Assembly (NCBI RefSeq): GCF_021502675.1
Contig: NZ_JAKFHA010000019.1
Span: 102,320-153,178, forward strand
Length of the DNA: 50,859 nucleotides
DNA from: Yinghuangia soli
GTDB taxonomy: Bacteria > Actinomycetota > Actinomycetes > Streptomycetales > Streptomycetaceae
Direction of reading: 5' to 3'
The position numbers were made by a program, and so were the translations under genes. The stretch's first letter is position 1. Each line of letters begins with the position of its first letter. The notes beneath the pieces were generated by a model. The model saw only the letters and a program-made list of their open reading frames with translations, had not been told where the DNA came from and searched no databases. Shown one piece after another: positions 1 to 50,859 of this stretch.

Positions 1-72
1 GGCCCGCCCCCCCCCGCCGCGGGGCGGGCCCCCCCCGGGGGGGGGGGGGGGCCCCCCCCCCCGCCCCCCCCA
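1..72. other. G/C homopolymer stretch at window edge
   Basis: The first ~72 bases are almost only long runs of C and G, unlike any other part of the window. No gene or hairpin with normal composition is visible. This looks like a contig end with poorly resolved homopolymers rather than a biological element (inference). Confidence 0.6.
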
Positions 73-131
73 CCCCTGGCACGACATCTCGTCCGACCCC
101 TATTTAGAACACGCACAAGAGGGGCCGTCAC

Positions 132-896
132 ATGAGCTGGTCCGGAATCCTCATCCTCGTCGGGACACTGCTGGGTGTCACCGGCTGCATCTACGTGGTG
201 CAACGCTTCGTCCCCCATCCGCTGCGCGAACAGCACAACGACGTCGCGGGGTTCATCTTCGCCGCGGTCGGCGTGCTGTACGCGGTGCTGCTGGCCTTCG
301 TGGTGATCGCGGTGTGGGAGAACCACGCCTCGGCGCGCGAGACCACCTTCAAGGAAGCCGACGAGCTGGCCGGCCTGTACTGGGTGTCCCGGGAGCTTCC
401 GCTGCCGCTGGGCGCCGAGTTGGAGAAGCAGACGCTCGAATATGCAAAAACGGTCATGCACAAGGAATGGCCGCTGATGGCCGAGCAGCACAGCAGCCCG
501 GAGGCCACCCAGCTGGTCTACAAGCTGCGCGCCGGGGTCATGGGCTACCAGCCCGGCGGCCCGCGCGAGGAGATGCTCGCCGAGCGCGCGGTGAGCCACC
601 TGGAGAACATGGCGTCCGCACGCCGCGAGCGGCTGAGCCAGGTGGACGAGGACGTGCCCTCGCTGCTGTGGTTCGCGCTGATCGCGGGTGCGGTGCTGAC
701 CGTGGGCTTCACGTTCCTGTTCGGCCTGTCCAACACGTTCACGCACACGCTGATGGTCCTGATGCTCACCGGCCTGGTGGTGGTGTCGCTGCTGGTGATC
801 AGGGAAATGGACTTCCCGTTCGACGGGGTGACGAAGGTCGAACCCACATCCTTCGAAGTGTTCCTGGACCGGCTGCCACCACCGCGCACGGTGTAG
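132..896 (+). CDS. DUF4239 integral membrane protein
   Basis: A 254-residue membrane protein with four predicted membrane segments (about residues 5-26, 39-62, 176-198, 204-223) and a soluble helical middle. The stretch HNDVAGFIFAAVGVLYAVLL in the second segment and the following helix ending in EWP are typical of the DUF4239 (bestrophin-like) family. The role of that family is unknown; it is presumed to act in the cytoplasmic membrane. The ATG is preceded by GAGGGG about 8 bases upstream. A T/A-rich TATTTA at 101-106 could be part of its promoter. No operon partner is evident; the next gene follows after about 130 bases. Confidence 0.85.
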   Translation: MSWSGILILVGTLLGVTGCIYVVQRFVPHPLREQHNDVAGFIFAAVGVLYAVLLAFVVIAVWENHASARETTFKEADELAGLYWVSRELPLPLGAELEKQTLEYAKTVMHKEWPLMAEQHSSPEATQLVYKLRAGVMGYQPGGPREEMLAERAVSHLENMASARRERLSQVDEDVPSLLWFALIAGAVLTVGFTFLFGLSNTFTHTLMVLMLTGLVVVSLLVIREMDFPFDGVTKVEPTSFEVFLDRLPPPRTV

Positions 897-1030
897 CCGG
901 TCCGCCAGGCGCACGACGGACAACTGTCCCGGGGCGTCCCAGGTCCGCCTGGGGCGCCCCCGCGTGCTTGAAATCTGACGTCCCGTCACCTACCTTCCGG
1001 GCAGGTTTGCGCAACCTTGAGGAGACGGGC

Positions 1031-1534
1031 ATGGCAAGGATCGAAATCCCGGAAGACGAGGGAATGGAAGTGATGGCGGCGCTGCAGCTCGCCCCGCACT
1101 TCGCCGAGGTGGCCATGAAGTACGAGGAGGCCGTCGCGGCGAGCCCCCTCGACCGCCGGCTGCACGAGCTCGTCCGCATGCGCATCGCGTACATCAACGA
1201 GTGCGCGGTGTGCCGCAACTGGCGCAACGAGGCCTGGGGCGTCAGCGAGGAGGACTACGCTGCGGTCCCCGACTTCGCCGGCAGCCCGCTGTTCTCCGAC
1301 ACGGAGAAGGTCGCCCTGGAGTACGCGGAGCGCTTCGCGGTGCACTCCGCGGGGATCGACGACGATCTGCTGGAGCGCCTCGGCAAGCACTTCGAGCCGG
1401 CCCAGATCGTGGACCTGACGCTCGTCCTGGGCAAGTACCTGGCGATGGGCAAGTTCATGCAGGTGCTCGGTCTCGACCAGTCGTGCAGCATCACCGCGCA
1501 CGCCAACGGGGACATGACCGTCACCCAGGTCTGA
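1031..1534 (+). CDS. Carboxymuconolactone decarboxylase family (AhpD-like) protein
   Basis: A 167-residue all-helical protein of the carboxymuconolactone decarboxylase/AhpD superfamily. The diagnostic core is the helix-turn segment LVRMRIAYINECAVCRNWR, with the redox-type CxxC pair at C58 and C61. In AhpD such a pair acts in peroxide reduction, but the usual nearby His is not obvious, so the substrate is unknown. The frame stays open far upstream (to 314), yet only the ATG at 1031 has a good ribosome site (GAGGAG at about 1018-1023) and starts where homology begins. The next gene downstream is a TetR regulator, 67 bases away on the same strand; a regulatory link is possible but unproven. Confidence 0.85.
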   Translation: MARIEIPEDEGMEVMAALQLAPHFAEVAMKYEEAVAASPLDRRLHELVRMRIAYINECAVCRNWRNEAWGVSEEDYAAVPDFAGSPLFSDTEKVALEYAERFAVHSAGIDDDLLERLGKHFEPAQIVDLTLVLGKYLAMGKFMQVLGLDQSCSITAHANGDMTVTQV

Positions 1535-1569
1535 CCCCGGCCGCGGCACGGCCGCGCGGGGCGGCTACG

Positions 1570-1594
1570 TAAACCACACCGTTCAGTTTATAGT
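1570..1594 (+). promoter_or_regulatory. Leaderless promoter overlapping a TAAAC/GTTTA inverted repeat (candidate TetR autoregulatory operator)
   Basis: TAAAC (1570-1574) and GTTTA (1586-1590) form an inverted repeat with an 11-base spacer. A good -10 hexamer TATAGT (1589-1594) overlaps its right arm and ends 7 bases before ATG at 1602, so the transcript probably starts at or next to the start codon. An operator covering the -10 box fits autorepression by the TetR protein (inference). Confidence 0.5.
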
Positions 1595-1601
1595 GGGGGG
1601 C

Positions 1602-2324
1602 ATGTCCCCCGCAGCGCGCCGTCCCGCGCACCCGGTCGGCGGCCCCGGGCACGAGGCCGTCGACGAGTTCGGCTTTCCCGTGCTCGCCGACCTGGCCGTA
1701 CCGGCCGGCAACTCGCAGCGCAAGCGCGACGCGATCATCGCGGCCGCGCTCGCGGTGTTCGCCGAGGAGGGCTACTCGGCGGCCTCGGTCGACGCGATCG
1801 CGGCCCGCGCGGGCGTCTCGAAGCCGACCATCTACAACCATTTCGGCAACAAGGAGCGCCTGTTCCTCGCGGTCGTCGCCGGCACGCTGCCGACCGCTTT
1901 CTCGCACCTGACCGGCCCGGTCGCCGAACTGCGCGAGTGCACCGACCTGCGCGAGGGCTTCCTGAAGCTGGGCCGCGCGATGGCCGAGGCGGTCACCGAC
2001 GACGAGGTCATGCGCCTGCGCCGCCTGGTGATCGGCGAGGTGGACCGCTTCCCGCAACTGGGCGACCTGTGGCTGCGGCTGGGCCCGGCCTGGTTCAACA
2101 CCGAGGTCGTCGCCGCGTTCGCCGACCTGGTCGAGCAAGGCCGCCTCCGCATGGACGACCTGGACGTGGCCGCCCGCCAACTGACCGCCCTGACCGTGGG
2201 CGTCCCGCAACTGCAGCGCACCTTCCGCCCCGACCTGGCAGTACCCGCCGAGGTACTGGCCCACCAGGTCGAATCCGGCGTGGACGTCTTCCTGGCCGCG
2301 TACGGGGTCCCTCCGGCAACGTGA
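1602..2324 (+). CDS. TetR/AcrR family transcriptional regulator
   Basis: A one-component DNA-binding regulator of 240 residues. After an unusually long N-terminal arm of about 40 residues comes the TetR helix-turn-helix, with the segments AIIAAALAVFAEEGYSAASV and AGVSKPTIYNHFGNKERLF. The ligand-binding C-terminal domain resembles AefR/TetR_C members, including the LRRLVIGEVDRFPQLG segment common in that group. ATG 1602 is chosen because a -10 box sits 7 bases upstream; an in-frame GTG at 1593 lies inside that box and is unlikely. The target is probably its own promoter and perhaps a neighbour; the inducer is unknown. Confidence 0.85.
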   Translation: MSPAARRPAHPVGGPGHEAVDEFGFPVLADLAVPAGNSQRKRDAIIAAALAVFAEEGYSAASVDAIAARAGVSKPTIYNHFGNKERLFLAVVAGTLPTAFSHLTGPVAELRECTDLREGFLKLGRAMAEAVTDDEVMRLRRLVIGEVDRFPQLGDLWLRLGPAWFNTEVVAAFADLVEQGRLRMDDLDVAARQLTALTVGVPQLQRTFRPDLAVPAEVLAHQVESGVDVFLAAYGVPPAT

Positions 2325-2440
2325 GCACGGGCCAGAGGGGATAGCCGGTCCGCCGCAGCACGCCGCTCCGCTGCCGTCGGGCACCCGCTGACCTGCGCGT
2401 GGGCTCGGGCACGAGCCCAGGGCAACCGGCACACCGACCG

Positions 2441-2942
2441 CGACGCGTGCCCACCGCAGAGCACCCGCCGCCTTCCACCCGCCCGGCGGAGACAGTCCGT
2501 TCGCCGCTGCGCTGCCGCCCGGTGCCCAGACTCCGCAAGAGCCCAGGGGGCCGGCGTGCCGACTGCGACGGGCCGTCGGCACCGCACCCCTGCCGCCGCG
2601 AGGCGTCGGGCGCGTTCCCGCGCTGATTGCGCGTCACCCTGTCGGGCGATTGCGCCTGCGCCTCGGCGTGCCGACTGCGACGCGTGCCCACCGCAGGGCA
2701 CCCGCCGCCCTCCACCCGCCCGGCGGAGACGGCCGGTCCGCTGCCACACCCACTGCCGCCCGGTGCCACGAGCGCGACGCCCACGCCCGTCCTTCCACAG
2801 CCTCGGCGCCCCGACTCCGCAAGAGCCCAGGGCGACCGGCGTGCCGACTGCGACGGCACCCCTGCCGCCGCGTGGCGTCGGGGGCGTTCCCCCTGATTGC
2901 GCGTCACCCTGTCGGGCGATTGCGCCTGCGCCTCGGCGTGCC
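2441..2942. repeat. Intergenic imperfect direct duplication (copies 2441-2672 and 2678-2942)
   Basis: The ~700-base gap between the TetR gene and mprF holds no credible gene. It is filled by two imperfect direct copies of a ~230-265-base GC-rich unit. Both begin with CGACGCGTGCCCACCGCAG (2441, 2678) and share a CACCCGCCGCC(T/C)TCCACCCG block. Both end with an ~86-base block (2586-2672 and 2858-2942) whose last 50 bases are identical. The open frames here are products of the repeat and lack ribosome sites. The middles of the units differ in length and sequence. Confidence 0.8.
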
Positions 2943-3023
2943 GGAGCATCACGCCCCTCCTAGAGTCGATTTGCCCCAATAGTCGGTTCCTATCGCGGCG
3001 TGGGCGCAGGGAGGCGGACGCTG

Positions 3024-5897
3024 GTGGCCACGGACGAGGGAGCGCAGGACGGCGACGCCGCAAAGGCAGGCGGGCAAGCGCCGGGTGCGTCGCGGGAGCA
3101 GTCCGCGGCGCCGCGGCCGGCCGATGCCCCGGCCGCGGAACAGGCCGCGCACTCGAGCGACGCCGAGGGCCAAGGCGCTACGCCGAAGCGGTCCGCGGCA
3201 CAGCCCCCGCCCGCCGCGCATGCCGCTCCCGATGGCACGCCGCCGGACCACTCCGCGAAGCAGCCGCCTCCGACTGCGCCGCGCAAATCGCAGGGGTCGG
3301 CGCGCGCGTCTGGTGGTTCTTCCGGTGGGCAGGCGTCACAGGCCGAGCACTCCGTCCCGCCGCCGCCGGAGGCGCCCGTTGCGCCGGGGCGGTTGCGGCA
3401 AGTCGGGGCGCGCTTCCTGCGCTTCTTCTCGTTGGCGAAGCGGGCGCGGCTCACGCTCGTGCTGCTCGCCGTGCTCTGGGTGGTGGCGATTGCCACCGGG
3501 TCGGTGGGCGGCGGGCCGAGTGCCTCGTTGATGGAGAAGGTCGGCGGCGGCCCCGCGCAGCTCGTGCAAGGCCGTTGGTGGACCCCCCTCAGTTCCGGGC
3601 TCTGGGCGGAGCACCTCGCGCCGTTCGTGACCGCGACCGTCCTGATCCTGGCCATCATGGTCCCCGCGGAGCGGTACTTCGGATGGCGCAAGACCGCGGT
3701 GCTGCTGATCGGCTGCCAGATCGCCGGCTCGCTGCTCGGCTCCGCGGTGGTGGCGATCGGCGCCGCGCTGCGCGAGGACTGGCTGCAGGGCCTCTACGAG
3801 TACGTCCCGGCCGTCGGGCCGCTCACCGGCGTGATGGGCGTGGCGCTCGCGCTGACCGCGTTCCTGTCCACCCTGTGGCGGCGGCGCTGGCGGCTGCTGA
3901 TCCTCGTCGCGCTGCTGCTGTTCGCGCTCTACAGCGGCAACACGCAGGACATCATGCGCCTGATGGGCGGCCTGGCCGGCCTGGTGGCCGGCGAGTGGAT
4001 GTACCGGCGTACCGGCGCGGTCCGCCTCAAGACTCCCCCGTCCCACTCCGAGACCCGGGTGCTGATCGCGCTGCTGGTCGCGACGTCCGCGCTCGGTCCG
4101 GCGATCGCGCGGATCACCGAGCCGTACGGCCCGCTGGCGATCTACGCCGACCTGTTCGTCGGCGAGGGCCCGGACGCGTTCACGATCCAGGAGTCCTGCG
4201 AGGGGGTGAGCCGCACTGCGAGCCCGTGCCTGGAGGCGCGGGTGGAGCACCTGCTGGCCGGCAGCCCGTCCGTGGTGCTGCTGTACGTCGTGTCGATCCT
4301 GCTGGTCATCGTGGCGAGCGGGCTGCGCCGGGGCCGCCGGATGGCGTGGTGGTCGGCGGTGCTGCTGGAGATCGGCATCGTCGTGGTCACGGTCCGGTAC
4401 ATGACCTACGTCCTGGACGTGATCCACGACGATCCGACCGACGACGGCTCCACCCGCGGCCTGATCATCCGCTACTCGGTCGCGGTCATCGCCATCCCGG
4501 TGGCGGTGCTGGTGATGCTGCTGCTCACCCGCAAGTACTTCGCGCTGCGCACGCCCAAGTGGACGGCGTGGAAGCTGCTCGCGGTGGTGGCCGGCACGTT
4601 CGTCATCGTCGGCGCGATCTACATCAAGTTCGGCTACCAGGTGCGCGACCAGTTCGATCCGGTGCCGGACTTCGACCAGGTCGCCGCGGACTTCCCCAAG
4701 CGCCTGGTGCCGCCGATCTACCTGGCGCTGTTCGAAGTGCCGGACGCCGAATTCATCCCGGTCGGCGGCACCGCCAAGGTGCTGTTCGTCCTGGCCGGGC
4801 CGGCGTTCTGGCTGGTCGCGCTGGGCGGCCTGTGGTTCATGCTGTGGCGGGCCATCGAGCACCGCAAGAGCGGGGCGGCGGCGAAGGCCCGCGACATCCT
4901 GACGCAGTACGGCGGTTCGACGCTGTCGTACATGACGACCTGGCCCGGCAACACCTACTGGCTGTCCGAGGACGGCAAGACCGGGGTGGCCTACCGGGTG
5001 ATCGGCAACGTCGCGGTGACCACCGGCGACCCCTTCGGCGAGTCGTCCGAACGCGCGGCCGCGGTGGGCGGGTTCGCCGCGTTCTGCGACCGGCAGGGCT
5101 GGACGCCGTGCTTCTACAGCGTCACCGAGGAAGGCCGCGAGGCCGCCGAGCGGCTCGGCTGGAAGACGCTGCAGGTCGCCGAGGACACCGTGGTGCCGCT
5201 GCCCGATCTGGAGTTCAAGGGCAAGAAGTGGCAGGACGTCCGGACCGCGCTCAACAAGGCCGGCAAGGCCGGGCTGACCGCGCAGTGGTGGGCCTTCCCG
5301 GAGGCGCCGCTGACCGTGCAGGAGCAGGTCCGGGAGATCTCCGAGGAGTGGGTGGCCGACAAGGGCCTGCCCGAGATGGGCTTCACGCTCGGCGGCCTGG
5401 ACGAGCTCGACGACCCGCGGGTGCGCTGCCTGGTCGCGGTCGACGAGGAAGGCCGGGTGCACGGCATCACCAGCTGGATGCCGAGCTATCTGGACGGCGA
5501 ACCGATCGGCTGGACGCTCGACTTCATGCGCCGCGGCGACACCGAGTTCAAGGGCATCATGGAGTTCCTGATCGCCTCGGCGGCGCTGGGCTTCAAGGAG
5601 GAGGGCGCGCAGTTCCTGAGCCTGTCGGGCGCGCCGCTGGCGCGCATCGACCGCGGGGAACAGCCGGAGCGCCTGCAGGGCGTACTGGACGTGGCGGGCC
5701 GTGCGCTCGAACCGGTGTACGGCTTCCGCTCACTGCTCGCGTTCAAGGCGAAGTTCCAGCCGCAGTACCAGCCGCTGTACATGACGTATCCGGACCCGGC
5801 CGCGCTGCCGTCCATCGCGAACGCGATCGGCCGGGCCTATCTCCCGCACACCTCCGCGGCGCAGATGCTGCGCCTGAGCCGCAAGCTGGTCGGCTAG
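3024..5897 (+). CDS. mprF: MprF-like bifunctional lysyl-phosphatidylglycerol synthase/flippase
   Basis: A 957-residue membrane enzyme expected to transfer lysine (or another amino acid) from aminoacyl-tRNA to phosphatidylglycerol, lowering envelope negative charge. The first ~130 residues are a disordered Ala/Pro/Ser-rich cytoplasmic arm. About twelve membrane segments follow (residues ~140-600); the first six resemble a rhomboid-type fold without an obvious Ser/His pair. The C-terminal ~330 residues are the DUF2156 GNAT-like transferase domain, with TLSYMTTWPGNTYW at its start and WTLDFMRRGD later. GTG 3024 is preferred over GTG 3000 because AGGGAGG lies 9 bases upstream. The stop overlaps the stop of the convergent gene. 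Amino-acid specificity cannot be read from the sequence. Confidence 0.85.
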   Translation: MATDEGAQDGDAAKAGGQAPGASREQSAAPRPADAPAAEQAAHSSDAEGQGATPKRSAAQPPPAAHAAPDGTPPDHSAKQPPPTAPRKSQGSARASGGSSGGQASQAEHSVPPPPEAPVAPGRLRQVGARFLRFFSLAKRARLTLVLLAVLWVVAIATGSVGGGPSASLMEKVGGGPAQLVQGRWWTPLSSGLWAEHLAPFVTATVLILAIMVPAERYFGWRKTAVLLIGCQIAGSLLGSAVVAIGAALREDWLQGLYEYVPAVGPLTGVMGVALALTAFLSTLWRRRWRLLILVALLLFALYSGNTQDIMRLMGGLAGLVAGEWMYRRTGAVRLKTPPSHSETRVLIALLVATSALGPAIARITEPYGPLAIYADLFVGEGPDAFTIQESCEGVSRTASPCLEARVEHLLAGSPSVVLLYVVSILLVIVASGLRRGRRMAWWSAVLLEIGIVVVTVRYMTYVLDVIHDDPTDDGSTRGLIIRYSVAVIAIPVAVLVMLLLTRKYFALRTPKWTAWKLLAVVAGTFVIVGAIYIKFGYQVRDQFDPVPDFDQVAADFPKRLVPPIYLALFEVPDAEFIPVGGTAKVLFVLAGPAFWLVALGGLWFMLWRAIEHRKSGAAAKARDILTQYGGSTLSYMTTWPGNTYWLSEDGKTGVAYRVIGNVAVTTGDPFGESSERAAAVGGFAAFCDRQGWTPCFYSVTEEGREAAERLGWKTLQVAEDTVVPLPDLEFKGKKWQDVRTALNKAGKAGLTAQWWAFPEAPLTVQEQVREISEEWVADKGLPEMGFTLGGLDELDDPRVRCLVAVDEEGRVHGITSWMPSYLDGEPIGWTLDFMRRGDTEFKGIMEFLIASAALGFKEEGAQFLSLSGAPLARIDRGEQPERLQGVLDVAGRALEPVYGFRSLLAFKAKFQPQYQPLYMTYPDPAALPSIANAIGRAYLPHTSAAQMLRLSRKLVG

Positions 5898-6685
5898 TGC
5901 GGGCCGCCGGAGGCACCGGTGCCACTGGAAGCGCCGGGTCCGGGTCCGGGCGCGGACCCGGGCGGAGTGCGGCGCGGGGTGCGGCGCTCGGCCGCGGGCG
6001 TGCCGGCGATGGCGTTCTTCATGCGTTCGCTGCGCCGCCGGCGGCGTTCGCGGGCGCGGCGCTCGGCGCGCGCCCGTTTGGCGCTGCCCGGCTTGTAGAA
6101 CCAGCGGAACCACGGCGATCCGGCGTGCCCGAGGCGCAGCACGCCGAACAGCGCCAGGAACGGGATGACCACGCCCGCGACGCCCAGGAAGTAGCGTCCT
6201 TTCAGGACCGCGACGAGCGCCAGGCACAGGTTGAGGCAGATCGAGGCGGCCCAGAAGATCCGGCTCTCGCCCTGTTGGGCGGCGAACGGGTTGGACGCGG
6301 CGAGCAGGAGCAGCCCGGTGCCGGCCGCGTAGACGACGGCGTCCACGGACTTGCGGCCTTCCTCGGCCCAGTAGACGTCGTCCAGGTGCAGCCACAGGGC
6401 GAACTCGTCCAGGGTGAGCGCCGCACCGACGGCGAAGACGCAGGCGAGCACGATCCGCCAGGTGCCGTCCGGGACGAGTGTGAATTCCAGCGCGGACGCG
6501 ATGAGCATGAGAAAGATGCCCGGCACCAGGTGGTGCACGTGCACGCTGCCCACCGCCACGTTGCGGAACGGACCGCGGCCGGAGCGGATGAGCAGGACGA
6601 TGCCGCGGGTGATGCCGAAGGTCGCGACGAACGTGCCCAGCATCCACAGCAGAGTGACGCGCCCGTCCGCTGTGACGATGTCCAC
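5894..6685 (-). CDS. Integral membrane protein with HVHH motif
   Basis: A 263-residue protein with about six membrane helices and a strongly basic Arg/Ala tail followed by a Gly/Pro end. Two conserved-looking histidine/acidic clusters stand out: GSVHVHHLVPG after the first helix, and LDEFALWLHLDDVYW further on. These could bind metal, but I cannot name a characterised function; similar proteins are annotated only as membrane proteins in actinomycetes. The start is GTG, with GAGGAGG about 5 bases upstream; frames extending further upstream lack a ribosome site. Its TAG stop interlocks with that of mprF through the palindrome CTAG (5894-5897), so the two genes are strictly convergent. Confidence 0.75.
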   Translation of the reverse strand: MDIVTADGRVTLLWMLGTFVATFGITRGIVLLIRSGRGPFRNVAVGSVHVHHLVPGIFLMLIASALEFTLVPDGTWRIVLACVFAVGAALTLDEFALWLHLDDVYWAEEGRKSVDAVVYAAGTGLLLLAASNPFAAQQGESRIFWAASICLNLCLALVAVLKGRYFLGVAGVVIPFLALFGVLRLGHAGSPWFRWFYKPGSAKRARAERRARERRRRRSERMKNAIAGTPAAERRTPRRTPPGSAPGPGPGASSGTGASGGPH

Positions 6686-6825
6686 GCGGCCTCCTCGCTC
6701 GGGTTGCAGTATGGCGACCTGCTCTGTGATTCGACCGCGAATAACCCGAATTCGGGCGATTTCCTGCCCCCGGATGCCGCGGCCTACCGCCGCCCGCGGC
6801 ACTGCCGAGCGGTGGTGGCAAGCGC

Positions 6826-8133
6826 GTGAACCCCTTGGACTGGCAGCTGTACGACGGCCCCTTGCAGGTGGTCCTCCTCGTCCTCGGCTGGCTCGCGCTC
6901 GCGGTGCTGCTGGCGCGCCTGGACCGGCGCTGGTGGCTCGTGTGGGTGCCTGCCATGGCACTGCTGTCGATCGGTGCGGCCCTGCTGATCGGGGTGATCG
7001 TCGACGACTGGTGGAAGCCGTTCCCCGATCCGCTTCCCCGCCGGATCCTCGAGTGGATCGCGGTGGCGGTCTTCGCCTTCGCGCTGGCCGGGGCGCGGAT
7101 GAAGTCGCTCACTTGGCCGCGGCGCGCGGTGGCGGTCGTCCTGGCGCTGCTGGTGCTGGCCATGAGTGCGAGTCAGATCAACGCGTACTACCACCAGTAC
7201 CCGACGCTGCGGGCCGCGCTGGGGCCGTGGATCGGCTCTTCGGACGACTTCGACAAGGCCAGGGGCGGCCACCGCCAGACCGTGGCGGCCCCGGAGGGCG
7301 GCTGGCTGAGCCAGGTGTGGCAGCCGCCCGCGAGCATGCCGAAGAACGGAACGCTCTCGGAGGTCCCCATCCCCGGGACCGCTTCCAAGTTCAAGGCCCG
7401 GAACGGCTGGGTCTACCTGCCGCCCGCCTACCTGGCCACGCCGCGCGCCGAACTCCCGGTGCTGATCCTGCTGGCCGGCCAGCCCGGCACCCCGCGCGAC
7501 TGGATCGACGCGGGCCAAGTGGTCGGCATGATGGATGACTTCGCGGCCGCGCACGGGGGCCTCGCCCCGATCGTGGTGATGCCCGACGACCTGGGCTCGA
7601 CGTTCGCCAACCCGCTGTGCATGGACTCCAAGCTCGGCAACGCCGAGACGTACCTGACCAAGGACGTGCCGGACTGGATCCGCGCGAACCTCCAGGTGGC
7701 GCCCGCACCGCGCGGCTGGGCCATTGCGGGCCTCTCGCACGGCGGCACGTGCTCGCTGCAGCTGTCGGTCCGCAAGCCGGACCTGTTCCACGCGTTCATC
7801 GACATCTCGGGGCAGGACGAGCCGACGCTGGGCACCCGGGAGGAGACGGTCGACAAGGCATTCGGCGGCGATGCCGCGGCGTTCACGAAGGTCAACCCGC
7901 TCGACATCATGCAGACCCAGCAGTTCCCGCAGCTCGCCGGCGTATTCGCCGTGGGCTCCGGCGACGGCGAGTACGGCCCGCAGCAACAGAAGGCCTTCGC
8001 CGCAGCCAAGGCGGCCGGCATGGACGTGATCTACCAGGAATACCCCGGCGGCCACTCCTGGCAGGTCTGGCGCCCGGCTTTGCAGCAGAACTTGCCGTGG
8101 CTGGCCCAGCATGTGGGTTTGGTGGGCCCATAG
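6826..8133 (+). CDS. Membrane-anchored esterase D/antigen 85-type alpha/beta hydrolase
   Basis: A 435-residue protein: four N-terminal membrane helices (residues ~10-125), then an exported alpha/beta hydrolase domain of the esterase D / antigen 85 group. The nucleophile elbow GLSHGG and the catalytic His in YPGGHSWQVW are visible. The acid is probably in the GSGDGEYG segment. Relatives hydrolyse acyl esters or transfer acyl groups at the cell surface; the substrate here is unknown. The start is GTG with no strong ribosome site. It is divergent from the HVHH membrane protein (gap ~140 bases) and is followed by a perfect hairpin terminator. Confidence 0.85.
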   Translation: MNPLDWQLYDGPLQVVLLVLGWLALAVLLARLDRRWWLVWVPAMALLSIGAALLIGVIVDDWWKPFPDPLPRRILEWIAVAVFAFALAGARMKSLTWPRRAVAVVLALLVLAMSASQINAYYHQYPTLRAALGPWIGSSDDFDKARGGHRQTVAAPEGGWLSQVWQPPASMPKNGTLSEVPIPGTASKFKARNGWVYLPPAYLATPRAELPVLILLAGQPGTPRDWIDAGQVVGMMDDFAAAHGGLAPIVVMPDDLGSTFANPLCMDSKLGNAETYLTKDVPDWIRANLQVAPAPRGWAIAGLSHGGTCSLQLSVRKPDLFHAFIDISGQDEPTLGTREETVDKAFGGDAAAFTKVNPLDIMQTQQFPQLAGVFAVGSGDGEYGPQQQKAFAAAKAAGMDVIYQEYPGGHSWQVWRPALQQNLPWLAQHVGLVGP

Positions 8134-8273
8134 CGGAGTCCATGACCGCCGGGCTCCTGCCCCACTCCGCCCCCCTGCTTGGCCCCGGGTCCCCCCGCCC
8201 CCACCGGGCTGTGCCCGGCGGGATCCGCACTCGTCCGTCCACCCCCGTCCGTTCCTGCCCTATCCCTTGCCTT

Positions 8274-8301
8274 GCGTCCCCGCCCGGCAGGGCGGGGACG
8301 C
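8274..8301. terminator. Bidirectional hairpin terminator between convergent genes
   Basis: GCGTCCCCGCCC (8274-8285) pairs perfectly with GGGCGGGGACGC (8290-8301) around a GGCA loop. It lies between the end of the esterase gene and the end of the convergent terpene-synthase-like gene. There is no U tract, as is usual in this group. The rest of the 230-base gap shows nothing else. Confidence 0.7.
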
Positions 8302-8365
8302 GCCCAGGGGGCCGGGTGGCTTCGGGTCGGTCTTGGGGTGGTCGGTCTTCCGGCCCCTGCGGGGG

Positions 8366-9316
8366 TCAGCCGACCGGCAGCGGGTGTACGGCGAATCCGC
8401 GGGTGATGTCGTGGCGGTTCAGGGCTGCGGCCCAGAGTTCGGTGGACTGGGCCTGGCGCACCGTCGCAGCGGAGACGCCTGGCAGGCTGCGCAACGCGCG
8501 TACGCCGTGGTCCAGTTGGGTGCGCCAGGCGCCGTAGAGCACGGTGGCGCTCTGGAAGGCGGTCGGGACGGAGTGGCCGTACTCGCGCATCAGGACCGGC
8601 ACCAGGGTCAGGCGCGTGCCGGTCTGCATCGCGCGCGGGTAGCCGGTGAGGTCCTCGGCGACGCCGACCAGCAGGCCGGCCAGTTCGGTCAGCGGCGGGA
8701 CGCCCTCCGCGGGCGGGCCGCCGGGGGCGCCGAGGGCCGGGTCGAGGCGGTGCAGCAGGGTGAACAGCGGGACGCCGGTGCGGTCGACCCGGTTGTCCAG
8801 GAACTCCGGGAGCGCCGGAGGCGCCTCCGCGGCCAGCCAATCCTGTTCGCGGTGCGCGGCCGCGGCGTGCCGGGCGAGGGCGTCGGCGAGGTCCGGCAGC
8901 AGCGCGGCGCCGCCGGCCGCGGTGATGCGCTCGCGCAGGTCGGTCAGCGCGAAGTGGAGTGCGTCCGCGCCGGTGCTGTGGCCGTCGCGCAGGATGCCGA
9001 CCAGTGAGGCGGCGTACGCCGGGTCCCAGCCGACCGCCTCGCCGCGGTCCTCGAGGACCGCGAGCCAGGTGGCGAACAGCCCGGTGATGCGCAGCGCGCC
9101 GACCGGTGCATCGTGCATCGCCTCGGCGACCGGGGCGACCGGGTGGGTGCGGTCCACGGCTCCGCCCTCGGCGGCCGCGGACAGGCCGGTGCGTCGGGCC
9201 CAGGTCCGGGCCTCCATGGCGACGGCGTCGGCGGCCGGGTGCGGTGCCGGGCGCGGGCAGCGGGACGCCACGTGCGCGACGGTGTCGGCGATGAGCCGGT
9301 CGAGGTCCCTGGGCAT
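8366..9316 (-). CDS. Terpene synthase-like protein with degenerate metal-binding motifs
   Basis: A 316-residue helical protein resembling bacterial class I terpene cyclases. The order of landmarks is kept: WLAVLEDRGE at residues 84-93 where the Asp-rich motif lies, EFLDNRVDRTG (172-182) matching the pyrophosphate-sensor helix, and VAEDLTGYPRAMQTG (220-234) where the NSE triad lies. However, the first motif reads EDRGE and the second has E, G and A where N, S and E normally bind magnesium. It may have lost cyclase activity, bind prenyl diphosphates only, or use another metal geometry. Start ATG 9316 is where homology begins; the ribosome site is weak. No prenyltransferase or P450 neighbour is present. 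Confidence 0.65.
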   Translation of the reverse strand: MPRDLDRLIADTVAHVASRCPRPAPHPAADAVAMEARTWARRTGLSAAAEGGAVDRTHPVAPVAEAMHDAPVGALRITGLFATWLAVLEDRGEAVGWDPAYAASLVGILRDGHSTGADALHFALTDLRERITAAGGAALLPDLADALARHAAAAHREQDWLAAEAPPALPEFLDNRVDRTGVPLFTLLHRLDPALGAPGGPPAEGVPPLTELAGLLVGVAEDLTGYPRAMQTGTRLTLVPVLMREYGHSVPTAFQSATVLYGAWRTQLDHGVRALRSLPGVSAATVRQAQSTELWAAALNRHDITRGFAVHPLPVG

Positions 9317-9509
9317 GCTCAACGCCCCCCGCGGACGGCGGTGGCGGCGGGCCGCACTGCGCCCGGCAGCGGGCACGGACGCAGGCGCGGCCGCGTCGCG
9401 GTCGGCATGGACGCGGACACCTGGGCAGGCCGGGTCAAGGTCGGACTCATGCGCATGCCGTGCCACACCCACGGCCCCGCGAAACGGTCCGGGACGCCGC
9501 TGCACCCGA

Positions 9510-9524
9510 CTGGCCTAAGGCCAG
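9510..9524. promoter_or_regulatory. 15-base palindrome CTGGCCTAAGGCCAG
   Basis: A perfect 7-bp inverted repeat around one central base, in the gap between the DUF952 gene (downstream side) and the terpene-synthase-like gene (upstream side). It could be a small terminator for the former or an operator for the latter; the sequence does not decide. The remaining 264-base gap shows nothing else. Confidence 0.3.
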
Positions 9525-9580
9525 GCCTCAGGGAAGCGTGGCCCACTCCCCCGTACTTCACTGCCGTCGGCCGCAAGGCG

Positions 9581-10009
9581 TCACATGCGGGCGAGTGCCT
9601 CGGTCACCGCGCGGGCGACCGCGTCGCCGGGGTCCTCGGCGCCGTCCGCGTCACGGTCCGCATCACCGTCCGTACTGCCGTCCGCCTCGAGGTCCTGTGG
9701 ATCGGGCAGCTCCGCGACCCAGGTGACCGCGGAGGTCGGCAGGTCCGCGTACAGGTGCGGGAACAGGTCGCCGCCGCGCGAGGGTTCCCAGCGCAGGTCG
9801 TCGCCGAGCGCGCCGGCGTCCACGGCGAGCAGCGTCAGGCCCGGTACGCCCGCGAAGTGCCGGCGGGCGGTCTCGGCGACCTGCGCGGCGGTCGAGAAGT
9901 GGATGTACCCGTCCGCGCGGTCCGCCGCGGATCCGGCGAACACGCCTTCCGCTTCGGCAGATTCCCACTCTTCACCGGTGAGCAGTTTGTAGATCACGGA
10001 AGGGTCCAT
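9581..10009 (-). CDS. DUF952 domain protein
   Basis: A 142-residue protein. The first ~105 residues form a DUF952 domain with the hallmarks IYKLLTGEEW, DGYIHFSTAAQ, HFAG and GGDLFPHLYADL; the histidines and the acidic residues suggest a small enzyme-like fold of unknown activity. The tail (residues ~108-130) is an Asp/Gly/Ala-rich low-complexity segment, followed by a short helix. The start codon is 29 bases from that of the divergent split-barrel gene, so both share one short promoter region. Confidence 0.85.
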   Translation of the reverse strand: MDPSVIYKLLTGEEWESAEAEGVFAGSAADRADGYIHFSTAAQVAETARRHFAGVPGLTLLAVDAGALGDDLRWEPSRGGDLFPHLYADLPTSAVTWVAELPDPQDLEADGSTDGDADRDADGAEDPGDAVARAVTEALARM

Positions 10010-10026
10010 GCACCGAGCGTACGGCG

Positions 10027-10032
10027 TAAGGT
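10027..10032 (+). promoter_or_regulatory. -10 hexamer TAAGGT of a leaderless promoter
   Basis: TAAGGT ends 6 bases before the ATG at 10039, the spacing expected for leaderless transcription. No ribosome site is present, which agrees. Confidence 0.5.
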
Positions 10033-10038
10033 TCGCCC

Positions 10039-10446
10039 ATGGCTTTGGACCCGGCGGAGACCGAACACGCGCTGGCGCGGCTCGGCGCGGCGAAGTACCT
10101 GCTCGTGACGACCTATCGCAAGGACGGCAGCGCGGTGCCCACCCCGGTGTGGGTCGCGCGGGACGGCGACTCCCTGGTGGTGTGGACCGTCACCACGTCC
10201 GCGAAGGTGCGGCGGCTGCGCCGCGACCCGCGGGTCGAGCTGGCGGAGTGCACGTTCAAGGGCGCCCCGCTGGGGTCCGGCGTGGCCGGCACCGGGCGCG
10301 TGCTGGACGACGCGGACGCGACCGAGCGGGTGCGGAAACTGATCAAGAAGAAGTACGGCGTGACCGGGTGGCTGACCGTGCAGGCCAGCGTCCTGCGCCG
10401 CGGGCGGACCGGCACGGTCGGACTGGAACTCACGCCGACCGGCTGA
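10039..10446 (+). CDS. PPOX-class F420/FMN-dependent split-barrel protein
   Basis: A 135-residue split beta-barrel protein of the pyridoxamine-phosphate-oxidase-like, F420-dependent class. Typical strands are YLLVTTYRKDGSAVPTPVWV, VWTVTTSAKVRRLRRDPRVEL and TGRVLDDADATERVRKLIKKKYG; the basic KVRRLRRDP segment is the phosphate-binding region of the family. Members reduce or oxidise small substrates using F420 or a flavin; the substrate is not readable. It is monocistronic, divergent from the DUF952 gene, and apparently leaderless. Confidence 0.85.
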   Translation: MALDPAETEHALARLGAAKYLLVTTYRKDGSAVPTPVWVARDGDSLVVWTVTTSAKVRRLRRDPRVELAECTFKGAPLGSGVAGTGRVLDDADATERVRKLIKKKYGVTGWLTVQASVLRRGRTGTVGLELTPTG

Positions 10447-10556
10447 CCCGGCGGCGACGCGGCGGCCCGGCCGCCTGACCGACGCGGCGACCGCCCGGCA
10501 ATGCCCCGGCGATCGTCCGTCGGCAGTCCGGCAATCGCCCGGCCGGAGGACGCCGA

Positions 10557-10593
10557 CGGCCGCCGGCCCGCAGCGGATGCGGACCGGCGGCCG
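10557..10593. terminator. Putative hairpin terminator between convergent genes
   Basis: CGGCCGCCGG (10557-10566) and CCGGCGGCCG (10584-10593) pair perfectly with a 17-base loop, in the 180-base gap between two convergent genes. The GC-rich background makes chance pairing possible. Confidence 0.45.
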
Positions 10594-10626
10594 TGCCCTG
10601 ACGGCGCCCGCGGGGTGCCCGGCCGG

Positions 10627-11730
10627 TCAGGCCAGGTGCGCGAGTTCCTCGCGGACCGCGGCGGCGAACGTGTCGATGTCCGCCTCGGTGGTGTCGAACG
10701 AGGTCATCCAGCGGACCTCGCCGGTGCCCTCGTTCCAGGTGTAGAAGCGGAAGCGCTTCTGCAGGCGCTCGGTGGCCTCCGCGGGCAGGACCGCGAAGAC
10801 CGCGTTGGACTGTACCGGCCGGGTGATCTCCAGGCCGGGGATGCCGCGCACGGCCTCGGCGAGGCGGGTGGCCATCGCGTTGGCGTGCGAGGCGTTGCGC
10901 AGCCACAGGTCGCCGGCGAGGAGCGCCTCGAACTGCACCGAAAGGAAGCGCATCTTCGAGGTCAGCTGCATCGACAGCTTGCGCAGGTAGTCCATGCCGC
11001 GCACGACGTCCGGGTTGAGCACGACCACGGCCTCGCCGAACATCAGGCCGTTCTTGGTGCCGCCGTACGACAGGATGTCGACGCCCGCGTCGGTGCTGAG
11101 CGCGCGCAGCGGTACGCCGAGCGTGGCGGCCGCGTTGGCCAGCCGGGCGCCGTCGAGGTGCACGACCATGCCGTGGTCGTGCGCGTGCCGGCAGATGTCG
11201 GCGATCTCCTCGGGCGTGTAGACGGTACCCAGTTCGGTGCTCTCCGCGATCGAGACGACGCGCGGCTGGGCGCGGTGCTGGTCGCCCCAGCCCCAGGCCT
11301 GGGTGTCGATGAGCTCGGGGGTGAGCCGCCCGTCCGGGGTCGGGACGGTGAGCAGCTTGAGGCCGCCGACCTTCTCGGGGGCGCCGCATTCGTCGACGTG
11401 GATGTGCGCGGTCTCGGCGCAGATGACCGATTCCCAGCGCTGGGTGACCGATTGCAGCGCGACGACGTTCGCACCGGTGCCGTTGAAGACCGGGTACACC
11501 TGGGCGCGCGGGCCGAAGTGCGCCTGGAAGACCTCCTGGAGGTGCGCGGTGTAGACGTCCTCGCCGTACGAGACCTGGTGGCCGTCGTTGGCGAGCGCGA
11601 TGGCCGCGAGGATCTCCGGGTGGATGCCGGCGTAGTTGTCGCTGGCGAACCCGCGCGTCTGCGGGTCGTGCCGGCGCTGGGCCGAAGTGGCCTGGCCGGC
11701 AGGGGTGTTCAGGGGGTTCGCAGGGGTCAC
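10627..11730 (-). CDS. Low-specificity L-threonine aldolase family PLP enzyme
   Basis: A 367-residue fold-type I PLP enzyme of the beta-eliminating lyase / threonine aldolase family, expected to split L-threonine or another beta-hydroxy amino acid into glycine and an aldehyde. Visible hallmarks are FASDNYAG near the N terminus, VFNGTGANVVALQS (cofactor phosphate region), VVHLDGARLANAA with the PLP-binding Asp, and SYGGTKNG with the Schiff-base lysine. The start is GTG 11730, which overlaps the TGA of the upstream SDR gene (GTGA), so translation is coupled. It is the last gene of the DUF6421-SDR-aldolase operon; the joint pathway is unknown. Confidence 0.9.
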   Translation of the reverse strand: MTPANPLNTPAGQATSAQRRHDPQTRGFASDNYAGIHPEILAAIALANDGHQVSYGEDVYTAHLQEVFQAHFGPRAQVYPVFNGTGANVVALQSVTQRWESVICAETAHIHVDECGAPEKVGGLKLLTVPTPDGRLTPELIDTQAWGWGDQHRAQPRVVSIAESTELGTVYTPEEIADICRHAHDHGMVVHLDGARLANAAATLGVPLRALSTDAGVDILSYGGTKNGLMFGEAVVVLNPDVVRGMDYLRKLSMQLTSKMRFLSVQFEALLAGDLWLRNASHANAMATRLAEAVRGIPGLEITRPVQSNAVFAVLPAEATERLQKRFRFYTWNEGTGEVRWMTSFDTTEADIDTFAAAVREELAHLA

Positions 11731-12506
11731 TGCGTGAGGCACAGTCGCTGTCCGTTCACGTCGTCGGTCGGCCGGTCCCAGAGGGCGGCGATCTCTTCGG
11801 CAAGGTCGGCCACGTCGGTGTAGCCGGGGAACTTGGCTTCCGGGCGCTCGGTCCGCAGCTGCGGCCACACCAGCGCCTTGACCACCAGGATGGCGGCGGC
11901 GGGGCCGTCCGATGCGGCGGTCTCGGATCCGGACGCGGCGGCCTTCTCCGCGGCTTCCTTGCGGAGCTTGCGGAAGGAGTCGGCCATGGCCAGCGTCCAG
12001 GCCTCGGCGGCCGATTTGGCGGCGGCGTACCCGGCGTTGCCCGCAGTCGGCTTGGCCGCGGCGGTCGCCGAGATGAGCACGAACCGGCCGTGCTGGGCGC
12101 GGGCGAGCGCGTCGTGGAAGGCCAGCGAGGTGTTCTGCACCGTGCGGATGAGCAGGTTGTGCAGGAAGGCCCAGTCCTCGGCGGTGTTGTCGGCGAACAC
12201 CTTGCCGCCGCGCCAGCCGCCGACGAGGTGGACGACGCCGTCGACGCGGCCGTGCCGGTCCTCGATCTCGTCGGCCCAGGCGCGCGTGGCGGCCGGGTCG
12301 GTGAGGTCGAGGCGCGTGCCGCGGGCGAAGCCCTGCGGGGCGAGCGCGACGGACTCGTCGAGCCGGGCCTGGTCGGCGTCCGCGGCCTCGACGACCGCGC
12401 CCGCGCCCGCCAGCCGGGCGAGCACCGCCTGGCCGGCGGGGCCGCCGGCCCCGGCCACGGCGATCACGGAGCCTTCGGGGAGCAGGCGGAATCCTTCGGG
12501 GCTCAT
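11727..12506 (-). CDS. Short-chain dehydrogenase/reductase
   Basis: A 259-residue SDR. The catalytic Tyr/Lys pair is Y160xxxK164 with Ser146 in VLISATA. The nucleotide-binding loop reads GAGGPAGQAV rather than the classic TGxxxGxG, which is common in divergent SDRs. After the active site an Ala/Ser/Glu-rich insertion (residues ~178-205) precedes a PQLRTERP segment. Its ATG overlaps the TGA of the DUF6421 gene (ATGA, 12503-12506), and its stop overlaps the aldolase start, so it is the middle gene of a tightly coupled operon. The substrate is unknown. Confidence 0.88.
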   Translation of the reverse strand: MSPEGFRLLPEGSVIAVAGAGGPAGQAVLARLAGAGAVVEAADADQARLDESVALAPQGFARGTRLDLTDPAATRAWADEIEDRHGRVDGVVHLVGGWRGGKVFADNTAEDWAFLHNLLIRTVQNTSLAFHDALARAQHGRFVLISATAAAKPTAGNAGYAAAKSAAEAWTLAMADSFRKLRKEAAEKAAASGSETAASDGPAAAILVVKALVWPQLRTERPEAKFPGYTDVADLAEEIAALWDRPTDDVNGQRLCLTQ

Positions 12507-13861
12507 CGGCCGGTACCTCCCACGATGCCCCGAGTGGATGCGATGACGCCGGACAGTCGGCGGTTGAGGCCTTCGTAGAACATGCTGAGCGGGAACTCGT
12601 CGGGCAGCACGGCGTCCACGAGGTGCTTGGGCGGGCCGTCCAGCGGCAGCGCGTCCGGGCCCTTGGCCCACACGGATGCGGGGTGGGCCGGGACGAACGA
12701 GGTGACCAGGGCGTACGCGGCCATCCAGTGCGCGACGCGCGAGCGGTCCACGCCCTGCCGGTACAGCTCGTCGACCTCGGCGCCGAGCGCGATCACGGCG
12801 TCCGCGACGCGGTCCCAGTCGACCGAGAGTTTGCCGTCGTGCCATTCGAGGACGCCTGCGCGGTGCAGGAAGGCGAACAGCAGCTGGCCGCCGAGCCCGT
12901 CGTAGTTGCGCACCCGGCCGCCGGTGACCGGGAAGCGGAACAGCCGGTCGCACAGCACCGCGTACTGCACGTGGCGGGCCGCCTCGATGCCCTGCTTCTC
13001 CAGGTCGACGGCCTCGCGGAACGCGGTCAGGTCGCAGCGCAGCTCCTCGAGCGCGTACATCCAGTACGGCATGCGCTGCTTGATCATGAACGGGTCGAAG
13101 GGCAGGTGCCCGCGGCTGTGCGTGCGGTCGTGGATCAGGTCCCACAGCACGAACGCGTCCTGCGTGCGCTCCTGGCTTTCCAGCAGGGCGCGGAGGTCGG
13201 CGGGGAGATCCAGGCCGAGGCTGTCGGCGGCTTCCTTGGTGACCATGCGGAAGCGGGCCGCCTCGCGGTCGCAGAAGATGCCGCCCCACGTAAAGCGCGG
13301 CACCTCGCGGACCGCGACGGTCTCGGGGAAGAGCACGGCCGAGTCGGTGTCGTACCCGGCGGTGAAGTCGGAGAACGCGATGGGCACGAACATCGGGTTG
13401 TCGTACCGGCCGGCCTCCAGCTCGGCGATCCATTCCGGCCACACCACGCGGATCAGCACGGCCTCGAAGTTGCGCGAGGTGTTGCCGTTCTGGGTGTACA
13501 TCGGGAACACGACGAGGTGCTCCAGACCGTCCCGGCGGGCCAGCTCGGGGCGGAACGCGAGCAGCGCATCGAGGAAGTCGGGGACCGCGAAGCCGCCGTC
13601 CACCCAGCGGCCGAAGTCGCGGACCACGGCCTCCAGGTACTCGGCGTCGTGCGGCAGCACCCGGGCCATGTCGCCGACCGACGCGGCGATCTCGGCGACG
13701 AGCTCGCGGGCCCGCCCGAGGTCCTGCACGCTGCCGTCGATCGAGCCGTCCGCGGACTGCAGGGGACGCAGTTCGGCGACCGCGGCCTTGAGCCGCAGCC
13801 ACGCGGGATGGTCCGCGGTGGCGCCCACGTGCGCGGGGCGGACGGGAGTACGTGTTGCCAT
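12503..13861 (-). CDS. DUF6421 family protein
   Basis: A 452-residue soluble protein of the DUF6421 family, known from actinomycetes and without an assigned activity. It is rich in conserved-looking acidic and histidine motifs: FPMYTQNGNTSRNFEAVL, WDLIHDRTHSRGHLPFDP and EWHDGKLSVDWDRV; the clustered His/Asp in the second could bind a metal. ATG 13861 is chosen because GAGGGG lies about 6 bases upstream and homology begins there; a longer frame to 13927 has no ribosome site. It is the first gene of the DUF6421-SDR-threonine aldolase operon; the order suggests a shared amino-acid- or aldehyde-related function (inference). Confidence 0.85.
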   Translation of the reverse strand: MATRTPVRPAHVGATADHPAWLRLKAAVAELRPLQSADGSIDGSVQDLGRARELVAEIAASVGDMARVLPHDAEYLEAVVRDFGRWVDGGFAVPDFLDALLAFRPELARRDGLEHLVVFPMYTQNGNTSRNFEAVLIRVVWPEWIAELEAGRYDNPMFVPIAFSDFTAGYDTDSAVLFPETVAVREVPRFTWGGIFCDREAARFRMVTKEAADSLGLDLPADLRALLESQERTQDAFVLWDLIHDRTHSRGHLPFDPFMIKQRMPYWMYALEELRCDLTAFREAVDLEKQGIEAARHVQYAVLCDRLFRFPVTGGRVRNYDGLGGQLLFAFLHRAGVLEWHDGKLSVDWDRVADAVIALGAEVDELYRQGVDRSRVAHWMAAYALVTSFVPAHPASVWAKGPDALPLDGPPKHLVDAVLPDEFPLSMFYEGLNRRLSGVIASTRGIVGGTGR

Positions 13862-13883
13862 AACCCCTCGCAAGGAAGCCGAT

Positions 13884-13919
13884 AGATTCTCGTTAAGACA
13901 TCGTAAAACGAAAGATTCT
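13884..13919 (-). promoter_or_regulatory. A/T-rich upstream region of the DUF6421 operon with repeats
   Basis: In the 308-base gap upstream of the DUF6421 gene, AGATTCT occurs twice (13884-13890 and 13913-13919). Between the copies TCGTT (13889-13893) and AACGA (13907-13911) form an inverted repeat. The stretch is much poorer in GC than its surroundings, so it probably contains the promoter and perhaps an operator. I cannot place a unique -35/-10 pair. Confidence 0.4.
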
Positions 13920-14064
13920 TCGGTCACAAGAGATCCAAACGAACAATTCTCCTGCCAAGAGGCCCGTTCGGCGGCAAGGCGGCTTCGCCCTGCCGAAAGA
14001 TCGACCGAGCGTGCGCACGCCCTTGCATCCAGTGAACGGCCACCCGGCCGGGACCGCGCGCGAT

Positions 14065-14169
14065 GACCGCTGCGCGGGTGAGGAGGACCTGTGCGCGGGC
14101 AGGGACGACCGCCACGCGGGTGGAGACAACCGCTGCGCGGCCGAGGTCGACAGCCGCGCGAGTGGGCCC
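14065..14169. repeat. Minisatellite: five imperfect 21-bp tandem units
   Basis: Five contiguous 21-base units (14065, 14086, 14107, 14128, 14149) share the pattern GACCGC-x-GCGCGGGTG-x-GAG with substitutions but no length change. The array stops 1 base before the stop codon of the deacetylase-like gene. Because 21 is a multiple of 3, every frame across it encodes heptad-like repeats, but no frame has a convincing start. The unit may be eroded coding sequence or a replication-slippage product. Confidence 0.75.
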
Positions 14170-14170
14170 G

Positions 14171-14968
14171 TCAGCCGCCGGCCGGCCCGAACAGCTCCCC
14201 GGCGGTCACCGGCCGCAGCCCCTTGTCCTGCAGCCCGGCCAGGATCCGCGGCATCGCGACCGTCGTCCCGTCATGCCCGAAGTGCAGACTGACGACATCG
14301 CCCGCCCGGACCTTGCCGAGCACATTGCGGACCACGACGGGCGGCCCCGGCTCGGTGTGGTCCCGCGAGTCGAGACTGAACGACAGGCAGGTCGGGTAGC
14401 CCGCCCGCACCGCCTGCTCCTTGACCACGTCCGTCGCGTACTGCGTCTGCGACGGCCGGAACCAGCGCCCCTGAGACCCGGTCAACGCCCGCAGCCGGTC
14501 CGCACACGCGGCGATCTCGCCGTACGCCGCCGCCGCGTCCATCCCCGACATGTCGAGATGGTTCTCGGTGTGGTTGCCCAGCTCGTGGCCCCCGGAGAGT
14601 ACGCGCCGCGCCATAGAGGGGTACTCCCCCAACCACGTCCCCACCGCCAGCACGGTCACCCGCACACCGGCCTTCTCCAGCACCCCCAGCAGACGCTCTA
14701 CCTGAGCGGGCTCTCCCTGCCCATGGAACGTCAACGCCACCTCGGCCCGCCCCGAGTCGGCCCGACTCACCTCCGCAGGCAGCGCCACAGCCTTGGCCGC
14801 CCCCGACGCAGGCGCCTCCGGCGAAGACGTCCCCTTCCCCGACCCGGCACTCACCGCTGGAGCACCCCGCCCCACCCCTGAGTCCCCCGATTCCCCACAC
14901 CCGGCAACCACCACCCCGGCCGCCGCCCCCGCAATCCCCCGCACCAAGCTCCGCCGCCCAAGACCCAT
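14171..14968 (-). CDS. NodB-like polysaccharide deacetylase lipoprotein, atypical active site
   Basis: A 265-residue exported lipoprotein. The signal has a twin-arginine-like GRRSLVRG start and lipobox VAGC with C24 as the lipid anchor; a Gly/Ser/Pro linker follows to ~residue 70. The domain has the NodB fold order: ALTFHGQG at 78-85, GNHTENH at 131-137 (the metal His pair), WFRPSQTQY, and VVSLHFGHD near the end. Motif 1 normally reads TFDDG, so catalytic and metal Asp are replaced by His/Gly. Activity as a classical N-deacetylase is therefore doubtful, although an actinobacterial subfamily may share this variant. ATG 14968 places the twin arginines correctly. Confidence 0.8.
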   Translation of the reverse strand: MGLGRRSLVRGIAGAAAGVVVAGCGESGDSGVGRGAPAVSAGSGKGTSSPEAPASGAAKAVALPAEVSRADSGRAEVALTFHGQGEPAQVERLLGVLEKAGVRVTVLAVGTWLGEYPSMARRVLSGGHELGNHTENHLDMSGMDAAAAYGEIAACADRLRALTGSQGRWFRPSQTQYATDVVKEQAVRAGYPTCLSFSLDSRDHTEPGPPVVVRNVLGKVRAGDVVSLHFGHDGTTVAMPRILAGLQDKGLRPVTAGELFGPAGG

Positions 14969-15235
14969 GCCCGAAACGCTAGGCGGCCGGGGGTCCCTGT
15001 CCCGCCCAGGACACAACGAACCCCGGCCCCCGATCAGGTGAACCCGCCTCCAGGTCATCCACGCAGCCCACCACCGCAAGCCCGCGCGCCGCGGAGCCGA
15101 CAACCCCCGACGGAGACCACCGGATACGCGAGGCCGCCCAGGCGAGGAGCTGTGTGAGCACCATCCCGGAAGTCCGCGGACGGCTCGTCCGCCGGGCATC
15201 CGAATATCCGGGTGCCCTCGGCCATCAGCCCTCGG

Positions 15236-15241
15236 TACGGT
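15236..15241 (+). promoter_or_regulatory. -10 hexamer TACGGT of a leaderless promoter
   Basis: TACGGT ends 7 bases before the ATG at 15249, and no ribosome site is present, matching the other leaderless starts in this window. The rest of the gap (14969-15235) shows nothing recognisable. Confidence 0.4.
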
Positions 15242-15248
15242 CCCGCGC

Positions 15249-15677
15249 ATGGCGCTTTCCCAGGTGGTCCTTGATTCCGGTCGCACAGTCGCGCTGTCCG
15301 AGCTGCGGATGTCGTCGACCTACGGCGGCATGCTGGAGGGCTACCCGTTCCGGCGTTGGAACGACATGAAGCTCGACGCCCTCGTGACGCGGACCAAAGC
15401 CGCGCACTCGGCGCCTGTGCACGTGGTCGAGCCGACGCGCGTGAACCCGGACGGCTTCGTCGGCGCGTTCGGCCCCATGGAGAGGTTCCCTGCGGTCACC
15501 TGCACAGGCACTTTCTACTCACGCCCTGTCGACCAGGGACTGGACCAGCCGCTGTACCGCTCTCATCTGGTGATCGTGTGGTTCCAGGACAGCCTCGACG
15601 CCCCCACGAAAGCAACCGCCACCCCCGGCCTGCAAGCCACCCCCTGGGACGCACTCGCCACGGACCACGAGCTCTGA
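15249..15677 (+). CDS. Hypothetical protein
   Basis: A 142-residue soluble protein without signal peptide or membrane segment and with no family I recognise. It has a compact N-terminal part (STYGGMLEGYPFRRWNDMKL) and an aromatic strand HLVIVWFQDSL near the end, and looks globular with mixed alpha/beta content. Codon use and third-position GC match neighbouring genes, so it is probably real. It seems to be transcribed from a leaderless promoter and is followed 28 bases later by another unknown gene on the same strand, so the two may form a small unit. Confidence 0.6.
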   Translation: MALSQVVLDSGRTVALSELRMSSTYGGMLEGYPFRRWNDMKLDALVTRTKAAHSAPVHVVEPTRVNPDGFVGAFGPMERFPAVTCTGTFYSRPVDQGLDQPLYRSHLVIVWFQDSLDAPTKATATPGLQATPWDALATDHEL

Positions 15678-15705
15678 TTCATCCGGACCGGTGGAAGGGC
15701 GCCCC

Positions 15706-16290
15706 ATGAAGCAGGTCGACACGATCACCGCCCGCGGACGGGGGCGTTGGGGGCATCACCTCTACGACGTGGCGTTGCGGACCCGACGCTGCACCCGTTG
15801 GGACGCTACCGGGCTGCGGTCCGACGACGAGGAGACGTACTTCCTCGACTGTTCGCCGCCCGTCGGCAGCCGCGCCTTCGGCGAGGAAGCCGCACGCCAC
15901 GCCTTCATCACCGCCTCGTTCACCGACCTGGACCTGGCGGACGTCGACCCTCCCGAGCCATACGACGCACCCCATTGGCTCGATCCCATCCGCGGCGGGT
16001 TTCTGGAGTCGGTGACCTTCGTGGCCGACTACGTCCAGTTGCACTGGACCGCAGGGACGATGAACGCGTACCGCTTGCCGCGCATCGAAGTGGTCGGCGG
16101 ACAACCCGTCGAGGCGTCCGACCCCTGCTACGCCGCGCATTTGGTGCGGCTGCTCGGCGCACCGGTGCGCGATGTAGACGAGGTGCTGGACCTCGGGCTC
16201 GTCATCACGCTCGACAGCGCCCGCATGGTGATCCCGTTGCACAGCGATGGCCACGAAATCGTGGAGTTCGGTGGCCACGTGGTCAGCTGA
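15706..16290 (+). CDS. Hypothetical protein
   Basis: A 194-residue soluble protein of unknown function. It is rich in acidic and aromatic residues (DDEETYFLDCSPP, DLDLADVDPPEPYDAPHWLDP) and ends in a strand-rich segment (ARMVIPLHSDGHEIVEFGGH). No signal or membrane segment is seen. ATG 15706 is preferred to GTG 15691 because GGAAGGG lies about 6 bases upstream. It follows the 142-residue unknown gene closely and may be cotranscribed with it. I do not recognise a domain. Confidence 0.65.
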   Translation: MKQVDTITARGRGRWGHHLYDVALRTRRCTRWDATGLRSDDEETYFLDCSPPVGSRAFGEEAARHAFITASFTDLDLADVDPPEPYDAPHWLDPIRGGFLESVTFVADYVQLHWTAGTMNAYRLPRIEVVGGQPVEASDPCYAAHLVRLLGAPVRDVDEVLDLGLVITLDSARMVIPLHSDGHEIVEFGGHVVS

Positions 16291-16467
16291 ACGCCAACGC
16301 CCACGATCACAGGGCTTCAGCGGGCGTCGGCGTGCCACCCCTGATGTCTGCGGGCAACCGGGCCGGCGGTCGTTCGGGAATTCTGATCGCGGGCGAACGC
16401 AAGGGGCGCGGCTCGACTCTGTACGGGGCGGCGGCCGAGGTTCGGTCGTTCCTTGTGAGGAGGCCAA

Positions 16468-17694
16468 GTGGCGTTCTTGTCCCGGATCAAGACCGGCCGT
16501 CGCGTGTTCGCGGTCGCAGCGGCTCTCGCGGTGGCGGCGGTGGCGGTGCCGACCGCGGCTCCGGGTGCCATCGCGGTGCCGGTGGGCGATGTGGTGGTGG
16601 CCGGGGAGCCCGGCGGAGGCGGGGGCACAGGCGATGCCTGGCGTATCCCCGCCTCGGTGACCGACAACGGCGGCGTCTCGGCGATCGACAGTGCCGGTGG
16701 TACGACGTTCTCGGTGGGCTTCGACTCGGGTACCGACGCGGAGCCGCGTTTCGTCCCCCTGGCCACCCGCTGGGATGGCAGGCAATGGGCCTCGGATCAT
16801 GTGCAGTTGCCGCCCGGTTCGACGGAGGCCCGGCTGGACGGAATCGCCGCGGTAGGCCCGCGGGATGCCTGGGCGGTCGGGACATGGTTCGTCGCGACGC
16901 CGAGCGGTGGCGTGCCGCGCCAGTTCATCGCGCACTGGGACGGGACGTCGTGGCAGCCCGTCGACGCCGACGGCTTCGGGCCGGCGGGCGGGTTGACCGC
17001 GGTCTCCGCAAGTGGGCCGGACGATGTGTGGGCCGTCGGGTACGGATACAACGCGGCGGGCGGCCTGAAGACCACCGTCCGGCACTTCGACGGGACCGCC
17101 TGGTCCGAGGTGGAGACCGGCGCCGCGCTTGGCGACCGGCCGTGGGACGGTTACTGGGTCTCGGACGTCGCCGCTGCCGCGCCCGACGACGTCTGGCTGG
17201 TCGGCGTCGGCAACCTGACCGTGCACTACGACGGCCGCTCGTGGACCCGTGCGGACGCTGCCCCGGACCGCAACGTGTGGCTGGAGGCCGTCCGTACCGA
17301 TCGGGTGTACGGAACCTGGGCCGTGGGCTTCTTCACCGAACTGGGCATCCCGCACACACCGGCAGCCTTCCGCTGGAACGGCCGGGAGTGGCAGGCCGTG
17401 GCCGTTCCTGCCGATCCGCACGTGCATCTCGAGGACGTGGCGTTCACGGTGACCGGGCCGGTGGCCGTCGGCTACACCATGAACACCGAGACCGGTTACG
17501 CCGTCACGCTGCCGGTGTGGCCGGCGCAGAAGGCGCAGTATGTCGAGACACCTCGGGGTGCGACGGCGTTGTTCACCGCCGAGGCGGGCCCGGCGGGCAT
17601 CGGGCTGTGGGTCGGCGGCGCCACCAAGTCACCGAGCAGCGAGTGGAACTACGCGTCCTTCACGGCGTGGTCGCTCATGCCACGACGCTACTGA
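16468..17694 (+). CDS. Secreted beta-propeller-like repeat protein
   Basis: A 408-residue secreted protein. Residues 1-36 form a Sec signal (basic RIKTGRR, hydrophobic Ala/Val core, likely cleavage near APGAIA-VP). The mature part has repeated units of the type 'DxWAVG ... HWDGTSW': PRDAWAVGTW, HWDGTSWQPV, DDVWAVGYG, HFDGTAWSEV, DDVWLVGVG, HYDGRSWTRA, FRWNGREW. Such alternation is typical of bladed propeller folds used for extracellular binding. No catalytic motif is evident. GTG 16468 is preceded by GGAGG. It is convergent with the next gene, and the two 3' ends overlap by 20 bases. Confidence 0.75.
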   Translation: MAFLSRIKTGRRVFAVAAALAVAAVAVPTAAPGAIAVPVGDVVVAGEPGGGGGTGDAWRIPASVTDNGGVSAIDSAGGTTFSVGFDSGTDAEPRFVPLATRWDGRQWASDHVQLPPGSTEARLDGIAAVGPRDAWAVGTWFVATPSGGVPRQFIAHWDGTSWQPVDADGFGPAGGLTAVSASGPDDVWAVGYGYNAAGGLKTTVRHFDGTAWSEVETGAALGDRPWDGYWVSDVAAAAPDDVWLVGVGNLTVHYDGRSWTRADAAPDRNVWLEAVRTDRVYGTWAVGFFTELGIPHTPAAFRWNGREWQAVAVPADPHVHLEDVAFTVTGPVAVGYTMNTETGYAVTLPVWPAQKAQYVETPRGATALFTAEAGPAGIGLWVGGATKSPSSEWNYASFTAWSLMPRRY

Positions 17695-18268
17695 CCGCAG
17701 CCGAGTTCGCCGTGTGGCGGAGCTTGTAGGAGTGGGTCAGGGCTGCCATCGCCGGGCCCCAGATGACCAAAGGCTGGTACGCCAGGCCCACCCATAGGCT
17801 TCCGGTCTCGGTCATGTCGTCCTGCGGGACGACCCACCAGAAGGCGAACTGGCCGCCGAGGACCGTCATCGCGATGGCGACGGTCCAGCCCAGGCGGATG
17901 ACGGTGCGGGGAGTGAGCGTTCGGCCGCCGAGGCGCGGGAGCCAGGTCGGGAGGCGGACCGGGCGTTCACTGATCAGGTACAGCGCGGCCAAGGCGAGGA
18001 GTTCGGAACCGACGCTGAGGATCACCACCCAGGTGCGCCCGAAGAGGTCCATGCCCAGGGCCTCGTAGCCCTCGTCCGTGTAGCCGCCCTGGTGGCCGGC
18101 CGCCAGCATCAGACGCCAGACGCACGTGGGGAGCGAGATCAGGGTGATCGCGTGGGCGAGGTGGACGGCCCAGCGCGGGGCTGGGGGCACCGCGTCGGCG
18201 GGCTCGGCAAGCTTCGCGGAGTCGGTGGATTCGGGTGTGGGGTCGGCGGCGTCGGCGATCTTGGGCAC
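17675..18268 (-). CDS. Four-helix integral membrane protein
   Basis: A 197-residue membrane protein. A ~30-residue polar, acidic N-terminal arm precedes four predicted membrane helices (about residues 36-57, 82-100, 125-147, 160-180), with a short periplasmic-type loop HQGGYTDEGYEALG. I recognise no named family; related 'membrane proteins' without function are common in streptomycetes. The ATG start has little ribosome-site support. The end of the gene overlaps the 3' end of the convergent secreted-protein gene by 20 bases. Confidence 0.65.
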   Translation of the reverse strand: MPKIADAADPTPESTDSAKLAEPADAVPPAPRWAVHLAHAITLISLPTCVWRLMLAAGHQGGYTDEGYEALGMDLFGRTWVVILSVGSELLALAALYLISERPVRLPTWLPRLGGRTLTPRTVIRLGWTVAIAMTVLGGQFAFWWVVPQDDMTETGSLWVGLAYQPLVIWGPAMAALTHSYKLRHTANSAAVSSVVA

Positions 18269-18380
18269 GGCATGATCCTCGCCGCGCGGGGGCGCAGATT
18301 CTTCGACCGGGCGGCGGATCGTTCGGCCGGGGAATCTCGTCCGTTGTGGGGATTGCCCGTTGTGCGGCTCGTACCCAGGG

Positions 18381-19214
18381 TCAGCGCGGGCGCAGCAGCG
18401 GCGGGTGCAGAGTGGTCGCCGGGCCGCGGCGGTAGAGGGCCGCCGGCTTGCCGCGGCCGCCGGTGAGGCGGGACGCGCCGGGCACCGGGGTCACGAAGCC
18501 GGGGCTGGCCAGCACCTTGCGGCGGAAGTTGGGGCGGTCGAGCGTCGCGCCCCAGACGGTCTCGTAGACCTGCTGCAGCTCGCCCAGGGTGAACTCCGGT
18601 GGGCAGAACGCCGTTGCCACGCAGGTGTATTCGAGCTTGGCTCCGGTGCGGTCAAGCGCATCGGCGAGGATCGCGGCGTGGTCGAAGGCCAGCGGGCCGA
18701 CCGTGGCGACCGGCGTCCAGCGGGCCTGGTCCGCGTCGCCGCCACCGGACGCGGCCGGTTCCGGCAGGTCGGGGACCAGGGCGGTGTACGCCACGGACAC
18801 GACGCGCATGCGCGGGTCGCGGTCCGGAGCGCTGTACGTGCGCAGTTGTTCGAGCTGCAGGTCTGCGACGAGCGCGTCGGGGAGCCCGGTCTCCTCGGCG
18901 AGTTCGCGCCGGGCCGCGTCCTCCGCGGATTCGCGGGCATGCAGGAAGCCGCCGGGCAGCGCCCAGCGGCCCGCGTACGGCGGTTCGCCACGGCGGATGA
19001 GGAGTGTGTGCAGCTGCCCGGCGCGGATGGTGAAGACCGCGAGGTCGACGGTGACCGCGAACGGTTCGAACGCCCGGGGGTCGTAGCCCTCCGGGCGTTC
19101 GGCGGCCAAGCGTCCGGTGTCCAAGCGGTCGACGTCCAAGCGTTCGGCGGCCAAGCGTCCGGCCCGCGAAACGTCCCGCGCCGACCCGTCGTGCGCGGGG
19201 CTGCCCGTGCTCAT
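18381..19214 (-). CDS. nrtR: NrtR-family NUDIX-domain transcriptional regulator of NAD metabolism
   Basis: A 277-residue regulator. An Arg/Leu/Asp-rich heptad-like arm (residues ~15-42) precedes a NUDIX domain with the box GGFLHARES...REL-EETG, then a C-terminal winged helix (FTLGELQQVYETVWG and LDRPNFRRKVLA). This is the NrtR arrangement, in which the NUDIX domain senses ADP-ribose and the winged helix binds operators of NAD-biosynthesis genes. Its ATG overlaps the nadR stop (ATGA, 19211-19214), making it the third gene of pnuC-nadR-nrtR. The operon context and the palindrome at 20976-21000 support autoregulation. A NUDIX hydrolase without regulatory role is the alternative. Confidence 0.85.
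   Translation of the reverse strand: MSTGSPAHDGSARDVSRAGRLAAERLDVDRLDTGRLAAERPEGYDPRAFEPFAVTVDLAVFTIRAGQLHTLLIRRGEPPYAGRWALPGGFLHARESAEDAARRELAEETGLPDALVADLQLEQLRTYSAPDRDPRMRVVSVAYTALVPDLPEPAASGGGDADQARWTPVATVGPLAFDHAAILADALDRTGAKLEYTCVATAFCPPEFTLGELQQVYETVWGATLDRPNFRRKVLASPGFVTPVPGASRLTGGRGKPAALYRRGPATTLHPPLLRPR
19096..19162. repeat. Short direct repeats inside the nrtR 5' region
   Basis: A 22-base segment starting CGTTCGGCGGCCAAGCG occurs exactly at 19096-19117 and 19141-19162, with related 15-base GTCCAAGCG units between. On the coding strand this gives repeated RLAAER/RLDVDR heptapeptide-like units in the N-terminal arm of NrtR, which is likely variable in length between strains. Confidence 0.7.
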
Positions 19215-20290
19215 CGGCGTTCGGGCAGCGGGTCGGCGAAGTGCCAGCCCTCGGCGAGCAGTCCGTCCACCGCCGCGACCGCAGTGGCGAGCCGCTGCTC
19301 GCGGGTTCCGCGCACGGTGATGAACCGGCGCCCGGTGGACGTCAGTTCGTCGTGGAAGCGGCCGGTCATCCAAGGCCGCAGTTCGGGTCCGTCGCGCAGT
19401 CCGTCGTCCTCGAAGGGCACGTCCTCGTGGTGGGTGAGGATGTAGAGCTGCCGCCGGGTGCGGGCGGCGATGGCCTCGACCTCCGGGTTGCGTCCGCCCA
19501 TGTAGCGCTCGTGCCAGATGGTGGTGGCGAACGAGTCGGTGTCGCAGAAGAGGACGGGCGAGCCGCTGCGCGCCGCGGCTTCCTCGTCGGCGTCCTGCTG
19601 CCGGGCGATCACCGGGAACTCCTCCGTGCGGAACTCGATGTCCTCCCAGGTGGCCTGCGGGTTCTCGGCCTGGGCCCGGGCGAGCATGAGTTCACTGTAT
19701 CGGCGGCCGTATTCGGCGACGTACCCCGTCTGCGCCCACACGCCGCCGCGTGCCCGGTAGTGCGCGGCGAGCGCGAGGGAGAGCGTGGTGGTGCCGGTGG
19801 ACTCCGCGCCCAGGACGACCACCCGCCGGGCGAGCGCGCCGCGGACCGCGGGGGCGAGGAACTCCCAGGAGCCGACGGGGTCTTTGCGTACCGCGGTGCC
19901 GGAGACCGGATACCGGGTGCGGTCGAGGTCGACGCACACCTCGGCCGCGCCGAAGCGCCGGGCGAGTTCGGCGCCGTACTCCTCGGAACTGAAGACGGCG
20001 TCGACGCGGTCCGGTACCGCAGCCTGGAAGACGGCCATGTGGGCGTCCCAGATCGCCGCGTCGTGCAGGTCGACGGGATGGTCGTCCATGGCCCCGACGA
20101 CATGCACGTCCGGGTGTTCGTCGCGCATCCACGCGACCCGGTCGGCGAGCGGGACCGACTCGACGGACGCCGCGCACACGAGCACGGTGAGCCGCTCGCA
20201 GCGGGCCTGCGCGGTGCGGACGAGGTGGTGGTGGCCGGCGTGCGGCGGATAGAACTTGCCGAGCACCAGGCCGTGGCCGAAGCGCGTCAT
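19211..20290 (-). CDS. nadR: NadR-like NMN adenylyltransferase / ribosylnicotinamide kinase
   Basis: A 359-residue two-domain enzyme of NAD salvage. Residues 1-~150 are a nucleotidyltransferase domain: GKFYPPHAGH with HxGH at 17-20 and the late motif VSGTAVRKDP (129-138). This half should join NMN and ATP to NAD. Residues ~155-345 are a P-loop kinase domain that would phosphorylate nicotinamide riboside. Its Walker A reads GAESTGTTTL (161-170), with Thr167 where the usual lysine stands, so kinase activity needs proof. There is no N-terminal repressor domain as in enterobacterial NadR; the separate NrtR encoded next door fills that role. It overlaps pnuC and nrtR by 4 bases each. Confidence 0.88.
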   Translation of the reverse strand: MTRFGHGLVLGKFYPPHAGHHHLVRTAQARCERLTVLVCAASVESVPLADRVAWMRDEHPDVHVVGAMDDHPVDLHDAAIWDAHMAVFQAAVPDRVDAVFSSEEYGAELARRFGAAEVCVDLDRTRYPVSGTAVRKDPVGSWEFLAPAVRGALARRVVVLGAESTGTTTLSLALAAHYRARGGVWAQTGYVAEYGRRYSELMLARAQAENPQATWEDIEFRTEEFPVIARQQDADEEAAARSGSPVLFCDTDSFATTIWHERYMGGRNPEVEAIAARTRRQLYILTHHEDVPFEDDGLRDGPELRPWMTGRFHDELTSTGRRFITVRGTREQRLATAVAAVDGLLAEGWHFADPLPERR

Positions 20291-20964
20291 GCCGCAGCCT
20301 CCCGGGCCGGTCGGGCGCCGGCGACGGCATCGAGGCGGGTCGCCGCCTCGGCACGCTGCCAGTTGCGCAGGCCGACGACGCACAGGGCGAGGAACCCGGC
20401 GTACAGGATCGAGGTCAGGTAGAGCTCCTTGTACGCGTACAGCGGGATGTAGACGATGTCCGCGGCGATCCAGATCCACCAGGACTCGACCAGCTTTCGG
20501 CACTGGCCGTACGTCGCGACCAGCGACAGCGCGGTGGTCAGTGCGTCCCAGAACGGGACCTGCGAATCGGTGGCCCGGTCGAGCAGGATCGCGATCCCGG
20601 CGGTGCCGGCCGCGCCCGCGGCCGCGAGCCACAGCCATTCGGTACGCGTGGTGCGGCGCACCGCGAGGGCGTCGGAGGTGCCGGGGCCGCCGCCGCGCAG
20701 CCAGGCGCGCCAGCCGAAGACGGCCAGCACGATGAAGACGACCTGCAGCCCGGCGTCCGCGTAGAGCGCGGCGTCGGTGAAGAGCAGGATGAAGAAGATG
20801 TTGTTGGCGATGCCGATCGGCCAGTTGGCGATGTGCTGGCGCGCGACGAGCCATACGCAGAGCGCGCCGCTGCCGAAGCCCAGGACCTCGACCCAGCTGA
20901 ACGGCGTGTCGAGCAGCGTGAACAGCGGTCTCTGGAGTGGTTCGAGTATCTCGGTCAGGCTCAT
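20287..20964 (-). CDS. pnuC: PnuC-type nicotinamide riboside transporter
   Basis: A 225-residue membrane protein with about seven helices. It carries the PnuC signatures ARQHIANWPIGIANN and SWWIWIAADIVYIPLYAYK, whose Trp/Asn residues line the nucleoside-binding channel. It should import nicotinamide riboside by facilitated diffusion, with the co-encoded NadR kinase trapping it by phosphorylation. It is the first gene of the operon. GGGGGG lies a few bases before its ATG, and the 25-base palindrome ends 11 bases upstream of the start. Confidence 0.92.
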   Translation of the reverse strand: MSLTEILEPLQRPLFTLLDTPFSWVEVLGFGSGALCVWLVARQHIANWPIGIANNIFFILLFTDAALYADAGLQVVFIVLAVFGWRAWLRGGGPGTSDALAVRRTTRTEWLWLAAAGAAGTAGIAILLDRATDSQVPFWDALTTALSLVATYGQCRKLVESWWIWIAADIVYIPLYAYKELYLTSILYAGFLALCVVGLRNWQRAEAATRLDAVAGARPAREAAA

Positions 20965-20975
20965 GCCCGCCCCCC

Positions 20976-21020
20976 TTTAATAGTCGAGGTGACTATAAAA
21001 AGAGGGGCGGATCGGCACAA
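20976..21020 (-). promoter_or_regulatory. pnuC-nadR-nrtR promoter with NrtR-type operator palindrome
   Basis: Left arm TTTAATAGTC (20976-20985) and right arm GACTATAAAA (20991-21000) are inverted repeats with 9 of 10 matches around GAGGT. Read on the minus strand, TATAGT (20997-20992) makes a good -10 box and TTGTGC (21020-21015) a -35 box with a 17-base spacer. The palindrome therefore covers the -10 and start-site region. Binding by the operon's own NrtR would repress transcription when NAD is sufficient (inference from family biology). Confidence 0.75.
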
Positions 21021-21036
21021 GGCATTTGAGGCGTCG

Positions 21037-21570
21037 TCATGCCGCAGGTTCGTGGGGGCAGACGGCCAGAAGGCAGGAGAACGCCGCCTTGACGTCGTGC
21101 GGCCCGAAGCGCGCCGCGGTCAGGCTCTGCTGCGGGTCGCGGATCCCGTAGTACTCGGGCAGGAAGGACAGGTCGTCCCACTCCTCGTAAAGGTGTGCCC
21201 GTACCAACGTGCGGTCGCAGCGCGTGCAGGTGATCCAGGGCACGACGACGAGTTCGCCGGCCGTCGGGTACGCCGGCGAAGTGGGTGTGTCCGCAGGCAG
21301 CACAAGGAGGCCCGGCTCGGCTTCGCCCGCCGCCAGGCACTGAGCGAGCCGGGATTCGACCATCTCGCGGACCGACCAGATCTCGGCCAGTACGGCGATC
21401 TCGGCGCGCTCGGTCCCGGTGATCGGGACCTGGTGCGTCACGAGTGCGGCGACGAGGTGGTCGATGCCGCCTTCCTGCTCGCCGATGTCCCGGAAGCCCA
21501 GGATCTCTTCGGCGTCGGCGCGCGGAAGGTGGTCGGCGAGGCGTTCCCACAGCGCGGATTCGTCGAACAT
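21037..21570 (-). CDS. Hypothetical protein with CxxC motif
   Basis: A 177-residue soluble protein. The N-terminal half is helical and acidic (ADHLPRADAEEILGF, ERAEIAVLAEIWSVREMVES). The C-terminal half contains WITCTRCDRTLVRAHLYEEWDDLSF, where the CxxC pair plus later His/Cys could bind zinc, and ends near a CPHEP motif. I recognise no family. The ATG lies 123 bases from the SCO6745-type gene end, on the same strand, upstream of the NAD operon. Function is unknown. Confidence 0.6.
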   Translation of the reverse strand: MFDESALWERLADHLPRADAEEILGFRDIGEQEGGIDHLVAALVTHQVPITGTERAEIAVLAEIWSVREMVESRLAQCLAAGEAEPGLLVLPADTPTSPAYPTAGELVVVPWITCTRCDRTLVRAHLYEEWDDLSFLPEYYGIRDPQQSLTAARFGPHDVKAAFSCLLAVCPHEPAA

Positions 21571-21693
21571 GCCGGGGAGGCTAGCGGGCCGGGCAGACGA
21601 CGACGCACCGACAAAAGGGACGGCGGCAGGCAGGCGGCCGGGATCACTCCGCCGTCCGCCCGCCGCACCGCGTCCCTCGAGAAGACCGCGTGG

Positions 21694-22584
21694 CTACCAG
21701 ACCGGCGCCTGCACGTTTGCGATCCCCAGCGTGTTGGTGGACGGCAGCAGCCCGGACAGCAGCGCAGCCGTCAGCAGCGGGACGTTGACCTCCAGGAGCC
21801 GGTCGATGGACTTCTCCCCCAGCGCGCGCCAAGGCCCGGAGGCCAGTTGGTCGGTCTGCCGCTCGATCAGGTCGCGGGCCTCGCGGCAGGTGTCGGTGGC
21901 GTTCCCGTCCGCGTCCAGCCAGCCGCGCGAGCGCAGGCGGTCGGTGGCCGCGGCCCACTCCTCGTCGGTCCACTCGCGGCTTGCGAAGGTCTCCGCCGGG
22001 GCGGCGCCGATCGCGGCGAACGAGACGAGCGCCTCGCAGCCGTCGAGCCCGTGCGTGACCAGCGCGGCGACGTGGCCGTCCCCGCGGTGCTCGCGCAGCA
22101 GGGAGATGCCCTGCCACAGGGCCAGGTGCGGTTCGTCGGGCCACGGCAGGTCGGCGGTGGCCGAGGCGAGCGGGCGGCCGACGGTGTCCGCGGCCTCCGC
22201 GGCGCGGCGGACCAGCGCGGCCGCCTCGGCGAGTTCGGGGCTGCCGAGCTGGTCGCCGAGGAGCGTGCGGTACATGCTGTCGACGGCCCGCAGGCGGCCC
22301 TCCAGCACCTGGCCGGCGTCCGCGACGGTCCACGCGGGGCCGATGTGCCGGGCGACCATGGCGGGGCTGAAGCTGTAGAAGGCCGCGGTGACCTGGCGGG
22401 GACCGGCTTCGCCCAGCGGGGCCGCGCGGAACGGGAAGTACCAGGGCCAGCGGGTGTCCGCGGCGTATCCGAGGCGGGCGGCCTCCGCGAAGACCTCCGG
22501 GGCGTAGAAGAACGGCGCGTACACCGGCTCCAGTTGGTGCCACACACGGCGGGCGGCCTGCCAGTAGTAGACGTCGTCGGACAT
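21694..22584 (-). CDS. SCO6745 family protein
   Basis: A 296-residue protein matching the actinomycete SCO6745-type family, with the order RRVWHQLEPVYAPFFYAPE, WYFPFRAAPLGEAGP, AAFYSFSPAMVARHIGPAW and a C-terminal winged-helix-like part (ATDRLRSRGWLDADG ... EARDLIERQTDQLA). Members are thought to be helix-turn-helix-containing proteins of unknown role; DNA binding is inferred only. ATG 22584 is chosen because homology starts there, with GCGAGG upstream. It stands alone, between a small unknown gene and the acyl-CoA dehydrogenase gene. Confidence 0.75.
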   Translation of the reverse strand: MSDDVYYWQAARRVWHQLEPVYAPFFYAPEVFAEAARLGYAADTRWPWYFPFRAAPLGEAGPRQVTAAFYSFSPAMVARHIGPAWTVADAGQVLEGRLRAVDSMYRTLLGDQLGSPELAEAAALVRRAAEAADTVGRPLASATADLPWPDEPHLALWQGISLLREHRGDGHVAALVTHGLDGCEALVSFAAIGAAPAETFASREWTDEEWAAATDRLRSRGWLDADGNATDTCREARDLIERQTDQLASGPWRALGEKSIDRLLEVNVPLLTAALLSGLLPSTNTLGIANVQAPVW

Positions 22585-22755
22585 CGGGCCTCGCAATCGG
22601 GACGGTCGCCGGAAGGTTGCCGGACGGCTGCCGATCACGCTAAGCGGGCGGTCCGGCTGCCATCGTCCGGCGCGGCGGGCAGTGTCCAGAATGCGCGGGC
22701 GCCGGCCGCCCCTCTGCCGACGGCAGAGGCGACCGGCGTCCGAAATGCCCGGACC

Positions 22756-23898
22756 TCAGAGGCCGTACGTCTTCGCGATGATCTCGCGCTGGATCTCGCT
22801 GGTGCCGCCGTAGATCGTGGACACGACGGTCGCCCGGACGTGGCGTTCCATCTCGTACTCGGTGGCATAGCCGTAGCCGCCCATCATCTGCATGCCCTCC
22901 AGGGCGATGCGCTTGGCGGTCTCGGTGACCTTGAGCTTGGCCATGGACGCCTGGCGGGGCAGCAGCCGGGCCGGGTCGCTGTCGACCTGGGCGGCGACCG
23001 AGTAGACCAGCAGGGTGCAGCACTCGAGTTCGGTGGCCAGGTCGGCGATGCGGTGCGCGAGGGCCTGGAAGCTGCCGATGGGCTGCCCGAACTGCTCGCG
23101 CTGCTTGATGTAGGCGAGGGTGTCGTCGAAGGCGCGGCGGGCGGTGCCGAGCATCATCGCGGCGAGGATGAGGCGCTCGGTGTTGAGGCCGCCCATGAGC
23201 TGGCGCCACGCGTGGTCGACCTCGCCGACCACGGCGTCCGCGGGGAGTTCGAGGTCGGTGAAGAACAGGTCGTTGACCTCGCGGCCGCCCATGGTGTCGA
23301 TCTGCCGGATGTCCAGCCCAGCGGTGCCCGCCGGGACGTGGAACATCGTGAGGCCCTGGTGCTTGTCGCCGGAGCTGTCGGTGCGCGCGATGAGCAGGAT
23401 CGAGTCGGCGAAGTGCGCGTTGGAGCACCAGGTCTTCTGGCCGTTGACGCGCCAGCCGTCGGCGGTGCGTTCGGCGCGGCAGGTGAGTGCGCCGACATCC
23501 GATCCGGCGCCGGGCTCGGACATCGAGATGGCCAGCACCGAGCCTTCGCAGAAGCGCTTGAGGACGGACTCGCGCTGCGCCGGGGTGCCGAAGCGCTGGT
23601 AGACGCCGGCGGTGATGCGCGCGGGTCCGTGGCCGCCGATGGGCGCCATGCCGTACGCAGTCTCCTCCAGGAACAGGCAGGCGTCGACCATGCCGCCGCC
23701 CGCGCCGCCGAGCTCCTCGGGGATCGCGACGCCGAGCCAGCCGAGCCCGGCCATCTTGCGGTAGAGCTCGTCGCTGTGGGTGCGCGTGCCGCCGCCGGTG
23801 AGTTCCAGGCGGCGTTCCCGGGTGCCGCATTCGCGCCGTACGAAGTCCTTCACGGCTTCGACGAACGCCTGCTGTTCCGCGGTGATCGTGCGTGTCAT
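22756..23898 (-). CDS. Acyl-CoA dehydrogenase
   Basis: A 380-residue FAD-dependent acyl-CoA dehydrogenase, oxidising an acyl-CoA to the 2-enoyl-CoA. Visible hallmarks are LGWLGVAIPEELGG, SMSEPGAGSD (FAD/substrate loop), GQKTWCSNA, YIKQREQFGQPI and the C-terminal IYGGTSEIQREII. At the position of the catalytic Glu of medium-chain enzymes there is Gly (IYGGT). Glu241 in NTERL aligns with the alternative base used by isovaleryl-CoA-type enzymes, so branched or bulky substrates are plausible. It is divergent from the MpaB-type oxygenase gene; the TetR gene coupled to that may control both. Confidence 0.9.
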   Translation of the reverse strand: MTRTITAEQQAFVEAVKDFVRRECGTRERRLELTGGGTRTHSDELYRKMAGLGWLGVAIPEELGGAGGGMVDACLFLEETAYGMAPIGGHGPARITAGVYQRFGTPAQRESVLKRFCEGSVLAISMSEPGAGSDVGALTCRAERTADGWRVNGQKTWCSNAHFADSILLIARTDSSGDKHQGLTMFHVPAGTAGLDIRQIDTMGGREVNDLFFTDLELPADAVVGEVDHAWRQLMGGLNTERLILAAMMLGTARRAFDDTLAYIKQREQFGQPIGSFQALAHRIADLATELECCTLLVYSVAAQVDSDPARLLPRQASMAKLKVTETAKRIALEGMQMMGGYGYATEYEMERHVRATVVSTIYGGTSEIQREIIAKTYGL

Positions 23899-23967
23899 CT
23901 GTGCGCCCCCTGCTGGTTGCCGGGCCGGGCTGTGGTGGACTGGTCGCGCGATGATCCAAAGATACAT

Positions 23968-23986
23968 TTGACGTTGACTTGTGTCA
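23968..23986. promoter_or_regulatory. Candidate operator between divergent acyl-CoA dehydrogenase and MpaB genes
   Basis: The 159-base divergent gap holds TTGACGTTGACTTGTGTCA, in which TGAC (23969-23972) and GTCA (23983-23986) are inverted. The two TTGAC elements also resemble -35 boxes. It is a candidate site for the TetR protein encoded at 24936, by position and imperfect symmetry only. Confidence 0.35.
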
Positions 23987-24057
23987 TCGGAATGCCGACC
24001 CTGGAAGTACCCCGGACACACCGTCAGCAGGCTTGTCCCACAAGAGAGTTGGTGGCC

Positions 24058-24939
24058 ATGCAGAGCACGTCGCCGAGCACGGCGGCCCTCAGGGAACGGC
24101 CGGCGGGGCCGCCTCGCGGCAGCGAGTTGTGGCGCAGGTTCGGCGACATACGCGGCTTCGGACTGACCGCTCAGGTGCTCGCGATGCAGGTCGCGCACCC
24201 GGTGGTCGGCGCGGGTGTCGTGGAGCACTCGGACTACCGGAGCGATCCGTACGGCCGCTTCAAGCGCACCTACCGCTCGATCACCACGGTCGTCTACGGC
24301 GGCCCGCGCCGCGCGGCCGCCGAGTCCGAGCGGCTCCGCGTCCTGCACCGCGCGATACGCGGCACCGACGAACTCGGCCGCAAGTACCACGCGCTGGACC
24401 CCGCAGCGTACGCCTGGGTGCACCTCACGCTCGTCAAGGTGGTCGTCGACGCGCACGCGATGTTCGGCCGTCCCATGACGCGGGCCGAGCTGGACGCCTA
24501 TTACGCGGACAGCGTCCGCCTCGGCCTGGTCCTCGGCGTACGCCCGCAGGATCTCCCGTCTACCTGGGCAGAGTTCCTCGCCTACCACGACCACACGGTC
24601 GAGCACGTACTGGAGGACACCCGCGCGCTGCGCGAACTCCTCGACGGCATCCGCAGCCCCGCGAAGCCGAATGCCCTGCACCGGCTCCCCGACCGGCGCT
24701 GGCACGAACTCACCGCGCCCACAAGCCGGATGTACTACCTGATCACCGTGGCCGCACTCCCCGAGACGCTGCGCAAGCGCTGCAACCTCGCCCTCACCGC
24801 CGCCGAGGCGCACGACGTCGACCGCGCCGCCCGCCGGATCCGGACCGCCACCGCGTTCATCCCTGCCCCGGCCCGCCGCGCACCCGCGATCCTCGCCCCG
24901 CGCGTCTTCGAACTCCTGGGTACCATCGGGACCCGATGA
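24058..24939 (+). CDS. Oxygenase MpaB family protein (DUF2236)
   Basis: A 293-residue protein of the MpaB/latex-clearing-protein superfamily (DUF2236), a helical haem-type oxygenase fold. Typical segments are MQVAHPVVGAGVVEHSDYRS, PYGRFKRTYRSITTVVYG, AWVHLTLVKVVVDAHAMFG and YYADSVRLG; the conserved histidines in the first and third may bind the cofactor. It probably oxygenates a hydrophobic substrate. ATG 24058 is chosen because the protein's basic N terminus starts there; ATG 23990 would add an unconserved arm. Its stop overlaps the start of the TetR gene (ATGA). Confidence 0.85.
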   Translation: MQSTSPSTAALRERPAGPPRGSELWRRFGDIRGFGLTAQVLAMQVAHPVVGAGVVEHSDYRSDPYGRFKRTYRSITTVVYGGPRRAAAESERLRVLHRAIRGTDELGRKYHALDPAAYAWVHLTLVKVVVDAHAMFGRPMTRAELDAYYADSVRLGLVLGVRPQDLPSTWAEFLAYHDHTVEHVLEDTRALRELLDGIRSPAKPNALHRLPDRRWHELTAPTSRMYYLITVAALPETLRKRCNLALTAAEAHDVDRAARRIRTATAFIPAPARRAPAILAPRVFELLGTIGTR

Positions 24940-25586
24940 ACACGACGGGGTCTTCCGTACTCGCCCGCGCGCTGGCCGCCGACGGAGCCGCCGACGCGAC
25001 CGATGCCACCACCGAGCGCATCCTCGACGCGGCCCGGGAGCAGTTCGCCACCTTCGGCCTGCGCCGCTCCACCGTCGAGGACGTCGCCCGACGAGCCGGG
25101 GTCGGCCGGGTGACCGTCTACCGCCGCTTCGACACGAAGAACACCCTGGTCGAAGCCGTCCTCGTCCGGGAATGCCGGCGCTTCCTCGCCGCCTTCGACG
25201 CCGAAGTCGCCGCCCTCCCCACCATGGAGGAACGCATCGTGGCCGGCTTCGTGCTGGCCCTGCGCGACGCCCGCAGCGCCCTGATCGGCCGCCTCCTCGA
25301 ACTCGAGCCGGACACCGCGCTGCCCTACCTCACCACGCGCGGCGGCCCGCTCCTCGCCGTCATCCGGGACTACCTGGCGGCTTCCTTCGTCCGCGCCCCC
25401 GACGCCACCGCCGTGGACGCCGACGAAGCCGCCCGCGTCGCCGAGATCTTCGTCCGCCTGACGATCTCCTTCGTGCTCACCCCGCAGAGCATCGTCCCGG
25501 TCGACGACGAGTCCGCCGCCGGCGACTTCGCCCGCCGCTTCCTCGCCCCGATGGTCACCGGACCCCGCCCCGGCGCTGCCCAGTAG
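24936..25586 (+). CDS. TetR family transcriptional regulator
   Basis: A 216-residue TetR regulator. After ~22 residues the helix-turn-helix reads TTERILDAAREQFATFGLRR and VARRAGVGRVTVYRRFDTKN. The C-terminal domain is Ala/Leu/Asp-rich and ligand-binding in the family. Its ATG overlaps the stop of the MpaB-type oxygenase gene by 4 bases, so the two are coupled. It likely controls this pair and the divergent acyl-CoA dehydrogenase, perhaps in response to an acyl-CoA or hydrophobic substrate (inference). Confidence 0.88.
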   Translation: MNTTGSSVLARALAADGAADATDATTERILDAAREQFATFGLRRSTVEDVARRAGVGRVTVYRRFDTKNTLVEAVLVRECRRFLAAFDAEVAALPTMEERIVAGFVLALRDARSALIGRLLELEPDTALPYLTTRGGPLLAVIRDYLAASFVRAPDATAVDADEAARVAEIFVRLTISFVLTPQSIVPVDDESAAGDFARRFLAPMVTGPRPGAAQ

Positions 25587-25646
25587 TTGGCCGAATCCTT
25601 TTCCTGGCAAGGAAGTCGACGAATCCGGCTGCTACCTTCGTGATCC

Positions 25647-26165
25647 GTGGCCAACCGCGATCATCGGGGGACGATTACCTTGGCCGACACTCCCGGCACG
25701 CCGCCCACGACCGAGCCGACACCGTCGGCGACCGGCCAGGCACCTTCCGGTTCGACACCGCCGGGCGGCACTCCGCCGACTCAGCAATTGCCTTCCCCGC
25801 AGATCAATTTGCCTCCGGATGGCTCGCGTGACCGGCCCGATCTGCTCGGGGCACTGAACCCGACCTCGAAGGGCGCCGGCGCCTACCGCGTCGACCCCCG
25901 ACTGCTGAAGCCGGCCGAGGACGGCGCCTTCCAAGTGGCGCGGTTCCTCGAGACGCTGGCCCGCAGCCTGGAAATCGGTGCGCCGCCCGGCACATACGGC
26001 TTCGCCACCAACTTCCAGATGGGCCTGCTCGCGGTGGACTGGCGTGCGGAGCTGGCGGAGGTCTCCAGGATGGCGCAGGCCACCGGTGACAAGATCCTTC
26101 GCACCCGCTGCGCCTATGAAGCGGCCGAACGCGAGAACGACAAGCTGTTCACCCTGAACGGCTGA
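25647..26165 (+). CDS. Pro-rich small protein of an ESX/DUF1023 locus
   Basis: A 172-residue protein. The first ~60 residues are low-complexity Thr/Pro/Ser/Gly. The rest is helical (DGAFQVARFLETLARSLEIG; ELAEVSRMAQATGDKILRTR), resembling small partner proteins encoded upstream of WXG100-type genes. GTG 25647 has TACCTT 8 bases upstream and would be leaderless. An in-frame TTG at 25680 has a better ribosome site (GGGGGA) and would remove 11 residues; I cannot decide. It lies 5 bases before the WXG-like gene and is probably cotranscribed with it. Export by a type VII system is inferred from context only. Confidence 0.6.
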   Translation: MANRDHRGTITLADTPGTPPTTEPTPSATGQAPSGSTPPGGTPPTQQLPSPQINLPPDGSRDRPDLLGALNPTSKGAGAYRVDPRLLKPAEDGAFQVARFLETLARSLEIGAPPGTYGFATNFQMGLLAVDWRAELAEVSRMAQATGDKILRTRCAYEAAERENDKLFTLNG

Positions 26166-26170
26166 CCGCG

Positions 26171-26785
26171 ATGGTGACCTTCGACGATCTGCGGATGGCC
26201 CGCTTCGACGGTATGCGCGAGCACTTGGAGACGTGGCGCAAGCTGCTCACCCAGCTCGGCGCCACCGAGATCTCGTACCGCAACGCCGTCTGCCGGCAGA
26301 CCGCCCGGGCCGGATGGACGGGCATGACCTCAGGAGTGGCGGACGACTCCCTGGAACGCGTGGCAGGCCGGATCGGCATCGCCGCTGTCGAGGCAAAGAG
26401 CATCCACACCGCCCTGGTGCCGGTCGCGGACGAGTTCCAGCGCCTGCAGAACCTGCTCAACGGGGTACTGGGCAGGGCTCAATTGGACGGCTTGTCGGTC
26501 ACCGCGCAAGGTGAGGCGTTCACCGTCGCGACCAGTTCGTCGACACCGTTGATGGCACCCGACGCCGCGGCCGCCGTGCAGACCAAGCTCGACAGCTACC
26601 GGGTGGAGATCGAGGGCATCCTGCGCCAGGCCACCGAGGCGGACGCCCGGTTCGCCGGCGTCCTCGCGTCATTGCTGCCCGGCGAGGTCAACGGCGCGGA
26701 CTACGCCGCGTCGCTGCAGAACGTCAAGGACGACCTGCGGCGGGCCGCGGGCCTGCAGGGCGCCGGGCCGATCCCGCCGGCATGA
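26171..26785 (+). CDS. WXG100/ESX-like helical protein
   Basis: A 204-residue protein, mostly alpha-helical. Its first half has a helical hairpin with AGWTGMTS in the turn, the position of WxG in WXG100 proteins (W-T-G). The second half adds another long helical pair (EIEGILRQATEADARFAGVL; LQNVKDDLRRAAGL). Such longer WXG-like proteins usually precede DUF1023 hydrolase or toxin genes in actinomycetes and are thought to act with type VII secretion. Its TGA overlaps the ATG of the DUF1023 remnant (ATGA), so it was translationally coupled to that gene before the latter decayed. Confidence 0.7.
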   Translation: MVTFDDLRMARFDGMREHLETWRKLLTQLGATEISYRNAVCRQTARAGWTGMTSGVADDSLERVAGRIGIAAVEAKSIHTALVPVADEFQRLQNLLNGVLGRAQLDGLSVTAQGEAFTVATSSSTPLMAPDAAAAVQTKLDSYRVEIEGILRQATEADARFAGVLASLLPGEVNGADYAASLQNVKDDLRRAAGLQGAGPIPPA

Positions 26786-27394
26786 ACCCGCAGCAGACGG
26801 CCGCGTGGTGGGCCGGACTGACGCCGCAGCAGAAGGACTTGTACCTCGGTGCGTACACCCAGGAGATCGGCAGCCTGGACGGCATCCCGGCCGCGGTGCG
26901 CAACCAGGCCAACCAGGCGGCGCTGGAGACCCGGCTGGCCGAGATCGAGCCGTTGATGACGCAGCCGAATGCGTCGCACGAACTCGGCCGAGAGCGGAGC
27001 AACCTGCTGAAGCGGGATCGCGGTGGACGACATCCTCGTCCAGGGCAGCCCCGGCATGCACGTGGACAGTGCGGACGACCTCCAGGTCGGCAAGGGCCAC
27101 GTCTGGGCGCTGGAGGCGCCGGACGACAACATCGCGGAGTTCGGCAGCTACGCGCACGGCGGGGTCGACAGTTACACCCGCCCTCAGGATCGCGTCATCC
27201 CCGGTGACGAGCGGTTCGGCGGGGTCCGCTTGGAAGCCAACTCAGGCGGCCACAATAGCTACTGGGACGAGACCAATGGTCGGCCCGATCGCTCGCTCGA
27301 CAACCAGAGACGCGTCGTCATGGGCATGTACGACAGCCCGAATCCGGCAGACCGTCCGGTGGTCGAGACGCTGCCCGACCCCAAGCTCGCCTAG
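26782..27394 (+). pseudogene. DUF1023 alpha/beta-hydrolase, internally deleted and frameshifted
   Basis: Two pieces of one DUF1023 gene in different frames. Piece one (26782 to ~27010) encodes the family's N-terminal signature WWAGLTPQQKDLYLGAY and EIGSLDGIPAAVRNQANQAA. Piece two (~27014-27394, frame shifted) encodes the C-terminal part SGIAVDDILVQGSPGMHVDS, HVWALEAPDDN, FGGVRLEANSGGHNSYWD and SLDNQRRVV. The middle, including the nucleophile elbow normally reading GHSYGS, is missing, so well over 100 codons were lost at one junction near 27010. The gene cannot make an active hydrolase. Upstream WXG-like and downstream lipoprotein genes remain intact. Confidence 0.8.
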
Positions 27395-27401
27395 CCGCCG
27401 C

Positions 27402-28022
27402 ATGAACCGACGAAATGCGGCGATCTCAGCACGGGTCCGACTCCGGTGCGGAGTCTGGCTCTGCGTCGCAGCCCTGGCCCTCACCTCGTGCGGAATCGAG
27501 GACGATGTGGAGAACCGCGACAAGGACCTGCGTGTGGTGTCGGTCGCCGACACCATCGCGCTGGCCAAGCGCTACGCCGCCGAGATCGACCACATGGTCG
27601 ACGGGAAAGTGAAGACGGACAGCATCCATCCGCTGGTGCTGTCGTGTGAGCGGTCCGATGGGTCCTTCCACAAGGACGGCAGGTACAAGGTCTTCCACTC
27701 GTACAACATCGCCTTGCCGCGCCCGTTGCATCCGGAACGGCTCACCAAACTGCGCGACCACTGGCTGAGCCGCGGATACGAAGTGGACACCTTCATGACG
27801 TATCCCACCGGCGATGGCGCCAAAGTGGGCGGAATCAGCGCGCAGGGCGACGGCATCGGCTTCTATGTCGACACCGTGCAAGGCGATTGGCTGAGTGTCG
27901 CCGTCGGCGCCGGCTGCCGCTACCCGCCGCCCGGCGAGACCGCGAGCACCCCGCCCTGGTCCCCCGGCGGTGCTGCGCTCGGCGGGGATCCGCTCACCCG
28001 GATCCGCGACGCCCTGGGGTGA
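27402..28022 (+). CDS. Secreted lipoprotein, unknown function
   Basis: A 206-residue lipoprotein. The signal has a basic start (MNRRN...RVRLR), a hydrophobic core and lipobox LTSC with C30 as the anchor. The mature part is charged and globular: SVADTIALAKRYAAEIDHMV, LPRPLHPERLTKLRDHWLSR, and a strand-rich GIGFYVDTVQGDWLSVAVG. The pattern of a sheet domain after a lipobox resembles lipoproteins found downstream of DUF1023/WXG loci in streptomycetes, possibly protective partners (inference). The start ATG lies 7 bases after the pseudogene stop. Downstream, 98 bases later, a separate leaderless unit starts. Confidence 0.75.
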   Translation: MNRRNAAISARVRLRCGVWLCVAALALTSCGIEDDVENRDKDLRVVSVADTIALAKRYAAEIDHMVDGKVKTDSIHPLVLSCERSDGSFHKDGRYKVFHSYNIALPRPLHPERLTKLRDHWLSRGYEVDTFMTYPTGDGAKVGGISAQGDGIGFYVDTVQGDWLSVAVGAGCRYPPPGETASTPPWSPGGAALGGDPLTRIRDALG

Positions 28023-28106
28023 GCAAAACGGCCAACCGGCACGGGTGATCGGGGCGCGACCGGAAATAGGCGGTGCGCGCCCCAGCGGCGCGCCCCTGAT
28101 GATCCG

Positions 28107-28112
28107 TAGGAT
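28107..28112 (+). promoter_or_regulatory. -10 hexamer TAGGAT of a leaderless promoter
   Basis: TAGGAT is a near-ideal actinobacterial -10 box ending 8 bases before GTG 28121 (11 before ATG 28124), with no ribosome site between. It drives the von Willebrand A protein and its coupled partner. Confidence 0.6.
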
Positions 28113-28120
28113 CCTCCCCC

Positions 28121-29419
28121 GTGATGACAACAACGAAACGACGGATCGCGGCAGGCATAGGCGCCTTGCTCGTGGCCGCGGCGCTGGGCGGGGCCACTCC
28201 GGCCGCCGCGGACCCGGACAACGGGCCGGCCAATACGCCGCCGCCCAAGGTGGACTTGGTGCTGGACCTGAGCGGGTCCATGAACCAGAACGACGCGGGC
28301 GGGCAGACGCGTATCGACGCGGCCAAGAAGGCGTTCAACGAGATCCTGGAGGCGCTGCCGAGCGAGGCGCTCGTGGGTCTGCGCGTCCTGGGGCAGGGAA
28401 ATCCCGGCAACAACAAGGCGGCCGGCTGCCAGGAGACCGCGCAGCTGGCGCCGGTCGGGAAGCCGGACAAGGCGGCCATGAAGGTCGCGGTCGCGGCGCA
28501 GCGGCCGACGACCGGGTGGACGCCGATCGGCCTCACGCTGCGGAAGGCCGCGGAGGACCTCGGCAACGAGCCGGGGACCAGCCGCCGGATCATCCTCATC
28601 ACGGACGGCGAGGACTCTTGTGCGCCGCCGGACCCGTGCGAGGTGGCACGCGAGTTGGCGGCCGCGGGGCTGAACCTGGTCGTGGACACCCTGGGCCTGG
28701 TGCCGGACGAGAAGACCCGCAAGCAGCTGACCTGCATCGCGGCGGCCACCGGCGGGACGTACACGTCGGCGAACAACGCGCAGGAACTGTCCGAGCGTGT
28801 GACGCAGTTGGTGGACCGGGCGGTGGTGAAGGCCGAGGAGGTCACCACGCCGACGACGGTCAAGGGCAGCCCGAACGGCTGCGCGGATGCGCCCCTGCTG
28901 GGTCCGGGCGTGTACAACGACCGCGAGGAGTTCGAGCAGCACCTGTGGTACCGGGTGCCGCAGTTGCCCGGGCAGGAGCTGCGGGCGTCCGCGACGGTCG
29001 GCATCGACCGGGCGGTGGCGCGCGACTACGACGTGACGATCACCGCGACGACCGAGGACGGGCGCGACCTGGCCCGGCACACGGACGCGGGCAGCGGGCG
29101 CATGGACGGCCAGTCGGCCGGTCTGCGGTATTCGATGCCGGCCAAGGGCGACGACAAGCCCGAGGCGAAGGACGCGAAGATCGTGTGCCTGATGGTGAGC
29201 ACGGCGTTCAACGCGAATGCGGGCGTGCCGCGTACGCCGGGCATGCCGGTGGAACTGCTGGTCGACCTGGTGGCGGCGTCGGACGCGCAGGCGGCGGACA
29301 CGCACGGTCTGGGCCGCGGTTGGATCTTCCTGGGCGTGCTGGCCGGTGTCGGCCTGGTGGGCGGGCTGCTGTTCGGTTGGCTGGTCCGGTTCTTCTCGGG
29401 CATGCGGAGGGCTGTGTGA
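28121..29419 (+). CDS. Secreted, membrane-anchored von Willebrand factor A domain protein
   Basis: A 432-residue surface protein. It has a Sec signal (residues 1-30, ending PAAA-DP), then a vWA domain with a complete MIDAS: D49-x-S51-x-S53 in DLSGSMN, T134 in TGWTP and D162 in ITDGEDSC. A C-terminal beta-rich domain (~250-395) and one membrane helix (WIFLGVLAGVGLVGGLLFGW) follow, with a basic stop. Several paired cysteines (QCA-type segments at ~103, 167, 173) suggest disulfides outside the membrane. Metal-dependent binding of a protein partner is expected. It is coupled to the next gene by a 1-base stop/start overlap (TGATG). The first codon could be GTG 28121 or ATG 28124. Confidence 0.85.
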   Translation: MMTTTKRRIAAGIGALLVAAALGGATPAAADPDNGPANTPPPKVDLVLDLSGSMNQNDAGGQTRIDAAKKAFNEILEALPSEALVGLRVLGQGNPGNNKAAGCQETAQLAPVGKPDKAAMKVAVAAQRPTTGWTPIGLTLRKAAEDLGNEPGTSRRIILITDGEDSCAPPDPCEVARELAAAGLNLVVDTLGLVPDEKTRKQLTCIAAATGGTYTSANNAQELSERVTQLVDRAVVKAEEVTTPTTVKGSPNGCADAPLLGPGVYNDREEFEQHLWYRVPQLPGQELRASATVGIDRAVARDYDVTITATTEDGRDLARHTDAGSGRMDGQSAGLRYSMPAKGDDKPEAKDAKIVCLMVSTAFNANAGVPRTPGMPVELLVDLVAASDAQAADTHGLGRGWIFLGVLAGVGLVGGLLFGWLVRFFSGMRRAV

Positions 29420-30282
29420 TGCGCGAGTCGTCTCTTTTCCGGGGCAAGGCCGTGCGCTTGGCGTCGGCGCTTGCCGCCGCTGCGGTGCTGGCCGGGACGC
29501 CGGCGGTGGCCGCGACCTCGACGCCGAGCCCGAACGCCACGGGCGGTTCGGGTGGTTCGTCCGGTGCCGGCAACTCGTCCGGGACGAATGTGCTGCCCGG
29601 TACGTCGTTCCTGACCGCGGGCAAGATGGAGGCGGAGACCTCCACGACCGCGACCGCGTCGACCGGTGAGTACATGTACTGGTCGTTCCCGGCGCTGGCC
29701 GGACAGGACGTCAGTGCGAAGGTGACGCTCACGCTGCCGGGCGGCCGTACCGCGCCGACCACGTGGCGCGTCGACGTGTTCGACGGGATACGGCGGCACC
29801 AGCCGTGCGCGATCGGCCGCCCGCAGGCGACCGCGCAGGCGGCGGACGCCGAGGTGAAGATCGACTGCGGGCCGCGGACCATCCGCCCGTGGTCGGAGGC
29901 ATGGTCGGCGGATCCGCTGCCGGGCACGTACTACGTGCGCATAGCGGCCACCGAGATCCAGGAGAAGGACTTGGGCCTCAAGCTCAAGGTCACCCTGGAG
30001 CTGACCGCGGACGGCGACGGCGACATCGGTCCGGATGCGGGCCAGGACGACTCGCTGAAGGCGCCGCTGGTGCCGATCACGCGCGGCGGCCAGGTGCTGC
30101 AGCCGGGGCAGGCCGCGGAGACCCGCAAGGTGACCATGGCCGGCTTCGACACCGGCGACGACGCGTGGCTGTCCGGGACTACGGGCCGCTGGGTGTGGAC
30201 CGCGGCGGGCGGCGTGGTCGCGATGCTGCTCGGCATCAGCGGCTTCATGTTCGCGCGGCATCCGCGGCGCTGGTTCCGCTGA
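29419..30282 (+). CDS. Secreted, membrane-anchored partner of the vWA protein
   Basis: A 287-residue exported protein: signal peptide (residues 1-32), Ser/Gly/Asn-rich linker (33-60), beta-rich ectodomain (SFLTAGKMEAETS ... STGEYMYWSFPALAGQDVSAKVTL ... GTYYVRIAATE), and a C-terminal membrane helix (WVWTAAGGVVAMLLGISGFMF) with a basic tail. The ectodomain resembles the C-terminal half of the vWA protein (both have stretches of the type 'Y-W/L-W-F/Y-R/S-x-P-x-LxGQ'), so the two may be paralogous in that part and form a surface complex. Its ATG overlaps the preceding stop. Two strong terminators follow. No named family is recognised. Confidence 0.75.
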   Translation: MRESSLFRGKAVRLASALAAAAVLAGTPAVAATSTPSPNATGGSGGSSGAGNSSGTNVLPGTSFLTAGKMEAETSTTATASTGEYMYWSFPALAGQDVSAKVTLTLPGGRTAPTTWRVDVFDGIRRHQPCAIGRPQATAQAADAEVKIDCGPRTIRPWSEAWSADPLPGTYYVRIAATEIQEKDLGLKLKVTLELTADGDGDIGPDAGQDDSLKAPLVPITRGGQVLQPGQAAETRKVTMAGFDTGDDAWLSGTTGRWVWTAAGGVVAMLLGISGFMFARHPRRWFR

Positions 30283-30284
30283 GC

Positions 30285-30312
30285 CGGCCGGACGCCGACC
30301 GGCGTCCGGCCG
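30285..30312 (+). terminator. Hairpin terminator 1 after the vWA operon
   Basis: CGGCCGGACGCCG (30285-30297) and CGGCGTCCGGCCG (30300-30312) pair perfectly over 13 bp, starting 2 bases after the stop codon. The AC between the arms is too short for a loop, so one or two inner pairs must open. Confidence 0.75.
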
Positions 30313-30320
30313 CATGACGA

Positions 30321-30362
30321 ACGCCCGGGTGCGGGGCCGTCGGTGGCCCCGCACCCGGGCGT
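30321..30362. terminator. Hairpin terminator 2, 18-bp perfect stem
   Basis: ACGCCCGGGTGCGGGGCC (30321-30338) pairs without mismatch with 30345-30362 around loop GTCGGT. It lies between the vWA operon and the convergent LysR gene and can serve both directions. No U tract. Confidence 0.85.
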
Positions 30363-30389
30363 CTTCGCGTCCGGCGGCCCGGTACCGGG

Positions 30390-31277
30390 TCAGAGCTCGC
30401 CGGATTCGCGCACTCCCCCGCGCTGCGCGAAGTCCATGAAGGTGCGGGCCTGGCGGCCGGCCGCCTCGGGGGCGTGCACGATGGCCACGGCGCGCAGCAG
30501 CGGCGGGTCGAAGGACCGGATGACCGCCGAGTCGCCGAAGACGCCGGCCGCGATGTCGCGGTACCAGAGCATCGAGCCTTCGCCGTTGAGCACCGAGGCG
30601 ATCCAGTGCACGCGGTCGTCGGTCTCGACCGCGGCGACCGGGCGCACCCACAGCGTGGCGAACATGGCCTCCATTTCCGAGCGGCGTCCGCTCCCGCGCG
30701 TCGGCATCGCCATGCGCAGGCCGTTGAGCATCGCCCAGGGCAGCGGGTCGGGCAGGTCTTCGGAGGGCGGCGACACCAGGACGACCTCGTGTTCGGCGAG
30801 CCGGTGCGAGCGCAGGTCCTGGGGCACGGGTGCGTCGACGAGGCCGAGCGCGGTGAGTCCGCTGCGCACCGATTCGAAGACGTCCTCGCGGCTGAGGCAG
30901 CGCACGACGTCGACGGAGACCTCGGGGGTCTCCGCCTCGAACGCCGGGACGATGCGGCCGGTGAGGTCGACGGCGAGGGTGTGCGTGGTGGCGATGCGGA
31001 GGCCGTTGACGCGGGCCGCCTCGGCGGCCCGGCCGACGTCCTCGATCGCCCCGACGGTGTCGAGCACGGTGCGGGCGAGCCGCACCACGCGTTTGCCTTC
31101 GGCGGTGAGCCCGACGCTGCGCCCCTCGCGTACGAGGAGTTCGCCGCCGAGTTCGTGCTCGAGTGCCTTGAGGGCGCGGGACAGCGCCGACTGGGCCACG
31201 TAGAGGGCTTCGGCCGCCGCGGTCATCGTGCCGTAGTCCGCGACCGCGATGAGGTAGCGCAACTGCTGAAGAGTCAC
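30390..31277 (-). CDS. LysR family transcriptional regulator
   Basis: A 295-residue LysR-type regulator. The N-terminal winged helix begins TLQQLRYLIAVADYGTMTAA and contains VAQSALSRALKALEHELGGE; the effector domain follows from ~residue 90. The start is taken as GTG 31277, which puts the motif at residue 2 as usual in the family; a longer frame to 31355 is open but unsupported. It is divergent from the lipid-synthase operon with ~640 bases between, so it may regulate that operon, or another gene; the proteins next to it give no clue to the effector. Confidence 0.85.
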   Translation of the reverse strand: MTLQQLRYLIAVADYGTMTAAAEALYVAQSALSRALKALEHELGGELLVREGRSVGLTAEGKRVVRLARTVLDTVGAIEDVGRAAEAARVNGLRIATTHTLAVDLTGRIVPAFEAETPEVSVDVVRCLSREDVFESVRSGLTALGLVDAPVPQDLRSHRLAEHEVVLVSPPSEDLPDPLPWAMLNGLRMAMPTRGSGRRSEMEAMFATLWVRPVAAVETDDRVHWIASVLNGEGSMLWYRDIAAGVFGDSAVIRSFDPPLLRAVAIVHAPEAAGRQARTFMDFAQRGGVRESGEL

Positions 31278-31519
31278 GTCACGCAGATTAACGGTTCGCG
31301 GCCCCCGGGAAACCGGTTTCACAAAATTCACCGCGGATTTGCCTGGCGGTTGCACCGTGCCGCACAGTGGTGTGCGACGGACCCCGGGTAATCACTGGTG
31401 CCGTTAATCCCCCAGCATTTTCGGCAACGAACCATGCCCGGAAGGCATAGATCGCGGAGTGCGGGACGCGGACTGCAGTCCGGCGGCGGCTCGCGCGCGT
31501 ATGCCCCGTACGCCACACA

Positions 31520-31535
31520 CATACGCATGCGTATG
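31520..31535. promoter_or_regulatory. 16-base perfect palindrome CATACGCATGCGTATG
   Basis: Fully self-complementary over 16 bases without a spacer; the symmetry stops on both sides. Size and symmetry fit a dimeric repressor operator (TetR, GntR or LacI type) or another dimeric site. The binding protein is not identified; no TetR gene is adjacent. Confidence 0.55.
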
Positions 31536-31559
31536 GTGAGCCTTGCGTTTCCCCTGGTC

Positions 31560-31571
31560 AGAACGCGTTCT
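31560..31571. promoter_or_regulatory. 12-base perfect palindrome AGAACGCGTTCT
   Basis: Perfect inverted repeat with AAC-GC-GTT at the core, similar to operators of TetR regulators of the KstR/AcrR kind. It lies 25 bases downstream of the 16-base palindrome, so two sites may act together on the operon promoter. Confidence 0.5.
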
Positions 31572-31920
31572 ACTACGAAAGTCCTGGTGAGGGCAGGGTA
31601 ACCAGGGCCGGCCCGCCAACGACCGCAGGGTCGGCCCCCGTACCGGCGGGGTCCCGCGGCCGGCCCGGGCGGGCACCCTTGACAGCCCCGGACGGCGCCC
31701 GCACGATACATCGAGCCGAACCGATGAACGCAATTCCGGTTTACCGGCGCCGTACTCAGGAATTCCGCACCACCTGCTGTGACGTGTTTTATCCAGTGTG
31801 CCAGGTGTTTGTTTCGACTTGTTTGGACGACGTTTTTCTCGCCGCGATCCGTAGCCGTGCGCCGCATTTCCGCGGACCCGGCGCACGGCTGCCGGGCATG
31901 CCCGGGAAGGAGCCGCACCC

Positions 31921-34900
31921 ATGCCGCCTGCCACCGCACGCCGCGATCTCGTGCTCGCCGTCGGCCCGTTCGAGGAGCCGAACGGACCGCTTGCGGTGGC
32001 CGCCCACCGCGCCGGCGCGCTCGGCGTCGTCGACCTCGGCCGGGACCGGGCAAGGGCTTTGGCCGCACTGGCCGAGGTGAGCCGCCGCCCGGAGCGGTCC
32101 TTCGGGGTGCGCGTGCCGCCGGGCTGCCCGCTGGCCCCCGGCGACCTTCCCGAGGCGGCGGATGTCGTGGTCCTGGCGCACGGTTCGCCGTGGCCGGTCG
32201 CCGCGGCCGGGCCCGGGCGGCGCGTCCTCGTCGAGGTCGTCTCGCCCGAGGAGGCCCGGGCGGCGGCCGCGGCCGGCGCGCACGGCCTGATCGCGGTCGG
32301 CCACGAAGCCGGCGGCCGGATCGGCGACTTGACCACCTTCGTGCTGCTGCAGCACCTGGTCGCGGATGCCGGACTGCGGCTTCCGGTGTGGGCCAGGGGC
32401 GGCATCGGCCCGCACACCGCCGCGGCGGCCGTGGCGGGCGGCGCCGCCGGGATCGTGCTGGACACCCAGCTCGCCCTGCTGGCGGAATCCGCACCGTGCC
32501 TGCCGGACCCGGTGGCCGCGGCATTGCGGTCGATGGACGGCGGGGAAACCGCCGTCCTGGAGGGACACCGGGTGTATTCCCGGCCGGATCTGCCGCTGCA
32601 TCGGCTTGCGGATGCAGCGGCGGCGATCGGCGGCGTCGGGTCCGTGCTCGGGGCGCGCGGCCTCGACCGGCAGTTGCTCCCCGTGGGACAGGACGGAGCA
32701 CTGGCCCGACGCTTTGCCGAGCGGTACGGCACGACCGGGCGGGCCGTTCGGGCCGTCCGGTCGGCCGTCACCGCGTCCCTGGCCGCGGCCGTGCGGCATA
32801 GGCCGCTGATGCCCGGCACCGACCGCGAACTCCCGGTGGTGCAGGGCCCGATGACCCGGGTCAGCGACCGCGCGGCGTTCGCCGACGAGGTCGCCGCGGG
32901 CGGCGGCCTGCCGTTCCTGGCGCTCGCCCTGATGGACGGCTCCTCGACCCGGCAGCTCCTCGAGGAGACCGCCGCGCGCCTCGGCGACCGCCGCTGGGGT
33001 GTCGGCCTGCTGGGCTTCGCGCCGCCCGAGCTGCGCGACGAGCAGCTCGCCGAAGTCGCCGCGGTCAAGCCGCCGTACGCGCTGATCGCGGGCGGCCGCC
33101 CGGACCAGGCCGCGCCCCTGGAGGCGGCCGGCATCCGGACCTACCTGCACGTGCCCTCCCCCGGGCTGCTCGACCAGTTCCTGCGTGCCGGGGCCCGCCG
33201 GTTCGTGTTCGAAGGCCTCGAATGCGGCGGCCACGTCGGCCCGCGCGCCAGCTTCCCGCTGTGGGAGGCGCAGGTGGACCTGCTCCTCGCACACGCCCGG
33301 CGCACCGGCCGCGCGTCCGACCTCGACGTGCTGTTCGCGGGCGGCATCCACGATGCGCGCTCCGCCGCGATGGCCGCCGCCGCGGCCGCGCCGCTGGCCG
33401 AACTGGGCGCCCGCATCGGGGTTTTGATGGGGACCGCGTATCTGTTCACCGAGGAGGCCGTGGCGGCCGGGGCGATCCTGCCCGGCTTCCAGCAGGCCGC
33501 GGTCGACTGCCGGGCCACCGAGCTGCTGCAGACCGCACCGGGGCACGCCACGCGCTGCGCGGGGACCCCGTTCGTGTCCGCGTTCGCCGAGGCCCGAGCG
33601 GACCTGGAGGCGCGCGGCGTTCCGCACCGCGAGATGTGGGCGCAGCTGGAGGAGCTGAACCTGGGCCGGCTGCGCATCGCGAGCAAGGGCGTGGTGCGCG
33701 ACGGTGCGGCGCTGGTGCAGGTCGACGAGGAGACGCAGCACCGCGAAGGGATGTTCATGCTCGGCCAGGTCGCCGCCCTGCGGGGTGCGCCGACCACGGT
33801 GGCCGAGCTGCACGGCGAGGTGACCGAAGGGGCGACCGCGTATCTGGCGGCGCGCGCCCAGGTGTTGGGGATCGTGGAGGAGGAGCCGGTGGCCGAGGCC
33901 GAACCGCTGGACGTGGCGATCGTGGGCATGGCGTGCGTGCTGCCCGGGGCCGCGGACCTGGAGGCGTTCTGGCGCAATGTGGTGACCGGCGCGGACGCGG
34001 TGACCGAGGTGCCGCGGGAACGCTGGGACCACGACAAGTACTTCGATCCGGCGGCGGTCAAGGACCCGCTGGGGAAAACGCCGTCCAAGTGGGGCGGGTT
34101 CGTCCCGCCGATCCCGTTCGACGCGCCCGCATACGGCATCCCGCCGGCGTCGCTGGCCTCGATCGAGCCCGCGCAGTTGCTCGCCCTGCACGTCGCCTCG
34201 CGCGCGCTGGACGACGCCGGGTACGGCGACGGCCGCGAGTTCGACCGCGGCCGCACCTCGGTCATCTTCGGCGCCGAGGCGGGCACCGACCTGGCCGGGG
34301 CGTACGGCTTCCGGTCGCTGTACCCGGCCTACTTCGGCGACCTGCCCGCCGACCTGGACGCGCAGCTTCCCAAGCCCACCGAGGACTCCTTCCCCGGCGT
34401 ACTGGCCAACGTCATCGCCGGGCGCATCGCCAACCGCCTCGACCTGGGCGGCGTGAATTACACCGTGGACGCCGCCTGCGCGGCCTCGCTCGCCGCGCTC
34501 GACCTGGCCTGCAAGGAGCTCGTGCAGGGCAGCAGCGACGTGGTGCTGTGCGGCGGTGTGGACACCCACAACGGCATCAACGACTTCCTGATGTTCTCCT
34601 CGGTGCACGCGCTTTCCCCGTCGGGGAGGTGCGCGACCTTCGACTCCGCGGCGGACGGCATCGCCCTCGGCGAGGGTGCCGCCTGCCTGGTCCTCAAGCG
34701 CCTCGAGGACGCGGAGCGCGACGGCGACCGGGTGTACGCGGTGGTCAAGGGCGTCGGCGGGTCCAGCGACGGCCGCTCGCTCGGCCTGACCGCGCCGCGG
34801 CCCGAAGGCCAGCGCCGGGCGCTGGAACGCGCGTACGCCCGGGCCGGCGTCTCGCCCGCGCAGATCGGCCTCGTGGAGGCGCACGGCACCGGGACCGTGG

Positions 34901-37900
34901 TCGGCGACCGCGCCGAACTGGAGACGCTGACCGAGGTGTTCACCGCGCACGGCGCGGCGGCCGGGGGCTGCGCGCTGGGCTCGGTCAAGTCGCAGATCGG
35001 GCACACCAAGTGCGCGGCGGGCCTGGCCGGGCTGATCAAGGCCACGCTGGCGCTGCACCACGGCGTACGCCCGCCGACCCTGCACGTGCGCGAGCCCAAT
35101 GCCGCGTGGGACCCGGGGACCAGCCCGTTCTTCTTCGACGGTCAGGCCCGCCCGTGGGCCGAGGAGGACCCGGCGCTGCGCCGCGCGGGAGTGAGCGCGT
35201 TCGGGTTCGGCGGCACCAACTTCCATGCGGTGCTTGCCGGGCACGCGGCTCCGGTCCGGGAATGCGAGGCCGACGTGCTGGGCAGCGCGGCGCTGGCCGA
35301 GTGGCCTGCGGAGCTGTTCTGCTTCGCGGGCGAGGACCACACCGAGGCGGTGCGCGCGCTCGACAAGCTCGCCGCACTGCTGGACGACCGTGCCCCGCGC
35401 ACCCTGCGCGGGCTCGCCGCCCTGGCGGCGGAGACGGTCGCGGCGGCGGCCGGGGCGCCCGTGCAGGTCGCCCTGGTCGCCGCCGATCTCGAGGACCTGC
35501 GGGTCAAGCTGGCCCGGGCCCGGGACGGCGTGGACGACCCGGCGGGCGAGGTGTTCCACCGGCGCCCGGCCGGGGCCGGCGCGGACCGGGCGGCGCCCGG
35601 GCAGGTCGCGTTCCTCTACCCGGGCCAGGGCAGCCAGCGACCCGGCATGCTCGCCGACCTGTTCGTGGCGTTCCCCGGGCTGCGCGATGTGCTGGGCGAG
35701 GCCCTGCCCGCGACCGTCGAGGCGATGTTCCCGCCCGCCGCGTTCACCGCCGCGGACCGCGAGGCCGCGCACACCCGCATCACCGACACGCGCACCGCGC
35801 AGCCCGCGCTCGGCGTGGCCGAGGTGGCCATGACGCGCCTGCTGGCGAAGCTCGGCGTACGGCCCGACCTCGCCGCGGGCCACAGCTACGGCGAGCTGGC
35901 CGCGCTGTGGGCGGCCGGTGCGTACGACAGTGCGACGCTGCTGCGGCTGAGCAGCGCCCGCGCGGCGGCCATCCTCGGGGCCGCGGGCACCGATCCGGGG
36001 GCGATGGCCGCGGTCGCGGCTCCGGCCGAACGGCTCGGCCCGCTGCTGACGCTGCTCAACCTCAACAACAACCTGATGCCGGGCAGCAACGGCTCCGGGC
36101 CGCGCGGCGGGGTGGTCGCGGCGAACCTGAACACCCCCGCGCAGACCGTGATCTCCGGGCCGACCCCGGCGCTGGAGGCCGCGGTGGCCGCGCTGGAGGC
36201 CGAGGGCATCCAGGCCCGGCGGCTCCCGGTGGCGTGCGCGTTCCACAGCGCGGTGGTGGCCGGCGCGTCCGGCGAACTGGCCCGGGTGCTGGCCGATCTC
36301 CCGGTCGACGCACCGCAGTTCCCGGTCTGGTCGAACGGCACCGCAGCGGCCTACCCGCGCGATGCGGAAGCGGTGCGCGGGCTGCTGGCCCGGCAGGTGG
36401 CCGAGCCGGTGCGGTTCGTCGAGCAGATCGAGGCGATGTACGCGGCCGGGGCCCGCGTCTTCGTCGAGGCGGGGCCCGGCCGGGCGCTGACCGGGATGGT
36501 CCGGGCGATCCTCGGGGACCGCCCGCACACCGCGGTGGCGTGCGACGTGCCCGGCGAGTCCGGCCTGCGCCGCCTGCTGGCGGCGCTGGCCGAACTCGCG
36601 GTCGCCGGTGTGCCGGTGGCGGTCGGCGAGCTGACCCGGGGCCGGTTCGGCAGCGCCGACACGCAGCCCGCCAAGCTGCCCGCGTGGCAGGTGGACGGGC
36701 ATCTGGTCCGGATGGCCGACGGCACGCCGGTCGCGGGCGGGCTGCGGCCCGCCGAGCCGGTCCGGCCTCCGGTGGTCGTGCAGGCCGCCGGAGGCGGGAC
36801 CGCGGCGGCGGCGACCGCACCGGACCCGCGCGAGACCGCGGTACTGCAGTACCTCGCGGGGGCACGGGAGTTGGTCGCGGCGCAGCGCGACGTACTGCTC
36901 GGGTTCCTGGGGACGGGTCCGGCGCCGCAGTACGTGCCGGCACCGGCGGTGCCTGCCGCCGCGTACTCGGCTCAGCAGGCTCCGGCGCCCGCAGCGCAGA
37001 CGGCGGCTGCGGCTCCGGCCGCAGCCGATCGGCAGGCGGCCGCGGCGCAGGCCGAACCGGTCGCCGCCGTAGTGGAGTTGCTGGATGCGGAGCGCGCGCT
37101 GGATGCCGTCCTGGACGTGATCGGCACGCGCACCGGCTACCCGCGCGACATGCTCGACACCGGCCTGGACCTGGAGGCCGACCTGTCGATCGACTCGATC
37201 AAGCGCACCGAGATCATCGGCGAACTCGCCATGCGGCTGGACATGCTGGACGAGGCGCTCGTGGAGCGGCTGGCCCGGGTCAAGACGATCAGTGCGATCG
37301 TCGAGGGCCTGGTGGAGCACGCCGCGGGCCGGGCGGGCGGCGGCGAAGCAACGGAGTCGGCGCCGGCCGCGGACGGGTCGTCCGAAGCCGGCGGATCCGG
37401 AGCGGTGATGGAGGCGGCCGAGGCGGCGTCGGGCTGGTTCGCCCGCCCCGGCGGCGCCGACGAGACCGCGCCGACGCCCGACCCGGACGACGCGTCCGCA
37501 GTCGGCCGCGGAGCGGTTGCCGGATCGGCGGCTGCGTCCGCGGCAGCAGCCGATGCCGGGGCTGTTTCCGCGGACGAACCGGACTCCCGGAGCCGCTGGT
37601 TCGAGCGCGGTGCGGGTGCCGGGCCGGACGCGGGCGCGGGGGCACCGGCCGACCCGGGCGCGAGCGCGGGCGTGGGCGTGGGCGCGGGCGTCGGTGCGGC
37701 GGCGGAGCGGGCCGTGTTCGGCGGGATAACCGCATCGGGCAGCGCCGCCGCGCAGCCCGACGGGGTGCCGCTGCGGCACGTCGTCGACCTCGTCGAATAC
37801 ACCGTCGCGCCGTACACCGCCGAGCAGATCGCCCGGGCGGTCTACGCCAAGTCGGTGGTCCTGATCGCCGACGCGCACGGCATCGCGCTCGCGCTCGCCG

Positions 37901-39318
37901 ATCTGCTGGAGCGGCACGGCGCCTCCGTGCGCATCGCCGAGCCCGGCCAGGCGCTGCCCGACGCGCAGGCCGATGCGCTGGTGCACCTCGGTGCCCTGCG
38001 TCCCGACGAACTCCCGGTTCTGCTGGATGACTTCGGACTGATCCGCGATGCCTTGACGGGCGGTGCCCGGCATCTGGTCCTGGCCACCGGCTGCGGCGGC
38101 GCGTTCGGCCGCGACCCCGGGCAGACCGCGGAGGGCGCGTACGCCGGGATCGGCCTGGCCGGCTTCGGCCGGACCGCGGCGCACGAGTACCCGGACACCG
38201 TCGTGCGGGTCGTGGACGTCGACCCCAAGGAGGAGCCGGGCGCGATCGCCGCGCAGCTGCTCGGCATGCTGGCCGAGGTGCCGGGCGACGGCTCCCCGGT
38301 GGTCGTCGGGCTGGGTTCCGCCGTGCCCGCGGCACCCGGTGCTCCCCTGGTGCGCCGGGCGCTGGACGTGCGGGTGACCGAGATGCCCGCCGCGGCGCCG
38401 GTGCCCGGTCTGGGCCGCGACTCGGTGGTGCTGCTGACCGGCGGGGCGCGCGGGATCACCGCGCGGATCGCGGTCGGGCTGGCCGCGGCGTACGGCTGCC
38501 ACATCGAACTGGTCGGGCGTACCGCGGACACCGGGCCCGAGGACCCGGCGATCGCCGCGGTGACGGACAAGGCCGCGCTGCGGGCTGCGCTCATCGCGGC
38601 CGGGCTGCGCAAGCCGGCCGCCATCGAGGCCGAGATCGCGCAAGTGCTGGCCCGGCGCGAGGTCCGCGCCACGCTCGACGCCCTGGGCCGGCATGCCGCG
38701 TCGGTGCGGATCCACGCCGCCGATGTGCGCGATGCGGCGGCCGTGCGGGACGTGGTGGCCGATGTGTACGCCCGGCACGGGCGGCTGGACGGCATCGTGC
38801 ACGGCGCCGGGATGCTGGACGACCGGCTGCTGAAGGACAAGTCCGAGGAGTCGTTCGCGCAGGTCTTCACCACCAAGGTGGTGGGTGCGCAGGCGCTTGC
38901 CGATGCGGTGCTGGGGCGTCCGGTGCCGGCGCGGCCCGGGTTCATGGTGCTGTTCGGCAGCGTCGCGGGCGTGTTCGGGAACCGCGGCCAGGCCGACTAC
39001 GCGGCCGCCAACGACGCCCTCGACACGCTGGCCCACCTGTGGCGGCACGCGCCCGGTGCGGAGTCGCCCGCGGACCGCGTGCTCGGACTGGACTGGGGTC
39101 CTTGGGCGGCGGCCGGCGGCGGGATGGTGACCGCGGAACTGGAGCGCCACTACGAGCGGCTGGGCATGCCGCTGATCGCCCCGGACGCGGGCGTGGCGGC
39201 GATGCTGGCCGAGCTCGGCTCGGGCACCGGCGCGCAGGCCGTGTACCTGTGCCCGCCGCGGACCGCCGCGGCCGCCGACGCGGGCGACGCTGCGCCGGCT
39301 CCGGAGGCCGGGCGATGA
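31921..39318 (+). CDS. PUFA/secondary-lipid-type polyketide synthase 1: NMO-NMO-KS-AT-ACP-KR
   Basis: A 2465-residue iterative-type synthase. Residues ~1-285 and ~290-645 are two nitronate-monooxygenase/PfaD-like barrels (AVGHEAGGRIGD and GLECGGHVGP phosphate-loop regions). KS ~661-1110 has the complete triad C853, H988, H1028 and the PUFA-type DAACAASL. AT ~1228-1570 has S1322 in GHSYGE and AFHS. A single ACP ~1722-1800 has S1759 in DLSIDSIK, the PUFA-synthase form. A Gly/Ala-rich linker (~1800-1920) precedes a long KR ~1925-2455 (TGGARGI 2173, S2347, Y2360, N2364). Strong AAGGAG site; its stop overlaps PKS2 (ATGA). It should load, extend and reduce an acyl chain, with the barrels as possible enoyl reductases (inference). 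S. coelicolor carries a comparable 'EPA-like' locus. Confidence 0.92.
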   Translation: MPPATARRDLVLAVGPFEEPNGPLAVAAHRAGALGVVDLGRDRARALAALAEVSRRPERSFGVRVPPGCPLAPGDLPEAADVVVLAHGSPWPVAAAGPGRRVLVEVVSPEEARAAAAAGAHGLIAVGHEAGGRIGDLTTFVLLQHLVADAGLRLPVWARGGIGPHTAAAAVAGGAAGIVLDTQLALLAESAPCLPDPVAAALRSMDGGETAVLEGHRVYSRPDLPLHRLADAAAAIGGVGSVLGARGLDRQLLPVGQDGALARRFAERYGTTGRAVRAVRSAVTASLAAAVRHRPLMPGTDRELPVVQGPMTRVSDRAAFADEVAAGGGLPFLALALMDGSSTRQLLEETAARLGDRRWGVGLLGFAPPELRDEQLAEVAAVKPPYALIAGGRPDQAAPLEAAGIRTYLHVPSPGLLDQFLRAGARRFVFEGLECGGHVGPRASFPLWEAQVDLLLAHARRTGRASDLDVLFAGGIHDARSAAMAAAAAAPLAELGARIGVLMGTAYLFTEEAVAAGAILPGFQQAAVDCRATELLQTAPGHATRCAGTPFVSAFAEARADLEARGVPHREMWAQLEELNLGRLRIASKGVVRDGAALVQVDEETQHREGMFMLGQVAALRGAPTTVAELHGEVTEGATAYLAARAQVLGIVEEEPVAEAEPLDVAIVGMACVLPGAADLEAFWRNVVTGADAVTEVPRERWDHDKYFDPAAVKDPLGKTPSKWGGFVPPIPFDAPAYGIPPASLASIEPAQLLALHVASRALDDAGYGDGREFDRGRTSVIFGAEAGTDLAGAYGFRSLYPAYFGDLPADLDAQLPKPTEDSFPGVLANVIAGRIANRLDLGGVNYTVDAACAASLAALDLACKELVQGSSDVVLCGGVDTHNGINDFLMFSSVHALSPSGRCATFDSAADGIALGEGAACLVLKRLEDAERDGDRVYAVVKGVGGSSDGRSLGLTAPRPEGQRRALERAYARAGVSPAQIGLVEAHGTGTVVGDRAELETLTEVFTAHGAAAGGCALGSVKSQIGHTKCAAGLAGLIKATLALHHGVRPPTLHVREPNAAWDPGTSPFFFDGQARPWAEEDPALRRAGVSAFGFGGTNFHAVLAGHAAPVRECEADVLGSAALAEWPAELFCFAGEDHTEAVRALDKLAALLDDRAPRTLRGLAALAAETVAAAAGAPVQVALVAADLEDLRVKLARARDGVDDPAGEVFHRRPAGAGADRAAPGQVAFLYPGQGSQRPGMLADLFVAFPGLRDVLGEALPATVEAMFPPAAFTAADREAAHTRITDTRTAQPALGVAEVAMTRLLAKLGVRPDLAAGHSYGELAALWAAGAYDSATLLRLSSARAAAILGAAGTDPGAMAAVAAPAERLGPLLTLLNLNNNLMPGSNGSGPRGGVVAANLNTPAQTVISGPTPALEAAVAALEAEGIQARRLPVACAFHSAVVAGASGELARVLADLPVDAPQFPVWSNGTAAAYPRDAEAVRGLLARQVAEPVRFVEQIEAMYAAGARVFVEAGPGRALTGMVRAILGDRPHTAVACDVPGESGLRRLLAALAELAVAGVPVAVGELTRGRFGSADTQPAKLPAWQVDGHLVRMADGTPVAGGLRPAEPVRPPVVVQAAGGGTAAAATAPDPRETAVLQYLAGARELVAAQRDVLLGFLGTGPAPQYVPAPAVPAAAYSAQQAPAPAAQTAAAAPAAADRQAAAAQAEPVAAVVELLDAERALDAVLDVIGTRTGYPRDMLDTGLDLEADLSIDSIKRTEIIGELAMRLDMLDEALVERLARVKTISAIVEGLVEHAAGRAGGGEATESAPAADGSSEAGGSGAVMEAAEAASGWFARPGGADETAPTPDPDDASAVGRGAVAGSAAASAAAADAGAVSADEPDSRSRWFERGAGAGPDAGAGAPADPGASAGVGVGAGVGAAAERAVFGGITASGSAAAQPDGVPLRHVVDLVEYTVAPYTAEQIARAVYAKSVVLIADAHGIALALADLLERHGASVRIAEPGQALPDAQADALVHLGALRPDELPVLLDDFGLIRDALTGGARHLVLATGCGGAFGRDPGQTAEGAYAGIGLAGFGRTAAHEYPDTVVRVVDVDPKEEPGAIAAQLLGMLAEVPGDGSPVVVGLGSAVPAAPGAPLVRRALDVRVTEMPAAAPVPGLGRDSVVLLTGGARGITARIAVGLAAAYGCHIELVGRTADTGPEDPAIAAVTDKAALRAALIAAGLRKPAAIEAEIAQVLARREVRATLDALGRHAASVRIHAADVRDAAAVRDVVADVYARHGRLDGIVHGAGMLDDRLLKDKSEESFAQVFTTKVVGAQALADAVLGRPVPARPGFMVLFGSVAGVFGNRGQADYAAANDALDTLAHLWRHAPGAESPADRVLGLDWGPWAAAGGGMVTAELERHYERLGMPLIAPDAGVAAMLAELGSGTGAQAVYLCPPRTAAAADAGDAAPAPEAGR

Positions 39319-42300
39319 CCGGAACCCGCGGCAGCGGCCGCGGCGGCGGCGACCAGGGCCCGCGGCCCACCGATGCGGCGATCGTCGGCATCGGCGCGGT
39401 GTTCCCGTCCGCACCCGACGCGCCCGCGTTCTGGACCAACATCGAGAAGGGCGTGGACGCCATCACGGACGTCCCGCCGAACCGCTGGGACCCTGACGTC
39501 TACTTCGCACCGGAGGCGGCGACCGGCCCGGTGCACGCCGACCGGTTCTACTGCCGCAAGGGCGGGTTCGTCGACGAGTACGCGACGTTCGACCCGACCC
39601 GGTTCGGCATCATGCCGGCCGCGGTGGACGGCGCCGAGCCGGACCAGTTGCTCGCGCTGCGCACCACCGCGGAGGCGATCGCGGACGCGGGCGGCGAGGA
39701 CCGGCTGCCGGACCGCAGCCGTATCGGGGTGGTGTTCGGGCGCGGCGGCTACATGGGCGTGGCCACCGCACGGCTGGACCAACGCGTCCGTACCGCACAT
39801 CAGTTGGTGTCGGTTCTGCGGCAGGTGGCGCCGGAGTTCGACGAGGCCAGGCTCGGCGCGATCCGCGAGGCGTTCCAGTCGGCGCTGGGCCCGGAGCGGC
39901 CGGACGCGTCGATCGGCCTGGTGCCCAGCTTCACCGCGTCGCGCATCGCGAACCGGTTGGACCTGGGCGGGCCGGCGTACACCGTGGACGCGGCCTGTGC
40001 GACGTCGCTGCTCGCGATCGACCACGCGGTGGCCGAACTGGCTTCCGGGCGCTGCGATGCGGTGATCGCGGGGGCCGTGCACCACTGCCATATCGCGACG
40101 TTGTGGAGCGTGTTCACGCAGTTGCGGGCGCTCAGCCCGGCGATGCGGATCCGGCCGTTCGACCGGGCCGCGGACGGCACGCTGATCTCCGAGGGCACCG
40201 GCGCGGTGGTCCTGAAGCGCTGGGCGGACGCGCTGCGCGACGGGGACCGGGTGTACGCGGTGGTGCGCGGGGTCGGGGTGGCCAGCGACGGCCGGGCGGC
40301 GAGCCTGATGAGTCCGCTCGCGGACGGTCAGCAGCGGGCACTCGACCGGGCCTGGCAGGCCGCGGGCCTGGACCCGCGCCCGGCCGGGGCGCTCGGGCTG
40401 CTGGAGGCGCACGGGACCGGGACGCCGCTCGGCGACGAGGTCGAACTCGACACGTTGGCAAGGGTCTTCGGGCCGGGTGGCGGCGGTGGACCGGATGTGG
40501 TGCTCGGTTCGGTCAAGTCGATGATCGGGCACGCGATGCAGGCCAGCGGCATGGCCGGGCTGCTCAAGGCGGTGTACGCGGTGCACCACGCCACGCTGCC
40601 GCCGACCCTCAACGTGGACGATCCGCACCCGGGGCTGGCGCGTACCCGGATGCGGCTGATCGGCGAGTCCGAGCCGTGGGAGGCCGGGCCGGGCGAGGTC
40701 CGCCGCGCGGCGGTGAACGCCTTCGGCTTCGGCGGCGTGAACACGCACGTCATCGTCGAGGAACCGCCGGTCGGGGCCAGGGTGGTGCCGCTGCCGGTGG
40801 ACCGCCTGCGGATCGGCCTGGCGGCGGAACCGGCGGCGGCCGCCGCGGGTGATACGTCGCCCGACGCCGTCGGACCTGCGCGTACCGCGACGTCCGAACC
40901 GCCGGTCCCCGACCTGTCCGACGTCCGGTCGCCCGATCTCCTCATGCTCACCGCGGCCGACGCTGCCGAGATGGCGGCGCTGCTGGCCGACCCGCGGCTT
41001 GCCGAGGGCGATCCGGCGGCCCGGGTCCGCGCGGCGGCCGGTCTCGGCCGGGCCGACGGGCCGTGCCGGCTCGCGCTGGTCGACCCGACCCCGCGGCGCC
41101 TGGAACTTGCCGCGCGGGTCGTGGCCCGCGGCGAACCGTGGCGCGGGCGCAGCGACTTGTGGTTCACGCCGCGTCCGCTGCTCGGGCCGCATGCCGCGGT
41201 TCCCGGGCGGGTCGCGTTCCTCTTCCCGGGCCTGGAGCCGGAGACGCAGCCGCCGCTGCACGACGTCGCGGACGCGTTCGGGATGGCCCGGCTGCCCGCG
41301 CAGGACACCAACGACATCGTCGGACGGGCCCTGGAAGCGCTGGGCAGCGGACGCCTGCTGGCCGCCGCGCTCGACCGGCTCGGCGTCCGTGCCGACGTCC
41401 TGGCCGGGCACAGCCTGGGCGAGTGGACCGCAATGGTGGTCGCGGGCATGTACCCGACCAGCGCGGTCGACGTCTTCCTCGACTCGCTGCGGCCGGGTTC
41501 GCTCGCGGTGCCCGACCTGGTGTATGCCGCGGTCGCCTGCGGTGCGCCCCGGGCCGCCGCGGCCTGCCAAGCGGTGGGCGGAGTCGTCGTCTCGCACGAG
41601 AACTGCCCGCATCAGTGCGTGGTGTGCGGTCCCGCGGACGCGGTGCGCCGCGTGCTGGAGGTACTGCGCACGGACGGCGTGCTGGGGCAGGAGCTCCCGT
41701 TCCGGTCCGGGTTCCACACGCCGATGTGGGAGCCGTACCTGGACCAGGTCAGGGACGCGTTCGGGCGGCTGCCGCTGCGTGCGGCGGAGGTGCCGGTGTG
41801 GTCGGCGACCAGTGTCGCCCCGTACCCGGGCGGTGCCGCGGAGGTGCGCGACCTGACCATCCGGCACCTGCTGGAGCCGGTGCGCTTCGGGGCGCTGGCG
41901 GAGCGCTTGTACGAGTCCGGGGTCCGCGCCTTCGTGCAGGTGGGCGCGGGCAGCCTGGGCGGGTTCGTGGACGATGCGCTGCGCGGCGCGGACGTCCTGA
42001 CGGTGGCCGCGCACGGGGCGCGGCAGCCGGGCCTCGCGGGGCTGGTGCGGGTCCAGGCGGCGTTGTGGGCCGAAGGACTGGCGGCGGCTTCGCAGCGGGA
42101 CGGCTCGGACGGGCCTGCCGAGGTGCAGACCGGTAGGGGCAGTGCCGTTGGTGGCAGCGGCAGTTCCGCTCCGGGCGGCGGCGGCAAGGCTCCGGTCCGG
42201 CGTACCGGTCCGGCGGTGCGGCTCGACCTCGGGTCGCCGATCGTGCGCCTGGACGCCGACGCGGTTCCGGCCGCTCCCCCGGCCTCCGCGCCGGTGCTGC

Positions 42301-44153
42301 GGTCCGTGCCGGACCTGCGCGGATTCCCAACACCGAGCCCGGTGCTCGCGGCGTTCGCGGCGATCCTGGACGAGGCCGGCGATGCGGCGGCGCGGACGAT
42401 GGACGCGTGGCAGCTCGCCGGCCCGGGAGCCGCAGCCGTACCCGCGCCCGCGCCTTTGGCTTTGCCTTTGCCGGGGGCAGCCGCCGGGGCGGGTGCGGCG
42501 TCGCCGCAGCCGGCCGCCGCAGAGGAGCCGCCGCTGCGCTTGTCGCAGCGCCGCGAGTTCTCGCTCCGCAATCTCCCCTACGTAGCCGACCACTGCATCT
42601 ACGAGCAGCATGACGACTGGGCGGACGACTCCGACCGGTTCCCGGTGGTCCCGATGACCACGCTGCTCGATCTGACCGGCGAGGCAGCCCGTGCGCTGGT
42701 GCCCGGGCGCGTGGTGTCCGGGTACGACGAGGTCCGCGCGCTGCGCTGGCTGCCGGTCGCACCCGCGACCGATGCCGAGATGACCGCGACGCGGCTGGAC
42801 GCGGACCGGGTGCGGGTGGAGATCGCCGGGTTCACGTCCACGGTGGTCCGCCTCGCCGAGGCCGCCGAAGCACCGCCGAAACCGGACCGGACCCCGCTGA
42901 CCGGCGAGGTGCCGGCCCCGGTGCGGGCCGCGGCGCTGTACGCGGACCGCTGGATGTTCCACGGCCCGGGGTTCGCGGGGGTCGACGAGGTGACCGCGGT
43001 CGGCGACGACGGGATCCGCGGTGTGCTGCGCACGCTGCCGGCGCCCGGCGCGCTGCTCGATGCCGCGGGCCAACTCTTCGGCCACTGGATGCAGTTGCGG
43101 CTGCCCACGGACCGGCTGGTGTTCCCGGTGTCGGTCGACCGAGTGCGCTTGTACGGGCCGCCACCGCGCAACGGCGACCGGCTGCTGGCCACCGCCCGGA
43201 TCCGGCACGTGACGGCCACGACCGTGCGCGGCGACGTCGAGCTGTGCGATGCCCGGGACGGGATGGTCCGGGCCCGGCTCCTCGGCTGGACGTACCGGCG
43301 CTTCGCGGCGGACGAGCGCGTGTGGCCGATGAAGTTCACCCCGCACACCACCGGTGTGGGCGAGCCGCAGCCGGAGGGCTGGGTGCTCGTGCGCACCCGC
43401 TGGCCGGACGCCGCTTCGCAGGAGCTGGTGATGCGCCGCTATCTGGGTGCCGCCGAGCGGGCCGAGTTCGCGACCCGGCCGCCGCGTACCCGGTCGGGGT
43501 GGCTGCTGGGCCGCATCGCGGTCAAGGACGCGGTGCGGCGCGCGCTCTGGGCCCGCGGCGAAGGGCCGATCTATCCGGCGGAGGTGCGCGTGGCCAACGA
43601 CGAGAACGGGCGTCCGCTCGCGGAACGCGTTTTCCCCGGCGAGGAGTTCCCGGTCCGCCGGGACAAACTGCACGTGTCGCTCGCGCACAAGCACCGCCTC
43701 GCGGTGGCGTTCGCGGACCGGGTGCCGGTCGGCATCGACATCGAGGCGCTGACCGGGCATCCGGAGTCCCTGGAGCAGGTGGCGCTGGCCCCGGACGAGC
43801 GCAGCCTCCTGGACCGGCTGGCCGCCGGGGACCCGGACGCCCGGCAGGAATGGCTGGTCCGGTTCTGGTGCGCCAAGGAAGCCGCCGGCAAGGCGGACGG
43901 CACCGGGCTGGCCGGCCGGCCGGCGCAGCGCCGGGTCGTGCGCGCCGACGAGGACGGCCTGGTCGTCGCGGTGCCCGGCGGCCCGGACCGCGAGGTGCGG
44001 ACCAGGACCGTCGCCGACGGCGCGGACCGCTACGTCGTCGCCTGGACGTCCTCCTCCCCGGCCTCGTCCCCGTCCGCCCCGCCGGCCGCGGGCGGCCACC
44101 TGACGATCCCCTCCTCTGTCACCGTCCCCCCGAGCCCCCTGGAGTCGCCGTGA
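39315..44153 (+). CDS. PUFA/secondary-lipid-type polyketide synthase 2: KS-AT-DH-PPTase
   Basis: A 1612-residue partner synthase. KS ~17-480 keeps C228, H366 and H406, so it is catalytic, not a chain-length factor. The AT-like domain ~632-915 has S700 in GHSLGEW and GFHTPM, but FPGLEPE replaces the usual FPGQGSQ; a HENCPHQCVVCGP stretch resembles heterocyst-glycolipid-type ATs. The hot-dog DH ~1075-1330 has H1093 (VADHCIY) and D1249, with VVPMT and FHGPGF. Residues ~1370-1605 are a fused Sfp-type phosphopantetheinyl transferase: D1475/E1477 in GIDIE and W1518-K1521-E1522 in WCAKEAAGK. It would activate the ACPs of this system. Start and stop overlap both neighbours (ATGA, GTGA). Confidence 0.92.
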   Translation: MTGTRGSGRGGGDQGPRPTDAAIVGIGAVFPSAPDAPAFWTNIEKGVDAITDVPPNRWDPDVYFAPEAATGPVHADRFYCRKGGFVDEYATFDPTRFGIMPAAVDGAEPDQLLALRTTAEAIADAGGEDRLPDRSRIGVVFGRGGYMGVATARLDQRVRTAHQLVSVLRQVAPEFDEARLGAIREAFQSALGPERPDASIGLVPSFTASRIANRLDLGGPAYTVDAACATSLLAIDHAVAELASGRCDAVIAGAVHHCHIATLWSVFTQLRALSPAMRIRPFDRAADGTLISEGTGAVVLKRWADALRDGDRVYAVVRGVGVASDGRAASLMSPLADGQQRALDRAWQAAGLDPRPAGALGLLEAHGTGTPLGDEVELDTLARVFGPGGGGGPDVVLGSVKSMIGHAMQASGMAGLLKAVYAVHHATLPPTLNVDDPHPGLARTRMRLIGESEPWEAGPGEVRRAAVNAFGFGGVNTHVIVEEPPVGARVVPLPVDRLRIGLAAEPAAAAAGDTSPDAVGPARTATSEPPVPDLSDVRSPDLLMLTAADAAEMAALLADPRLAEGDPAARVRAAAGLGRADGPCRLALVDPTPRRLELAARVVARGEPWRGRSDLWFTPRPLLGPHAAVPGRVAFLFPGLEPETQPPLHDVADAFGMARLPAQDTNDIVGRALEALGSGRLLAAALDRLGVRADVLAGHSLGEWTAMVVAGMYPTSAVDVFLDSLRPGSLAVPDLVYAAVACGAPRAAAACQAVGGVVVSHENCPHQCVVCGPADAVRRVLEVLRTDGVLGQELPFRSGFHTPMWEPYLDQVRDAFGRLPLRAAEVPVWSATSVAPYPGGAAEVRDLTIRHLLEPVRFGALAERLYESGVRAFVQVGAGSLGGFVDDALRGADVLTVAAHGARQPGLAGLVRVQAALWAEGLAAASQRDGSDGPAEVQTGRGSAVGGSGSSAPGGGGKAPVRRTGPAVRLDLGSPIVRLDADAVPAAPPASAPVLRSVPDLRGFPTPSPVLAAFAAILDEAGDAAARTMDAWQLAGPGAAAVPAPAPLALPLPGAAAGAGAASPQPAAAEEPPLRLSQRREFSLRNLPYVADHCIYEQHDDWADDSDRFPVVPMTTLLDLTGEAARALVPGRVVSGYDEVRALRWLPVAPATDAEMTATRLDADRVRVEIAGFTSTVVRLAEAAEAPPKPDRTPLTGEVPAPVRAAALYADRWMFHGPGFAGVDEVTAVGDDGIRGVLRTLPAPGALLDAAGQLFGHWMQLRLPTDRLVFPVSVDRVRLYGPPPRNGDRLLATARIRHVTATTVRGDVELCDARDGMVRARLLGWTYRRFAADERVWPMKFTPHTTGVGEPQPEGWVLVRTRWPDAASQELVMRRYLGAAERAEFATRPPRTRSGWLLGRIAVKDAVRRALWARGEGPIYPAEVRVANDENGRPLAERVFPGEEFPVRRDKLHVSLAHKHRLAVAFADRVPVGIDIEALTGHPESLEQVALAPDERSLLDRLAAGDPDARQEWLVRFWCAKEAAGKADGTGLAGRPAQRRVVRADEDGLVVAVPGGPDREVRTRTVADGADRYVVAWTSSSPASSPSAPPAAGGHLTIPSSVTVPPSPLESP

Positions 44154-44482
44154 CCGCCGAGACCGCAGTACCCCCGACCGCGGCGTACGCCGCCGACGCC
44201 GTGCTCACCGAGGTGGTCGGCCTGCTCGTCGAGGTCGTCGGGGACGAGATCCTCATCGCCACCGAGATCGACCGGGACTCGTCGTTCAACGAGGACCTGG
44301 CTGTGGAGAGCATCGAGTTCGTGGCGCTGGCCGAGAAGTTGGAGGCGCGCTACGGCGCGCGGGTGGACTTCATGGCGTTCCTCTCCGAGATGGAGATGGA
44401 CGAGATCCTCACCATGACGGTGGGCACGCTCGTCGACTACATCGCCGCGCAGCCGGCCGGCGAACCGGGCGGGGAGGTCTGA
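44150..44482 (+). CDS. Free-standing acyl carrier protein
   Basis: A 110-residue ACP. The phosphopantetheine serine is S54 in LAVESIEFVAL, preceded by the helix ADAVLTEVVGLLVEVVG. It differs from the LSIDSIK type of the ACP within PKS1, so it may be a second carrier for priming, transfer or tailoring. Residues 72-90 (FMAFLSEMEMDEILTMTVG) resemble ACPs of hybrid NRPS/lipid clusters. It starts with GTG overlapping the PKS2 stop, with GGAG upstream, and is followed after 1 base by the hydrolase gene. The PPTase fused to PKS2 is its likely activator. Confidence 0.9.
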   Translation: MTAETAVPPTAAYAADAVLTEVVGLLVEVVGDEILIATEIDRDSSFNEDLAVESIEFVALAEKLEARYGARVDFMAFLSEMEMDEILTMTVGTLVDYIAAQPAGEPGGEV

Positions 44483-44483
44483 G

Positions 44484-45383
44484 ATGGCCGACGTCCAGGC
44501 GAACGGCCTGCGCTTCCACGTCCAGCACCTGCGCGGCGGCCGCGCGTCGACCGACCGGCCGACCGTGGTGCTGCTGCACGGGCTGGTCCTCGACAACCTG
44601 TCCAGCCTCTACTACACGCTCGCCCCGCCGATCGCGCGCGCCGGCTTCGACGTCCTGCTGTACGACCAGCGCGGGCACGGCATGTCGGACGGCGCGCCGA
44701 CCGGGTACGACGTGGACACCGCGGTCGACGACCTGGCCGCGGTGCTCAAAGCCTGCGGGGTCACCGGGCCGGTGCACCTGCTGGGCAACAGCTACGGCGG
44801 CCTGATCGCGCTGCATGCGGCGTACCTGCACCCGGAGTCGGTGGCCAGCCTGATCCTGGTGGAAGGGCAGTGCCTGGACCCGGCGCACAGCGGGCTGCGG
44901 CCCGCGGCCGGCGGGTACCCGGGCGGCTGGGTGGAGGACGTCGCCAACACCTTGAACCTGATCGCGATCGGCCTGGAGTGCAACCCGCTGGGCGGCGACC
45001 TGGGGTCGCGCGGCGCGCGCAAGGCGGCCCGCATGCGGGCGGGCGCGGACACGCTGCTCAACCAGACGACGCTCATCGAGGACATCTCGACCGTACGGCT
45101 GCTCACCCCGGGCGAGCTGGCGCAGGTGAAGTGCCCGACGCTCGCGCTGTACGGCGGGGCGTCCGACCTGGTCGACTCGGGGCCGATGCTGGCCGGGCAA
45201 CTGCCGGACTGCACCCTGGAGATCTTCCCGGGGGCGGCGCACGCGCTGCTGCGCGACGCGCCCAAGGAGCTGCTGGCGTCGGTGCTGCGGTGGCTGGAGA
45301 CGCACTCCCCCGCGGCGCCGCAGTTCACCGGCAGTGCGGGGGGCTACCGGCTGCCCGCGTCCGGCGGCGAGGGCGCCCCGTGA
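44484..45383 (+). CDS. Alpha/beta hydrolase (putative release or acyl-transfer enzyme)
   Basis: A 299-residue alpha/beta hydrolase. It has the oxyanion segment LLHGLVLDN, LLYDQRGHGMSDG, the nucleophile elbow GNSYGG with S103, an acid in GASDLVDS (~D229) and the catalytic H253 in GAAHALLRD. A lid (residues ~130-200) is enriched in Gly/Asn/Leu. In this setting it most likely releases or transfers the finished acyl chain from the ACP, as a type II thioesterase-like or esterase-type enzyme (inference). GGGGAGG precedes its ATG, 1 base after the ACP stop. Its stop overlaps the GTG of the glycosyltransferase gene. Confidence 0.85.
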   Translation: MADVQANGLRFHVQHLRGGRASTDRPTVVLLHGLVLDNLSSLYYTLAPPIARAGFDVLLYDQRGHGMSDGAPTGYDVDTAVDDLAAVLKACGVTGPVHLLGNSYGGLIALHAAYLHPESVASLILVEGQCLDPAHSGLRPAAGGYPGGWVEDVANTLNLIAIGLECNPLGGDLGSRGARKAARMRAGADTLLNQTTLIEDISTVRLLTPGELAQVKCPTLALYGGASDLVDSGPMLAGQLPDCTLEIFPGAAHALLRDAPKELLASVLRWLETHSPAAPQFTGSAGGYRLPASGGEGAP

Positions 45384-46543
45384 GATGCCTGTTCGTCGTG
45401 CCGCCGTTCGCGGGGCACGTGAACCCCGCGGTCGCGGTGGCCGCCGAACTGACCGCGCGGGGCCACACGGTGGCCTGGTGCGGCCCGCCCGAGGTACGCC
45501 GGCTGCTGCCGCCGGACGCCGTCCTGCATCCGACCGCGGAGGCGCCGGACGGCGGGTTCGGTGCGCTGCACGCCCGGTGGCAGGGGCTGCGCGGGGTGGC
45601 CGCGCTGCGCTTCCTGGTGGAGGACGTCCTGGTGCCGCTCGCGTACTCGATGCGGGTGGGCGTGGACGACGCGATCCAGGCGGTGCGCCCGCATGTGGTG
45701 CTGAGCGACCAGCAGGCGTTCGCGGGCGCGATCGGGGCGGAGCTGCACGGGCTGCCCTGGGCCACGTCGGCGACCACGTCGGTGGAGTTCAGCCGTCCCT
45801 TCGAGGGCTTCCCGAAGGTGCATGCGTGGGTGCGCGACCGGATCTGCGCGGTGGCTGCCGACGCCGGTCTCGACGACGGCTGGGACCCGCGCTTCTCCCG
45901 GCACTTGGTGCTGATCTTCTCCACGCCGGTCCTGGCCGGCACGGAGTCCGAACCGCCGGCGCACCACCGGTACGTGGGTCCGGCGTTCGGCGCGCGGCCC
46001 GCTCCCGTCCACTTCCCCTGGGAGCGGCTCGCCGCCGACCGCCGCCGCGTCCTGGTCTCTCTGGGCACCCTCAACAGAGAGGCCGGGACGCGGTTCTACC
46101 CGGCGGTGGTGGCGGCGACCCGGGAGCTGGCGGACCGCGTGCAGGTGGTCCTGGCGGCCCCGGAACACCTGGTCGGGTCCGGCGACGAGCATGTGCTGGC
46201 ACGTGAGTTCGTGCCGCAACTCGACCTGCTGCCGCACCTGGACGCGGTGGTCACACACGGCGGGCACAACACCGTGTGCGAGGCGCTGGCGTTCGGGCTG
46301 CCGCTGGTGGTCGCGCCGATCCGGGACGACCAGCCGCTGGTGGCCCAGCAGGTGGTGGCGGTCGGGGCGGGCGTACGGGTGCGGTTCGGGCGGGCCAGCG
46401 TGCCGGAGATCCGGGACGCCATCACCGCGGTCCTGGATCAGCCGGATTACCGCGCGGGGGCGTTGCGGGTGCGCGATTCGTTCGCGGCGGCCGGCGGCGC
46501 GACTGCGGCGGCGAACGCGCTGGAATGGCTGGAGGCGTCATGA
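45380..46543 (+). CDS. MGT/GT1-type glycosyltransferase
   Basis: A 387-residue GT-B fold glycosyltransferase. The N-terminal half begins FVVPPFAGHVNPAVAVAAEL, in which H13 is the presumed catalytic base. The C-terminal half has the nucleotide-sugar site THGGHNTVCEALAFGLPLV and DDQPLVAQQV, typical of the macrolide glycosyltransferase (MGT/UGT) family. It should add a sugar to a hydroxyl of the lipid product. Sugar identity cannot be read. It starts GTG overlapping the hydrolase stop, and its TGA overlaps the methyltransferase ATG, so it belongs to the operon. Confidence 0.9.
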   Translation: MRCLFVVPPFAGHVNPAVAVAAELTARGHTVAWCGPPEVRRLLPPDAVLHPTAEAPDGGFGALHARWQGLRGVAALRFLVEDVLVPLAYSMRVGVDDAIQAVRPHVVLSDQQAFAGAIGAELHGLPWATSATTSVEFSRPFEGFPKVHAWVRDRICAVAADAGLDDGWDPRFSRHLVLIFSTPVLAGTESEPPAHHRYVGPAFGARPAPVHFPWERLAADRRRVLVSLGTLNREAGTRFYPAVVAATRELADRVQVVLAAPEHLVGSGDEHVLAREFVPQLDLLPHLDAVVTHGGHNTVCEALAFGLPLVVAPIRDDQPLVAQQVVAVGAGVRVRFGRASVPEIRDAITAVLDQPDYRAGALRVRDSFAAAGGATAAANALEWLEAS

Positions 46544-48393
46544 GCTTTGGTTTCACGCCCTTCCCGTGGCTGGCGCTGATCGTGCTGCTGGTGCTGTTCT
46601 TCGGCAGCTTGAAGTCGCGGGGGCGGCTGCGTCGGCTGCCTGTGCTCTCCGTTTCCGCTGCGCCGGCCGACGGTGATTCCTCGGAATTCCGTGCCGTGAC
46701 CGCCGTCGGGGTGCGGTTGGAGGCGGAACTCGTCGGCGCCGCGGCTGCGTACGCGCGGCGCGAGGGACTGCTCGTCCTCGACCTGGTGCCGGGAGATATG
46801 CCGGTCGAGCCGCTCATGGACCTGCTGCACGATGTGGATCCGGTGGCCTTCCGCACGGATCCGGTCGCGGCGGGGCGCGGGGCGGGGCATGCGCTGCTGG
46901 TGCACGAGAGCGTCTTGGCGCGGGCCGAGGTCGACCGCCTTGAAGGCCTCTCGACCGTCGAACTGATCGCCATGACAGCGAAGTTGAAGCGGTACGCAGC
47001 GCGCGGGACGGGCCACGCGGTGGCCCCCGGACTCGCGGCGATCGCGCCCGACCCGCGCATGGTGAAGGCCCGGATGCGGGCGCTGGGCGCTCCGCCGGCC
47101 GCGGTGCTGGCCGGGTACGTCGGCGAGGCGGGCGCGTTTGCGGGCGCGACGTACACGACGCCGTTCTGGGGCCTGCTGGCCTTGGCAACGTGGTGGCTGC
47201 AGCCGTACGCCGTCCTCACCGGGCAGACTGCAGTCCGGCCGCGCGGGGCGCATTTCTCGACGCTGCTACGGCCGTTCCTGGCGGTGTGGCGTTGGGTGCG
47301 GGCGGTCTCCGGTCCGGCCGCGCCGCCCGCGATGGACAAGGCCGAATTGGCCGTGAAGCGCGCGGGGTACGCCGAGGCGGTGGCGGGCGGGATCGAGCAC
47401 TTCTTCGAGGAGCGCCGCGACGACTGCCCCTGGTGCGGGTCCGGGGATCTGCGCGTACGGGTGCGCCTCAGGGACCGCCTGCAGGCGAAGCCGGGCCGGT
47501 TCTCCCTGGAGCAGTGCCGCACGTGCGGGCACATCTTCCAGAACCCGCGGCTGTCGCTTGCCGGACTCGATTACTACTACCGGGACTTCTACGACGGGTA
47601 CGGCGCGCGGGGCGCGGAGGCGATGTTCGCCACCATGCGGCGCCAGTACAACGGGCGTACCACGCTGGTGAAGCGGCATGCGTCGCCCGGGCGTTGGCTC
47701 GACGTGGGCACTGGGCACGCGCACATGTGCCTGATCGGGAAGTCGGCCCTGCCCGACACCGTCTTCGACGGCCTGGACCTGGGGGCGGGCGTCGAAGAGG
47801 CGGCCCGGCGCGGCTGGGTCGACCATGCGTACGTGGGGCAATTCCCGGACCACGCGGACACCTTGGCCGGGGCGTACGACGTGGTGAGCATGAACCACTA
47901 CCTGGAGCACGCCCGCGACCCGTTCGCGGAACTCGACGCGGCCGCGAAGGTCGTGCAGCCGGGCGGGCACCTGCTGGTCGAGATCCCCGACCCGGAGTGC
48001 TGGTACGCCAGGCTGCTGGGCCGGCACTGGCACCCGTGGTTCCAGCCTCAGCACCAGCACTTCATCCCGGTCGGAAACCTGAGCGACGCGCTGGCGGCAC
48101 GCGGGTTCACGGTGGTCGAGGTCGAACGCGGCCCGTCCCACCAGGGCGGGCTGCTCACCGCCGCGCTCACCCATGTGGCCACCGGCCTGGCCCCGGACCC
48201 GCAGGCCCCGTGGCGGCCGCGACCGGCCGGGGTGCTCGGACGGACCCGGCGGGTGGGCGTCATCGTGCTGCTGATCCCGGCGTACATCGCCGCCGCGGTG
48301 CTGGATGCGGTCGGCGGGAAGGTCGCGGGCCGCTTCGGCCGGGCGGGCGGCAGTGACGCGTACCGCTTGTTGGCCCGCAAGGACCCGGGCTGA
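46540..48393 (+). CDS. Membrane-bracketed zinc-ribbon SAM methyltransferase
   Basis: A 617-residue multidomain protein. It has an N-terminal membrane helix (8-21), an unassigned soluble domain (~45-185), and a hydrophobic pair (~206-228). A four-cysteine zinc ribbon follows (C296, C299, C326, C329), then a class I methyltransferase with SAM loop D388VGTG, YDVVSMNHYLEHA and GGHLLVEIPDPECW (Methyltransf_13-like). The C-terminal helix lies at ~571-592. Such a fold would methylate a membrane-bound substrate, here plausibly the glycolipid sugar or lipid (inference). The unassigned domain contains DVDPVAFRTDPVAAGRGAGH. ATG overlaps the glycosyltransferase stop. Alternative: a glycan/lipid-carrier methyltransferase from another pathway. 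Confidence 0.82.
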   Translation: MSFGFTPFPWLALIVLLVLFFGSLKSRGRLRRLPVLSVSAAPADGDSSEFRAVTAVGVRLEAELVGAAAAYARREGLLVLDLVPGDMPVEPLMDLLHDVDPVAFRTDPVAAGRGAGHALLVHESVLARAEVDRLEGLSTVELIAMTAKLKRYAARGTGHAVAPGLAAIAPDPRMVKARMRALGAPPAAVLAGYVGEAGAFAGATYTTPFWGLLALATWWLQPYAVLTGQTAVRPRGAHFSTLLRPFLAVWRWVRAVSGPAAPPAMDKAELAVKRAGYAEAVAGGIEHFFEERRDDCPWCGSGDLRVRVRLRDRLQAKPGRFSLEQCRTCGHIFQNPRLSLAGLDYYYRDFYDGYGARGAEAMFATMRRQYNGRTTLVKRHASPGRWLDVGTGHAHMCLIGKSALPDTVFDGLDLGAGVEEAARRGWVDHAYVGQFPDHADTLAGAYDVVSMNHYLEHARDPFAELDAAAKVVQPGGHLLVEIPDPECWYARLLGRHWHPWFQPQHQHFIPVGNLSDALAARGFTVVEVERGPSHQGGLLTAALTHVATGLAPDPQAPWRPRPAGVLGRTRRVGVIVLLIPAYIAAAVLDAVGGKVAGRFGRAGGSDAYRLLARKDPG

Positions 48394-48622
48394 GCCGGGC
48401 TGCAGCGGCGCGACCCGAGTCGGCATGGGCTCCAGCCGGGCCCGGCCCGACCGAAACGAACCGAGCCGGCATGGACCCGGGACAAGCTCGGCCGCCCCAC
48501 CGGCACGTGCCAGGTCTGCGCGAGCAAGAGCAAGCCCTTCCAGGCGAGTCCGTATCGGCCTTCACCCGGTCCGACTCCATCTGTCGACCCACCCATCCCT
48601 CCCCACGAGAGGAACGTCCCTG

Positions 48623-49672
48623 ATGTCCTTGATGGACCAGCGCGACGCAGCACCGGTCTTGAGAGTGGTGCCGTACACCTTCGCGCAGGCGTTCGGGTAC
48701 GCCCCTGCGGGCGTCTGGGCCGCGCCGTACGCGCTGCGCTTGTCGGGGGTGCCCGGCCGCAACGGGATCGTCACCGCGGTCGGCTGGCAGGCGGTGATCG
48801 CCGCCGCCCCGCGCACCGACGGGCTGCTGCGCGTCGGCTCACTGAACCGGCCGGGCGACGCGGTCGAGATCGCGATCCACGAGACGGGCCACGAAGTACC
48901 GTCCTGGGCAGCGCCCATCGTCGACACCGCACACGCCCTCGGGCGCGTCGCCGGACCGCAAGCGGGCATCGACATCGTCCTGCACGCCGACCTGCCCGAG
49001 GCTGCCGGTCTGGCCCCGTCGGCACCGCTGTCCTGCGCCACCGCGCTGGCGTGGACGGCGTTCCACGGCCCGCAACTCGCGGTCGCCGCACTCGACGCCC
49101 TGCTGCGGAACGTGGTGCCGCCCCCGTCCGACACCGCCGACGCGGACGCCTTGCGCAGCGCGGTGCTGTACGGCGGCGACGAGCGTGCCCTCCTGGTCGG
49201 CCCGGCCGGCCCCACGGGCGAGGTCCCCCTCGAACTGAACGCCGCAGGCCTGCGCGTGATGCTGGTGATCCCCCGCGACAAGGGCGTACCCCACACCCCG
49301 ATGGCCTCCGTCGTGGAATCCCTGCGCGGTGCCCGCGACGAGACGGAACGCGCCCAACGCATGGAAGCGTTCCTACGGGATCGCGAACTCCCCCGCGGCC
49401 TAAGCCTGCTGACCGCCTCCCACCTCTCCCGGGTACCCGGGTACGGCACCGGCTGGGCCGAAGCCGATGCCACGGTCGACGCCGTGAAGTTGGCCGGCGC
49501 GGTGGGCGCCCGACTGGCAGGCGGCGGAGGCTCGGCAGTCGCGGCGTTCGTCCCGGGATCGCTGCTCCCCGGCATCCGGGCCGCGGTCGTGAACGCCTTC
49601 CGCGACCGAGGCCGGCTCACGCCGAGATTTCTGACCGCGTCAGGAGGCCCTGCCGCAGCCCCGGTGACGTGA
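48623..49672 (+). CDS. Degenerate galactokinase-like GHMP protein
   Basis: A 349-residue protein with the layout of a galactokinase. The N-terminal segment FGYAPAGVWAAPYALRLSG stands where the sugar-binding GEHTDY motif should be, E126AAGLAPSAPLSCATALAW where the ATP-binding GLSSSA motif is, and GARLAGGGGSAVAAFVPG (~residues 287-305) is the third GHMP motif. The first is unrecognisable, and the second lacks consecutive serines and the usual acidic partner, so catalytic phosphorylation is doubtful. The start ATG has GAGAGGA upstream. It lies 229 bases downstream of the methyltransferase, so membership of the operon is uncertain. It may be a binding or regulatory paralogue, or act on an unusual substrate. 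Confidence 0.65.
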   Translation: MSLMDQRDAAPVLRVVPYTFAQAFGYAPAGVWAAPYALRLSGVPGRNGIVTAVGWQAVIAAAPRTDGLLRVGSLNRPGDAVEIAIHETGHEVPSWAAPIVDTAHALGRVAGPQAGIDIVLHADLPEAAGLAPSAPLSCATALAWTAFHGPQLAVAALDALLRNVVPPPSDTADADALRSAVLYGGDERALLVGPAGPTGEVPLELNAAGLRVMLVIPRDKGVPHTPMASVVESLRGARDETERAQRMEAFLRDRELPRGLSLLTASHLSRVPGYGTGWAEADATVDAVKLAGAVGARLAGGGGSAVAAFVPGSLLPGIRAAVVNAFRDRGRLTPRFLTASGGPAAAPVT

Positions 49673-49950
49673 ACCTGCGTGCTGCGGCCGACCGCGGAGT
49701 CCCACCTCACACGCCGGAACGAGCCGCCACCGCCCTGACGGTGTCCGGCAAGACGAAGCAGGCTTGCCGCCGCGGATCCACCGGCCGACCTTCGCGCCGC
49801 TACCGCAAGCGCACCGGACGGCCCGGTCCGCGGCACCGCAGCAGGACGCACTGACCACGGCAAAGTCACCCCGCGAGGCACGGGCGCACGGCATGATCAC
49901 TTCGGGCTTTCGCCCGCTTGCCGTGCCTGCCCCCCGAAGGAGACCGTGCC

Positions 49951-50583
49951 GTGCCCTCGCATGACCGAGAAGCAGCGCAGACCCGTGGCGTGCTGCTCCG
50001 CATATTCGACGGCTTCGACGCCGAGTTGGCCGCCGTCGAGGAGCGCGTGGCGAGGGCGGGCTCGCCGGCCGCCGCGGTGGCCCGTACCGCGGACGCCGCA
50101 CGCATCCGCGACGGATTGCGGGCCGGCGATCCGACCGATCTCTTCCTGGACCCCACTCCGGTCGGCTGGTTCACCGCGCAGCTCGCCCAGGCCTCCGCAT
50201 GCCTGCCCGCCGGACCGGGCCAGGGCTTCGGCCCGGACGCCTCGGGCCGGTACACCGCACCGTGCCTGTTCGACCCGCACCACGGTCCGGCGACCGTCAG
50301 CGCACTGTGGCAGCCGTCCCCGGACCTGCTCCCGCGGCCGGTGCTGTGCTGCCCCGAGGACGCTGCGCGGATGGCCCGCGGCGAGGCTCCCCAGGCCCAT
50401 ACGTTCGCCACCCTTCGCGGCCCCCGCCCGATCTGGCAGTGCGACGACCGCTTCCTGGTGTTCTGGCTGCTGGGCCACTTCACCCTCGCGGGCTGGGAGC
50501 GCCTGGAGGCCTCCCTCGCCCACACGGCTTTCTCTGCCCCGCTGAACTACGTGACGACCCACCAGTGGTCCAAGGGGAACTAG
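49951..50583 (+). CDS. Hypothetical protein
   Basis: A 210-residue soluble protein of unknown family. It has a helical N terminus (GVLLRIFDGFDAELAAVEER), then a Gly/Pro-rich core with four Cys (ASACLPAG, TAPCLFDPHHG, PVLCCPED, WQCDDRF) and an aromatic end (FLVFWLLGHFTLAGWERLEA). The Cys/His spacing (CLFDPHHG, CC) could hold a metal, but no known motif matches. GTG 49951 is taken as start because GAAGGAGA lies ~7 bases upstream. The 278-base gap before it shows no other gene. Confidence 0.6.
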   Translation: MPSHDREAAQTRGVLLRIFDGFDAELAAVEERVARAGSPAAAVARTADAARIRDGLRAGDPTDLFLDPTPVGWFTAQLAQASACLPAGPGQGFGPDASGRYTAPCLFDPHHGPATVSALWQPSPDLLPRPVLCCPEDAARMARGEAPQAHTFATLRGPRPIWQCDDRFLVFWLLGHFTLAGWERLEASLAHTAFSAPLNYVTTHQWSKGN

Positions 50584-50688
50584 CAGAATATTCGCGCGTA
50601 TTCGGTCAGCCGCGAAGCACCACCGCAGACGCGGGGACGAGCCACCAGGCACGTTCGTAGTCGACATCCCGCCGAACGAATCGACGTA

Positions 50689-50727
50689 CCCCGTCCGCGC
50701 CTCCGGGGGGGGTGGGCGCGGACGGGG
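50689..50727 (+). terminator. Hairpin terminator, 13-bp perfect stem
   Basis: CCCCGTCCGCGCC (50689-50701) pairs with GGCGCGGACGGGG (50715-50727). The loop is a G-rich 13-mer. It closes the gene ending at 50583. Confidence 0.7.
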
Positions 50728-50799
50728 CCTGTCTTAGTGGTCCTAACAGAACGATCTTTGGCAGTGTGACGTTCGGCGGCTTGGGTCGTTGAACGGTTC

Positions 50800-50859
50800 G
50801 TGCGCAAAGGGGAGTTGCGTCCGTGGGTCGTCTCGGACGAGTTGTGGGCCTTGGTCGAG
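50800..50859 (+). mobile_element. Start of an IS5-like transposase, cut by the window end
   Basis: GTG 50800 opens a frame reading MRKGELRPWVVSDELWALVE to the last base. 'VVSDELWALVE' is the typical N terminus of IS5-type (DDE) transposases in actinomycetes, which continue 'PLLP'. Only 20 codons are inside the window, so the call rests on this motif. A terminal inverted repeat probably lies between ~50730 and 50770 (AGTGGTCCTAACAGAACG region) but cannot be confirmed without the other end. Confidence 0.65.

Follow-up and report, generated by a model that had tools for sequence, protein, structure and literature searches.

What does a polyketide-type synthase make when its genes run almost without a break into those of a hydrolase, a glycosyltransferase and a methyltransferase? 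The locus that raises this question lies in the window, a stretch of 50,859 nucleotides from Yinghuangia soli, and comprises six genes at 31921-48393, all on the forward strand, encoding PKS1, PKS2, an acyl carrier protein (ACP), an alpha/beta hydrolase, a GT1 glycosyltransferase (GT) and a zinc-ribbon methyltransferase (MT). Judged from its sequence, the operon probably encodes an actinobacterial Type M secondary lipid synthase along with enzymes for glycolipid tailoring. Gene ends, read directly and tabulated, place the junctions at -4 bases for PKS1/PKS2 and PKS2/ACP, +1 for ACP/hydrolase, and -4 for hydrolase/GT and GT/MT. The four stop/start overlaps and single 1-base gap given in a preliminary description are borne out, each overlap spanning 4 bases, and the near-contiguity of the genes supports operon-like packing; the domain orders of PKS1 and PKS2 and the identities given for the ACP, hydrolase, MGT enzyme and MT agree with Pfam and NCBIfam. 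As a whole that interpretation holds in part, its lipid-type synthase, packing and sugar being supported, while its strict PUFA type and its Streptomyces coelicolor comparator are given up. A long antisense open reading frame opposite PKS1 (31789-39414) is taken as a GC-bias artefact.

PKS1 (31921..39318), whose ATG is preceded by the ribosome-binding-like GGAAGGAG, is a fused ER/pfaA-like subunit with the order dead ER-like, ER, KS, MAT, ACP and KR, as assigned from Pfam, NCBIfam and motif conservation. It opens with a FabK/NMO-like TIM-barrel stretch (31921..32640) lacking the catalytic histidine, which is present in 0/36 relatives, followed by a second FabK/NMO-like ER domain (32827..33834) with an ECGGH motif, whose histidine is kept in 36/36 and whose matches are FabK/NMO models. 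By this one motif, the first ER looks like a dead partner of the second. The two NMO matches emerge when the N-terminus is split into two pieces for scanning, scoring 30.5 and 42.7 bits where the cut-off is 28; a whole-protein scan at 1e-3 does not detect them. KS1 (33910..35235) retains Cys-His-His in all 36, and the malonyl-type AT1 (35602..36525) carries GHSYGE together with a malonate-binding arginine conserved throughout (36/36). The internal ACP (37102..37242), with LSIDSIK, is a single copy here and occurs in one to three copies in relatives; its Pfam match is weak, at 16 bits for a cut-off of 20.8, and its serine is kept in 35/36 relatives, the remaining one being gapped. The KR (38398..39108) displays Ser-Tyr-Asn in 34 of the 36, with gaps in the other two.

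PKS2 (39315..44153) is a KS-AT-DH-PPTase subunit by Pfam and NCBIfam domains. KS2 (39375..40763) has Cys-His-His intact in 39/39 and is therefore not a chain length factor (CLF), and domain scans of PKS1 and PKS2 find no CLF domain. AT2 (41355..41954) bears GHSxGEW, with the GHSxG histidine kept in all 39; the malonate-binding arginine is not conserved, the residue at its position being D in 30, R in 7, N in 1 and K in 1. Bacterial PfaB is likewise without this arginine, and has an essential tyrosine at the position of the AT2 histidine (PMC12895367, in excerpt). Within the Yinghuangia subclade the arginine is present, displaced by one residue, and with this shifted arginine and the histidine AT2 may still have a malonyl role. 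The PKS-type dehydratase (42552..43313) retains His and Asp in 39/39; it is the sole dehydratase detected and is PKS-like (PS-DH/PKS_DH_N), domain scans of the operon finding no tandem FabA-like DH/isomerase. The fused PPTase (43599..43961) carries P1a and P1b-prime motifs without P0 (P1a in 36, P1b-prime in 35 and P0 in 1 of 39 copies), the window copy reading NGRP and VSLAH; the PPTase class of Types M-T is defined by P1a x(G/D)xP and P1b-prime hShxH with no P0 (PMC3098273).

The free-standing, DLxLES-like ACP (44150..44482) keeps its serine in 42/42. It is followed by the alpha/beta hydrolase (44484..45383; Pfam abhydrolase), presumed to be the release or macrolactonising enzyme, whose nucleophile serine is replaced by cysteine in 2 of 42 copies, by the GT (45380..46543), of the GT1/MGT family by Pfam/NCBIfam MGT-type matches, and by the MT (46540..48393). 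The MT combines an N-terminal domain of about 290 residues, which begins hydrophobic and matches no family in Pfam, with a zinc ribbon, a SAM domain (Methyltransf_23) and a hydrophobic C-terminal helix. Of 29 MTs, 28 have all four zinc-ribbon cysteines and one is truncated. The helix occurs in 26/28 MTs; hydropathy alone suggests that the enzyme is probably membrane-associated.

In 41 of 43 regions PKS2, ACP, hydrolase and GT follow one another directly; of the two exceptions, one region is truncated and the other (G114) carries a sulfotransferase where the GT would stand. The recurrence of this order excludes a chance arrangement, and with hydrolase and GT beside the synthase the range of products narrows to glycolipids. 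The six operon proteins co-vary in pairwise identity, with 0/500 permutations as high in any of the 15 pairs, and this co-variation and the GT linkage support the sugar-bearing product proposed earlier. The MT is not seen in 14 of the 43 regions, 4 of which end too early to judge and 10 of which continue for 2.3 kb or more, and it was rejected as an invariant core member, being missing from some regions, present in one, two, four or five copies in others, and divergent in still others. Some regions hold extra tailoring copies: three have a second GT, one has two MTs, and two others have four and five MTs. The head-group gene varies while the operon core stays. Neighbouring WS/DGAT genes occur at two loci by Pfam and at two more by BLAST clustering, with an acyl-CoA ligase in one, a minority of regions in all. 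Plasmid-borne copies of the operon also occur.

In the KS tree KS1 shares a clade (SH-aLRT 96) with KS of the PfaA type, of Type P phenolic-lipid synthases and of cyanobacteria (presumed HglE), and KS2 has a clade of its own; apart from both stands a clade (99) made up of eight presumed modular KS that the same genome encodes. A grouping of both KS with modular PKS had been named beforehand as the outcome that would speak against the preliminary description; neither KS falls there, and the tree rules out a plain modular type I PKS. The operon KS belongs to one clade of 29 (SH-aLRT 100) with G057 and G107, in a tree that holds no named Type M sequence. These two genomes are taken to be F. alni ACN14a and Frankia CcI3, G057 showing the duplication that F. 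alni carries (PMC3848822, in excerpt).

The operon best matches the Type M that Shulse and Allen defined in 2011, whose hosts are Frankia, Actinosynnema, Renibacterium and S. avermitilis (PMC3098273). Both have a two-subunit core in which the pfaA-like protein includes a fused ER and the second (pfaB/C-like) protein a fused PPTase, as arranged in Renibacterium (PMC13291983, in excerpt), and they share the PPTase motif class of Types M-T, a KS clade with the inferred Frankia Type M KS of G057 and G107, and an actinobacterial range that includes Frankia. They differ in that the word 'glycosyltransferase' is absent from the main text of PMC3098273, whereas here a hydrolase, a GT and often an MT travel along. 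Sugar tailoring is the rule of Type M in these regions, so the glycosyl/methyl tailoring once thought special to this version is not what sets it apart. The S. coelicolor 'EPA-like' locus was the wrong comparator: it is typed as Type L (PMC3098273), and was rejected as the closest locus on published typing and layout. The heterocyst glycolipid synthase (Type F, hgl island) resembles the operon in its KS1 clade (presumed HglE) and in pairing an iterative lipid synthase with a head-group glycosyltransferase, but Type F is defined by a KS-CLF-AT subunit (hglC) and no DH/I (PMC3098273), whereas the operon has no CLF subunit and has a PS-type DH, a hydrolase and an MT. The Type P phenolic-lipid synthase of Beijerinckia indica pBIND02 (L165, from the plasmid collection) provides the nearest named KS1 relative outside the type (54.5% over the KS) and likewise has an adjoining GT, with an ABC transporter; it differs in its one very large PKS, two KS III-like (type III PKS) genes and separate PPTase gene, and no ACP-hydrolase-GT cassette is seen beside it. 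An enediyne PKS is a single KS-AT-ACP-KR-DH-PPTase protein, whereas the operon has two proteins with two KS-AT.

The sequence establishes the domains, the intactness of the catalytic residues, the linkage of the genes and their kinship. On this footing a route may be proposed in which chain length, hydroxyl pattern, the role of AT2, the order of tailoring, the sugar and the methylation site are predicted. The PPTase of PKS2 would arm the ACPs, AT1 would load malonyl units, and KS1 and KS2 would extend them iteratively; the KR would reduce each beta-keto group, while the DH and the second ER would complete some cycles only, this partial reduction yielding a long chain that is saturated for the most part and bears at least one hydroxyl. 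AT2, its malonate arginine not conserved, may transfer the finished long acyl chain, as reported for PfaB. The hydrolase would then free or cyclise the acyl chain, the GT would add a sugar, probably beta-glucose, to a hydroxyl, and the MT, probably at the membrane, would O-methylate the glycolipid. Support for a lipid product comes from the lipid clade of KS1, residues conserved over 36-42 relatives, consecutive genes, lipid-type neighbours and the MT helix. Secondary lipid synthases were catalogued in 2011 and only a handful of products are known (PMC13291983, in excerpt), and naming the Type M product would settle a question standing since then; Type M is common among actinobacteria, and the 41/43 linkage of hydrolase and GT gives a concrete test of the product.

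More tentatively, and at a rather low probability, Type M operons, that of the window included, may supply the gene clusters so far missing for the macrodilactone glycolipids of the fattiviracin/cycloviracin family, and would be built on a chassis that swaps head groups. According to the excerpted text of PMC4365757, fattiviracin, cycloviracin and glucolipsin are ester-closed dimers with Streptomyces and Kibdelosporangium producers, fattiviracins and cycloviracins containing trihydroxy long-chain acids and glucose, with O-methylated outer sugars in cycloviracin. The synthase would make C22-C33 hydroxy acids, with hydroxyls from KR-only cycles, an inverting GT1 would add beta-glucose, the MT would methylate outer sugars, and the hydrolase would couple two glucosyl-acyl units via the glucose 6-hydroxyl. 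Head groups would swap by lineage between sugar, sulfate (G114) and a phosphodiesterase-associated form in other phyla, so that a large group of amphiphiles would go back to a single ancient acyl machine; in Frankia, the product would be a second envelope lipid. The operon holds an enzyme class for each step toward fattiviracin/cycloviracin, whereas the 2-methyl iso-branched C18 chain of glucolipsin, as excerpted, fits less well. The literature searched yielded no gene cluster for fattiviracin, cycloviracin or glucolipsin, and the link, if true, would assign genes to natural products of the 1990s and bring many variants within reach of genome mining.

A glycosylated soluble polyketide, antibiotic-like and either a partly reduced polyol or a polyene, would give the GT a role in macrolide-type tailoring or self-protection. 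Since macrolides and other polyketides are also substrates of GT1/MGT enzymes, the GT alone is no proof of a lipid, but KS1 is kin to lipid synthases and the MT bears a hydrophobic helix. The DH is PKS-type rather than FabA-like, yet the reducing set includes an ER whose histidine is invariant; the LysR regulator and plasmid-borne copies resemble secondary metabolism, whereas WS/DGAT and acyl-CoA ligase neighbours, in few loci, point to lipids. A soluble product is improbable.

Compatible with a Type M glycolipid, though quite unlikely as its role, is an envelope or oxygen-barrier function parallel to that of heterocyst glycolipids, clearest in Frankia vesicles. The DH-PPTase signature is present in 13/13 genomes of the inferred Frankia genus (that of G057), but also in 113/392 of the inferred Streptomyces genus, and to our knowledge Streptomyces form no such vesicles. 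A type I PKS is conserved across all compared Frankia strains (PMC3848822, in excerpt), and Frankia vesicle-envelope mutants without hopanoid-operon mutations exist (PMC12501873), for whose underlying genes the operon is a candidate; however, the envelope is described as hopanoid and nothing ties the mutants to the Type M locus.

Least of all, and very improbably, the operon would be a true PUFA (EPA-like) synthase that supplies membrane lipids, and its sugar genes would be passengers: it shares with pfaA-E (Types A/B) the KS1 clade, SIK-type ACP motif, TIM-barrel ER, malonyl AT and a second AT without the malonate arginine, and omega_3_PfaA is the top NCBIfam match of both megasynthases, but PKS1 scores 887.3 bits against a curated PfaA cut-off of 1010.1, the internal ACP is single, the DH is PS-type, the GT is consecutive with the hydrolase almost throughout, and the operon is not a PUFA synthase because it has neither a CLF nor a FabA-like DH. 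The earlier term 'PUFA-type synthase' stands for a lipid-type iterative synthase, as the KS tree supports, and not in its strict sense.

The interval first described ends at 49672, thereby taking in a GHMP/galactokinase-like gene (48623..49672, +) absent from the earlier gene list; it starts 229 bases past the MT and, occurring in 7 of 43 regions including the window, is a probable associated gene. A true galactokinase is unsupported, as the nucleotide-binding motif differs between copies, and what we take to be the galactokinase sugar motif is not seen. Upstream, the intergenic stretch 31278..31920 is the presumed operon promoter by position; sigma-70 scans at both operon ends found no promoter consensus. 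Divergent from the operon lies a candidate pathway regulator of the LysR type (30390..31277, -; Pfam HTH_1 and LysR_substrate), its start codon uncertain, and LysR homologues also adjoin the operon in G001, G005, L009, G201 and G162.

The operon occupies window positions 31921-48393 (+), and tabulation of its junctions bears out the tight packing claimed in the preliminary description: the six genes overlap by 4 bases at four junctions and are separated by a single base at the fifth. PKS1 comprises two NMO/FabK-like stretches, KS, AT, a weak ACP and KR, with both NMO/FabK-like stretches exceeding the Pfam cut-off once the PKS1 N-terminus is scanned by itself, while PKS2 comprises KS, AT, a PKS-type DH and PPTase. 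Downstream of PKS2 lie an ACP, an alpha/beta hydrolase, an MGT-family glycosyltransferase (GT) that matches oleandomycin GT and YjiC among other PDB entries, and a methyltransferase (MT) with the zinc ribbon CPWCG...CxxCGH. The operon is a real, well-conserved member of a known, uncharacterised type. Its layout fits Type M, reported by Shulse and Allen from Frankia, Actinosynnema, Renibacterium and S. avermitilis with the product listed as unknown (PMC3098273), and its PPTase fits the motif class of Types M-T. The fused pfaDA and pfaBC-PPTase layout said to resemble the Renibacterium locus (PMC13291983, El Arnouki Belhaji et al.) fits the window too. The S. coelicolor locus, previously offered as comparable, is typed in print as Type L, not Type M (PMC3098273). 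A literature search covering few subscription journals found no glycosyltransferase linkage or product for Type M, and novelty is not thereby proven.

KS phylogeny supports the assignment to a lipid-type synthase, with KS1 and KS2 both standing apart from the clade (99) formed by eight KS, presumed modular, from the same genome. The tree (119 rows, quick search, SH-aLRT support only) took 29 of the 43 regions compared, the others being omitted because they were truncated or closely related. The 29 KS1 all group in a single clade (SH-aLRT 100) nested in a 55-row clade (96), which also includes a Beijerinckia Type P KS, KS1 of other phyla and eight references that score above the cut-off of the PfaA model. 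Of these references, five are cyanobacterial and presumed HglE-type, and three come from the class to which a Chromatiales genome belongs; one of the eight exceeds the cut-off only with its neighbours in frame. The 29 KS2 likewise all group together (100), inside a 39-row clade (99) that also takes in the partner KS from other phyla, and the 55-row and 39-row clades join at 85. A separate clade is also formed by the second KS and the CLF-like sequences located downstream of PfaA-type genes. Most references were labelled by model score and place, in a set without enediyne KS, and the tree program warned of long branches (the second-KS and CLF-like rows) and of an unusual amino-acid composition in several references. 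In the same-genome presumed modular KS (L001-L008), the KS model match falls into two pieces with about 50 positions (~125-178) skipped; lipid-type KS, including KS1 and KS2, have these positions, possibly a diagnostic insertion of lipid-type KS.

The DH-PPTase stretch of PKS2, used as bait, matched 54 of the class's 394 genomes at 1e-10, counting the genome of the window, in 13 of 138 genera. Of the 72 bait places found, the window among them, 30 were taken for comparison, as was that of genome G010; with seven genomes, three named contigs (L009, L011, L026), two Streptomyces plasmids and the window, the comparison covers 43 regions, with genes labelled by BLAST against the window proteins. 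Weaker second places of family f20 (inferred Frankiaceae) were left out, except G057b. PKS1 is first in the row in 40 of the 43 regions, and PKS2, ACP and hydrolase are consecutive in 42, the exception being L026, which breaks off within PKS2. The glycosyl and methyl tailoring, earlier singled out as special to this copy, proves to be the rule of the type, with GT next after the hydrolase in 41 of 43 regions, a useful result that speaks for a glycolipid and opens the product to testing. MT lies directly behind GT in 25 regions and divergently upstream of PKS1 in four; it was not seen in 14: four of these regions break off too soon to show it, and the other ten run on for at least 2.3 kb.

Head-group genes vary among relatives. 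Three regions have two GTs and one has two MTs. Genome G032 (L110/L111) has four zinc-ribbon MTs, three in tandem behind GT and one farther along, and G104b (L120/L121) has five, four in tandem and one farther along; these tandem genes suggest multiply methylated sugars. In genome G114, a protein with a Sulfotransfer_3 match (L135:3397-4359, E 5.8e-12) at the GT place behind PKS1-PKS2-ACP-hydrolase suggests a sulfated variant. The MT N-terminal domain of about 290 residues (window 46540-47400), with a hydrophobic start, is common to the window and the inferred Frankia copies, matches no Pfam family and is absent from roughly half of the remaining MTs (350-400 aa). Across the six proteins, pairwise identities rise and fall together (rho 0.48-0.83, computed without P60), with 0 of 500 permutations as high for any of the 15 pairs; since shared host ancestry is part of this signal, it shows co-inheritance, not function. 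Six-gene copies also occur on the large linear Streptomyces plasmids NZ_CP108735.1 (L059) and NZ_CP108492.1 (L060), typed mobilizable and with IS3 transposase genes close by, a possible route of horizontal spread.

Catalytic residues are largely retained. Cys-His-His is kept in 36/36 KS1 and 39/39 KS2, DH His and Asp in 39/39, the free ACP Ser in 42/42 and hydrolase His in 42/42, with hydrolase Ser in 40/42 (Cys in two). KR Ser-Tyr-Asn is found in 34/36 and GT His in 39/41, the remaining two being gapped in each case, and PPTase Asp and Lys in 35/39 and 36/39. The second NMO domain has the ER motif His in 36/36 PKS1, whereas the first (window 31921-32640) has it in 0/36 (R 25, L 4, V 4, P 2, S 1), so that the pair probably combines one working and one structural barrel. 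ER pairs are also reported from thraustochytrid PUFA synthases, with His kept in both domains (PMC13311796).

The malonate Arg is present in AT1 (36/36), and its position in AT2 holds D 30, R 7, N 1 and K 1 of 39. Bacterial PfaB likewise has no malonate Arg and is reported as a long-chain terminal acyltransferase (PMC12895367), an analogy that suggests a similar role for AT2. Against this speaks the GHSxG His, present in 39/39 AT2 at a place where PfaB has an essential Tyr. A cis-PUFA product is unlikely because the operon, with KR, DH and ER for full reduction, has no FabA-like DH; the simplest product would be an otherwise saturated chain on which KR-only cycles leave hydroxyls.

That the operon makes fattiviracin/cycloviracin-type glycolipids is a tentative and rather doubtful reading, its good step-by-step fit being drawn from enzyme classes. 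GT1 enzymes invert, giving beta bonds. Glucolipsin A and cycloviracin B1 are reported to contain beta-glycosidic bonds only (PMC13047676). Fattiviracins and cycloviracins, from Streptomyces and Kibdelosporangium, are described as dimers built from glucosylated trihydroxy long-chain acids, the outer sugars being O-methylated in cycloviracin, with chain lengths on which the review's text and table disagree, C22 to C33 overall (PMC4365757).

Models from the actinobacterial proteins, searched against 23 mostly or often short loci from other phyla (L012-L034), matched ACP in 14, hydrolase in 10, GT in two (L012, Bryobacterales, and L017, Herpetosiphonaceae, two in each) and MT in none. PfaA- and Hgl-type reference regions gave no hydrolase, GT or MT matches. 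On this distribution, the acyl core and hydrolase look old and the head-group enzymes later additions. The ACP-hydrolase gap was scanned in six loci (L012, L014, L016, L017, L025, L031), and each has a type I phosphodiesterase (PF01663) there; in L018 ACP adjoins the hydrolase directly. A protein of about 490 aa without a Pfam family comes next in L016, L025 and L031. MacB- or HlyD-type export genes lie close by in L018, L016 and L014.

At 1e-40, the bait found a match in all 13 genomes of G057's genus and in 113 of 392 sampled from the genus of G010, figures that count bait matches, with a gene-by-gene view of some loci. The latter genus is probably Streptomyces, as it is very species-rich, lies in the window's family, and named Streptomyces plasmids have related copies. 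G057, which has two loci, is probably Frankia alni ACN14a, and G107 probably Frankia CcI3. The two loci of G057 agree with the reported duplication in F. alni of a type I PKS present in all Frankia strains compared (PMC3848822). A candidate role of the operon in Frankia would be to make a further envelope lipid; mutants affected in the vesicle envelope but not mutated in the hopanoid operon are on record (PMC12501873), with no known tie to this locus. The wide occurrence of the operon beyond Frankia speaks for a broader function, for instance that of a surfactant, envelope or antibiotic glycolipid.

The window is the final 50.9 kb of contig 11 in a 9.7 Mb genome. A divergent LysR gene lies upstream of the operon, and a GHMP-like gene (48623-49672), at whose end the preliminary description closed its cluster, begins 229 bases past MT. 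The GHMP-fold protein occurs in 7 of 43 regions; its sequence is galactokinase-like with a nucleotide motif variable among copies, and it is possibly a pseudokinase. Two other window genes are lipid-related. An LPG_synthase_C (phosphatidylglycerol lysyltransferase) gene (3000-5897) is near the operon in none of ten relatives compared, and an acyl-CoA dehydrogenase gene (22756-23898) in one of the ten, the sister species G001.
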